A stretch of DNA of 64,000 nt from Mya arenaria. Its lineage: Eukaryota > Mollusca > Bivalvia > Myida > Myidae. The stretch spans positions 68,420,723-68,484,722 of the forward strand of contig NC_069127.1 in NCBI RefSeq assembly GCF_026914265.1, given 5' to 3'. Under the pieces are notes generated by a model that made no database searches, had not been told where the DNA came from, and saw only the letters and a list, made by a program, of their open reading frames with translations. A program made the position numbers and the translations under genes. Shown here piece after piece: positions 1 to 64,000 of the stretch (position 1 is the first letter of the stretch; each line of letters begins with the position of its first letter).

Positions 1-55
1 TATTGAATTAATGCAAACATGACAAAAGAGATAATATCGCATATACTATAAATAC

Positions 56-714
56 AATTGACACGATGCCGATAGCGATAAGGCTACGCCTATGTACAGT
101 GTCAGGTGACCGCATAGTAAGGGCCTTCAGACAAGTACGCAGACGCAGAAGATAATAATATAGAAGCTATAATTGACAATCAGATAAAAAATGCATGGAA
201 CAAGGCAATACGTAACAAAAAAGCAAGCAAAAAATTGAATTAGTTTATTAATTTTAATTGAATGCAAAGCATGATTTAAGTGGAAATTTAGTGTCTAAAC
301 TGTTAAAGAATTTATTTATAAATAACATCGGAAAATTCTGACAGTAGAAAGGTTATCTCTTTTTTAAAACACAAAGTCAGGGAAACAAAACTTGTATTAA
401 TTTCCTTTACAAAAGTCACAACGCAATGAATTTCGCTGTTTTTCTTCCTTTCTCCGTTAAAAGTCACCTGTGTTATACAAGTTAAATGAATCATTATTAT
501 TTATATAACCACCTTACTGGTTTTTTTCAATGTATTAATATCCATATCATATGCAAATTTGTCATTTTATATATACTTCTGATGTTAAGAGCAGATCGTC
601 AGAAGTCATGGCGAATATCATTTGGCAACTGATGAGCCCCGTCTTATCTAAACGTTGGTCGGTCAGTCGTGCATCGACTGGCTAGTTTGACTGACAGGCC
701 GCGTTATGTTAATT
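56..714. other. Insert specific to duplication unit 1, no gene seen
   Basis: The paralogous sequence at 12290-12294 is continuous where unit 1 carries about 650 bp, so this stretch was inserted here or lost there. It is AT-rich, has no recognisable protein match and no clear terminal repeats by eye. Its nature is unknown. Confidence 0.45.
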
Positions 715-884
715 ATCGTGCGAGCTTGAGATTTTTGTATGATATTTCGAGGCTATGATCGTCATACTCATGCAAATATGTTTCCATTGTCGCAAGAATC
801 GCAGGTAATGAGGACCGTAATGTGTATCATAGAACTGCAATCCTACTACACTAATGATGTTTGCTATGATTAGAATAAAAATAC

Positions 885-2915
885 CTGCGTTCATGAGTGC
901 ACAAAAGTCTGCCACATATGGTTGGTGAAGTTTTTCCAATGTGATATTAACGATCATTTCACTCCCAACTTTGATGGTCCTAAGTTCTTTAAATGAACAA
1001 TCTTCTTGTGAATTATTGGAGCTATGGTCGCTTGGATGTTCAAATTTGAAAAGGGAACCGCACATTTCAGAAGGGCCCGTAATATTAAGAGAATAAAACG
1101 ATACGCCTTTGAATGTTGCTGTGCAGTGACAAACAGACGACCGGATGTTCATTGTCCGACGGGCCTCTAATGTGTCTATGAAGACTTCCGGTCCCTTAAT
1201 CGTGCCGGCTGTGCACATTTTGATCACTGGAAGTAGTAATTTGGATGTTTGAATACCACTGTGACAAATATAGTATACACTACAAGTCGGTAATTGCAAA
1301 AAACAACAACACCCTAACAATTCTGTTTAGTTACAGTAGTTTTGTTTGGAATGAGTTTACAAAACATTGGCTCGTGTCTGCTGCATTCAGCTGTTGTGTA
1401 TCCTTTTATTCATATGGGTGACAAAATCAGTAAGAGATAGTGATTCTTATCATGTTATATTATTGTATATTATTATGTCAAAAAGATATTTTCCAATGTG
1501 ATTATACTGCTACCTATAGGTATGATGAGTGACAATGTATGTGCCTATAAAGATAACCCTTGAATGTCAGTAACAATTGATCTATCTCAGTCACATAATA
1601 ATAATGTTTTACAGCAAACCCTACCTTTTGTCTGGTTAACATTTTCCGGACAGCCGCAGTGGCCTGGCAAAATAAAGGTGCGTTAAACAAAACGTAAACA
1701 ATAATTGTCTGCAAAAATGGGCAGCAAAGAATTCTTTACTTAAATAAATACGGTTGGTAGATTTTAAAGCCTTTGTTTACATATTCGCGCAATATATTGT
1801 TTTCCTAAAATGCATAAATAAATAATAAGGTTTATGTTGCATTTGTATGACAAGCTTTACTCTCGGTGGCAAATGTACCCCAAATCTCGAGTAGGGATAC
1901 TTTCACTCCCGTGGTAATATCATGCCATATAAACGCAGCAATTGATTTGTCCTCTGAGTTCTTTTGCATGATTTTACATTTAATAATTGACAAATAAAAT
2001 AAAATAAATGCAGTAAATGCCTATAACTACATTTGTAATTATTCTGTAAAGTTTATTTCTCATTAGATTGTTTCTGAAAGGACGGATATGTTTGACCTGC
2101 CATGTTCATGTCTGATTTAGATATTTTGTTTTCAAGTTTGGATTTTCTTTTCGTTGAGGCTCATATGCTATCAAAATGTAAAACTAACGTTATTGAATAT
2201 GAACATGTAATTAAAAACTATCGCACTGAGCTTATTTAGGAAATAACCAGGTTTAACCACATATGCAAATCATTTTATTTCAGAGTGAAACAAACATGGA
2301 CTTGAAGTTAAAATGATTCCTTATATATGACATTTCTTTCTCAATACACAAATTTCCATGCAACATTATATATTATCGTGAATAAAAGCGATAGTTAATA
2401 CGGATATGGACATCAAACGTTAGAAATACTAGCTATATCGTTTGTACTTTTCAACACGAATGATTTGCATTTCATTTGAAATATTCAGTGTTCCGAATTG
2501 CCATATAAACGCGTCCTGACATTCGCCATCGTTGGTATATACGACAACGGGGGCAAATGTCCGGCAAATAGACGAAACATATTATTATCAATGCCGTTAA
2601 AATATTTGTATATTATTCTAAAAACTTATTTCAGTGAAGAAGTTGTAATAAAAAATATCTAGATACGACAGACCCATTTTTCTGTAACACCGTCTTATAA
2701 TTTGAAATGTATTTCAGTTTTTGGTCTGTAATAATCTTTTTACAATTTTTTTTTATCTTTAAACTGTTCGAAAAATTGGACTAATTGCGATTAAATGACT
2801 TGAAAGATGTCATGTGTATTGGTAAAGACAATGCAATGATATTTTTCTGAAGATAACACTTACCACTGTCTATGAAGCTTAGAAATAACAGAAATGTATG
2901 TAGTAAATTTTTCAT
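885..2915 (-). CDS. LDLa/mucin-stalk membrane protein, upstream paralogue copy (5' part only)
   Basis: Three exons are visible and are paralogous to exons 1-3 of the gene at 8752-14863. Exon 1 (2864-2915) encodes a signal peptide beginning MKNLLHTFLLFLSFIDS, followed by donor GTAAGT. Exon 2 (1625-1663, 39 nt) encodes HCGCPENVNQTK, with an N-glycosylation sequon. Exon 3 (885-1226, 342 nt) encodes a Cys-bearing extracellular domain with the landmarks [24 protein letters not shown] and MIVNITLEKL. All exons are phase 1 at the junctions. The LDLa exons expected next lie beyond the left edge, because unit 2's LDLa exon at 11961-12083 is to the left of the sequence matching position 3. Whether the rest of the gene exists cannot be seen here. 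The domain type is CUB-like by pattern only. The reading frames are open and the splice sites intact. Confidence 0.78.
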
Positions 2916-4640
2916 CACAAACTTTATAATTAATCCGTCTTCAATATATTACCATGATTATTGTTACACAATGAACTTTAAACATCACCAATTATTCAAA
3001 TAGCGATTGTTTCAAGTGAGCAATTAACTCCCATTAAAGGAATACTTAAACGGAAATTATTTCTTCTCAAGCAGAAATCTGTACAAACACAGAGATGTAC
3101 AGACCGGAAATGGCGCTTCTATATCTGCATCTTGACGTGGACAGAACAATTCTGGCGTTCAAGATGCAGGCTTCCCTCTCAAGGAATAGGATTCAAGTGG
3201 GCTACAGAAAATGTTTTTGAATTTTGTAATCTACTTGAAATGTTAAATATTGCATTGTTACTCAAAATACTTGGTATAAACCCTGTTTTATATCTTACTT
3301 TGGGATTGTGTTTTTTTCATTTCTCTCAAGTTCGGTCAAATACTAGCGTCGAGAACTTAAAAATGGGCACAGGAGGCAGTACCATTAAAAATAGTTAAAA
3401 AGGTCGTTTATTCTAACCATAAATAAATATCACTGACTAAAACTGCCACCATGGGAATAACAAATAAATTGAAACTTACTACTTCTGAGAAAATTCGAGA
3501 ATAGGTCACAGTGATTGTGCTGAAATTTCTCTTATCCCAGGTTCTGTTTTAAGTTATTGAATGCAAAATAATAATATGGTACCCAAGAACGTATTCACCC
3601 TTTAATTAAGAACCATATCATTAGGAGATTTGAAATCACTGTACTAAATTTATTTGTGAGTCACACTCAGCCATTTTCTTGTTGGGGTGGGGGGGGGGGG
3701 GTAATCTGGAGGTGTTTTAACATGTGGATGTTGTAATCTGCAACCGTTGTCTTGCACTGTTGACAAAATGTCTAAGATAAGAAACTAATCTTAGAGCTCT
3801 TGATGAAATGGACCGTAGGCTAAGCATTCTTTGATAGAATGAAAATAAATAATTATTCCCTGCGATATTAGCATTTAATGATTGTAAATATATAGTTTTG
3901 AGGGACCCAAGTAGGGAATTTAAAAAGGAAATATTTACATGAACACTTCCCTTCTTATTACGATGGTTGCTGTTTATCAATTTTTCAAGAGTCATGTATT
4001 TTGGATAACTTTTCCCATCAAAATCGCGTGCCTTTTGTTGGGCACTTCTGTCCTGTCATTCTACTACTATTGGGCGGGTCATTTTCACCACGGAACTTCT
4101 TTTTTCAATGAAATCGTAGTATATTAACTGGGGAACAGCAAAACTGCAGTCTAGCAGTTAAAACAAAATCAGCAACGATATTTTGGTCGTTTTTAATGAA
4201 GGGTTTGATTTCATTATGGCGGGAACACGTGTACAAATATAAGATGATAATAATGAGAATTTATTTTGGATTTTGACTCGCCATTTGGTGAATCTAAAAC
4301 ATCTGATAATTTAACAAAACATGGAACCAAGGAAATGAAAGAAGGAACATTTTCAGAGAAACCAACAACGGCCAAAAGAAAGAGTTCAGTTGCTTTAATG
4401 AAAGTCCCCATTGCTAAACACGTTACACCACCCACCGCCACTGTCGTTTCATCCGATGTTAACTTCCAAAGAAATGCAATTGATTTAATACCGTATTTCG
4501 ACATGGTTCATACACCAACTGCTCTTTCAACATAACGCCAACACCTTAATTGAATGGGCAAGGGGTAAACAATAAAGGACTCGTTGAATCAAGGGGGAGT
4601 AAGTCGGGTTAATTGGTCCGACAGCTTTCCACAGGAGAAA
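2916..4640. other. Non-coding upstream region of the left paralogue
   Basis: This holds the duplicated upstream flank to about 3920, a poly-G run at about 3688-3700, and a stretch at 4266-4535 that is open on both strands. The plus-strand peptide of that stretch is Lys/Thr/Ser-rich and the minus-strand one is hydrophobic. Neither has a recognised domain, splice context or paralogous counterpart, so no gene is called. Confidence 0.5.
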
Positions 4641-4719
4641 AGATGAGTAATAAATGCAAACATGTCGAATTCTAATAGATTACTTGAAACAGTGACTACG
4701 AGTGACCAAAACTCGATTG

Positions 4720-6690
4720 ATAAGACTGTTCGGTGAATTACAGACTTTACAAATGAGGTTGTTAGTCCGTGGTTTAACGTTTAGAAAAGGAAAAGGGACA
4801 ATTAACTTGGTCGGTCTATTAAAAGTGTGCGACAGATATAAGGCTAAAAGAGGGCGTTCGACAGATATGAGGTAAAAAGAGAGCGTTTAAACATAAAAAT
4901 GAGAAAAAAAAATCGAGTCTTATATCAAAGCGCCCAAAAGATTTTCGGAAGTATTTTGGTGAAAAGGGAAAAAAATAAAGGTCAATCTTTGGATGCAGTG
5001 GAGTTCCTGGAACATTTTAAGTAAGGGAGAATGAGAGTGAACATTTTCGGGACAAGGACTTACCAATAAATGATGCCATTTACGAGGAGCTTGAAGCCGA
5101 TAGAACTGTGCAAGAAGTGAATGGTGCTATACGGAATTAAAAAACATGGGCTAGCAGTGTTATCCGACGATTTGATACATGAATATTTTATATAAACTCG
5201 CGACATCCTATCGGTCCACATAACGGACATAATTTATCTCGTAATATCATCGGGAGTTTTCAAAGAATTATAGTCTCAGTGTTAAAAAGGGGGATTACTC
5301 GAATGTGAACAATAATAATGGATCGAATAACATTCACAAGTTGTCTGGCAAAAATATGTGCATCGGCAATTATTAATCGTTTAATTATTCGATCAGCAAA
5401 GAATGACATCATTTCGGATTCCGAGTTTGAGTTAAGAAAGGGGTTTTCTACAACGGACGCTATAGTGTGTCTCCAATCGATATTTGAACATATGTTTAAT
5501 AATAGAAAACGTCTGTACTGTTCCTTTATCGACATGCACAAATGTTTTAACAGTGTCAGCCGGCATGCTCTACGGCTAAAATGCATACATTAGGTATCAA
5601 GATAATGAGAACAATAATATCTATGTAAACTTTCGTAATGGCAACGGTTAAACTTTGCAACATATAGTCTGAATCAAGGGGATACATGTCGCCGAAATTT
5701 TCGTCCATGTTTGTTGAAGACATAGAGCTATATCTTCATACAAGTATAACTAGTGGCATTTCTCTATAGGATATAACTTTGATATTGTTGTTGTATGCAA
5801 ACGACATGGCGATATTTGCTGCAACGCCGAAAGAGATGCTATTAACTCTGGACAATCTTAAAGTATATTGTGATAGATTTGTTTATAGAGTGTCGTCAAC
5901 CAAACCATGGAATTGTTCTTCAGACGTCGTGAAAATGTTCGTGCGAATAAGACTTGGAAATACGACAAGACAATATAGAAATTGTGGATAATGATTGTGG
6001 ATTATATGTGAAGGCCTTAAAAACAATGAACGTTCTATTATATAACTTAAAAGAATCAGTGACAAACGAAATGTCAATTGTTTGATGAGTTTCTTAATTA
6101 TTCATCTGAAGTGTGGGGCTTTACAAAATTAAGATTTGTAAACGTATACTGTGTTTTAAACTGTCATCAAGCAATGTTGCAGTATATGGGAAATTAAGAT
6201 GATTTTCATCATTTGTTTATCGTTATGTTCGTATAATCAAGTTCTTGGTAAAATTATTATCTTTTACAATTCCATGTTATATGGAATTATTGCGTTATTT
6301 AAAAGCTAACACACATAGCTGGTTCGTTGATGTTAAAAAGATAATACATACAAACGGTTTTGATGACATTTGGAAGAATGCATCTCTTATAAATATCTCT
6401 TAACTGTTTTTAAATGAGTTTCAGCAAAGGCTTAAAGACGGTTATATACAGAATTTGAAAATCCATTTACAAACGAATTCTGTGTTAACGGTTTATAACG
6501 AGTTGAAGACTGACTTTGAATATGTAACGTATCTAAGTTCAGATATACAGTCACATTTTCTTCTTCTAAAATATTTACACAGCTTCGCATATCTTGCCAT
6601 AAACTACATGTGGAAACGGGTGTTAAGGTCGTAACCGTGTTGAGAGACACGGAAGACGTTGCAAAGTTTGCCTTTCCGGTGTTAAATAAT
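4720..6690 (+). mobile_element. Decayed LINE (same family as 49537-51823)
   Basis: Scattered plus-strand frames encode a non-LTR retrotransposon reverse transcriptase. Around 5080-5130 is a pre-RT segment (NDAIYEELEADRTVQEV). At 5318-5590 is FTSCLAKICASAIINRL, then [19 protein letters not shown], then FIDMHKCFNSVSRHAL. At 5779-5840 is the catalytic block LLYANDMAIFA, where Asn replaces the first Asp of the usual ADD. Frames are broken by many stops and frameshifts. The 3' part (6590-6690) aligns with 50930-51010 of the better-kept copy. It reaches further 5' than that copy. Clade not settled; the RT resembles CR1/Jockey/I-group elements. Confidence 0.85.
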
Positions 6691-8264
6691 ATCCATTCAC
6701 TTGAATTGGTCTATTTTTTATTCAATTCTTGTTGAAATATCTTCTTAACTATTTTGGCTTTAAAATTTATCTTAAAAAATATTTTAGTTTCATCATCTTA
6801 AATCTCATTTTTCCAATTCATGTTTTTGATTGTTTTCGGAATTTGTATTTTTGTGATTGTAGTTTTTAATTAATAATATTGCTAAATTATTTGTGCAGTA
6901 CAATAACCATTGCTATACATTGTTTTTACCTGTATTCTATCTTTATCGAATGTATATGGATGATTAACTCATTCCAGCAGTCATTCAATTGGCCAGGCAT
7001 AATAAATTGCATGCTCCTATTGCCTTCTCCCTGGTGACATAAAAATTGGCGGAAAACAATTCGATAAATCTCCGTTTTCTTCACAGTATTTTTATTTACA
7101 ATTTCTACAAAAACCCGATCAACATTCTTTTGATGGTTCTTTTGTCATGTTTCTATCAGCATTGATTATTTTCTTGTAGTAAGACTGTTGTTTTTCTTGC
7201 TGTGTTTCATCATCTTGTTCAATCTCAAATGCACTACTTAGAAAATCATCTTTGTCAAAAATGTTACCAAGCATGAGATAATAGTCACTTCCGTATAATT
7301 TCATCGATTTTGAAATAACATATTATTATGATTTTTTATATTTTTTACAGTTGCCAAAAGTGTTGCAGACGCAATAAGTGAACATGTATATTGGCAAGGG
7401 AAGAACAATTTTGTGATCTAAGGGAAGTAACTACCATTCGTAAACATCTAGTCCCAAAAGTTGATAATTTCCCTGCAAGCAATGAATTGGAATTATTGTT
7501 ATTTCACTGATAATGCTCCATATTTCATCGAAAAGCATGACATATATATATATGTATATATATGCTTTTAAATGAAAATTAATATAATAATTATAACCAG
7601 TTTATTTATTCCCTGTTTACCTAACGCAGAATCAAAATAAAGTGTGTGTGTGTGTGTGTATGTGTGTGTGTGTGGGTGTGTGTGCGGGTGGGGTGGGGGG
7701 GGGGGGTCCTGAATCTCCGGTTTCCCCCACCAAAACAAGACCAGACTGTCGCGCAATATCGTGCTAACGAGAATGACTTAGTATAAGTTATCGTAACTTT
7801 CTTCATAATCGTTGTTAATTATATTATGCTTAAAATAACGCAGAATCAGTAATCATACGCTGAATTCACTGAAATGCATCCAGTTCAAGCAAGTGTTCAA
7901 TAAAAACAATATTGTCTACCTATAATGATACTTCTTGTTAACAGTGATTTCATAAATATTTAAAACAATATTCAGTCTCCTCATTTGTCAAATGACTGCA
8001 TCTCATTTGGACCCTCTTTGTTAGGTATCCACAGATCGGGGTTGGTTATGTTTCTAGATTGTTGTCTGAAATAAATCAATAGGAACATAACCTATTATTA
8101 TCGTTGCACAGTTAATAGGAAAATATGGAAATATTTCAACTTTTTTAACATACGTACATCGTTTTTAACAATACATGGAAACATCGTTGAGAAAATGTAA
8201 ACAATGCGACGATAAAAAACATGTGTCAGACTTCTAGGGCCATATAAAGTCAAACATTCGGGAC
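6691..8264. other. Gene-free AT-rich stretch
   Basis: No coding exon recognised. It contains the probable 3' end of the decayed LINE, a (TG)n microsatellite with an adjacent poly-G run at about 7640-7707, and an AT dinucleotide patch near 7545-7565. The short open frames here are driven by low complexity. Confidence 0.5.
7640..7707. repeat. (TG)n microsatellite plus G-rich run
   Basis: The run of TG dinucleotides is interrupted by TATG and GGG, then passes into G-rich sequence ending in about 12 G. It produces spurious Pro- and His/Thr-rich frames on the minus strand. Confidence 0.9.
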
Positions 8265-8500
8265 TATCGCTTAGTAGCGGATCAATTGTATAGTAGTAAC
8301 ACATTTGACGGTCAATCCAAAAGATCGCAGGTTCGATTCCACGCCACTAAATATATACTTATCGTCTTCCTAGAGGAATGTTAAATGGTGAAATGGTAGG
8401 TCATTGCGACAGTCCTTTTCACAGATGCAAGTTAAAGAACCAGGGTACATGTAACCAGAAATACATTCTGTCTGTGCACTATGTTTCAAAAACCTAATAT
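8265..8500 (+). mobile_element. tRNA-like SINE, degenerate
   Basis: A well-kept RNA polymerase III B box (GGTTCGATTCC at about 8330-8340) sits in a tRNA-like context, with a weak A-box-like TATAGTAGTAA about 45 bp upstream. The downstream body ends near an ATTCTGTCTGTG stretch at about 8464-8475, a type of tail that resembles CR1/L2-type LINE ends. It does not fold as a complete tRNA by eye. Confidence 0.5.
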
Positions 8501-8751
8501 GAATGACATTCAAATCGAAGCACTCGTCGAGTGCAAAAATAAATGAACTTACACATCACCACCATATTGTTTTATATCTAGCATAAGAGAAAGCACGAGT
8601 CTATATAAATTGTACCGAGCAATGATAGAAATATGCTGGTTAATTTAACTACATTCCTAAGAAAAAGAGGTTTAAGCAGAGCGAAATATTGGGTGCAAAG
8701 AATTACTTATATTTCAAAGAATCAGTTTTGAACAAATAACTGCATGTACTT

Positions 8752-8757
8752 TTATTG
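8752..8757 (-). terminator. Candidate poly(A) signal overlapping the stop of the stalk/TM gene
   Basis: If exon 8 is read through rather than spliced, the sequence CAATAAAAG contains both the in-frame TAA stop and an AATAAA hexamer. This would give a cytoplasmic tail of only about 14 residues ([14 protein letters not shown]). Confidence 0.35.
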
Positions 8758-11700
8758 TTTAATAAATAGAAACACATACGCCTTTATCCGTTTTCGAATG
8801 GCCGCTGCTATACAAATGGTCCCGGCTAACGCTACCACAGCCAAAACAGCGATCCCTGCTATAATGTCTGAAGAAATAAGCATGCGACTTTTCCATTATT
8901 AACAGATCATTGATCGTTTTTTAATCACCGATAGTCAATAGTTTCACAACCTCCTGATTGATAGGCAGACAATAGACCCTTAAAATAACCATTGAAAGCA
9001 AACGTTTTCGTATTAGGATGAACATGCAGATCAAGGTTCTTATACCTAGTTTATACTAATTTATACAGTCGCGATTTGACTTAAGCTGATTCCGTTTTCT
9101 GAATACAAATCAGTATTGATGTCCATTTCGTGAGGCAATGGGAAAATACCACTGGTGGGGATCAAACCCACAACCTATCGTGTGAGAGAAGGAAACCGAT
9201 ACCACTAGATCAATGTCAACATGATTATTTTATTTAACATTGTATCCAAAGCTAGCATACATGATTGATGCATTCATAAACTTTGCAAGATACGTCACAG
9301 CACTGAGTGTACTTACATGGATTAGTAATAAGGGATGATTTAGGGGCCACTGTTGGCTCTGCATGAGTCTTCGAACCAGGTGAAACACCCTTGTTACTCC
9401 TGTCTTCAGTGCTTTCGTCCATAACATTTGGTGTGGTTGTTGACTCTGCTGACCAGATATCGTTTGTAGATGTTAGTGGTGGTGTCGTTGTCGCCTTTGC
9501 CGTCGGTGTTAAAGTGGAAGTGATTGTGGCTGCTGCTGTTGTCCTCGTTGTTGTTGGTGTTGTCGTTGGTTTTGTTGTTGTCGTAGGTTTTGTTGTTGGG
9601 GTTGTTGTTGATGAAGGTGTTGTTGTTGTGGTAGTTGTTGTAGTTGGTGTTGTAGTTGTTGTTGTTGTGGTGGTGGTGGTGGTAGTGGTTGTGGTGGTAG
9701 TGGAAAAATGCTGGCTTTCAAAACATTCAACTTTTATTGAAGGTCCGGTATTGGTATCTGTTTATATAGACAATCACACAATTGATAATTTATTACATCA
9801 TTTTCCAAAAAATGTTTGTATTAATATGACAGCGATATTAATAAAAAATATGTATCTGGATAGTTAAAACGTACCATGCCTTCCTTGTGTGTCGTTTTGC
9901 CCATTTTGAAGTCCTGTAAATAAACATGCATATATGTGTTAAGTATGCTGAAACGGATATTTTAGTATCGAATACCTGCATTTCCTCCAATAGATTTTTT
10001 TCCTCAACACTTGATAAGTTCAAACGCTAAATTGGATATACATTAATTTAGTACGACCTACGACACGAACGTTTAGGACGACCTACAACACGAGTTCGTC
10101 TCCGAGTTACAAATGTAACTTCACTGCGATACATAGTCACAGGCATTCAGAACGGACATTCATTATTTGTATATTAACTTCTTTTGTTTAATGAGAATTG
10201 AATTACAATTACAAATTAATGAATCGTTTTACTTTAATGCTGTATGATGGCACCGGTACAGAAAAATTCTGTGACACTTTCATTCGTCCACAAACAATTG
10301 TCTCCTCTGATCAAGATAATATATATTTTCATTGTTTTTAGAAAAAGAAGCTCTCTAATTTTTTAGAACCTTTACATCTATACTATTATATACGTGGAAT
10401 ATTACACACCACAGTCTTTCTCGTCCGTGTGATCTGCACAAGTCGACACGTTGTCACAGCGATCCGACTCTCGGAAGCAACCATTCCCGTCCATACAGGC
10501 GTCCATGTTCTCAGAACACACGGCTAGAAAAAGGAAACAGTTTGATCAGTTATACATTTCAATTACTTTTTTTTAAGTTTGATAAACTTGAAAACCACTG
10601 TATAATGAATATTGCAAGAGAAATCATTTGAATCATTTATAACAAAGTATGCATACAAGTTTGCGTTAAGCAATTATTGTAAGGCTCGTATAATAATTTT
10701 GCCTTTATGTTTAAAAGCATGCATATATGTATATCACTTGTAAGCCAACAAGATAACTATATGGCCTAACATAACACCATGTTTTTTTAAGTGCTTAAAC
10801 AAATCAACAACAGCAACAAACTGCAACAGTTGCGGACTTCTAGAGTATACAGGGTTTGTATCAAGTGACAAAATCAACTCGGAAATACCATGTGTCTTTA
10901 CGGGATGCAAAACTTGCACCCGATAGGTCATTTAATGCGCTTTGGGTCTGTGTATGGCGTTTACACCCGATGGGTATTTGGATGCTCTTTGTTCTTAACT
11001 GTGTATGGAGTTTACAACCGAACGGTATTGGGATGCTCTTTGGGTCTAACTGTGTATGGAGTTTACAACCGAAGGGTATTTGGATGCTCTTTGTTCTTAA
11101 CTGTGTATGGAGTTTCAATAGATGGGTATTTGGATGTTTTTTGTTCTTTAATGTGTATGGAGTTTACAAGCGAAGGGCATTGGGATGCTCTTTGTGTCTT
11201 ACTGTGTATTGAGTTTACACCCGAAGGGTATCGGGATGTTTTTGTGTCTCAATGTGTATGGAGTTTGGGTTCCACTGTATACAGTCCCGACGGTTCTAGG
11301 GATGCTCTGTGGGTCCCACTGTTTACAGAGTTTGTACCGACGGTTCGAGGGATCTTTTTTGTGTCCCACTGTTTATATTTTACCTCCACCGGTCCTTTGA
11401 TGCTCCTTTTGTCCCACAGTTTAAAGAGTTTGTACCCGGCGGTTCCTGGGATGCTCTGTGTTTCTAACTGTTTACAGAGTTTGTACCCGACGTTTCCTGG
11501 GATGCTCTTCGAATTCCGCTGTTTACAGATTTGTACCCAGCGGTAACTGGGGTGCACTTCGAATTCCACTGTTTACAGAGTTTTTACCCGATGCGGCCTG
11601 GGACCTATTTTGAGTACCAATAAATAAGGGGGGTGTAACAAGTGCGGCCTCAGATACTTTATGGTTGACACTGTATTAATAGTTTGTACCCCCATTGAGG

Positions 11701-14700
11701 CACGGACTGCTATTTGGGTTACAACTCTGAGTTTGCCGACAACGCTCGGGTCGCAGTTTATACTGCGTTTAAACCTTAGTTAGGCGCAAAGTGTACTTAG
11801 TCCTCTCAGCGTCGGATACCAAAGACTGACCCATTCCATTGCATTAATTGCGAAGCACCCATTTTGTTCTTATATAATAAATGGAGAATAACGGAATAGG
11901 TCGATCAATGGTTTCTCTTTGAAAGGACGGGTAAATAGCAGTCCGAGTCCAGTCGATTACCTGTGTTTTTACAGTCCTTTTCATCGGACTCGTCGAGGCA
12001 GTCCGGCTGTTGGTCACATCTGAACTCCTTATCAATACACGTTCCATCTCCTTCGCACTGGAACTCTTTCGCGCCGCATAGATCTGGAGCAGTCATATAC
12101 ATAAATATATTAATGATCTTTAATAAGTAATAGTTACTGCACCTGCAATGGGTGTATTACAGAACTGTCTAAAACCATATCAAAATTTAATTACCGTTCA
12201 ATAATTAAAATTAGTGAGGCTACTGATTAGTATTAAATTAATGCAAACACGACAAAAAGAGAGAATATCGGATAAATGATATACATACAGTATCTTTCGA
12301 ACTTGAGATGTGCTGTATGATATTTCGGGGCTACGATCGTTTTACGTCTGTAAACATGCCTTGAGCCCGGGACGCTTAGGTGAAACTACGGTGCTAACTG
12401 GACAACCACTACCAGTGTTATGTATTATAAGCGAAATGAGTTACCTGGCTTCATGAGTGCACAAAATTCCGCCTCAAATGGTTGGTGAAGTTTGTCCAAT
12501 GTGATATTAACGATCATTTTAGCCCCAACTTTGACGGTCCTATGCTCTTTAGATGAACACTCTTCTTGTGATGTTTTGGAGCTATTGTCGCTTGGATTTT
12601 TAAATTTAAAAAGGGAACCGCACGTTCCAGAAGGGCCCGTAATACTTAGAGAATAAAACAATAGGTCTGTGAATGTAGCTGTGCAATGACAAACAGACGA
12701 CCGGATGTTCATAGTTCGACGGGCCTCTGATGTGTCTATGTAGACTTCCGGTCCCTTTATCGTGCCGGCTGTGCACATTTTGATCACTGGAAGTAGTAAT
12801 TTGGACGTTTGAATACCACTGTGAGGTCATACTATGAAATATAGTATACAGTACCTAGTCGGTCATTGCAAAAACTTCCCAAAAAATTATGTTTAGTTAC
12901 AGTATTTTTGGTTGGAATCACTTTACAAACCGTACATGTCTGCGTCATGTAGCATGTCTTTTGGGGATCTTTTCAGTTTTTGTTTCGTTCATTTAAATGT
13001 TTTAAGTTACGGAATTATTAGGTGACCCGATATGGGATATACGGGGCGACGAAACGGGGCGAATATGGTTTTCTGCGCCCTGTATATCCCATATCGGGTC
13101 ACCTTTTAACCCCGTAACGTATATATCACGTCGACAACCTGTTTAAATGTTTGATTTATTCATCGGAATATTCTGCGGAATCGAAAAGTAGACGCCGTTT
13201 TGGTACGATATAAATTTAGTGACCCAATATGTAAAAATATGGGGTCACCGCGTGACTGGCGTTGTGTTATATATATGTTGGAGGCGTGATATATAAATAT
13301 ATACGTCCAAGCGTTTTCCACTGAGCTGTGACAATACTGCCACCTATAGGTATGATGAGTGACAATGTATGTGCCTATATATAGACAACCTTGGATGTCA
13401 GTAACAGTTGATTTAGCTCAGTCAAATAATCAAAAAACGTTATACAGCAAACCCTACCTTTAGTCTGGTTAACATTTCCCGAACAGCCACAGTAGCCTGG
13501 CAAAATAAAGGTTACCGTTATTTAATGCGTAAAATAATATTGTGTTTTCGGAAAAATAGGCAGCGAAGAATTAATTTCTTTTTTTTTTAAATACGGTTGG
13601 TAAATTTTAAAGCATTTGTTTATCTTTCATACGCAATTTAATTTTCTAAAATACTTATACATACGAAAGTTTATGTTGCGTTTATATGCCGAAATTTACT
13701 AGCGGAGGTAAATATGCCCTACTTGGACAAATTTACCATAGGAGAAAACATGTGTACATTAACGCAAATACCCACGGGGGCAACATAGCCCAAGTTTGGC
13801 TGTGGGATAAACTTATTCCCTTGGTAATTTTATGTCTTTCAACGCAGTAATTGATTTGCCCATCGGTGTGTTTTGATTTTGGCAGGAATTTATAGTAAAT
13901 AATTGACAAATATAACATAATAATGGAAGGAAATTACTATAAATAAAATTGTTATTACATGTATTTTGTCTTCTTTATCTACTCATCAAACTGTTTCTAC
14001 AAGGACTGATATGTTTGAACTACCATGTTCATGTCTGATTTAGACTAGTTGTTTTCAAGTTTGGCTATTAGTTCTTTCTTTAAGGTTAATATGCTATCAA
14101 CATGTAGTACTAACGTGTTCAAATATAATATGTGCATGTAATGAAAATATATCGCACTCAGCTAATGTTTAGGAAGTTACCAGGTGCAAACACATACATA
14201 AATCGAATTATGTATGAATGAAACAAACATGAACATGTTAAGTTAAAATGTTTCTTTAAAGATGACATTTTCTTCTCGCAATATACAGACTTCTATATTA
14301 TTTTCCTGAAATGACCGCAAACTTGACCGCTAAATGCATTAGAGTAGTTTTAAATGCAGACATTAACAAATCACGTTAGAAATATTAGCTTTATTGTTTG
14401 TACTTTTCAACACAAACAAACAGCAACTTATTTGAAATATCCAGTGGTCATCCAATTGCCATAATAACGTGTCCAAGCTTTTCCACTCGTTGGTATATTT
14501 GGCATCGGGGGTAAATGTCCGGCATATAAACGCAACGTATTACTAGCAATGCTGTTATTAATATGCACAGTATTGTAAGAACGTTTTTCAGTCAAGTAGT
14601 TGTAAATAAATGTCTAGATACTGTAGCTCATTTTTCTGTTACACGGTCGTTACAATTGAATTGTATTTCAGAATTCGTAAACTGTTCCTTTTTGGTATTT

Positions 14701-14863
14701 TATAATTGTTATTTTTAAACTGTTTGAAAAGTTAATCATGGTAAAATGACCTGCAAAACGACATATGTGCTGGCAAAGACCATGCAATTAAATGTTTCTG
14801 TAGATAACACTTACCATTGTCGAAGCTTAGAAATAGCAGAAAAATATGTGCTAATTTTTCCAT
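8752..14863 (-). CDS. Single-pass membrane protein: signal peptide, CUB-like domain, two LDLa modules, Thr-rich mucin stalk, TM
   Basis: Eight exons join in phase. Exon 1 (14815-14863) is the signal peptide [16 protein letters not shown]; an in-frame Met pair 5 codons upstream is an alternative start. Exon 2 (13458-13496) gives [12 protein letters not shown]. Exon 3 (12445-12786) is a 114-residue CUB-like Cys domain. Exon 4 (11961-12083) is LDLa-1 with all calcium-ligand acids ([16 protein letters not shown]). Exon 5 (10410-10523) is LDLa-2 ([16 protein letters not shown]), where one ligand Asp is Thr. Exon 6 (9875-9913) is a 13-residue linker. Exon 7 (9317-9730) is a Thr/Pro-rich stalk. Exon 8 (8780-8867) is the TM helix [20 protein letters not shown] followed by RKR. 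Junctions are phase 1 throughout. The end at 8752 assumes read-through to a TAA beside an AATAAA signal; splicing at GTATGT (8774-8779) to an unseen tail exon is equally possible. Likely a cell-surface binding or endocytic receptor; ligand unknown. Confidence 0.82.
9060..9225 (-). mobile_element. tRNA-like SINE in the intron before the TM exon
   Basis: On the minus strand an A-box-like TGATCTAGTGG and a B box GGTTTGATCCCC lie about 40 bp apart, in a tRNA-like head (about 9150-9222), followed by an unrelated body. The expected acceptor-stem halves do not pair, so this is not a functional tRNA gene. Confidence 0.6.
9430..9709 (-). repeat. Thr-codon (ACA/ACC/ACT) low-complexity tract of the mucin-like stalk
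   Basis: In the phase set by the neighbouring exons this tract is almost all Thr with Pro, Lys-Pro and Ser-Thr interruptions, typical of a heavily O-glycosylated stalk. Two other frames are also open (Asn/His/Tyr-rich and Gln/Pro-rich), and a Val-rich frame runs on the plus strand. Only the Thr frame continues into the TM exon. Confidence 0.85.
10895..11810. repeat. 51-bp minisatellite in the intron between the two LDLa exons
   Basis: A unit containing TGTGTATGGAGTTTACA and GGGATGCTCTTTG recurs every 51 bp from about 10949 (10949, 11000, 11051, 11102, 11152, 11203) and then continues with more divergence to about 11800. Because 51 is a multiple of three, open frames of 70-218 codons arise on both strands. 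They have no start or splice context and the array sits wholly between the acceptor of exon 5 and the donor of exon 4, so it is read as intronic. Confidence 0.88.
13020..13310. repeat. Hairpin-bearing dispersed repeat, copy 1
   Basis: A strong inverted repeat (GGTGACCCGATATGGGATAT near 13021-13040, its complement ending near 13104) is followed about 110 bp later by a small hairpin starting GTGACCCAATAT and ending ATATGGGGTCAC (about 13220-13250). The same layout recurs at 57930-58870. It lies in the intron between exons 2 and 3 of the stalk/TM gene and is absent from the paralogous intron at 1227-1624, so it inserted after the duplication or was lost there. Non-autonomous; superfamily unknown. 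Confidence 0.75.
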
Positions 14864-15914
14864 CACAAACTTCATCATTAATCTATCTTAAATACATTTT
14901 CAAGATTATTGTGACACAACGAAAGTGCATACTTTAAACACCACAGCGTATTTAAATCGCAATAATTTCAAGTGAACAATTAACTGCCATTATAGGAGTA
15001 CTTAACCAGCAAGTCTTTCTCCTCAAACAGACGTCTGTACATATACAGGGATGCACAGGCCGGAAAAGGCGCTTCTATCTCTCCATCTTGACGTGAACAG
15101 AAAACTTCCGGCTTTCAAGAGGCGGGCTTCCCGCTTAACCACTACAGTTCACGTGGGCTACTTGCACGCATACAATAAATTTCAGTGACTTGTTTTTTTT
15201 TTTTTAAACTACTTACAATGTTAAACTATGCTTTGTTACCCCAAAATACTTTTTACAAACCTGACTCTGGGATTTAAAAAAAATATCTTTGTTTGAAACT
15301 CCGTCAATATACTTGAGTCAGGAAATTTAAAGAATGACCACAGGAGACAGTATCAGTTTAAATGGTAAAATAGGTTGTTTGTTTAAAAATTAGTTATATA
15401 TCTCCGACTAATACTGCCACCAATGGGAATAACAGGCAAATTGAAACTGACCACTTTTGAGAAATAACTTGCCCCAATGATTATGCTGAAACGTATCAAT
15501 CACTGGTTCTATGTTATATAATTAAGTACACAATAAGAAGGAATCCAAAACCGTGTTCACCCCTGTCATACTCGTAAAACAAAAGAAATGGGCAAACACA
15601 AACCCTTTTCTTAATATGCATGGATGTATAAACATTACGTCGAGTTTACCTTCTATATTCTCGTATGTACAGAATCATATCAAAATATCATTTTTTTCGT
15701 GACGATCCATCTCTGACTGATACTGCCGGCTCTTGTTTTTCATTATAATACTGTTTATACAAGAATTCCTAAGTACAAAGAGCTTAGTCGTGCACTTTTA
15801 ATTTACAATTCAATGGATCCTGGCACACGTCATTGTGACATATGTGGTTTTTACATTGTCAAGTGCAACAATTAAGCTTCTGCTTCCTAAGTAGCTTCAA
15901 CTTGACACGATTTC

Positions 15915-16147
15915 CTATAAGTGAGGCTTGTCAAATACCAGCCTTCTGAGATAGGGCGTGTCCAATGCCAGCCTTTCCTAATAACGAGTCAGCAATGCCA
16001 GCCTTACGAGATAGGGCGTGTCCAATGTCAGCCTTCCGTTATAAGGCGTGTCTTATAACAGACTGTCGATATAGGGCGTGTCAAATGCCAGCTTTACCTT
16101 AAAATGCGTCACAAATGCCAGCCTACCGAGAAAGGGCGTGTCCATGA
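15915..16147. repeat. Degenerate minisatellite, unit about 32 bp, 7 units
   Basis: Repeated motifs GATAGGGCGTGTCCAATG and CCAGCCTT alternate, with every second unit diverged. Absent from the corresponding place in duplication unit 1 (about 3560-3620). Confidence 0.82.
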
Positions 16148-17622
16148 CTTTTCTTCAAGTATCCTTTGAGAGATTTTAAATTACTGTACTGAAATTTATT
16201 TGTAGTAGATCACACTTCTTTTTTTTAAATTTGATCAAGTTTGGGGCGTTTTTATCTGTGGGTGTTTTGAAAGGAGACGTTTCGACATGCAACCATTGTT
16301 ACCTGCACAGTTCAAAATTTTATTTAGGTTAACCGATCCTAGAAGTTTGGATGAAATGGACCGTAGGCCCGTGCGAGCTGACATTGGCGTTATGCAACAA
16401 CGTTGAAAGTTCGTATGCTAAACAATAATGGACAGATAGAAATAAGCCAATATTCGAAGTTCTACTTGTGTCATACTCATATTGTTTCACTGTTCTTAGG
16501 CCAAAAAAACGTTCTTTGTTTTTATTACTTGATAAGTTAAACATATCCACACATAGGATAAGTAGGAAGGCATTTCTCTTTTCTATTTTTGTTGTTCAGA
16601 AACAGGATTCTATACCAAACCGACCTTTATCCGGGTAAATCACTGTTGTAGAGATCTTTAGATTTAAAATGGTTAAATCGTAATCATGATGTTCACTCAA
16701 AAAAGCATTTTTTTTTAGAAAATTACGAAAATAAATCCAAAATATGGCAAAAAATATGGTCGGTCGAGTTTGTGGAAACAACAGATTTTTGTTTACGCCT
16801 TATCAAGTTTGAAACTAAGTATTCTTTGATCAGTCGTTACAACTCTGCCATCTACGGCAAGCTTCGAGATAGACCAATTCCTGTTGGATACTGGCCAAGG
16901 TGTTCCGATTGTTCTTTGATAAGATGAAAATAAATAATTGTTCTGCGTGATTAGCATTTATTGATTGTATATATGTAGTTTCGGGGCACTCAAGTACGGA
17001 AATATACAGGACATACGTTTCATAGTAAACAAATATAGCAGACACACATTAACTCATAAAGTATGCTGTGAAATCATAAATATACTCCTCGGCATGAACG
17101 TTTCCGTTGGTTCATAAATCTGTTTATTTCCTTTTTCTTTTTCAAAGAAAGAAATGAAACTGATTCGTTTTAAAGAAATTTTGCAAAACTGCGTTAATAA
17201 ATCGTCGACAATATGAGCACGAGCCGAGTGCGCGCCATTGTGCACTTAATACGCCACTCGCCGCAGCGTGACTATATGCCAATTAGCGCAGATGTCAATG
17301 ATTGCTTTTAGGCAAATAAAGCGTTATAAAATTTCCACAATGCCAAAACATGAATCTAAGACATAGCAAACCGTTTTCTCAATAGCTGACTAGTTTACAT
17401 GTTTGTTCACAATATAATATAGGACAAGTTAGATATTCTGGTTTAAATTTATTAACATCTGACTTCAAAGCAACAAAATGGCCGCACGACACACGTGCAA
17501 CAAATAAAGCTAAAATACACATAAAACAAACATATTTGCAAAATCATTAAAAAATCTTTTCATTTTAGAATCAGCAATATTACTGAATTAAAATATAAGT
17601 TAATTTCGATTCAGTCACAAGC

Positions 17623-17682
17623 GCCTCCGTGGCCTAGTGGTTAATTCGTCCGTCTACGGAGCGGGAGGTCGGCTGTTCTAAT
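17623..17682 (+). mobile_element. tRNA-like SINE head, fragment
   Basis: GCCTCCGTGGCCTAGTGG supplies a tRNA 5' end with an intact A box, followed by an anticodon-arm-like GTCCGTCTACGGAGCGGGAG. The B box region (GGTCGGCTGTTCTA) is ruined and no body follows. A real tRNA gene is ruled out for that reason. Confidence 0.6.
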
Positions 17683-19375
17683 ATGATACGTATGGTAATG
17701 TATTCATAATGGTTGGTTTTCGATGGTCGACTTAAATCAATGAAATGTTTGTAAATATACAATACATATATTGTAAAAATATAATCAAGTCGGTCACATT
17801 TTTCTACAACATCCATTAAAAGATGCATGGGAAACAAATGAGTAAAGATTAAAGCATTTGGTGTGTAAGTTCATTTTGGTGTATGTTGCACACTTTAACA
17901 CAATGAAAAAAATTCTAACTACCATACAACCTGCAGGTTAACTGCAGTATTTGCACAAAAAACAACAGGATATAACACTTAATTGACAATGTGATTTTAC
18001 ACCAACAACAATATATGTATATAAATACAAGTGCACTATTATTTAAAGACATTTTTCTTCTGAATGTAAGGATGTTTTGACAAAGGAAAAACCAATATTT
18101 GACAATGACAAAATATTTTATGCACATTTGGTGTCATTCGCATATTATAACGTTCGCCTAGCTCTTTGTATACAGAAAAAATCATTTCATTCATAAAACG
18201 TTCATATTACATAACCAACAAGGAGTTATGAAGTATATTTCAATATTTATAACATTTGACGGATTAATGCGCACACGGGCGTATCAACCAAAGCGCTGTT
18301 AGAACTGCAGTGATCAACGACCTGATTTACATTACCAATCTGCTCTTATAGCTACGGGATTCGTTATGCATGAGTAGCTTGCTTAAAGTAGCGCTGTAAT
18401 GAATATTCATTATATGTTGTGCGCTTAATATAGCGCGAATAAGCTGCTTGTTTGCGTAATTACGCAATTGAAATAAAAGAAAATGCTTTTTTTTTATTAT
18501 CGACGAGTTACAAAACTCATTATAAAAAACAGAATACCCAAATAGTTTTAAAATGAACGCGTACTGAATCAAAATGTATACATGGTATATGTTGACATTT
18601 TGGCCACGGCCGACGATCTAGATACTATCGGTTTAAAATGGAAACTTGGTAATCGGATTCAGACAGGTTCATTCCCCGGAAAACTCGGTAAAACCCAGAA
18701 AAATAGGATCGTATTGAAGATGCAATGAAGCATTTTGCGTAAGAAGCAAACCAAAATATCTTATTACAATAAATGAAATTATAATATTTCATTTTATCCG
18801 ATAATCTGTTTTTGGTGATTGTTATTTATTCATTCATATAGTTTCTATATTTAATATAGCCTTAAATTGGCCCTTACATGATAATTGTTATTAAGATTGT
18901 TAGTATGAATTTACATAGATTGTTAGTATAACTTTTCATAGAATAAATGATTATGCCACTATGTCGCATCAAACCATTTATTTGTGAAAGAACAAACTAA
19001 CAACCTTTAACCATTACTCAATGCATATAATACACATTTTTTTTTCAATTAAAACTTAAAACTAAAACGCTTCAAGCGTTGAAGGTTTTCTGCTACTATT
19101 GTTGAGTATAGTCATGTAATGCCGAGATTTCTCAGTTTGTCTCAGTAATTTCAGCCCAGAGTTTTAAGCATGTTGCATATACATATATAAATGATTGATA
19201 TAAATATGTCCATTTAAACCACGAGTGCATAGGATTAGGATTAATGCAATTATTAGATAAATTAATTTATACAGGGAATAATTAGTATGTGGAAAATATC
19301 GATCCAGATGAATTTTGTGTGAGAATCCTGTCATTGTAGAAATAGCCTTTTCATTGTCATTGCCTTCCACAGAGC

Positions 19376-19990
19376 AAATGTGTTAAAGGACCAAAACATA
19401 AAATGTTTTTAAAAAGTTTTCTTTATTTGGGTGTGAGGTTCAACATTTAGCAAGCATAATAAATATATCCGTTGCAACATGTGTAGCTGTGATTAGGAGT
19501 TGAGCAAATTGTAAGTACTGGAAGATTTTAACAGATTTCTAATCAAAAATCATTTACATTCTTCCGGAAATGTCTTTATACAAAATAATTATGTTTTTGT
19601 ACCAAAATAGTCAGTACTACCCAATTAACAATGTTTTCAGGTTTTATGGTGATTGCAGCTATTTCAAGAAAGATCATTGCATTTTTGTAACCAGAAAATC
19701 CACTATTTTTCATTATTTTATTGAATATCTTCACCAAGAACTAATTAGAAATTGTTGATGAGGTAGTCTTCGGCATTTTAACACAAAAACATAATGATAG
19801 TGTTGACTTTTCCGAAAAAAATTCAAATGCTTTTCGGTAAAAAATCTGATAAAATCTTCTTTTGCAAAATTTGATCAACTCCTTAGTACCCAAAACACGT
19901 CACAAATGATGTTTGAAATGTAGAGTAGATTTTACTAAAATACCCAAATGCTTTATCTGTGCCAGTGCATTGTTTATAAAATCAAAGTTC
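19376..19990. repeat. Dispersed repeat, copy near cry-A 3' flank
   Basis: This begins AAGGACCAAAACAT, with GAGGTTCAACATTTAGCA and GTTGCAACATGTG in the same order as at 35514-35830 inside cry-B intron 9. The two copies sit in non-equivalent places (downstream of one gene, inside an intron of the other), so this is a dispersed element and not part of the cry duplication. Confidence 0.65.
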
Positions 19991-20384
19991 CAGATAAGAT
20001 TTTGAATGCAAATGACCTTTTCTTCATACTTTTGTCATTATTTGGGTATTCTACATATTAAATAAGTATTTCAAGTGACTGATACTATGAAAGTATTTCC
20101 GAATGAGTTCATGATCATGCATAAACAATGTTTAGATGTTTATGTTCATTTGATTTACAATTGCATGACTATACTCACAAAACGTAGCAGACCCAAAAAC
20201 GATCTGCATGGAATGCCTCGTGTGTCCTTCCGCTTCAAAGAAAATGAACATTCATGGAAACATATGCACTCAATCCTTTAATAATAGTACATAAGTTCGT
20301 GAATGTGAGCATATGTATGTTGTTGTTTTGAAATGCTATTCACGAGAGTGTTTTGACAACATCATCCAATACAATATATATTCA

Positions 20385-20390
20385 TTTAAT
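20385..20390 (-). terminator. Candidate variant poly(A) signal of cry-A (ATTAAA)
   Basis: The closest poly(A)-like hexamer after the cry-A stop, about 155 nt downstream. No canonical AATAAA is seen nearer. Weak evidence. Confidence 0.3.
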
Positions 20391-20543
20391 CACTCATCCC
20401 ATCCCCTTCCCTACCAACTAATCAAAGTTAAAAGCTCAAGATTATGTCCATCTTCCCACAGCTTCAAAACCCCTAGACACATGCCAGTGTTGGTCCCCGG
20501 CAGTCAAACTCACTGACTCCCCATCAAACCCCTTTCCCAAGGC

Positions 20544-23500
20544 TCACATTCCCAAGAGTCCGTCACACAGCACCCCTTCACTCGTCTCCTGTTTACCCGA
20601 GGAGCAGATTCCTTTGTGGGTTCCCGGCAGCCAGACGAACTGGCCAACCTCGTCAGAGTTGGCTGGACCACAGTGTTCGATTTCTGAAAAAAAAGTATTT
20701 CATTTGCCAATATCCTTTAAATTACAACAGAAGTTGGAATCCCGAAAATATCACTTATTCTAAGTGAAAAATTCAATGTTCATATCTATGGGTAAATGCG
20801 AACACTTTTAAATGGCATTGTAGAATGTACATCTTGATGGGAAATGCGAACAATACTAAAAAACATTGTACAGTGGGTGAGAACCGCTATGTTCAAATAA
20901 ATCATCGTTCTTTATTCTTTTTTCTTCATATCGAGGGGTATGTGAAAAATTTGTTGATGTATATTTGCACGATTATGAAAATAAATTACTGGTTGCATAA
21001 GGTCTCATGGACGCGTGTGATTGTCTTTATGTCCCGATAGGGAAAAGTGTCGACAAAAATGGTTTTGTTCAAACGTATGTTAACTTAAACCTAACAACAT
21101 AAGCATAAACATTTCAATGTAAACACAATTTGCGGCAATTTTGAAATCCGCTATGTCACATAAAACCATGTAAAAGCATTAAATTGTAGCGATAAAGACC
21201 TAGAATACCTAGATCGAATCATACTGTTCTTTATCATTATATCTATAAATACCATGAAAGGTCTTTTTTTATTTATTATACCCATACCTTTGCTTGAGGC
21301 AATCAGCTTATTCTTGACTTCCATCATCATGTTGTAACACTCCTTGGAAGCCTTTCCGTGGTCCACCATTGGTTTGGGGTAGTCTACGCCGATAACACAG
21401 CCAGCCTTCTCCTGGACGGCTTTTGGGGCCTTCCACGGCTCAAATAGGTAACGAATGGGCATGTTCTTCAATATCGGCAGGTAGCGTCTGTGGGGATTTT
21501 TAGTATTGCTCGAATTGTATTCATTGATTGGCATGGATGTCAAAAGTTGTCTAAGTGAACCTCTACAATCAGCATTATGTATAACAGTAAATATCAACCA
21601 AATTGACAGTGTTTGGCATTTAGAAACAAAAGAAAGCAACTAGGACTGACGAACATAACACAAGATGATTGAAATTCAGTTACATGTAATACTAAGTTTG
21701 CATTTCTTCACGAGACAAACATTTGAAAGCAAACATACCTAATATATACACCATCTGGGTCCATCTTGCGTCCGTATCGCACAGGGCAGAAACACTTTGG
21801 GCACTGGAGAATCTTCTCAAAGGCGGAGCTAGACATCCACATCCAGTTTCCAGCACACACCGACCAATCAGCATCCAACAGGTACTTGTCAAACACCTTT
21901 ACAATTTACGTATGCGTTAAACATACTTTAAAATGAAATGTTCAATATAGTGTATAGTTTATATAATGATGTTTTCAATAATTTCTATTTTAAGAGTGTG
22001 CTACGTTTGTGTGATAGATAACGGTTTTTGAGCATGCAACATCTATTTCTTTGGTAACAAATTTCATAAGACCATATTATACGGTTTTAAATATATTGCA
22101 AAAGGTTGAAATTACATGACTGTGTTAGGAACGGTATGTCTAAGGCAGTGGCAAACCACTAACAATATCTCTAGTCAAAATTGAGTTAGTAGCCGACATC
22201 CTCATGTGAGATACAAATATCCGCGCTGGGACCTACTTTATATCTCAAGTAGTACCAGATAACACAGTATATAGCCACCTTAAGTCCCTCCTCCCAAGAA
22301 AGCCAGAGATCCCCGCGGGTTAGGAAGGTGGACGTCGCGTGACGACACACGTGGTGAATCCATCCCTCGTTTTTCAGCTGCTTCATAATCGCGTCAATCC
22401 ATGGATAACCAGTCTCTCCCTGGCAATATCATGTGTGTTCTTCATATTATCGTAACATTGTTTTCTATATAACACTACCAGAAAGACTCAAACACGTGTT
22501 TATTTAATTACAAAATCGTCCTCCCCCCGGTATCTAGAAGATTAACATTAAAACATCGCCACCAAGTGCAGATTCCAGCAAATGATATGGGTGGACCATT
22601 GGGCATAACTCGATAACAAACTAAAGAAACACTTAAGCTTTTACACAATGGCAACTCCTGATCTTTTCACAACCCTTTAATATATGATTTGCAAAAATCT
22701 AGTGTTTTTTAAACACACCCAAAATCAAATACACAGAAAGCAGACAAACAAGTTATGTACCTGTTCCCATTTCTTCAGTCTTTCCTTATCCTCATACCAG
22801 GGAATGTTCAAGCAGATTGGGTTGCTGTCCATCTTGTCGTAGTTTATGTTGTTCACAGACATCGTGTAGAAGTACTCCCGCCACATCAGCTGGCCGACCA
22901 CAGATATCGTGAACGCCTTACCTGGGTTTATCTGATAGAGTATATAATTATACAGATTTGTTACTGAAAAGTCTCTCAGAAAGCAAATATTACAAGAAGC
23001 TATGACCTAGCTAGTTGCTGTTTGTATGTTACTACTTTAAATGACATGAATCGAATAATAAAACTTTAGTATATGGAACGCCAAATTTACATAAATTCAA
23101 ATATCTGAAAAGTTCATCAAAGAATTATATTCCTCCTTAATTCAATTAAAGAGAGCTTTAGGCGAATACATAAGAGCGTCAATTGGCATAGAGATCTCTT
23201 CAAATCAGTTGGAGAGCCCTGCAATTGAATTGCATGTATCTTCAAACAACTAAATTGAAGAGCAATTAAATTGAATAAGATCAATCTCTAAATCAAATTT
23301 AGACTTATCAGTAAACTGCTGATTAGATATTAGGGTTTCTTTCAGCTCAAAAAACTCAAAAAGTACTTGAACTTACAAATATTAATGCCTTTGTACTTGC
23401 ACATGCAAGTCCTAATTCTTAAAACAATCGGTGAGTCGCAAACCAGAATCTGAGAATCTTTCTCTAAGGAAGTCTTTGTCCGTAATGGTTTGTTTGAAGA

Positions 23501-26500
23501 TTTTGATGTTCTATTATACAACCACATACTACAGTGTATGTGTGGCTAATATATACGAGGGTTATTCAACAAGTTCCTAGACTTCTTAAAGTGTATAACG
23601 TATTGAGCTACTTTTAGGACTGGATCAACACCGACATGTCCTTTATCATCTAGAATGAGCAAATATATTTTGTAAGATAACCAATAATAATAGCCTATGT
23701 TGTATGTTTGTATGTTGTCCCCTTATACTCCTTTACCTTTGTAATTTTCAAGTAAACTATAGACTTGTTTTATTCAAAAATAAGAATTTAAGCTAACATT
23801 ATTCAATTTATTTAAGAGTTACATTGGCGTCATCACAATCAATAGCTCGTTTGCCGTCATTTCGTTTGACCTTACTTGACCCTCATGGTATTGAAAAACT
23901 AAATTATTACGGAAGTTAGATGAATTTAAACAAAATCGTACATATGAACAGCAAAATTGCTGACAATTATAAAAATAACTATTGTATTTCAATGCATATG
24001 AATACAATATTTAAGCGAGTTTTGGTCCTCTAACTTCTTGAACAGTGCATTGGTCAATTGATCTATTGATTGATCGGTTAATACCTTCAGATAAGCATCC
24101 CTTAGACCCCAGTATAACTTCCGTATGGAAAGACAGCCGAACCTCAGGTGTGCACTCATACTAAGTGGAGGGCCCGCAATGTCTGGAAATGTCTGGTTCG
24201 GCATCACGTTACCACAACTGAATGCCTGTGATGGAAAATGTCCTCCCCATTATGATGTAACTTTTTTGTGTTTTAAAACTCTGCGCAAAACATATAAGAT
24301 AGAAGAAAAGGTATGCTTAAACACAAGTGACAATTATTTTTGTATTTATATACAGCAGAGAACTCTTAAAATGTATTACACTAAAACACAGCAGCCAATT
24401 GCATAAACTGGAATATAAAATGGTTTTGTTCAAGTGAGCCAAAATGTTTATTGATTGGTCATATTAATCCTATAAGTACTATTGACTTATTAAAGTGCTT
24501 GTAAGAGTAAACTGGCCAATCAATTACCTGCGGATAACCGGTTTCTAACAATTGTCTGTGGTATCTTTTAGGGTGAACCTAGTTCTAATGACATCGTTTA
24601 CACTCACCATTTCCTCAACAGTCATTCTATGCCGAAGTAGGTCCAGAGCCTTTGACTCGCCACCCATCCAAATATTATGGCGCTGATTCTGTTCTTCATT
24701 CTCCGCAAATACACCTACAGGAAATAACATAGTAACTCAAGGATCGCCATCCAAACTGTGATCTTAGCTACCGCATAAAATATCGCAAACACATATTCAT
24801 GAAATCACATTGAAAATCAATGAATGACTTCCAAACTGTAGCTATAGTTACCTACATAAACGGTAAAGTGCAGTGTCTCTATTTTAAGTAATTTCCATCC
24901 AAAATAGAATTTAAAGAATAACTAAATAAAGAAAATATTACATATTGTATTGCCATTGTTCCAAATAAACTAAGCTAAATACAAACAAAACAAGCTTTAC
25001 AAATACATACAAATCAACAAAGCTTTGCAATTCAATAGAAAAATGTAAAATTGGTTTCTACGAAAAGAAGAAGAAAATGCCTGTTTTGGTTGTTCTTGCC
25101 CAATATCATTACAACATGCACCAACGTAACAGGAAAAGAACACTTATAAACCACCCGAGGAAGCAAAATTATTTTTATTCCTCAAAATTCAAAACAAGTA
25201 ACAAGAGTATACCAGTAAGTAAATATACTTCTTTACACATTACTTACCAAGTGATTGGGTATACTTAAAAAATACATTCATTAATAAACCAAGTGACTTG
25301 GTAGACTTCAAAGAACCTACCCTTTTTACTTACCAAGTCACTGGGTAAACTTAAAACATCCATCACTTATTGCTTAACATGTAAGTTGAGTACTTCAAAG
25401 CACCTACCCATATAACTTACCAAATGGCTGGGTATACTTCAAAGAACCTACACTAATTACAAATAAGTGTGTGATTATACTTCGACGAGCCGAACACATT
25501 TTTCAAGTGAATTTATATTTAAAAGAGAATGCTCTTCTGACTGTCTAAGTAATAGTGAACTCTTTAAATACCTAGACTTCCTACTTACCAATTGAGTGGA
25601 TTTACTTAAAGGAACCTACATTTAAAACGTACCGAATGAGTGGATATCAGGAATGCCAAACAACTTGTCGTGGTCGGTATTGACCTTGTATGTGACTTTG
25701 GATAAGTCAGGGACATCTACTGGTCTAGGTGGGTCACCTACGGCAACCGCAACCTGATTAAACAGCGAGTACGTCAGTGGGGGTCTTCCGCCATTGTTCT
25801 TCAAAATTCTAGAAAAAAAACAATATAATTTATAATTGTTCTAAGATTTACTGTGATTCTGTATAACCAACCATAAACTGTCATCAATTCAAGGAAATAT
25901 TCGCGTTTTTATTCTGTTCAATTATTCCCCAAGCATTCATAGCGCATTGTTATCAATGTTTTTACGTATAATATGGGTCATGAAAAAAAAGAGAAAATTA
26001 ACCTACATTTAATGTTCTACACCGAACGAGGGTCAATAAAAATATGTGGACTGATTTTTATGAACATTATCCTTATAATATAATTATATTATTATATATA
26101 TCCCAGAAAAAGTCATCATTTATTCTCTTAAAATGAGAGATTTTATTTAGGAATATCGATTTTGCTTGTTATATTTAAAAGAATTGTCGGGCAAGACAGA
26201 GCAACCCATCTATGTCAAGTGACGTTGTTTTCATAGGTGTATCAGCTATAAAATAAATATAGTTGATGTCATAATCTATTTGAATAATATAATTATTATT
26301 TATAAATGTTTTAGAAACATCACCATAGCTATCTTTCACTTCTCACTATTTAGTATTTAGAAATGAAGGAATATGGTCAAATACAGAAAAAATGCAGTTC
26401 AGAATCGTTTCTCAATCTCTCTCGAGTCTTTTTTCTTTTTGGAATTGTCAATCTGTAACAATCCGTTTATTTTATCATAAAACATACAAAGGGTACAAAT

Positions 26501-29500
26501 AACAATGTGGTAAATGGTATAGTATTTGAGGTGAATATTCAATATATAGCAATATATTTGATAAATGCATTTAGAAAGCGCAGGGAAATGCCTTTATTGG
26601 TAAAGTGAGTTTGAAGCGTTATTAAATCATTATATAAATGGTGCATAATATTAATCGGTTTCGTTCTTCTTTCACACATATAGTAAATCTTGTAAATACA
26701 ATAAGAAACTTGACTTAGTACAATGTTAACAATATTATATTCTTTTTGGGTAATTTTATACCCCAGCACAATGTGCTTAATATTCTTAATATGTTTCTGT
26801 ATTCCACATTTATTAAAGACTGTCTGAATATCGCTCCAAAAGGTTGACAATGCCTTACATGTAACAAAAAGGTGTTCATAATCTTCTACTTCATTGCAGA
26901 ACATGCATAAAGGACAATCTTTCACTTTCCAGGTATATAAATTTAAATTTGTTGCTATAATATTATGTAATAACTTTATTTTAAACTGTTTGACTTTATT
27001 GTCTACAATGGATTTATGAACTATGTAATACCAAGAGTTCCAGCAAATATGTTCTTGTAATCGTCTTTCCCAATAAACATGAATGTATGGCTTTTCATAG
27101 AATTGTTTGATATATATCTGATATATCTGTTTATTCGTCACGTTTTCTAGAGGTTTGTCTTGACAACTAATTAAAAGTTTTGTTCTTACTACAGTCCTTG
27201 TAGATACATTTGTTCTTAAGGTTTCTTTCCAAGTGTTAGGTATTGCTTGTTTTAGCATATTCACTTCTGCTATCCAATTGTGTTTATACTTTAGATTATC
27301 AAGAATAGTATTTGTGTCGATGTTGCCCGAATTTGATATAATGTCGTTGATGTAAAGTATGTTTGAATCGATCCAGTTTTTAAACAAAAGACTTTTATTT
27401 TTAAATTTTATGAATTTATTACCCCATATTATTTCTTTTCTAATATTGTAGTAAGTGTCGGGCTTTTTAGTTTGATTAATTGGCAGTTGTTTAAACTGTA
27501 TCCATAATATAAGCAACTGTTTATAAAACAAAGTTATTTTGTTTATATTCGGCAGAGATTTAATAGTGTCTACATACATATGGAATATAAGAAATGTTTT
27601 CCCAAATTGATCGAATATTAATGATGGTATGACTTTCCAGTTTGCATTTACTGTGTTAGTTAGATAGTTTATCCATTTTAATCTCATTGTTTTAGAATAG
27701 TATCCCAAATCGGGCATGTTTAAACCTCCTTCAAGTTTGTTTCCAATAATTGTTGTGCGTTTAATTTTGTCCCTTTTACCACTCCAAAGAAATTCAAAGA
27801 TCAAGGAATTAACAATCTTTATAATTGAATCAGGTGTTACAATGTTTTGAGCTAGATACACAAGTTTTGGCAAAAGTAAAGATTTTATGACCGTTATTTT
27901 GCCAAAGAAGGTGAGTTTTCGTTTATTCCAATTATTTATCAATTGTTTACATTTTTCTATTTTTTCATTCCAGCTTAAGTTCGTACATTCATTTTTATCA
28001 TTTCCAAAATATACACCAAGTGATTTAACATTACACGATGTGAACTTTATATTATAACTCCTATTTTCTTCGTTTCGTTTGCATTTGCCAATCCAAAGAC
28101 CTTGTGTTTTGGCCTTATTTAATTTTAGTCCTGAATATTTTCCAAATTCATCAATGATATCAACAACTATTGGTATTTCATTATGGTTCTTTAAAAAAAC
28201 AGTTGTGTCGTCCGCAATTTGAGTAACCTTTAGATGTTTTCCTTGTATTTTTAAACCTTCGTAGTTTTTATTTTTTCTCAATTTAGTTGACAATACTTCA
28301 ACTACTATAATAAAGAGTAATGCAGAGAGAGGACAACCTTGCCGTATACCACGTTGTAATTGAAAAGAATCTGAGATCCATCCATTATTTAGAATTTTTG
28401 ACGTAATTTTACTATAAAGTGTTTTCACCCATTTAAGAAATGACGGTTTAAATCCAAATTTATTCAAAATATCGAACAGGAAATGCCACTCAACTGTGTC
28501 AAATGCTTTTTTAAAATCTAAAAATAGAATTGCGCCGTCTTTATCGTATAAATACGTGTAATCAATTATATCGTCTATTTGCCTGATGTTGAAACATATA
28601 TTTCTATTTTTTAAGTATCCTTGTTGATCTTGACTAATTATACTAGGTAAAACAGATTGAAGACGTTTTGCTAAGATTTTTGCTGCAATCTTATAATCAA
28701 TATTTAACAAAGATATAGGTCGCCAATTTTCCAGATTTTCAGGATCTTCTTTTTTATATATTAAAGAAACAACGCTTTGTTTTTGCGTAAAGGATAATTC
28801 ACCTTTTGTATACCAGTGATTTAACGCCGAGACAACAAGCGTTCCAATGATTTGCCAAAATGACTGATAAAACTCTATTGTAAGGCCATCAAGTCCAGGA
28901 CTTTTGTTTGGTTTCATATCATTGAGTGCTCTCTCGAGTCTTTGTCCGTCATTTTGTTAGTTATTTCTGATGCGTAATCTGCCCTTATTTTGGGTACGCA
29001 TTCTTAAGAAAACGTATGTTCTTTGAAAAGTATACTTATGCAAACATCAGGGACGCAACAACTAATTCAAGTTTACCCTTACATCTTTCCTAAGGTAGGT
29101 TATTTCCGTCGTAACTAGATCTTTCTGATACATCATTATCCGTGAACAGCCATACGAGATCAGAATAGATGCTTTAAGAGGCGTCAAGATGCTTAAGGGT
29201 TTACTTATTCGAAAAGCGCTGAGATTAAATTCATGTGTTTTGTCTTGAATGTTTAGTGATGTGAACACTTTGGACTGTCTTGTAATGATTGGTTTCTTGC
29301 TCGGTGTTTGCTTGACTTTGCGTTTAAACTTGATTTGGTTCAATTTTAGCAACTGAAATTGTTCCAGTAGTTACACTTGTTAGCTTATTGACAGTTTCAC
29401 TCAGTTCAAAATTAAGCTTATAATAATATATAAATATCATATGGCAGCATGTGTGACATTGATATTGTCAACCCGAGAGCAGAAAGTCACCCGAGGCGTT

Positions 29501-32500
29501 ACACATGTCACACATGCTGCCATATAAATTTTTTTTATTATACCGAACAAAATAAAGTATATAAAAAGTTTTTAAATGTTTTCAATTCATTTAATTAAAC
29601 AATTTTAACAAGGTTAACAAAATATAAAATAATAAAATGATTATATCTAGAACAAAATTCCACCGTTAATTATGCTTAAATTCCTTTAAAATCTGACAGT
29701 TCCTGCCGTTTGATGTTTTTGTGTACACATTGAATAGTGACGTCACTGCTGTATGTGTATAAGGGGGGGGGGGGCAATCACGTCATGATTTAACTAAAAT
29801 ATTGAAGCAGTTATTTGCCCTTATATGACATTCAAAATGTCACTGCGGTCACATGACCTAACAGTTAAGTTTCGCTTGGTCCCGTTTCAAAAAGGTTGAA
29901 AATGTTTCTGACAGTCAAAATATCTCTTTTTCGCGTAATGGGATTTTACCATTGTAGACAAAAGTGAGGTATAATAAACCTAAATAGCAAATGTTGAATA
30001 CTAAAAGTGACTCATTTTGAATAATTAGTTAAAGGTAGTTGTCATCATTTCCTTTACTAGGTAGGGTCTTTTAATTTATGCTTACTCTTTAGGATCCCAG
30101 AGTACATGCGAGACCTTCTCGACACATTCAACATTGTACTCCTCACAGAGACGCCGAACCTGTGTGTCCCTTTCGTGCCAGATCGCTTCCACGTCCACAT
30201 CAAACGTCAGCTTTGAAACTGACCACTCCTGACGGTATTAATAAAACATTAAATATAACGGGGAATCAGAATTAGTATATTTGTGACCAATTAAAACGGC
30301 ATTTATGCAAGTTGATTTTTCGTTAAGACTCCTTTTTTTGTAAGACGTTTTAAATGGCTGGTGTGTCTATGAAAACATTAAGAGAATCTGTTGTTACCAT
30401 TACTCATCATTGCAGAATACAATTTCAATGTATTTGCAGCATTTTAATATCTGCAAGAAAAAATATCTCTTTTTTGCATCTTCGTGCATATTACATAGAT
30501 GTCATTTTCTTTTCGCTTAATGTATACCTACTGGCTAATGACATCAACCTGTCTCTGCTTGTTGTATGTGTGTATAAAGTCTTATTCTTGAAAAAGCCAT
30601 TTTATGTTTATCAATTTGAACAGAAGTAAGGTCAGATAAAAATAGGTTCAAACTAAGCAAGACTCTTTTCCTGAGTTTTCTATAAATATATCCGTAAACC
30701 TCTGCTTACATACATGTAAATTGTATATTTCAAACAGCTTGATTTAACAATACACCATACGTATTTGTAATACGTTTCTAACCATATTTACCCACACCGC
30801 TATTATTCTGTTGTGTATCTTGTTTTGACCAAACTATATCATACACAATTATAACATTTTTAATAGTTTTCATATTCACTTTTTTTCAGTCAATAGGTAA
30901 TACAATTTACAGCATGTTTCCTAAACAAAGAATTTCTACCTAGGTCACCTTGAACAATGTTATTCTGAGTATAAGATCTTAACCCTTGTAATTTCTTGCG
31001 ATAAAAAAACCATTAGATTTTCATTCATATACTTAACAAACCTCAACTCATTACATTTACAAAAACAGGCTGGACTCGGGCGTTAATTAGTGCTCTTTAG
31101 AACATTCAAAGTTGAAAGGAGAATCCAGACTTTTCCAAATAGTTAGTTTAGGTAATATTGCAAAGAGTATATTCACCTTGAACAAATTGGATAGAATGGT
31201 TAGGACAGGTCCGGTGAAAACAAACAGACGTCCACCATCTTTAATGAATTGTTCATCCATGTCTCGCAGGCTCTCCAAGAGGAAACGCATGCGGTTATAA
31301 CCGGCTGTACGTGTGCCTGCAAAAGTATATCTAGATTTAATGCTGCACCCTCAGAGTTTAACCGTTTTATATATTTTGTCTTGGAATGAGCCATCTTTTA
31401 CATAAATATCAGATCGAAGTGTTTCATACTTACGTTCGAAAATTGTTTTTTTATTGCATAAGGCATTACTAACGCTTTAAGGAAAATGAGTTTTTCGGAA
31501 GTTTTCCAAATTATTGAGATATGTTCTATTGGGATTTATATTATATGACTGAATTGAAGGCATTGATACCAAAATCCGCTGATTCTGAGACAAAAGCTAA
31601 AAGAAATGTCAAATTGTCAATATGTGTGAATGCAGCTTTAAAGTCAGTGTGGTATTAAAACAACAGCGCCGGGGAGCTTACACCAAAGGTTTAAGCGTTG
31701 TTGTTTTATAAAGGATAAAAGTCGACAATTACCATTGACATGATTTGAGGCTTGCGTATTGTCACTGATAACATTGGTACCAAATTTCATGGACAATTTT
31801 GAAATATATTTGAGTCATGGCAATAAATAACTCTTTGGAACGCCGATGCCGACAACGACAAAGCGACTATTTTATGTCTCGAAAGCAGACAACTAGTAAT
31901 GCAACACCAAACGCGTTTACATCACATCCAACAGGATGCTGTCCAAACCTTTATTTTTATAGGCATAACGTTTGAAGCAGTTAATTGGCTTTTTTTAATT
32001 GGCTTTTGACTTTCATTTAGATACAATTGACATGACGCTGAACGATCATGGTATAAACATTGATAACTGTTACACTAATTGAGATATTTGCTAGTAACTT
32101 ATAACCATGGACAAACAAATGCTTAACAAAAAAGATGAGGTCGGTGTTACCTACTTTAATCAACAAAACAGAACACATTAAATGCAAATTCACGTGTATT
32201 TAAATTAGCAAAGTTATCATGTGATTAAACTGTTAATATATGCATATTTATATCAGAGTGTTTTGGGCGTCATGTCAATGGCATGTGACATGCCTGTGAC
32301 TCCCATTTCTGTTCAAAAACCAATTAAATCATTGTAGAAATAAACGGTAAAAACTGCATGTAAATGCAAATCAACTTAATTAAAAAAACCTTTATCAATA
32401 AGTGTACTGATTTTAAAACACCAGTAACTTTTTTTCTTTTTAAATTGTACAACTTTTGACAAGATTAAGGCGACAAGTCACACATAAATCTCTTAACTTT

Positions 32501-32682
32501 ATACCTGCCACTTCCCCATCAAAGATGAAGATTGGATACAACTCGCCACAGTCTTCTACTGCATCAAGAAGGGCGGGATTGTCGTGAAGACGCAGTCCAT
32601 GCCTGAACCAGTGGATGCACACTGGTTTGTCACTTACAAGGTTTTCAATGAGTGGTTTTGAAAGAGGCATATCTGATGACTC
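20544..32682 (-). CDS. cry1: Type I (Drosophila-like) cryptochrome, copy A
   Basis: Blue-light flavoprotein receptor family. Eleven exons: 32505-32682, 31177-31316, 30086-30228, 25633-25808, 24608-24714, 24085-24225, 22761-22931, 22279-22419, 21739-21896, 21288-21487, 20544-20683. They join to 1695 nt (564 codons plus stop) with consistent phases and GT-AG sites. The photolyase N-domain opens with [18 protein letters not shown]; the FAD domain has [37 protein letters not shown] and [13 protein letters not shown]. The Trp chain is kept (residues 340, 391, 394, 417), and Cys413 faces flavin N5. The tail has FVWLPG, like Drosophila FFW, then 34 more residues. The true start is unsettled: the first exon begins at an acceptor (GTTGCAG) with an in-frame Met at codon 5. 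Intron 3 carries a Tx1-like LINE; intron 4 an array of decoy donors. In Drosophila this class resets the clock by binding TIM in light. Confidence 0.94.
21855..21857 (-). other. Flavin-N5-facing codon of cry-A: Cys (TGT)
   Basis: It lies in DWSVCAGNW, and by counting the Drosophila CRY protein from memory it matches Cys416. Cys at this place is typical of insect-type light-sensing CRYs. Confidence 0.88.
23120..23310. repeat. CAATTGA-rich repetitive stretch in cry-A intron 6
   Basis: Variants of AATTGAA, AAGAGAGC and GAAGAGC recur on both strands over about 190 bp. This looks like a short internally repetitive or inverted-repeat element; not classified. No equivalent is seen in intron 6 of cry-B or cry-C. 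Confidence 0.4.
25245..25632 (-). repeat. Tandem array of duplicated exon-4 donor regions in cry-A intron 4
   Basis: A unit of about 43 bp (plus strand ACTTACCAAGTGACTGGGTA, then ACTTCAAAGAACCTAC) recurs about seven times, ending at the real exon 4 boundary (25633). Read on the gene strand, the units at about 25245, 25330, 25419 and 25583 carry TTGGTAAGT- or TTTGGTAAGT-like perfect 5' splice sites, while others are degraded. cry-B (38890-38950) and cry-C (48305-48360) have one such unit beside the real donor, so the expansion is specific to cry-A. Confidence 0.75.
26417..26431. repeat. Target-site duplication, left copy (15 bp) of the Tx1-like LINE
   Basis: CTCTCTCGAGTCTTT, repeated exactly at 28929-28943. 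It brackets the LINE at 26432-28928 and fixes both ends of the insertion. Confidence 0.88.
26432..28928 (-). mobile_element. Tx1/L1-like LINE, 5'-truncated, long intact RT frame, in cry-A intron 3
   Basis: One 792-codon minus-strand frame (26539-28917), open a few codons further to the element's 5' edge, encodes reverse transcriptase: [71 protein letters not shown] and [12 protein letters not shown]. The catalytic box is IADD where YADD or FADD is usual. A C-terminal Cys/His knuckle ([20 protein letters not shown]) follows. There is no endonuclease or ORF1, because truncation cuts inside the pre-RT region. The 3' end is short and A-rich (CCAAAAAGAAAA). Exact 15-bp direct repeats at 26417-26431 and 28929-28943 flank it. 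An intact frame and exact target duplications suggest a fairly young insertion. The corresponding introns of cry-B and cry-C lack it. Confidence 0.93.
28929..28943. repeat. Target-site duplication, right copy (15 bp) of the Tx1-like LINE
   Basis: Identical to 26417-26431. The LINE begins directly to its left on the plus strand. Confidence 0.88.
29439..29525. repeat. Perfect-stem inverted repeat (21-bp arms) in cry-A intron 3
   Basis: The left arm (29439-29459) starts ATATGGCAGCATGTG; its exact reverse complement is at 29505-29525. The loop of about 45 bp contains ACCCGAG twice. This resembles a short non-autonomous palindromic element; compare 62469-62567, whose loop also has ACCCGAGG. Confidence 0.75.
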
Positions 32683-33234
32683 CTGCAACATTGATTCTAT
32701 ATTTATAAAGTGCTCTCGGTCTAAAATGAACATATATTTTTGATATAACATTGATTTTAACACTCGGGCGTTACAAAAACAAGTACTTGATTCCAGTTTC
32801 CCGACCAACCCTCTTTTATTCTACCCGACACATTGTTTTGTTTTTGCCATCGGGAATTTTTGTATGGCCGTTATTTTTTCTCGTTTTGGGTATATCTTTA
32901 TCTTTAAATTGCACCTGATCAACCTGTAGATGTACTGTTTAATAAAACACTGTAGCTCAGGTTCACTGAGACAAAGTGACGGCCGTGTTAAGTATTAAAA
33001 TGATATTCAGACTCACCTTTACCTAAAAAAAACCCTACCGAATCTATCACTTATTTATTTTTATTTTTATTTGATTATTTTTAGGGGGAGGGGTGCTGGG
33101 GTAGGGGGCGGTTTCAGAAAAAGCTTGAAAAATCCTCTCATCAAGATGATAAATTTGGATCATGCCCGACTTATGCGGTTGGGGAATTGTTGGAGGAGGG
33201 GGTGGTTACATTAAGCATCACACTCCTCAGTCAT

Positions 33235-33330
33235 CAATGAAAATTGTGCCCGGTGCTGGGCTGGAACCTACGGCTGCTGGACCACTGGCATATCGCTCTA
33301 TATATCTGAGCTTACCAGTCGGGTGGTTCT
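33235..33330 (-). mobile_element. tRNA-like SINE head, degenerate
   Basis: On the minus strand GACTGGTAAGCTCAG (A-box-like) and GTAGGTTCCAGCCC (B-box-like) sit about 50 bp apart in a tRNA-like frame. The flanks do not form a matched acceptor stem. Confidence 0.42.
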
Positions 33331-34404
33331 AACTTGTTCTAAACACTCCTGCTTTTCACTCAAGACATCAATAAAGTAAACCCGGGAAGCTCATGTTCAC
33401 AATAATGGTCAAATTTAATAACATATTTTTACATTTACATTTTATGGCTTTATTCAACAATGACTTTAAAAAGAACAATAACCAAAGCACATGTACAACA
33501 TAGATAATTAAAATACACACAAATAGCGACTAACATCGTTCAAAAGATTAAATTTCGTCATTAGAAATGATGCAACAAAAGCTCACAAAATAATTTTTGG
33601 CTGTAAATCAGTCCCTCTATGATTTAAATATTTCTTAAAATGACCAACTTAAGTTGTAGGAATGTTTAAAACTATTAATAAATTAATGTGTTTTTGTTTT
33701 GTTTTCAAAATTTATTAAAACAAGAAAAAACATTTAATATTGACAGTACGAAACGAAGCATAACATTCATATTTATTACAAACAGCGGCATGCAATCATA
33801 GCATTGAAATTTTCAATGATAAAACAAAATCAAACATTTTCATTTCAATCGCTTTGAGCTTTGATTTAAACACAGTATTTTGCGAGGATGAGGCCTTCTC
33901 GGAATCCCTTTGAATTATAATGACACCATTATGTCATTTTGTAGAAGTCTCAATTAAAGACAGCTTGCAATTAAAGTGGTACCATGTTTGCACTTACTGT
34001 TAAGCCAATACTTGAACAGCGCCTGGTATGAGTTTAAGCCATGCAAAAACAATATTGGTCTTCACTACAAAAATCAACATTACGAGGAAATTGAGCAAAG
34101 CGACCTCGAGCCGACGGGATTTGATTGCATGTTCAAATGATAAGAATGGCCGACTAAAGTCAAAAGAATGTTTGAAACAAGGATATATTGCAAAGACACA
34201 CTCAAATCAGTCTCATTAACATAAATAAAAAGAGTAAATCCTTGGTCTTGATTAGTGTGCCTTTAAACATGATATTGTCAACTTCAGATTATATATCATG
34301 AGCGCTGCAAATGAAATGTAATCATGGTACAAATTAGACTTGATACTTTATTCTAATATTAGTTATAACAAAAAAACCCAATATATACAAACATCAGGAG
34401 CTCA

Positions 34405-34421
34405 TTTATTGACATTTTATT
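34405..34421 (-). terminator. Candidate poly(A) signals of cry-B (two AATAAA)
   Basis: Two AATAAA hexamers on the gene strand at 34416-34421 and 34405-34410, 50-70 nt after the cry-B stop. Confidence 0.55.
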
Positions 34422-34473
34422 CAATTTAATGATGATATGGCCGAAGATAAATCAAAGAGCCCTTCCCACAGGG

Positions 34474-37400
34474 TTAAATTTCCACGAGTTCGTCACACAC
34501 TGTCGAATCGGTCGCTTCACATGTCTCCATGTCCGAGGAACAGGTTCCTTTGTGGGTTCCTGGCATCCAGACAAACATGCTAACCTCTTCAGAGCTTGCT
34601 GGGCCACAGTGATCGATTCCTGCAACAAAAGTGTGTTTTATTATCAGTCTCCTTTATACTACATGTATATCAGAAGTACACCCTTACATCCTTAGACATT
34701 ATTTTATAATATGTATCAACTTATTGCCGTCGAAACCTAAACATATATTTCGTATTTGAAACGAATCTAGGTAAGGATTTGTTTACGCTCAAACAATTTC
34801 ACATTCGTCCTCAATCATCAATTGAATGTACAATGTTCATATCGAAGGGTAATTATGAAAAGTTCGAGTAACATATACAAAAAAGGACTCATATTTGTGG
34901 GTATTTTCGCTCATCGAGTAACTAAAGATGTGGATCGAATTTATCTACAACACACGTACGTCTGCCACTAGCAATCAGTTTATTTTTGACTTCCATCATC
35001 CTGCTATAGTTTTCCGTTGAGGCCTTCCCGTGGTCCACCATAGGCTCGGGGTAATCTTCGCCGATAACACAGCGAGCCTTCTCCTGGACAGACTTGGGAG
35101 CCTTCCACGGCCCAAACAGGTAGCGAAGGGGCATGTCCTTTAATACCGGCAGGTAGCGTCTGTGGGGAAATGTTATAAACATTAAAATGTTAAATACTTG
35201 TAAGTTTTCTCCTGTAGGAATTTTGGGGCGCTCCACGGCTAAAACTGGTAACAAAGAGCCGTTAACACTGTCAGGAAACGTCAGTGTGTGTGTGTGACTT
35301 GCTTATTGCTTAACTTGTGATTATGGGTTAATTTTACGTTTACCAGTGGAAAAGGACAACACCTTTTGGATCTTCTTATCTCAAATTGACAGTTGTTTGA
35401 CATCGTATCAAAATGTTATAAACACAAATGAATGTAACTTTAGTCACATGTCATATTAGTATGCCCGAAATTCTATTTTAATGGCCTTACACAGTACAAA
35501 AGTCATTTGAAGGACCAAAACATGAAGTGTTGAAAGAAACTTTTTTTTTTATTTAGTTTAGAGGTTCAATATTGAGCAAACACAATACATACATCAGTTG
35601 CAACATATGCAGGTGTAAATAATTTTACGATTTTTGGACAGACTTTCCCGAAATGGCGAATGCCTTTTTATCTCAAATCCGGTAAATCTTCTTAGAATTT
35701 GGTCAACTCATTATAACCACAAAAATGTCGCAAAGGATGTGTGTTTTACTCCTGAAAAAGAATTTTCCTCAAGTTTAAATCAAACATGAACTTTTGAAAC
35801 ATTTAAATTTTTAACCTTCCCCACACACTTTTGTGCTGTTGAAGATCCAAAGTTAAAGAAAATGGTGGTAAACGGCATATTAATATCTAACGTAATCATT
35901 ACGAAATTGCTATACCATTATATGTTTGTGTCTAGGCAATAAGTAGTGTGTAAATGGCTAATTCACCAATAAACTCTGAAACTCTTGACACTATTAACGT
36001 ATTGTAATGTAGTAATGGAATTGGCAATGCACATTTTATTCAAAATTATTATTAACGATATTATCATATTCGTTGTACACGAACAATATTCAATCATAAC
36101 GTTTTGTGAAAACTCGTGAATGCTTATTCATGTTCTTATTTCATTTTTTTAAAGTTATCGGACAAACGTATTTAGAAATAAAGTGAAAAAACAGACTGAT
36201 AAACATACCACAATACGATAGAAATTCAGTAAAAGATGACTGCAAAATTTGCATGACTTTGGCAAGACAAGAATTTAAAAGCAAACCCACCTGATATAGA
36301 CACCAGCTGGGTCCATTTTGCGTCCGTATCGCACGGGGCAGTAACACTTGAGACACTGAAGAGTCTTCTCGAATGCGGAGCTAGACATCCACATCCAGCT
36401 TCCCGCACAAACCGACCAATCAGCATCCAACAGGTACTTGTCAAATACCTTAACATACAAGAATGTGTACAATATGCTTTAAAAAGAAAGATCTTGGTAT
36501 GTTATTCAAGACGCTTAACGCCTCATATTAACATTCGATTTTCTGTCTGTGTGTGATAAGGCAATTGTAATAGGGCTGAGCATATATGTGTTACTGGTAT
36601 TAAGTTGCATGAGCTTTAATCGAATCTTCGACAAAGGTTGCAGTTTGTTTGCATGAATGTCTAACCGTGAGTCTTAGGCAGTGTCGAAGTCTTGACGTTT
36701 TTCTTTTTGCCAAAATTAATAGATCAAATAGCCTAACTCACCTGTGAGACGAGATCCGCGCTTGAAAAGAAGATATTGCAAGTCAACATAAGCATACCAA
36801 CGAAAGAGCTTTATTATAAAGGATATACGAAATAAGACAGTAAATAGCGACCTTAAGTCCCTCCTCCCAAGAGAGCCAGAGGTCCCCGCGGGTTAGGAAG
36901 GTGGATGTTGCATGACGACACACGTGGTGAATCCAACCCTCACTTTTCAGCTGCTTCATAATCGCATCAATCCATGGGAAACCCGTTTCTCCCTTGAAGA
37001 GAAAGATTTGACCATTGCGTTATAGTAACTTTATTTGTATACATTACAATATAAAGCGCATAATGCTTATTTAATTATGCACACTTACACTTTGTCTTGT
37101 AAACAATGAAGACAATGCCAAATAGTTTCTGCTGTCGTTATAATATCAAAGGTAAAAAAAAAGCAACACATGCAGAAGCCAAGAAATGGCCCAGTTAAAC
37201 AAGGGACATAACTGCATACAGACAATATAGATGTAAAATTTAACTAAAGAAAATACTAACGTTTACACATAATGGAAAGTCCTCAAAGCCTAAATAAGGC
37301 TAAAAAAAATCCTACTTTTTTTCAAAAAAAAAACATCCTGAATAAAATATTACATAGCAGACAAGCAATTAGGTACCTGTTCCCATCTCCTTAGCTTTTC

Positions 37401-40400
37401 CTTGTCCTCATGCCAGGGAATGTTAAGGCAGATTGGATTGCTTTCCATCTTGTCGAAGTTTATGTTGTTCACAGACATCGTGTAGAAGTATTCCCGCCAG
37501 ACTAGCTGACCGATAACAGATATCGTGAACGCCTTCCTTGGGTTAAGCTGATATATTTTACAACATATTTGTTACTGGAAAGTGCATCAGCCAATCCTTT
37601 TACACTAAGCCTTGTCATAGCTAGTTGCTTCTTGTATGTGTTTTACTATAAATGACATACACATGATACGTAAGACAAAATAGCTTCTTGTAATTCTTTG
37701 AGCCATTTTATCGTATTTATCTTTCAAGGAATATAATGTCTATGTACATGTTCATGTAACACATGTCCTACTGGATATAAAAAATAATTCAGCCGCCAAT
37801 GATGTACGAGAATCATTCACTACGGAATACTTTGTCCGTAGTGGCTTTTCTGAAGTGTTTGATGTTTAATAATGCAATCACCTGCTACAGTACTTTTTTA
37901 CAGAGAAGTATCGTAAATATATTGTCTGATAATTTATTGATTTACTATTGAATCACCTGCACAAAAGTATCCCTAAGGGCCCAGTAAAATTTACGTATGG
38001 AGAGACAGCCGAACCTCAGGTAAGCACTTAAACTGAGTGGAGGCCCCGCAACGGCTGGAAACGTCTGGTTCGGCATCACGTTTCCACAACTGAACGCCTG
38101 TGATGGAAAAAGGACCTTCCCATTGTAATGTTTCTTTATATGTGTTTTATGACTTTTTTCAAATAGCTAATAAGAATGGAAATGTAATTTCTTCCAAGTT
38201 GTGAGTCTGCGATAAAGATAGAGGTATGCTGCATAACAAATGACGCTTTATACAATAACTTTGTATTCATATCAAGGAGAGGCTGAGAACTGTATTTCCC
38301 TTAAAATTATTAGTTCAGAAAGAGGGTATTACTAGATAATGCATATTTAAATACACTCACCATCGCCTCAACCCTCATTCTGTGCTGGAAAAGGACCAAT
38401 GCTTTTGACTCGCCACCTTTCCAGTCATTGTGGCGCTGATCCTGTTCTTCACTTTCAGCAAACACACCTACAGGAAATAACATAGATAGTCTCAACGAAT
38501 GACTCTCTGACTGTAGTCTTCAGGCAATATCATCGCCAATCTCAAAGATCAAATCCCATACATATGATTGCCATCTGAGTTACATACAGGGCAATGTATA
38601 GAATCTCTTAGTTAAAGAATCATATTTCACCCAAAAGAGAATTTAAAGAAAACATAAATTTTACAGTCATAAAGGCATAAAGAAGGTTAATATTATTGTT
38701 AGAAGCAAATAAATACAAATAAAGAATTACAATTGGTATCACAAAACGCAGACGAAAAGGTCGATATCTTTTGTTGTTTACTCAATGCCATTTTTTACCT
38801 AAAAATGATAAATACATAAATCGCTTGAGGAGGCGAATTGCCTTTTATTCTTCAAAATTGTAACAAGTTATTAAATTTGCACCTAACCTTCGATTAGAAC
38901 TTACCAAGTAATTGTAGTATACTTCAAAGAGCCTACACTTATTACTTACCCAGTGAGTTGATATCAGGAATGCCGAACAACTCATCATGATCGCTTTTGA
39001 TCTTGAACGTGATTTTGGATAGGTCAGGGGAAGCTACCGGCCTGGGCGGATCACCTACAGCCGTCGCCACTTTATTGAACAGCGAGAAGGTCAGGGGTGG
39101 GTTGCCGCCATTGTTCTGCAAAATTCTTAAAAAGAAACAAAAGGCATGTATAAATTCCTCAACGCTTTAAATTGATTTTGTAAACGTTTAAAGAAATCTC
39201 AACATTTTTGTTCTGTTCAAGGCTTTTCCACAAGGTCGATTAAAAATACGTGGACAGTGTATATGAACCTTTCACTGTAGATAATATTAATATTCATCAT
39301 ATATCCCGTAAATAGTAGAGTGCAAAGTAAAACGGAGCAACCCAATTTCGTCTAGTGACAATGTTTACATAGGTTATAAAACATTTAATATCAGCTGTAA
39401 AATAAATATAGTTGTTGTCACTATCTTTTTAATACTTGCCAGTAATTAAATGAATGCTTAAGCAGCATCAACCTTGATAATACTCACTTTTCACACAGTT
39501 CTTATAATTAAAAAGTAGTATATTTCATAAAATACAAGCGCGCTGATATGACGCTGTATGTTTGTTTGGTTTTATCCTTGATGAATTTTGGTAAAGTTTA
39601 GGCTACTTTAATTGTCCCGGTAGTTTCACTTGTTACATTATTGACAAGTTCCTTTAATGCACAATTAAGCTTAAAATTAGGCTAAATGACAACGTTTCAG
39701 TACTAAAAGAGAGTGATATAAAATAATGAGTAAAGGTAGTTTCACTGCATTTCCTTTACTATGTTTGATCTTTAAAATGCTGCTTACACTTGAGGATCCC
39801 AGAGTACATGCGAGACCTTCTCGACACATTCAACATTGTACTCCTCACAGAGACGCCTCACTTGTGTGTCCCTCTCGTGCCAGATCGCTTCCACGTCCGC
39901 ATCAAATGTCAGCTTTGACACTGACAACTCCTTTAATTATTTATAATAACATTAATCAAACGAGAATCATTGTTATTGGTGACCAATGCAAATAACTACT
40001 GTTAATATGATTTTCTTAAGAACTGTTTGCTTTCTTAGCGACTTATTATTACGACATTTCCTTCCCTGCTTGGTAGGCAATAAAAACAACCATGACGTAA
40101 TATTGTGGGATACAAATCAGTTTATTTGTAGCTTTTTTGCACGACAAGATACATTGCAGGGTTCTCTCAATCAATTGCATTTGGCAGTAAATTAACTCAC
40201 GGCTTTTGCTTCGGGACTTACAGACTTGACAAACCTCAGGTAGTTATATATAATAATGAAGGGTGGCATCACACCTTTGATCCCGACCAAAATACTTTAT
40301 ACAAAGAAGACTCAAATTATGCGTTGACTTTGAGACTCAAATACTTCCAAAACCTCAAGTCGCTTTAAATAACAAATAAGGCTGAACTTACACTGTTGCT

Positions 40401-41579
40401 CTAGACTCACAAAATATCCAAACCTCATGTTTATATATACATATAAAACAAAGAAGGCTTAAATTGAACCTTTAAATTGAGACTACCTTTAGTCGTTATA
40501 AATAAAAAAATAGCATCGACTTACACGATTGCATTGGGACAAACATACTTCACAAGCCTTAAATCGTCATATATAATAAAGAAAGCTGGACTCATACTTT
40601 AAAAATATCTAGGACTTTCATCAGAGTTCAAATGTTAATCCGCATCTTTTCTTTTGTATTTTTCCTTCATTTAGGTAAAATTTTCAACAATAAAAAGAAA
40701 TTCTACTTACCCTGAACAGCTTGGATAGTATGGTTACTAAATGTCCAATGAAAACAAACAGACGTCCACCATCTTTAATGAATTGTTCATCCAGGTCTCG
40801 CAGGCTCTCCAATAGAAAACGCATCCGGTTATACCCGGCTGTACGTGTGCCTGCAGAAATGATACTCATTCTAAGTCAGACAAAGTCAATATGGTATAAA
40901 AACAAAAGCCATGGAGCGAACGCCACTGCTCATTTGTAGTTTATTTAATCGAATATAATTCGACGCTTAATAGAGTCAGAGTTGTGGGCCTTCATAAAGC
41001 ATAAAATTACATAACAGATCGTTAATTAAAGTTTGAATGTAACAGCATTCAAAGCCAACAATAACAAATTACAATATACACGTATCTTTGCCAATATGTT
41101 TAGCATATAACTTATAAATCTCTGTATTAGTTTACCAGTTAAAATATACATATTTATTTCAGAGTGTTATCGGTGTCATTTCAATTGCATGATACATGCC
41201 TGAGGTCCCTATTTCTGTTCAACTACCAATTTAACAATTGTATATATAAGTGGTTAACCCTGCATGTGAATGCAAAAGCGACCCTTTATCAATAATTTTA
41301 CAGATGGCGAGAGAGCCAATTACTTTTTTTCTTCTTAAATTGTTTGTTTTTATGAACGCGATTATGGCGAAAAGATACACATAAATCTCTTAACTTTATA
41401 CCTGCTACTTCCCCATCAAAGATGAAGATTGGATACAACTCGCCACCGTCCTCTACCGCATTAAGTAGGGCGGGATTGTCGTGAAGACGCAGACCATGTC
41501 TGAACCAGTGGATGCAGACTGGTTTGTCACTTACGAGGTTTGCATTAAACATCTTGGAAGGATGCAAATCTGACGAGTC
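34474..41579 (-). CDS. cry1: Type I (Drosophila-like) cryptochrome, copy B
   Basis: Eleven exons: 41402-41579, 40711-40850, 39788-39930, 38950-39125, 38361-38467, 37957-38097, 37377-37547, 36852-36992, 36291-36448, 34960-35159, 34474-34619. Joined length is 1701 nt (566 codons plus stop), all phases matching copies A and C. Motifs include [67 protein letters not shown] and [13 protein letters not shown]. The Trp chain and the N5-facing Cys are kept. By eye it is the most diverged of the three (LVWRE for LMWRE, AGSW for AGNW, ELSVSK for EWSVSK). Its tail after [10 protein letters not shown] is different, ending in CDELVEI. There is no Met where A and C have one near the exon 1 start; the first in-frame Met is 11 codons in, so an upstream coding exon is likely. 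It has the shortest introns of the three. Confidence 0.93.
35190..35260 (-). pseudogene. Degenerate partial copy of exon 10 in cry-B intron 9
   Basis: TTTTGGGGCGCTCCACGG followed by CTAAAACTGGTAAC (35220-35253) matches the middle of exon 10 (GGGAGCCTTCCACGG, CAAACAGGTAGCG) in order and orientation, just upstream of the real exon. It is a single unit; cry-C has several. Confidence 0.5.
35514..35830. repeat. Dispersed repeat, copy in cry-B intron 9
   Basis: Matches 19376-19990: AAGGACCAAAACATGAA, GAGGTTCAATATTGAGCA, GTTGCAACATATG. Same orientation, with different end points. Confidence 0.65.
36407..36409 (-). other. Flavin-N5-facing codon of cry-B: Cys (TGT)
   Basis: It lies in DWSVCAGSW, the same residue number (413) as in cry-A. 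Confidence 0.88.
40195..40640 (-). repeat. Degenerate intron-2 minisatellite, cry-B
   Basis: About five or six units of 60-90 bp carry, on the plus strand, variants of GGACTTACAGACTT, CAAACCTCAAGTCG, ATATATAATAAAGAA and GCTGGACTCA. It belongs to the same family as 52340-53160 in cry-C. cry-A has about one unit (31035-31085). Confidence 0.72.
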
Positions 41580-41929
41580 CTGCAACAGTTATTGTATATG
41601 TATAAAGTGCCCTCGTTCTAAAAAGGAACATGACAGAAAAAACATCAGTTCTACCAGTCAGGCGTAACAAAACACAAATGTTTGTTCCCAGTTTCCCGGC
41701 GTTATTTTGCTCTACCTTTTGGTATATCTTTGCGATGTTTGATTGCAATGTAGAAACGCGGTATGTAGCTTTTATGAAAGCTGTTATTGATTCAATAAGT
41801 AGCTTTTTCATTCGTAGTTACTTCCCTTTTTACATGTATTGCAATGTTTTAAAATGATAGAAGCCGCAGTATGAAGCTTTATTGAATATGAAACCAATTT
41901 AACATGGGGTTTATCAATATGTAAAAGTA

Positions 41930-42720
41930 TTAGATGATTGAGAATAGTTTGAATCCGTACCAATTTTATCCGGAGCTCCACAAGGTACGTACTTGGGTCA
42001 TTGATGTTCCTGTTTCACATAAACGACCTACCATATTCAGTGTCTTTAAAAGTCAGACTATTCTCTGATGATCGTCTTCTTCATTTAGAAATCGAATCTG
42101 AACAAGACCATATTACTTGACAGAAACACATCCAATCACTAGAGACTTGAGGCATGAGGTTCAACGAAAAAAGGAGACATTCTTCCTTCTAACTGCAAAA
42201 TCCCCTCACTTCTATTCTTTTTGTAGACATATTTAAAACAATTTAATGATAAAACATATCTCGGATTAACAACTTCTCAAGATCTCAAATGGTCATCCTA
42301 TATCAATAAATTAACCAAAAAGACAAAATTGACACGTCTCTTCTACAAAGAAACTTGAAGAACTGTCCATACGGCTACAAAAAAAAAACAATAGACACAT
42401 ATCGAACGTATCCAGATATAAGCCAAAGGGTTCTTAACAAATGATTGCAAAATCAAAGACCCGGGCTGTGTTTTACAGATGCTTGCCAAACTGGAAGGCC
42501 GTGGAGAAAACAGATTTTTCTTCCTTTACAAAATGATGCCGGCTACACTAACGACGATTTCATCACTATAAAATCTAGATATTTAAAATATATAAATATG
42601 TCTGTGACTTTTAAACATCGGATTTTTCGAAAAGATACAGTGTGAATTATTATAGACCATTTCAGGAAAATTGTTCAAAACTAATCAATAGAAGTTTTCG
42701 TTACAGACAATTGAAACCAT
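41930..42720 (+). mobile_element. Decayed Jockey/CR1-like LINE reverse-transcriptase fragment
   Basis: Broken plus-strand frames read SGAPQGT, FHINDLPYSVSLKVRLFSDD, then YLGLTTSQDLKW and SYINKLTKK, then RFLTNDCKIKD and GYTNDDFITIKSRY. This matches the order of RT motifs and C-terminal region common in Jockey/CR1-type elements. Both ends are missing and frames are interrupted many times, so it is old. Confidence 0.75.
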
Positions 42721-43226
42721 CCGGAAAATAGTGTGTGCCTACTGCGGGGTGAAACCAATGACTTTTCGAGAACTAGCTAAGGCGCACAACCGACTTCTCT
42801 TACTAGGTCGGCTGGTTCAAATTGTACCCATATACAAATTAACCTTTATAGCCACGTAATGTTTCGTTTCAGAATAAAATCGCCATTTGAAAACTCAGAT
42901 GCAATATTCAAAAGTATGACACAAGATATATTTTTTCTTAGTAACTGACTCATATTTATAATAATAATATAATCAAACCAAATAACAGTTTCAGGTTTTA
43001 TTGTTTTATTGAACAACGACATACAAGCAAACACTATGACCAAAGAACATCTACAACACAGAAAGTTAACATATACACAAGTATCGAAAAGCATTGTTAA
43101 GAAGTGTTTCGATTGTTAAACCTGCAATACATGCTTTCAAATAAGTTTGCCATTTACACAAACGGTACAAAAAAGTGATGTCCATTCAGGTGCAATATGC
43201 TGTGTATGATAGTGTACATGTTGTGT

Positions 43227-43232
43227 TTTATT
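43227..43232 (-). terminator. Candidate poly(A) signal of cry-C (AATAAA)
   Basis: AATAAA on the gene strand about 120 nt after the cry-C stop; another lies at about 43004-43009. Confidence 0.45.
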
Positions 43233-43351
43233 TCTGCTGTTCAGTCACGATATGTTTCAAATATTCAATAAAATCCTGCTAAAGTGCCTTGTCAAAAAGG
43301 CAGTCGAATTAATTGAAAACCACACACCCGAACAAAACCCGTCCCCGAGAC

Positions 43352-46300
43352 TCACATTCCCAAGAGCCCGTCACATAACATCCCTTCACTCGTCTCCTCT
43401 TTACCCAACGAACATGTCCCAGTGTGTGTCCCCGGCACCCAGACAAACTTGCTAACTTCGTCAGAGTTGGCTGGACCACAATGCTCTATTTCTGCAACAA
43501 AACTGGGTTTTAATTATCTCCTTTATATCACAACAAAAGTTCGGCTCCCATTTCTTTAATAAACCTAAGAGTCGTTTCAACCACCCTATACAATATTTCA
43601 AAATATGCATCAGTTCCAGGTTTAAAAAATATCAATTTGAATTAACATATTGAGTTGCAAATATGAACACCTCAATGTGCATTAAAACCAATGAGACTCA
43701 GATCGATTTTCTTTTCATCCCCATCATATTTTACAAAGGAAACATGAAAAGAAATCAGTTGATGACCTACCTTTGCCAGTGGCGACCAGTTTATTCTTCA
43801 CTTCCATCATAATGTTGTAGTTTTTCTTTGATGCCTTCCCGTGGTCCACCATGGGCTTGGGGTAGTCTTCGCCGATAACACAATGAGCTTTCTCCTGGAC
43901 CGACTTGGGGGCTTTCCATGGCTCAAACAGGTAGCGAAGGGGCATGTCCTTTAACACAGGCAGGTAACGTCTGTGGAGAAATGTGATGAAATATAAATAT
44001 GTTAAATACTGCTAGGCCTTTTTCTGAACAGACTTAAGGGTTGTTTCACGGATCAATTAACACAAGGAAATGCCCTTCATTAGTGACAGGTAACGTCTGT
44101 TGAGAAATATTTTAAATCATAAGGGCTTTAAATATTAGTAAGTGTTCTTCTGCGCGGATTTGGAAACCTTTCCCTATTCAAACAGTTACATAGGGACATG
44201 TCCTTCAATACTTGCAATTAACGGCTGTAGGGAGTTGTTATAAAACATAAGGATGTGAAATACAGGTATGCCTTCTTCTGTATTGTCATGGGGGCCTTCT
44301 TCGACTAAAGAGGGTAAGAAATGGGCATTAATTTCAACACCGGCTGATAATATCTTAAGGAAAATGTAATAAAACATGAGGATGTTAAGCCTTTTTCTGG
44401 ACATAATTTTGCCATCCATAGTTCAAACAAGTACCGAAGGGGCATGTCCTTCAACACTGGCAGGTAAAGTTTGTTGTGAAAAGCACATACAAACTCTAAC
44501 GAATTACTAATTAGCACAGTGTTATATAACAGTAAAATATCAAATACTCTTAAGTCTTCTTTTGGGCCGACTTGGAGGTCTTTCTTTACTCAAAGAGGTC
44601 GCGAAGGGACATGACCTTCAAACTGGCATGCAACATCTGTACTCAATTCTTAAGTCTGGTGAAGCCCAACTTCCTGCAATTGAAAACTCACTCACCTGAC
44701 ATAAACACCATCCGGGTCAAGCTTGCGTCCGTATCGCACGGGACAGAAACATTTAGGGCACTGGAGGATCTTCTCGAAGGCGGAGCTAGACATCCACATC
44801 CAGTTTCCCGCATTAACTGACCAATCAGCATCTATCAGGTACTTGTCAAACACCTAAATATCCAGAACACATGACATATGAATAATAAAAAAGCTTCACA
44901 ACAAAAGTTCCTGACATGTGGTACATAAAACTATATAAACCGTGATGTTCTCAATTATCCATATTTCCAACCTTTGTTGGGGGGGGGGGGGGGGGGGGGG
45001 GGGGGGCGGGGGGGGGGTACTATTTCGGGGCTGGTTTTATCGATTTTGCTAAATAAGAATAAGTTTTTCGATGTATTGCAATGTTTTAAATGACTGTAAG
45101 GCAATGATAAAAGCCTGATCTGAAGATGGACATAATGTGACGAAACACATGTATAGTATTACACATAAATAAACAACCTTGAGCCCCTCCTCCCAACTGA
45201 GCCAGAGATCCCCACGGGTTAGAAAGGTGGACGCTGCGTGACGACACACATGGTGAATCCAACCCTCGGTTTTTAGCTGCTTCATGATCGCGTCAATCCA
45301 AGGGTAACCAGTTTCTCCCTGGTATAAATAGAATCCTTCTATTATATATTAATCTAGTCAATACTTAATAATACAAAACTAATTTACATAGAGAGAAACA
45401 CAAATAAATGTTGTTGTTTTTTATAATGCACACATTTGTTATAAAGACCCCCGTTGAAATGCCCTTTTAATATTTCAGACACAGTGATACTCGGACACAG
45501 CTGACCATGCCGTATAACTCGATAGAGGAAATAAAGCTATCGGACGTGATACCGAATTAAAACAGAAATTTAAACACAAAGAAAAATAGTCAACTTTACA
45601 TCTTCCTTTTCAAACAAAGATCCGACAAGATAACAAGAAACGAAAATACTCGATAATAGGGCGACAACATATAACTTTTTTTCCTATTAGTGATACTTAA
45701 GACCATTCCGCTTTGTGTGTGCTATCACAAATTATGCCAGGAGGACTATAATGCTTTGTAGTTTTTAAAAAAAAAATACAAACACACACACAAACAAAAC
45801 AAAGAATCAAAAACCGCCAACTAGTAATATACCTGTTCCCACTTCTTCAGTTTTTCCGTATCCTGATACCAGGGAATGTTCAGGCAGATTGGGTTGCTGT
45901 CCATCTTGTCGTAGTTTATGTTGTTCACAGACATCGTGTAGAAGTACTCCCGCCACATCAGCTGGCCGACCGCAGATATCGTGAACCTTTTCCCTGGGTA
46001 TTGCTGATAGAGTAATAAATGATACAGAGTTCCTATTAGAAAGTGTATCAAAGACACCATCTAGCACTAAGCTGTACAATAGCTGGTTGCTGCTTGTCTG
46101 TTTTCTACTTAAAAAGGAATACACAGGATAGTTAAGTAGTAAGTAAACTGCCAGTCAGTTATTTCTTTCAGCTCAAAAGTTCATTTAAATGAACATGAAA
46201 TGTCGTACAGGTCCAGCAAATCAGCCAGTCACCAATGAGAATCCTTCTCTGTAGACAAATTTGGCCACAGTGGTTTTTACTGACAAAATATTATTTACAA

Positions 46301-49300
46301 ATTGGTCAAATGATCTATTGATTGGCTAGTAAATACCTTTAGATAAGCATCCCTGAGGCTCCAGTATAATTTACGTATGGAGAGACAGCCGAACCTTAGG
46401 TATGCACTCATACTGAGTGGAGGACCCGCGATTTGAGGAAATGTCTGGTTCGGCATCACGTTACCACAGCTGAACGCCTGTAATGAGACATGATCTCCTC
46501 ATCATTACGTATTAAGCAAAAAGATAAGAATCGATTAATGCACATTCTTTTACGTAGTACATCATTTAAAGATAAGGTATTCTTCATCAACATTAATGTA
46601 TATAATTACTTTTGTACATCGAGTGTGAATTATGTTCTATCGTAAATATATAAACTCACCATCTCCTCAACCCTCATTCTGTGTCGGAACAGGTCCAGAG
46701 CCTTTGACTCGCCACCCTCCCAGATATTATGGCGCCGATTCTGTTTTTCACTTTCCGCAAACACACCTACAGGAAACAACGTGTTAATTCAAGTATTCAA
46801 TCCAAAAATGTATTCTTTATTACTTACATTAAGAACGGCATAACGGCTTTAAAGAGATTCAAATTGGCAAAACAAATGACAAAAAAAGAAATCATGAAGT
46901 ATTCCTTCACCGACTCAAAACGGCATTGAAACAGCTACAGATAGAGACACAGCATCCTTTCTAAACTGTTTCCTTTGCTTCAAGTGAAACCTCGATAGCA
47001 CTTATACGATCCAGAATTGTCAAATGCAACCTCATTCCTTCCATCAGTTACTATAATGGCATACGACGTAAGCAACGTTATATATAGTATTGAATCCTTC
47101 CAAGGCTTGCTGTTCACTTATATTAAGTCCGAGGCCAATAAAAGAAGGTGTAGATGTTTGGGTTGAACCATTTTCTAATATCTACAACACACTACTTCGA
47201 CGTTTACCGTTTCATTCCTCTTGGAAAATTGTAAATGCTGCACCAATCTCTAAAAAGTCAGATCCATCATTCATCGACTCTTACAAATTTCCATTCTGGC
47301 TTTATCAAAGATTATTGTACTGTGAACCAACTAACGACATTTGTCTAGCAATGTACGCAGGAAAAGAAGTTTGTGATATTCTTAAGCTTTTTACAGAGTA
47401 TGGCATCGTGGCCTTCTTCTCAAACTCTCTTCTATTGGTATTCATGCTACCCTTCCTGTTGTTCTCCTACATGTTGGACCGAAAGCAAACAGTTGTTACT
47501 TCAAAACTCGTATTCGAGCTGGAATTCCATCAAGCTGGAATGCAAGCGTACGACATGGCTCCATTCTCGGCCCTCTCCTAGTTCTAGTCTTAACCGACGA
47601 TGTCAAAGCCAATATTCGCTTCTGCTGATGACACCAGATTATTTATAATAGCGTGGACGACCCTATCGAAGCTAGTTCCGTTCTCAATGTATTGCCAAAA
47701 CTCGATGGTCTAAATCTTGGCTGGTATCTTTCTACCATGCCAAAACAAAGTCGATGCTTTTCTCACGCAAACGCAAACCCAAGTACCAATAGTTGTCAAG
47801 TACCAGTGTGTCAAGTGAAATTCACAATACCTGCCTTTTCCTTATTTATCGGACGACGTAAAATCGACATAACCTAAAATACGTTGGTTTTGTTTCTTAG
47901 CTACATGTAGTTATTACTCAACGAATTCTAGTCCCTAACATAAGTAGCCATATCACTATTTTTCCAGAATAAGTCAACCCCAACAATGAAATGAACTTAA
48001 GTATTTAAAGTAATATAAGTATTTAAAAAGCTTGTTTTCAGATCCATTCAGAAACATTTTATATAATATATTTTTGTAAAGTGTGCATTCGGTGTTGTAT
48101 TTAAATGAACTGAATAAATAATGGTTCAACAAAACAAGGGCGAGCACACCTACGACAAATAACATAGTCGATCCAAGGATTTAATTCCAAACTTTAGTCT
48201 TAGTTAACGGCATACATAAGCAATATATCGTACACATAATTTGAAAACAACAATAATTTCATCAGAACAGGAACTTGAAGATGATTTAAGAAGTTCAACT
48301 TTTACGTACCAATTGAGTGGGTTTACTCCAAAGAACCTGTACTAATAACTTACCAAGTTTGTGGATATCAGGAATGCCGAACAACTTGTCGTGATCGCTT
48401 TTAACCATGAACGTGACTTTGGATAGGTCCGGGGAAGCTACCGGCCGGGGCGGGTCACCTACAGCCGCTGCCACTTGATTGAACAGCGAGTAGGTCAGGG
48501 GTGGGTTGCCGCAGTTGTTCTTTAAAATTCTAAAAAAGAACTTAAAATCATTTTGTATTTTCTCAAGAACTAAATATATATTCTGTTTACATTTTTATTT
48601 CTCTTTAAACTGTCATTAATTTAAAGTAATTCTTATTTTGTTCAATATAACAATGAAAAATGTATCGCATTGCTTATTTTTAACTTATTTACTTAAAAAA
48701 ATACAAAGAAAGGTACAGGGTCAAGTCTAGTAGTAAAACAATAAGGCAAAACCCCTGTTAAGACGCAAGAGGCTAGGGTCCAATAGACTCTGGATAAAAG
48801 ATACACAACGTATAGACAAAACATAAATACCCCACATGCGTGAACAAAGAGCATTAATATTTCTTATATATGTCATGTAAATAAGAGACCATCATTTTGT
48901 ATTCAATTAACTTAATTGAACCAGAGTAAAAAAACGTGGACTGTGTACTCATTAATTGTCCCTTTATAATTATTTTATATTAATGTATTTACTTACCCAA
49001 GAAATCGTCAGAATTTTATCAGGTACATTGATATAGTTTGAAGTATTAGAAAAGTAATTAAGAACAAGATTGTGCAACATTTCAATTGGCGGTCTGTTCA
49101 TAGTATGTTCAATGGCTTTATCAGTCTTTAAACCAATTTCTTTGAAATTTGACTTTTTTAAAAACAATACTGTAATTTTATAAATGTTTTTTTTACAATA
49201 ATTGGAAATAACATTTATAAATAACATGCAAAACGCGCTGAGATGAGGCCTTTAGTTCACCCCTTTTTCATTCGCAGTTGAGAATATAGTTTTGGTGATA

Positions 49301-51519
49301 TGAACAAGCTGGACCATATTGTGACGAGTTTTTTTCTTGTTCGATGACTGTTTGGCATAATTCCTTTAAGCATGATTTTTTTTAAATTTTAGGCTAGTGA
49401 AGTATCAATTGTTCGATTATTAAAAAAATCACTTAAATCATAATAAAACTTCAAATTGGGCTAAATGATAGCCTTCAGCACTAAACGATACTTCTATTGA
49501 ATAAAAAGTACAGGTAGTTTTTGACTGCAGTCCTTTATCGAGGGATAACACTCATTAGCTGTTTAGCTAAAATATACGCATCTATTATTAACAAGCGTTT
49601 AACGTTGTGGGCAGAAAAGTATGAAAAAAAATCAGATGCACAGTTTCGGTTCAGAAAGGGGGTTTTCTACAACAGATGCAATATTCTGTCTGAAATCTGT
49701 TATTGACCACATGTTGTATTGTACGTATACTGACATGCAAAAATGTTTGGATACTGTTAATAGGAATGCTCTGTGGCTGAAATTACATACAATGGGTATA
49801 AATGGAAAGATGCTTAGAACCGTACGATCCATGTATACTTTTGTAAAAGCAAGGGTTAGACATTGCAGCAAATACTCAGAGTTCATAGAGATATCAGTCG
49901 GCCTGAAGCAAGGAGATATTTGTTCGCCATTGTTTTGGTCAATGTTTATAGATGACTTAGAGTTATATCTTGAAAATAATATAACAAGTGGAATATCTCT
50001 AAATGACATAACATTAATTTTATTGTTGTATGCTGATGACATGGCAATATTTGCAGAAACTCCTGAAGAGATGCAGTCAACACTCAATAATCTTAAAACC
50101 TACTGTGATAGGTGGAGGCTAAAAGTCAACGTTGAAAAGAGTAAGGTTATGGTATTCAGACGTCGTGGACATGTTCGTGCTAACGAGAGCTGGAAATATG
50201 GCGATTGTTTATTAGAGATCGTTGATAATTTCAATTATCTGGGAACTGTGTTTAATTGTCATGGATCTTTTTCTTCAAATATACAATTGCTATGTGGAAA
50301 GGCATTAAAAGCAATGAATGTGCTTCTTAATAAATTGAAAGAGCTTACGTTTAGTCCTAAAACAAAATGTCAATTGTTCGATGCTTTTGTAACGGCAATC
50401 CTAAATTACTCATCTGAAGTTTGGGGTTTTACTAAATCGAAGGACATTGAACGTTTACACTTAAAATTTTGCAAACGGATTCTGGGTGTTAAACCATCAG
50501 CAAGCAATACGGCAATATATGGGGAGTTAGGAAGATACCCTCTATTCATTAACCGTTACACACGTATCATCAAGTATTGGGCAAAACTATTATGTACCAA
50601 AAATTGTATTGTAAAAAGTATATATGAAATGTCTTTGCGGGACTTAGAATCAAATGAGAAATAATGGTTATTTGATGTTAAGAACTTATTATTTGAATAC
50701 GGCTTTGGTGACGTTTGGGAGAATGCCTCACATATAAATACACAACTATTTATAAACGAGTTCCAGCAAAGAATTAAAGACTGTTTTATTCAGGCCTGGA
50801 CAAGTAATTTACAATCAAACTCTGTGTTAACAGTTTATAAGGAAATAAAAAGAGCATTCGAATATGAAATATATCTAAGTGCGAGTATTGCTACTCATTT
50901 GCTTAAACTGTTCACACAAATGAGGATATCTTGCCATAAACTACGGGTGGAAACTGGACGATACGGTCGCAATCGTATAGAGAGACATGAGAGACGTTGT
51001 GAAGTGTGTCATTCTGGGGACATAGAAGATGAATTCCATTTTATGGATGTGTGTTTGTCAAAAATATAGAACTATCCGTAAACGCTATTTACCGGCGCAT
51101 GTTATTCAAAGACCAAATATGGTCAAATTTCTTGAACTTGTTGTATGCAAGAACTCTGTTGTATTATGATAAAATGATTACTTATATACTTTGTGCTATT
51201 AAAATTAGAGATAATGTATTACAAGGTTAAGATTGTCATTGTTTTAACATTCTATGTATTGTAAATGTTTCCTTCTCGAAGTCATGTTTATTTAAATGCT
51301 CTCCCCTCGTTATTTTAGCTCTATTCGAAATAAATGCCTTCTTTTGTTCTAAATATAAATATACATATCTGTGTAAGGAACCTTTTTAGTAAATATGATA
51401 TTTGTTTTGAACGTTATTAATTTACCCTCCAGCAAAATCTTATTAATTTAATTTTTGGTTTTAACGGATTATGATCAGTTACTTCATTATTATCTTCATT
51501 CTTGCGATTATTAGCATTA

Positions 51520-51578
<59 letters not shown>

Positions 51579-54500
51579 GTTGTTGTTGTTGTTGTTATTA
51601 AATTTGCTCATTGAGTTTGAAGTGAATAACAATACTTAAAAGTAACTTTATGCAGTATACTGCTGTATATATCATACCATTATAGGTTAACATAACACGT
51701 TTGTTGTATTGTGTTTGTATATCATTACTATTGACTTGTACATATTATTGTTACATGTTTATGGATGATAAACTACATGTTTAAATCCAAATAAAATACA
51801 TTCTGATTCTGATTCTGATTCTATATCTAAGTTATGCTTACTCTTCAGGATCCCAGAGTACATGCGAGACCTTCTCGACACATTCAACATTGTACTCCTC
51901 ACAGAGACGCCGAACCTGTGTGTCCCTCTCGTGCCAGATCGCTTCCACGTCCGCATCAAACGTCAGCTTTGAAACTGACCACTCCTGTTAGGAAAGGAAT
52001 GAGAGTCATTATTACATTTCTTTACTGGTAACCTATACAAAATGATTGCTGTTTATTTAAGGGTTTTTGTAAATAAATCGAACTGACGAACTGATCTCAT
52101 TCCTTTTCGACAAATTATTTTGTGATTTGTTTTCCTGGTGGGCCAATAACAAATATCAATCTTATTGCTTCGTTGTTACCCTTACTTAGTTACGTAATGA
52201 TTGAAAAACATAAATAAATGTACTTGTATATTTTTAATAAATTAAAAACAAGCATAAATTGCAAAGTTCTGATACAGTTTCATTTGGTAGTTCATTGATT
52301 CATTATTTCAATCGGAACCTGTCTTTATAAAAAAAACCCGGATGGACTGGAACTTGCTCGGGACTTACAGACTTTACAAACCTCAAGTTGGTATATATAA
52401 CAAAGAAAAGATGGACTTATACTTTTGTTTTTGGACTCACAAACCTTAAACACGTAGAGTATTTTTATCATGACATACACATGATAAAAGAGGCTGGCCT
52501 CATACTCTTGCATTGCGATACCCTCAAGTCGTGATATATAATAAAGAACGCTGGACTCGAAACTTTGCTCGGGATTCACATACTTTACAAACCCCAAGTC
52601 GTTATATTTAGCAAGAGGGTAGAGTTATGCTTTTACTTTCGGTCTCACACCTACTAAAGTTACCTACCAAAAGTCGCTTTATATAACAAATGAAAGCTTG
52701 ACTTATGTTTGCTGTTGGACTCACATAAGATATTAACCATACGTCAGCTGGACTCACTTTTTCTATGAGAAACGTACATCTCAAGTTGTTAAATATATAT
52801 CAAAGAGGAATGGACTCACATTTTTTATCCGTGACTCATACACTGGACCTACACGTTTGCTTTAGCACACACACTTTACAAACCATAGGTCGTTTTAATT
52901 AACAAAGAAATCTGGACGCAAACTTCAGCTTTGAGAATACCACAAGTCTGTACACATCACGAAAAAGGCTGGACCAGCACTTTTCAATAGGGAATCACAG
53001 ACTTTATAAACCTCTGTTTGCTATGTATAATAAAGAAGGCTGGACTCACACATTTGCTTTAGGACTCGCTAAATGTCGCTAAATATAACATATAAATCTC
53101 GACTCCACGTTTAGACTTTTTAGAACTTGTTGAATTCAAGCAACAAAACATATGTTTTAAGAACTTTCAATAACAAAATATTTTCACCTTGAACAAATTT
53201 GATAGTATGGTTAGGACATGTCCGCTGAAGACAAACAGGCGTCCATCATCCTTACGAAATTGGTCATCCAGGTCTCGCAGACTCTCCAAAAGGAAACGCA
53301 TTCGGTTATAACCCGATGTACGTGTGCCTACAGACAAGGCAAAGATGAAGATGTTAATGCAGGTCAAAATGTTGATAGCGCCAACGCTCGTCTGCTTGTT
53401 TCCGAGACATACTGGGGGCATTACTCGATAATCGTCTAAGCCAGAGTTAGGGGACATGTTCTACATATGCGTTTTGTCTCTGTCATGTAAATCAATTTTA
53501 TTTGAATATCTTAAATTGTTGATGAGTTGTTGCCACGGTTAATGTTGCTACTTGCGGAAGCCGTAAACGACATCAAGACTACTACAATACATCACCCTTT
53601 TTCTTCGAAAAAAAAACAGACGAGCTATTGAGCAACGCATTATCAAAACGCATTCAAGTCACATCGGAGAGGATGCCATCCAAACAAATGGTTTAGAAAT
53701 TTCAGAATGGAGTATAATTTCTTTTCTTACTAAGATGATAGAACTTTGAAAAGGTATGTTCAATTTACAAATGAATTTCTACGTCAATACATATAACAGA
53801 GTGGTGTTTTCCTGGACAAAAGCATATGCTAAAACTTAAGTAATAATCACTACATTTACTTTTGCGTATGTTGAATTGTCAAAAAGGTGCTTTTGGACGG
53901 ATAAATAATACTCGAAATGACCTTTAAGCCAATAGCTTTTGACCAAGACCTTGCATATACCAAGGGCAAACCATCATGTTTTTACCGGTGGCATATATTA
54001 TGGGGCTACAACAAAACTATTTAAAAGTTGTTCATAAGAGATTTAAATGCTGATATAAAATGTACACGCCAATATGCCAAAAAGAAAATAACGAGTTCCA
54101 AGATGATTGGATTATACACAAGCTGTTGTTGACACAATATAGAGGCCAATTACTTTAAATGTAAAAGGAGTATACCTTTGTTACTGATGGGGTTTATCCC
54201 ACAATCGAAAATGACCCTGACATTATGACCATATTTCAAATTTCATTATCACTTAATTGTCGGAAGATGTATTTCCATATAAAAAATATTAATACTTTAC
54301 ATAGTGCTTATTTTAATTCTTTGCATGCCTTAAGTGCTTCAAAAGTGACCTAAATTGTTCAATGGCAACAATAAATGTGTGATCTGAAATAACATTCATT
54401 CTTAGGTTACATCCCCGACAAGCTAAATTTCATGACCAATGAGTGGAACCTTAAACTTGACCTACATACGTGGATCATGTACATGCACTTATTTTAAAAT

Positions 54501-55176
54501 TTTCAAATGCATGACCAAGATACGGACCGGAAAAGACAAACGAAATGAAACGAGTTTGATCTCACATGAACGTTCACATACTTTGCATTTGTGCAAAGTT
54601 ATTAAAAACAAACAAACAAAGGAATGACCAAGTTAAAGCCCGGACAAGCCGCACTACAAGGAAATGTGACCAGTAGATCTGAGTGTGACCTCGAACTTTT
54701 GACCTACCGACTCGAGTCTATATCAAGCAAATTCAGCTGACGCTGACGACCGGATGTTTTGAACATTTTTTCTGGTGTATTCGGCTCTATGCCAAATGCA
54801 TACATACGCATATGACTCCCATTTTTAATCAACAGCTTATTAAAGAAGTGTAAATATGAACGGTGAAACCTGCATGTAAATGCATTAAATTATATTATAT
54901 TCTTTTCAAATAAATGCAATCCTATGTCAATAGTTTTACCAATCTGAGAAAACCCGTGACTCTTGCGTATAGACAAAATTTGGGCGTTACATATAGATCT
55001 CTTAGCGTTATACCTGCCACTTCACCATCAAAGATGAAGATTGGATACAACTCGCCACCGTCCTCTAATGCATCAAGAAGGGCGGGATTGTCGTGAAGAC
55101 GCAGACCATGCCTGAACCAGTGGATGCACACTGGTTTGTCACTTACTGTTTTGGGAGTAGGCATACCCGGTGGTAC
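43352..55176 (-). CDS. cry1: Type I (Drosophila-like) cryptochrome, copy C, with Asn at the flavin-N5 position
   Basis: Eleven exons: 55014-55176, 53188-53327, 51842-51984, 48354-48529, 46660-46766, 46337-46477, 45833-46003, 45178-45318, 44696-44853, 43771-43970, 43352-43491. Joined length is 1680 nt (559 codons plus stop). Exons 2-11 have the same lengths and phases as in cry-A; exon 1 is 15 nt shorter ([20 protein letters not shown]). Motifs include [46 protein letters not shown] and [13 protein letters not shown]. The Trp chain is complete, but the N5-facing residue is Asn. Exon 4 reads [10 protein letters not shown] where A and B have NNGG. The tail is FVWVPG with a 34-residue extension resembling A's, ending LCDGLLGM. 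Introns are loaded: a LINE in intron 3, a LINE fragment in intron 4, minisatellite in intron 2, exon-10 relics in intron 9 and a poly-G run in intron 8. Frames and splice sites are intact, so it looks functional. Confidence 0.94.
43985..44640 (-). pseudogene. Tandem array of about five degenerate exon-10 copies in cry-C intron 9
   Basis: Units of about 110-140 bp repeat the 5' part of exon 10 with its splice acceptor and short flank: near 44010-44105, 44140-44235, 44265-44345, 44390-44490 and 44545-44640. The clearest (44395-44475) still reads [20 protein letters not shown] on the gene strand, against [20 protein letters not shown] in the real exon. Each unit begins near a CCTTCTTCTG- or TTTCTGGAC-like stretch and ends near ACAGGTAACGTCTGT. 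All are decayed, and none could replace exon 10. Confidence 0.72.
44812..44814 (-). other. Flavin-N5-facing codon of cry-C: Asn (AAT)
   Basis: It lies in DWSVNAGNW, aligned without gaps to Cys413 of cry-A and cry-B. The codon change from TGT to AAT needs two substitutions. Asn here is the state in vertebrate-type CRYs and (6-4) photolyases. Confidence 0.9.
44979..45017. repeat. Poly-G run of 39 nt with one C, in cry-C intron 8
   Basis: 28 G, one C, 10 G on the plus strand, so the cry-C transcript carries poly-C. Possible G-quadruplex on the non-template strand side; its exact length may be a sequencing artefact. Confidence 0.85.
47040..47900 (+). mobile_element. Decayed Jockey/CR1-like LINE reverse-transcriptase fragment in cry-C intron 4
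   Basis: One frame (47090-47581) contains [20 protein letters not shown] and FIDSYKFP, the conserved run that precedes RT motif 1, then a segment ending DRKQTVV. A shifted frame then gives [11 protein letters not shown], a relic of the ADD box. Frameshifts and small deletions separate the pieces, and both ends are lost. It is antisense to cry-C and absent from intron 4 of A and B. Confidence 0.75.
51517..51600. repeat. (ATT)n then (GTT)n microsatellite in the LINE 3' UTR
   Basis: About 22 ATT units followed by five GTT units. It gives a spurious poly-Asn frame on the minus strand. Confidence 0.92.
51800..51823 (+). repeat. (ATTCTG)n tail marking the LINE 3' end
   Basis: Three to four copies of ATTCTG end about 18 bp before the exon 3 boundary of cry-C (51842). 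The remaining intron start GTAAGCATAA is shared with cry-A. Confidence 0.8.
52340..53160 (-). repeat. Degenerate intron-2 minisatellite, cry-C
   Basis: About ten units of 60-100 bp, each with plus-strand variants of GGACTCACACTTT, TTTACAAACCTCAAGTCG, TATATATAACAAAGAA and GGCTGGACTC. The array is twice as long as the one in cry-B (40195-40640) and far longer than the single unit in cry-A. Confidence 0.75.
53880..54720. repeat. TGACCT-rich repetitive stretch in cry-C intron 1
   Basis: Diverged phrases such as TGACCTAAATTG, TGACCAATGAG, TTGACCTACATACG and TGTGACCTCGAAC recur over 800 bp. This resembles an old dispersed repeat. cry-A and cry-B lack it in intron 1. No coding content seen. Confidence 0.4.
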
Positions 55177-57929
55177 CTACAAGAGTGATAGGAGCGTGTC
55201 ATCCGTTGTTTCATACGACTTAAGAAACAACACTGGAGTAAGACCATAAACTCAACCTAAAGAAGTATTTTAAAGTATTACCTTATTAAATTCCTCGGTA
55301 GTAGAGGACGTCTTTCTTGAACTCCATTTTATCAAAATGATTCATGGCCTTCATCGTTCAAAATATTTGCGACGATTAAAAACCGTAAATTAATTCGTCG
55401 CGAATTTTAAAATTGCAAATATATTATGCTTAAAATTATACTTATAAAATATCCAACACACAATGAGTGATTCATTAGGAGCCTCCTATTTTCTATATAT
55501 CGTTGTTGAAGTTTTGGTAATAGTTGTATTGTTGTCTAACAAAGCAGTGGAGCTTTAACAATAAGCTACCACCCGAACGGCAAGCACCACAACCCATGTT
55601 ATTTCAAACAGCATATGGGATGCACGGCAACCCCTGTTCCTCCAAATATCACGGGGGATGTACCAAAGTATCTGTTTCTCTAAAACAGCAAAAGGGATGC
55701 ATCGCAGTTTCTGTTACTCCAAGGAGAACGGGGCATCAAACCCCCTATTCCTTTAGACGGAGGTGCGGTTGAGTAAAAAGAGTACTTATTAGGCATGATC
55801 AAACCTTCAAACCCCTGACCCCCGCACCCCACAATTGCAAACACCTATACGGGAAGGAGAAATACAATGGTGTTTACGGTAAATTACTATACTATATACC
55901 TCCATCTGACTCATTTTTCTTTTCTTGTGATGATACCTTGGATATATGGATATACACGTCCTTTTTTACGTTTTACGTGCTTTGTGAATGTCGTCTTTAT
56001 ATCGTTTGCCACTGCGTCATAGCCTGTTTTTCAGTCAGTCAGATTCTTCAAGAATAGTGGGTGCAGCCCGCTTATGCTGGTGACTCCGTTCTCAATGTTT
56101 GCAATGTACTATCCTCGGTTTCCTACAAAACGAATAAACAATATATTAAAAAGAAATTTGTAAATAATCTTCACATTTAAGTAATAAATAATTGGTATTT
56201 AAACTATTTATTTGTGTTATATATTTATATATTTGGTTCGATCAGGTTTTCCTTCAAATGTGTGTAAGATGTAGCTAACAAATATTTTTCTCAAATCTAA
56301 CACATCTTTTTTCAATTCCGGATGGTTAGTGGTTTGGGCCATCTGCCTTATCCCCAGCCATTTCTACCGTTTCCAAATTCTCCTTTAGAAGTATTCAGTG
56401 ATATGTCTTCTACTTCTCACCCAGCAAGTAGTAATATACCCAACGTTATATAACTGAATGTGGTACGTTTTATATTGCGATGAAGAATTTCCTATTTTCA
56501 ATCTTGAATTTCGTTATATTCCTGGCAGTTAAAATGTAAAGATCAGAAAGAGGAACTTGACAGCACTGTAGCAATGGTCCGTTTGTTCCAGTGTCGGACC
56601 ATTGCTAAAACAATGATCATTCTATCGCGTGTTGTCGCTTAGAATCCGGTTTATCTAACAGAAACCTTTTTTCTTTCCTTTTTGCCAACACACTTTCTTT
56701 CTCCGATGTCATTTATATATCATGTTCGGAAGATGACCTCTCAGAACTTGCATATGGTTGAACCCAGTTGATTTATCTACAGCTTTACATTTCATTATTT
56801 GTATCACCTCACTTGCATAATTTTTCCTTCAATTGGTTCTTCTGTAGATTGTTTTTTCATTTAGGATATTTTTTGTGTGCCATTCTGTTGATCTGCTAAC
56901 TCGATTCCTTGTTTGTTTTGTGCCCAGGTTTCAAGTTCACATGTAGCAAATGACCTCACTAGTGCTAGTTTCTAGTATGTTTTCAACATTTGCAGATTGT
57001 GTTTCTTTATTTCCATCATAGTCTTTGCTGTTGACCTTTCCCCTTGTCCTAGAAAGTCCTTTATACTTTCCATCGCACTTAAAATCCTTCTCTATGTTTT
57101 CTACTTTGACCTTGTCTTTCTTTCGGTGAAACGATTTAGAAGAAGTTCAAGTTTATATGCATTCATTCTCTTCTATTCCCCTCCCCTCAAATGTGTCAAA
57201 CAATGAGCCACCATTTATATCTTTTAATGGATCGGCATGTTGGACAAATTCCTTCTCCTTAAAATGGGTGTTCGTTATCATCGTATTTAAATAAACAAAA
57301 TAAACTGTCATGAATTTTAATGTGATCAAGACAAGCGCAGACGCCTATTTTAAAAGAGAGAAAGTAGCGGTAGGTATTAACTTTGAAATGTTGAAATTTC
57401 ATTGTTTTTGGTCAAATTTTGAATTTTTTGAAACATCGTGTGAATACATTTTCATACAGTTTGAACAATACGGAACAGTTTTAAGGGGAAGTAATCTATA
57501 TAATCTTAGGAGTATATGATATACGGATTGTCTGAAGAGTAAACTATGAAAAATGATTTGTTACTGTTCACACTTTACCTAGTCATTTAATGTATATATT
57601 CTTAATCGGAGGACGTAATGTCTCAAATACCAAAGTGCCAGTAGAATACTTAAAGTTTTAAAATATTCAAAACACAGAAAGTGATTAAAAATATCACTTA
57701 ATTCGAATTTTATGCTTTATCCATGCTACGATTTTTAGCCCTTTTTGTATTACTTTTAAGATCAGAATCAATTCTTGGATTACGCAATAATATATGCACG
57801 GATTAAACAATTATAGTAAACATCTAAATTAGTCCATATCTCGTAAGGATGATTGGTTAGTGGGTACCCCTTATTGATGTAAATCATTTGAAAGTGCACG
57901 GAGGAAAAACAATATAAGTTACGGGGATA
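55177..57929. other. Upstream flank of cry-C, no gene recognised
   Basis: The cry-C promoter and any 5' exon should lie near the left end, but no start-codon exon could be recognised. The region 56280-57240 has short, interrupted minus-strand frames that vaguely resemble old transposon protein; I could not assign them. Confidence 0.45.
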
Positions 57930-58870
57930 GTGGTTGTTCCGATATGGTATATACTGGCTGAGTACCTAAATCGGAACAGTACCTAAATATGGAACACCCG
58001 TTATAAAAGCGTTTTTCCAATTGTGATCTGTTTATTTACGATTTTAATCAATATAGACGCTTGCCTTAAATACACGTTCCAAATAACACGATACTCCGTT
58101 AATATTTAAAATGCTGCTATCATTCAAAGTTGTTCATGTTCAAATGTCAATACATGGCACGTGGGGGAATGACTTTAGCTTGCCAAAATTACAGCATACT
58201 GTCACAGTCTGAATTTTTTACTTAAATCATCAAATTTTACTGACAAAAATGGCAAAAAGACAAGCTGGGAATACAATGAATTATTAGTTTACTTAAACAA
58301 ACATGTAGCAATAATTTTAAAAGGAAACACAAAAATAAATAACGAATTAAAACTGTTCCATATTTAGGTACTCCAGGAACAAAAATGGCAGTTGTTGACT
58401 GTGCGGTAAATAACGTACTTTTCATGCAGATTGGAAGTATATTGAAAAACACCATTTATATCAACCAATGGGTCTTGAATCCTGGTATGCTGATGGATAG
58501 CTGTGGTGCAAATCTAACTCAAAATATTTAAAAAAAGTGCCGAAAGTGTTCCGATTTAGGTACTCAGCCAGTACGGGGCAAAAGAAACCATATCGGGTGA
58601 GAGCGAAGCTCGAATCCGAATAAGGTTTCTTGCGCCCCGTATATCCTATATCGGGTCGCCTACAAACCCCGTAACGTATATATCTCGCCGACAACCTGTT
58701 AACACGTTTAAATGTTTAATTAATTTATCGGAATATTCATCGGAATGGGAAAGTAGACGCCATTTTGGTACGATATAAATTTGGTGACCCAATATGGAAA
58801 CATATGGGGTCACCGCGTGACCAGTCCTGGACCAATGGCGTTCTGTCATTTTTGTTGCAGGCGTGACATT
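57930..58870. repeat. Hairpin-bearing dispersed repeat, copy 2, split by a nested element
   Basis: The right part (58572-58870) follows 13040-13310: CCCCGTAACGTATATATC, CGGAATATTC, AGTAGACGCC and the second hairpin GTGACCCAATATGG to CATATGGGGTCAC. The left arm of the first hairpin (GATATGGTATATA, to 57953) is separated from the rest by the 618-bp element at 57954-58571. Confidence 0.78.
57954..58571. mobile_element. Non-autonomous DNA transposon (MITE-like), 25-bp terminal inverted repeats, TA target site
   Basis: The ends are perfect inverted repeats of 25 bp beginning CTGGCTGAGTACC (57954-57978 and 58547-58571). A subterminal motif CAGTACCTAAATATGGAACA (about 57977-57996) has a partial inverted copy near 58354-58373. 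TA flanks both sides (57952-57953 and 58572-58573). Removing the element and one TA restores GATATGGTATATACGGGGC, which fits the sister repeat at 13028. No transposase frame. TA duplication suggests a Tc1/mariner-type mover, by inference. Confidence 0.88.
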
Positions 58871-61800
58871 GTAAAATGTATGCCTGTATTAGTATTACAA
58901 GTAATATGTATTAATATATCATTTATGGGAATACCAACATAGTATATGTATGAAAGATGCACTCTTACTCCAAAATAAGAAGCACCACAATTAATACATT
59001 TGTTTTTATTTACCGAAAAGGATGAATAAATATCGAAAATAATGGTTCTTATGAAGGATACCGTGTTTAATTTGAAAGAAAGGTGCAGAAAACACGGTAT
59101 TTCTACCTTATAACATTATTATATTGCGTAATAATTTCACTTCGATAGCATAGAAATATCTAAGCAAATGTGTTGTTACGAAATATTCACTACCATCTTG
59201 TTTACCGATGCTTTATCGGACTTAATAGTTCATCACTGTAAATATTTTAGGACCCATCATTCATTTAATATTTGTGAGTTTTCAGCTCTGTTTTCAACAG
59301 GGTTGCGATCTTGCTATCAGTAATTAATATTATCCTAAATGCATTATTTAGTCAGTTGTTAAAGGTTGATCTCTCAAAATGTATGTTTGTTATACATGTT
59401 TATGTATTGATTTTAAGTACGAGTATCACTTTAACATTTACCATTTAGGTTAGTTTCTGTATATAAGTTATAGCTTAATTTTACTGTTTTACATTACACC
59501 AACATTCCTCATTCCTGACTTCACTTACGGTCTACCTTTCACGACAGTCATGTTCAATACATATCACACAATCAATTTTAAATGAAATATGAATGTTTTT
59601 GTGTGACAAAACCCATCTGTCAGTAAACACTTAAAAACATACGACATATCATTCGCCACTATCAAGTACAGGAGTAGCTCACCTGTGCTTCATGCCTAGA
59701 CCTACCGCGGTAGATACCCCGATTATTTGGGTACAATAAGATGTTAATCATAAATCGTATCGCGGAAGGACACAAAGCGGTTGATTACGCCAAACTGGTT
59801 AACCGCAAAATCTATTAAGCTATTAACGACATTGACATTGAAGATTTTGCACTACTTTGCTGACGAAAAAATACTTGACTAATTGAATGATAAATGAGAA
59901 TATCAATGCTTTTATCAAAGTTCTTAATTTTATTCGGTTCAAAACCAGTTGTTGGCATTTTGACGGTGAAAAGGTTCACTTTCCTCTCCTCTGGAACCTG
60001 TTTCAATAATATATCCGATTTTATTTTTAATTGTAAATTGGAATCATCTAATGGTCATATTTCCGTTACTTTTCTTCATTTTTGTGTGAATTTAACATAA
60101 TCTAGTATCAAAACTGAACATGAATGTGAAGACAAAAAAACAACCTTTTGAAGCTTGTGACTTAACGATTTACGGATTTAAAGTAGTTTATGTTACGTCA
60201 GAGATGATTTTAATGTTACGGGCCCATTTAGCTCAAATATAGTCGAACTGCGTTGACTCGAACTCGTTTGGCTCGATTTCCTTTTTGTCTCGAACTGGAT
60301 ATAAAGGACGGATTTCTTTCTACTGAAGGAATGCATCCTCGCATCACTCGAATTTCCCGAGGCTCGATGTTTTTTCGCCTGTCCCTGTGAGTTCGAGCCA
60401 ACGGGGTTCGTGTGTGCATCAGAAATGGGTTTGAAAATATTTGACCGGAGCATATTGTCAGTAGTGCGATAATCCACACACAAAACGCCTTAATTAAAAT
60501 ATAGGTGACGTTTATATATCGTTAACATTTATGCATGTCAATGAGCAAAATAAACTCTTCTGGGAGGGATGTATTCCTTTATATAGTAGATAGTATATAG
60601 TATACTAGGCAAAACGACGTCACATACTAGGTTCAAATCCGATACAATATTATACTGCATCTAAATAAAAAGCATGTAAATTGTAAAAAATAAACAATGA
60701 AAAAACATTTACAAAACATTTTTCAATAACCAAAATCTAGAATTTGAAGGAAATCCCCAAATCTATAGTTAATCGCTTTAACCCATGCGCAAAGCGTATC
60801 ATATGAGGCATGATTTCTTTGATAACCGTCAACCTCATCTTTGATTAGACTTTAATTAAAGATTTGAAGACATCGATATTGCCACCCCCACTTCAGATGT
60901 TATGATCCATGTAAACTGTCTGCTACACGATAGCCTTGATAGCCTCCCTCAAAACACGAAAACACCCTCCCGTGCATCAATCAGAATTCCCCCAGCGAAG
61001 TTACCACCCTCTTCGTTTGATCAAGCTATGCTCAAAGGTGAGTGCATTGTTTATGTGATCATTTGGGAGCTTCTTTTGTTTTAAAATGGTTGATTGTATA
61101 CGTAAATGTCCCTCTCGAAGATTTAAACGTTAATGATGAGATAGGTGATAAGATAGAACATCGCCACGTGCGGGTTGACAAAGCGCGTGCACAGGAACGC
61201 CCAAATGCACTGCTTAATTATAGAGCCTCCGTCGGCGATACACTTGATGTGAAGAGGACAACGCATTAAACGGAGCTAATGATGTTCTGGTTATAGTCAT
61301 TTAGACACACGTTATTTTTGTATTGCTTCTACCGCAAGTCTTGTAGCGCAAAAGCAAGCTCGTTTAGAAACTTTGAACTCGAAAGCTGGTTTGATCACTC
61401 GGTGTTTACATACCATTTGATTTTTAGTTTGTCCATCTTTCTTGTTTCTTTGATAATAGCTTAAGTTTCGTACCTGGCCGCCATCCCGAGTAATTGTTTT
61501 AACAACATTACAGGGCAAACATAAAAGATGATCAGCCCTGTGAACTTCAAAGGAAAACTGACGTGAATGATCTACATTAATTAGTCGCTTACTCTCTGCC
61601 AAAACGTAGATACCTATCCCCTCTTTGATTGGAGTGATTTGGCCTTAAATTCAAAGACGGCAGATTGGGTCAAAGTTTAGGCTAAATAGATCAACTTCTA
61701 ACTATTCGCTTTGTAAATAATGTTTATGAGAAAATCACTTGTAGAGCTAGAACGTACCTCCCTAGCTCATATTAATTGTCGGCTTCTTTGAAGTTAATTG

Positions 61801-62460
61801 ATCCTTACCGCCTGTTAATAACGCAAAAGCACCTCTTTTATCTTGTTGATGTGTATTTAGGTTTAACACAGTAATGTTTTGATTGACGTCTCCCGCCTCC
61901 TGAGTGCCTCCAATTACTCATGAAAACAGTGGTACAACATACACCCGGTAATCAGCCTGCTAAATAGTCTGCGATTCCATAGTCTACCTAGCACGCGCAA
62001 TATGTTGACCAAAGCATTGGGGGTACATCTTTGTCAGAAATATCGGTGCATGCTTGTGCGCTGCTTTGATCTGTATAACAGTGTGTGATGTTTCATTTTT
62101 TTTGTAAATCGATAAACACCCAGTAATTTCCTGTTGTTATATGTTTTCCGTTAGTTTATAGAGTTTATCCTTGAACTGGAAAAGATAATTCACTGTTTCA
62201 TACACTTAAATAACAATCTAATATGTCTATTCACTATTTTGAAATTTAAGTCCGCTCTCACTTTTAAATCATATCAAACGCCAGCGTGAACAAGATTAGA
62301 TCATGATTTCAATGACTTCATTTCCGAAAGGATGTTACGTTCGCATACTATTTCGCGTTATTTGAGCATCGTTTGCGTTAATAATATTCATGAATTAGCG
62401 TCGATACTATTAAAAGTAAAACCAAATATAGGTATCAGAAATAGAAACAGACTAATAATA
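58871..62460. other. Gene-free stretch
   Basis: No exon recognised. A stretch near 60230-60420 has repeated CTCGAACT/TCGAACTCG/GGCTCGA phrases typical of a decayed dispersed repeat. A small imperfect hairpin with ATACCGTGTTT arms lies at about 59057-59104. Confidence 0.45.
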
Positions 62461-62468
62461 TATGTCAT

Positions 62469-62567
62469 GTGTTCCCGTTCCGGATAGAAAAATCCGACCC
62501 GAGGTCATATGCGTTGCCAGGTAACGAGGCTTGCGGTATAAAAAAAAATTCTATCCGGAACGGACAC
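62469..62567. repeat. Inverted repeat (palindromic element)
   Basis: Arms GTGTTCCCGTTCCGGATAG (62469-62487) and CTATCCGGAACGGACAC (62551-62567) are complementary with small mismatches, around a 63-bp loop containing GACCCGAGG and GTAACGAGG. It resembles the palindromic element at 29439-29525 in size and loop motif. Confidence 0.7.
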
Positions 62568-63008
62568 AAATGATAAATATTTTTGTAGCATACCTTTAAT
62601 TACATTTTTTGTGAAGGAAATACATAAAAAAATCGCATTTTGTACATTTCACCAAAAACGCGTGCGATGATGTTTACTGACATCATGACACGCAGTAATT
62701 TGTTTTCACTGCATACGTCAATAAGTTCCTTCGATATCACGTCTTTTAAGGGTTATATGGTTTCGTTTTCAATGTATATTTTTGTAAAGTTTAAGTTACT
62801 GGAACTCATCTATTGAAATCTCATAATCACGATTACATAAAGTGTATAATAAAAGAAAATGAAAGTAATACGTCACAGCGCGTGACTAATCTGGCAAAGG
62901 GCGTGGGGGTGCCAGATGGAGTTTTCCAGCACGGCTGAATTCACCGGAAATGCCTATCCGGTGTGCTACAAAAAAGATCTAAGTACATAAATCGGTCGAT
63001 GCAATTGC

Positions 63009-63745
63009 TTTTGCTATCGCCAATCAGTAGATACAACTTGTTTTGCTATTTGAATCCATCCCCAATCAGTAGTGATACAATTTGTTTTGCTATTTGTATC
63101 AATCGCCAATCAGTAGATACAACTGGTTTTGCTATTTGAATCCATCCCCAATCAGTAGTGATACAATTTGTTTTGCTATTTGTATCAATCGCCAATCAGT
63201 AGATACAACTTGTTTTGCTATTTGAATCCATCCCCAATCAGTAGTGATACAATTTGTTTTGCTATTTGTATCAATCGCCAATCAGTAGATACAACTTGTT
63301 TTGCTATTTGAATCCATCCCCAATCAGTAGTGATACAATTTGTTTTGCTATTTGTATCAATCGCCAATCAGTAGATACAACTTGTTTTGCTATTTGAATC
63401 CATCCCCAATCAGTAGTGATACAATTTGTTTTACTATTTGTATCAATCGCCAATCAGTAGATACAACTTGTTTTTGCTATTTGAATCCATCCCCTATCAG
63501 TAGTGATACAATTTGTTTTGCTATTTGTATCAATCGCCAATCAGTAGATACAACTTGTTTTTGCTATTTGAATCCATCCCCAATCAGTAGTGATACAATT
63601 TGTTTTGCTATTTGTATCAATCGCCGATCAGTAGATACAACTTGTTTTGCTATTTGAATCCATCCCCAATCAGTAGTGATACAATTTGTTTTGCTATTTG
63701 TATCAATCGCCGATTAGTAGATACACCTTGTTTTATTGCCTTTAT
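63009..63745. repeat. 86-bp tandem satellite, about 8.5 units
   Basis: The phrase AATCGCCAATCAGTAG recurs at 63101, 63187, 63273, 63359, 63445, 63532, 63619 and 63705, a period of 86-87 bp. Each unit is two related 43-bp halves, one with ATCCATCCCCAATCAGTAGTGATACA and one with the CGCCAATCAGTAGATACA form, so there is a higher-order repeat. The Cys/Ile-rich plus-strand frame through it is a by-product and changes phase, since 86 is not a multiple of three. Confidence 0.95.
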
Positions 63746-64000
63746 AATTCTATGGTTGTAACACCTCTACCTAACCTTTTTGCGAGTCAGCGTACGGAAC
63801 ACTGCATATTTAGTGTTTCGACGTCCATGTACTACTCTGTTGAGTTCAGAACATTCGGAGCTCCTCGGCCAATGTTATTGAAAACAACCTCGGATGTATA
63901 TGGACGGTTTACAATGTCAGAAATCGGGTCTTTTTAAGTCGCGTAGTATTCAATTTAGTAGTTAAACTTAGTGACTTAACTCTTGGAAATCTTAATTATG
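63746..64000. other. Right-edge sequence, nothing recognised
   Basis: About 255 bp after the satellite. It contains a short open plus-strand frame with no recognised domain. Confidence 0.4.

Follow-up and report, generated by a model that had tools for sequence, protein, structure and literature searches.

Asparagine occupies the site facing N5 of the flavin in (6-4) photolyases, and Cys-to-Asn mutants of insect cryptochromes were reportedly studied by Ozturk and colleagues in 2008. In Drosophila CRY (DmCRY) and in the L-Cry of Platynereis dumerilii (PdLCry), the tail motif fills what is the DNA pocket in photolyase. Cysteine at the N5-facing position is given as a trait of type I cryptochromes in the accessible text of one report (PMC10616196). 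The identity of the signalling flavin radical in animal cryptochromes has been approached, for type I proteins, through engineered mutants of the fly receptor; according to the available part of that study, DmCRY C416N or C416D alone forms some neutral semiquinone in low yield, whereas in the L405E/C416N double mutant the yield is greatly raised and the tail remains docked (PMC7910608). The accessible portions of two other papers indicate that the neutral semiquinone goes with conformational changes in pigeon CRY4 and CraCRY (PMC11362059), and raise a red-light, neutral-radical role for fly CRY (PMC6859314). In a survey of 80 mollusc genomes, as far as its available text goes, very few cryptochrome duplications had been kept, and Dreissena polymorpha alone exceeded two copies of a single cryptochrome type (PMC10733189).

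The locus described here adds a tandem triplet of putative type I genes. The window, by which we mean the whole stretch of 64,000 nucleotides from Mya arenaria that was analysed, holds three cryptochrome genes in tandem on the minus strand, cry-C, cry-B and cry-A (Table 1), whose mutual identity is 81-88%. Their exon models are based on homology and were built by hand from genomic sequence alone. All three copies look intact, with open frames and GT-AG boundaries at 30/30 introns; in cry-C, where this holds for 10/10 introns, the frame is open through 555 codons and contains the PF00875 and PF03441 domains. An Rfam search of the window returned nothing at gathering scores.

Table 1. Positions in the window of the cryptochrome genes and of the features discussed in the text.
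Feature	Position	Strand	Remark
cry-C gene	43352..55164	-	11 coding exons, 555 aa; hand-built homology model
cry-C exons 1-6	55164-55014, 53327-53188, 51984-51842, 48529-48354, 46766-46660, 46477-46337	-	
cry-C exons 7-11	46003-45833, 45318-45178, 44853-44696, 43970-43771, 43491-43352	-	
cry-B gene	34474..41552	-	11 coding exons, 557 aa; homology model
cry-A gene	20544..32670	-	11 coding exons, 560 aa; homology model
Exon 9, cry-C	44696..44853	-	contains the Asn codon
Exon 9, cry-B	36291..36448	-	
Exon 9, cry-A	21739..21896	-	
Asn codon AAT, cry-C residue 404	44812..44814	-	DmCRY Cys416 / PdLCry Cys424 by alignment
Cys codon TGT, cry-B	36407..36409	-	
Cys codon TGT, cry-A	21855..21857	-	
Asp codon GAC, cry-C	44845..44847	-	DmCRY Leu405 / PdLCry Tyr413 equivalent
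Asp codon GAC, cry-B	36440..36442	-	DmCRY 405 equivalent
Asp codon GAC, cry-A	21888..21890	-	DmCRY 405 equivalent
Exon 11, cry-C	43352..43491	-	tail motif F-V-W, counterpart of DmCRY FFW / PdLCry FCW
Degenerate tandem exon-10 relics, cry-C intron 9	44020..44640	-	two by tblastn, the rest by eye

The nearest solved protein is PdLCry (8p4x), by sequence for all copies and by fold for cry-C. It is the best PDB match of the three full-length proteins (cry-A 692, cry-B 653, cry-C 663 bits), and Drosophila CRY comes next. For cry-C, DmCRY scores 556 bits and vertebrate CRY1 at most 521, followed by 6ptz/6pu0 at 451-456 (labelled Cryptochrome-1 in the PDB table, and taken by us to be pigeon CRY4) and CraCRY at 418; cry-C did not group with the (6-4) photolyases, which reach at most 413 bits against 663 for PdLCry. 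In a tree from which the N5 column had been removed, cry-A, cry-B and cry-C fall together with a support of 100, and they are separated along with PdLCry and DmCRY from the Asn-bearing set with a support of 99. The original prediction had placed the genes in the type I family and equated their N5 site with Cys416 of DmCRY, and both assignments are borne out by the order of the PDB scores, by the tree and by an alignment that is free of gaps at the site; the three proteins are thus supported as type I (L-Cry/Drosophila-type) cryptochromes. The solved fly chain in this alignment lacks five loop residues, which leaves the DmCRY numbers after the loop, and so all those on which the argument draws, unaffected. 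When a 121-residue piece of the FAD domain of cry-A is used alone, PdLCry remains on top (210 bits), and DmCRY (169) falls below CRY4 (190) and vertebrate CRY1 (188). The AlphaFold model of cry-C has a mean pLDDT of 82.7, with low confidence in tail residues 512-555, and its top PDB match in Foldseek is again 8p4x (TM 0.86/0.91); a run with three sequences gave a pLDDT of 29.7 and was set aside.

The type I cysteine at the N5 site is present in cry-A and cry-B and is replaced by asparagine in cry-C. As had been predicted, the minus-strand codons read directly from the window are TGT, TGT and AAT, two base changes separate the Cys and Asn codons, and they lie in near-identical surroundings: exon 9 is 158 nt long in each gene, preceded by AG and followed by GT, and its product in cry-A and cry-C is 92% identical over 53 aa. 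The anchor GCTGATTGGTCNGT, immediately 5' of the N5 codon, has three matches in the window with at most one mismatch, against 0.05 expected, and all three lie in exon 9. At 193 positions that are constant in cry-A, cry-B, PdLCry and DmCRY, cry-C differs at just 4, among them the N5 site; it also has Gly replaced by Cys at the equivalent of DmCRY 151. A second, Cys-type exon 9 for cry-C, as mutually exclusive exons would require, was found in the window neither by tblastn (109 rows, E up to 1) nor by the anchor search. Ten of the 109 rows fall outside the modelled exons, and these correspond to the exon-10 relics except for a weak one at 3990-4049 (E 0.66).

By descent, cry-C may be regarded as a type I variant. 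Since Cys is found in cry-A, cry-B, PdLCry and DmCRY, and since the tree nests cry-C among them, its Asn is a derived state, a return from Cys to the residue of more distant relatives. Such relatives were sought in genome contigs. A first scan yielded none, and two scans of viral contigs gave no confirmed relative; the relatives that were obtained in a second scan of genome contigs, with cry-C as the confirming query, are all in prokaryote records. The N5 site is Asn in 80/80 of them (the best 80 of at least 527 confirmed, from at least 591 stretches), but one of the two search patterns permitted just Cys or Asn at this position, so that the count means that Cys was permitted yet absent, and other residues may occur.

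A further residue beside the flavin distinguishes the whole cluster from its solved relatives. The solvent-gate position, Leu405 in DmCRY and Tyr413 in PdLCry, is Asp in cry-A, cry-B and cry-C, a feature absent from the original prediction. By alignment, cry-C is a natural Asp405/Asn416 protein, close to the engineered DmCRY L405E/C416N in combining an acidic 405 with Asn416, and different from this laboratory mutant in carrying Asp, not Glu (PMC7910608, accessible text). The Asp side chain is one carbon shorter than that of the Glu tested in DmCRY, and a search of the accessible literature for L405D together with cryptochrome gave no match. Pigeon CRY4 (6ptz) and vertebrate CRY1 also combine an acidic 405 with asparagine facing N5, the 405 equivalent being Glu in 6ptz and in robin CRY1; these proteins, however, belong to other subfamilies. 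Among the same best 80 of at least 527 confirmed prokaryotic relatives, all Asn-bearing, only 17 have an acidic 405 (Glu 13, Asp 4), and judged from these sequences there is no general coupling between the two features. As Asp405 is present in cry-A and cry-B too, these may already depart from DmCRY.

Other receptor features are retained in all three copies. The tryptophans at 342, 394, 397 and 420 (DmCRY numbering) are kept, W394 being presumably a member of the electron chain, as are His378, which relays between flavin and tail, and the tail F-V-W. A second active-site His, typical of (6-4) enzymes, occurs in cry-A, cry-B, cry-C and PdLCry alike. W342, W397 and W420 are named as part of the electron chain in the available text of PMC6859314. 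Likeness to PdLCry extends to the Trp chain, His386 and His390, and the F-x-W tail, with 277/508 aligned positions identical in cry-C, and the difference lies in Cys424 and Tyr413. Drosophila CRY (4jzy, 4gu5, 6wtb) likewise shares the type I affiliation, the Trp chain, His378 and the F-x-W tail; it differs in Leu405/Cys416 as opposed to Asp/Asn in cry-C, in its FFW tail, and in Asn382, which is His in cry-A, cry-B and cry-C. Of nine dimer or loop residues connected with the dark homodimer of PdLCry, four are kept (N238, Q271, P274, P279; the alignment is doubtful at N238, whose column conflicts with the published fly residue) and five differ in cry-A, cry-B and cry-C: E249 is replaced by Asp, Val and Asp, T253 by His, M256 by Thr, Arg and Arg, T260 by Met, and Y266 by Asn. 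Two further numbered residues were excluded, as their PdLCry letters mismatched. This comparison neither argues for a paralogue heterodimer through a PdLCry-type interface nor speaks against one.

Cry-C looks like an intact type I cryptochrome under constraint, in which the N5 residue changed from Cys to Asn in a cluster that already had Asp405. We lean towards the reading that it still absorbs light but follows an altered photocycle. Extrapolating from the published DmCRY mutants, blue light would drive electron transfer through the Trp chain as in cry-A and cry-B, and the flavin radical of cry-C would be protonated at N5 to give the neutral semiquinone, with absorption around 580-630 nm, instead of the anionic form. 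The tail of cry-C would then be expected to release poorly or by a different route, because tail release in DmCRY is driven through His378 by the negatively charged anionic radical. The cluster would then comprise two conventional light-releasing receptors and a third with other radical chemistry and signalling. That the three proteins differ in photocycle, as originally proposed, is plausible, and the more so given Asp405, since only the DmCRY double mutant gave a high yield (PMC7910608, available part). We put forward more tentatively, as a possibility short of an even chance, that both forms of the redox switch are encoded here, anionic with tail release in cry-A and cry-B, and neutral with a docked tail or different signalling in cry-C; the docked tail may fail to transfer to cry-C, given the conformational changes that go with the neutral semiquinone in CRY4 and CraCRY. 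In the accessible text of the literature examined, such a switch in type I cryptochromes is otherwise described from laboratory mutants, and if present in Mya it would open to the animal a second cryptochrome channel that draws on the same gene family but has a separate lifetime and a radical absorbing further to the red.

It is also conceivable, if unlikely, that the exchange of Cys for Asn is tolerated drift in a redundant cluster, with a slight photochemical shift that the organism does not use. Three similar copies permit redundancy, the available account of C416N alone reports a low yield (PMC7910608), and cry-C has not accelerated overall, its branch pN/pS of 0.195 lying between those of cry-A (0.167) and cry-B (0.320). 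Yet a two-base change was fixed in cry-C at a site where cry-A, cry-B, PdLCry and DmCRY all have Cys, and Asp405 is the type of second feature that makes the DmCRY double mutant efficient. The pN/pS of cry-C, well below 1, together with its lack of stops (0/555 codons; 500 runs of a crude simulation that left selection out averaged 14.1 stops and never fell below 3), indicates that cry-C is under purifying selection. This weighs against the suggestion that it is a dying copy or that its Asn codon arose by an error of sequencing or assembly, which we regard as highly improbable: decayed exon-10 copies in intron 9 do betray local instability, but the two base changes lie within a regular exon, all introns keep GT-AG and the reading frame is open.

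The original prediction had also considered that cry-C might have moved towards a light-independent, vertebrate CRY-like role or a repair role like that of (6-4) photolyases. Asn at the N5 site is indeed common to vertebrate CRY1, CRY4 and the prokaryotic photolyase relatives; however, no further change specific to cry-C points in this direction, the second active-site His being found in cry-A, cry-B and PdLCry as well. With the Trp chain, His378 and the tail motif kept, the last of these also setting cry-C apart from (6-4) photolyases, which are less similar to it, with purifying selection and with a full-length similarity of type I, such a shift appears very doubtful.

Whichever photocycle cry-C follows, a natural trio of such similar proteins, set apart at the decisive residue, lends itself well to comparison. 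Among the titles and abstract openings listed and the texts accessible in a search of largely open literature, no natural type I cryptochrome with Asn at the N5 site was found.

As regards the history of the cluster, dS per exon between cry-A and cry-C is lowest in exon 3 (0.03) and highest in exon 10 (1.09). Gene conversion among the copies is not claimed, as runs of shared silent sites did not exceed those of shuffled data in length (p 0.73, 0.16, 0.06). As for the order of duplication, the silent sites single out no pair: of 143, 48 are shared by cry-A and cry-C, 44 by cry-B and cry-C and 41 by cry-A and cry-B, with 10 others, nearly equal counts, and the protein tree joins cry-B and cry-C at 83.

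Three cryptochrome genes lie head-to-tail on the minus strand, in the transcriptional order cry-C, cry-B, cry-A (see table). Their models, of 11 exons each, were rebuilt from comparisons among the copies; exons 2 to 10 are of equal length in all three, and GT-AG borders flank 30 of 30 introns. The start codon is the weakest part of the models: an AG precedes exon 1, and cry-A has an extra in-frame upstream ATG. A Pfam scan of cry-C, the sole copy submitted, returned DNA_photolyase and FAD_binding_7. In the accessible text of a survey of 80 mollusc genomes, very few cryptochrome duplications are retained (PMC10733189), and part of another report describes a likely tandem duplication in the copepod Calanus finmarchicus (PMC4350181).

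Cryptochrome genes, codons for the residue facing flavin N5, and other elements of the window
Feature	Position	Strand	Remarks
cry-C	55164-43352	minus	11 exons, 555 codons open
cry-B	41552-34474	minus	11 exons, 557 codons open
cry-A	32670-20544	minus	11 exons, 560 codons open
N5 codon, cry-A	21855-21857	minus	Cys, TGT; exon 9, within DWSV-x-AG
N5 codon, cry-B	36407-36409	minus	Cys, TGT; exon 9, within DWSV-x-AG
N5 codon, cry-C	44812-44814	minus	Asn, AAT; exon 9, within DWSV-x-AG
Exon 10 relics, cry-C intron 9	44020-44640	minus	tblastn and by eye
Exon 10 relic, cry-B intron 9	35200-35280	minus	tblastn
LINE-like element, cry-A intron 3	26542-28956	minus	805-codon open stretch; reverse transcriptase and zf-RVT domains
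Second reverse-transcriptase element, cry-C intron 3	49603-51066	plus	
Broken relative of the cry-C intron 3 element, near left end	5309-6732	plus	
Tandem array	63016-63734		86-bp unit, 8.3 copies, 98% match
Adjoining tandem arrays	10948-11591		51-bp unit

Sequence comparison indicates that the three are type I proteins by descent, as originally predicted, the order of full-length PDB scores and the tree being in agreement. Platynereis L-Cry (PdLCry) came first and Drosophila CRY (DmCRY) second for every copy, with 692, 563, and 516 bits for PdLCry, DmCRY, and the best vertebrate CRY1 in the case of cry-A, 653, 556, and 518 for cry-B, and 663, 556, and 521 for cry-C. For cry-C, scores were 451-456 bits with 6ptz/6pu0 (labeled Cryptochrome-1 in the PDB table, and which we take to be pigeon CRY4), 418 with Chlamydomonas CraCRY, and at most 413 with (6-4) photolyases. 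A contrary result was obtained with a 121-residue query from the cry-A FAD domain, for which PdLCry (210 bits) was followed by CRY4 (190), CRY1 (188), and only then DmCRY (169). Eleven sequences, two of which were represented by FAD-domain stretches only, entered a maximum-likelihood tree built with the N5 column left out. The three copies grouped together with a support of 100, and a support of 99 separated them, along with PdLCry and DmCRY, from the Asn-bearing set; support is weak for the placement of PdLCry with respect to DmCRY (55) and for the branching order among the Asn-bearing sequences (56, 71). The predicted structure of cry-C (mean pLDDT 82.7, alignment of 43 sequences), with low confidence for its final 44 residues, matched PdLCry best in Foldseek (TM 0.86/0.91), ahead of CRY1/CRY2 and DmCRY.

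Reading of exon 9 bore out the difference predicted at the residue facing flavin N5, with TGT in cry-A and cry-B and AAT in cry-C, a change of two substitutions. The alignment to DmCRY (Cys416) and PdLCry (Cys424), which both have Cys, is gap-free around this site, and no alternative exon 9 able to give a Cys form of cry-C was found within the window. Type I CRYs are described as having Cys there (PMC10616196, accessible text), and the literature search, through titles, abstract openings and partial texts, found no type I CRY that naturally carries Asn. Asn occupies the site in CRY4, robin CRY1, and 80 of 80 prokaryotic relatives (the best 80 of at least 527 confirmed stretches), one of the two search patterns permitting Cys or Asn only. 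The simplest history on the tree is a change from Asn to Cys at the type I base, followed by a return to Asn in cry-C. In cry-B exon 9, the third codon past this one encodes Ser (CAGSW), as in robin CRY1, at a position (DmCRY Asn419) that is Asn in cry-A, cry-C, PdLCry, and DmCRY.

According to the available portion of a study of fly CRY, the flavin radical is decided by two positions, Cys416 and Leu405, the latter shielding the flavin from solvent. Either C416N or C416D by itself led to neutral semiquinone in low yield; a second substitution, L405E, patterned after CraCRY and pigeon CRY4, raised this yield greatly, and the C-terminal tail remained docked because its release needs the anionic radical's negative charge, relayed by His378 (PMC7910608). 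PdLCry has Tyr413 at this gate (PMC10616196, accessible text). The original prediction overlooked that all three Mya copies have Asp there, in contrast to Glu in CRY4 and CRY1; cry-C is thus a natural acidic-405/Asn-416 protein, and cry-A and cry-B are acidic-405/Cys-416. The question becomes one of a residue pair, and a genuine difference in photochemistry is more probable with the pair than with the single change. The fly mutant carried Glu, however, and the Asp of cry-C is shorter; the literature search found no paper naming L405D. The pair is no general rule, since only 17 of the same 80 best prokaryotic relatives have an acidic gate (Glu in 13, Asp in four).

cry-C shows no general decay: it departs at four of the 193 positions where cry-A, cry-B, PdLCry, and DmCRY all share one residue, compared with 0/189 for cry-A and 5/194 for cry-B by the same count. 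Its departures are Cys151 (Gly in the others), Ile397 (Leu), Asn404 (Cys; DmCRY 416), and Val505 (Ile). dS is about 0.50 in each of the three pairs, dN/dS ranges from 0.135 to 0.20, and per-branch pN/pS is highest for cry-B (0.320; cry-A 0.167, cry-C 0.195). In a crude selection-free simulation run 500 times at 0.25 substitutions per site, in-frame stops averaged 14.1 and never fell below 3. Apart from the Asn, nothing was found to support the suggestion that cry-C is repair-like: cry-A, cry-B, and PdLCry also have the second active-site His, and cry-C keeps the tail by which DmCRY and PdLCry occupy the DNA pocket. The sequences speak neither for nor against a PdLCry-type dark dimer between paralogues, with four of the nine named residues kept and five changed. 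Gene conversion among the copies is not demonstrated.

cry-C retains the Trp chain (342, 394, 397, 420), His378, and the tail motif F-V-W. In the most likely mechanism, photoreduction would proceed through the same chain but the flavin radical would be protonated to the neutral form, with altered lifetime and absorption and with tail release weaker or by another route. cry-C could be a partner locked in the dark state, a sensor that is slower or absorbs red light, or a protein that signals in the neutral state as CRY4 does; the variant lends itself to direct testing.

In intron 9, tblastn detected decayed exon 10 copies in tandem, with two in cry-C and a single one in cry-B; about five are visible by eye in cry-C. 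The clearest (44472-44410) has 16 legible residues and no acceptor AG. Outside the cry genes, several similar pieces recur in the same order at about 700-3500 and 12200-15500 (plus strand), some 12 kb apart, representing either a segmental duplication or a repeated element.
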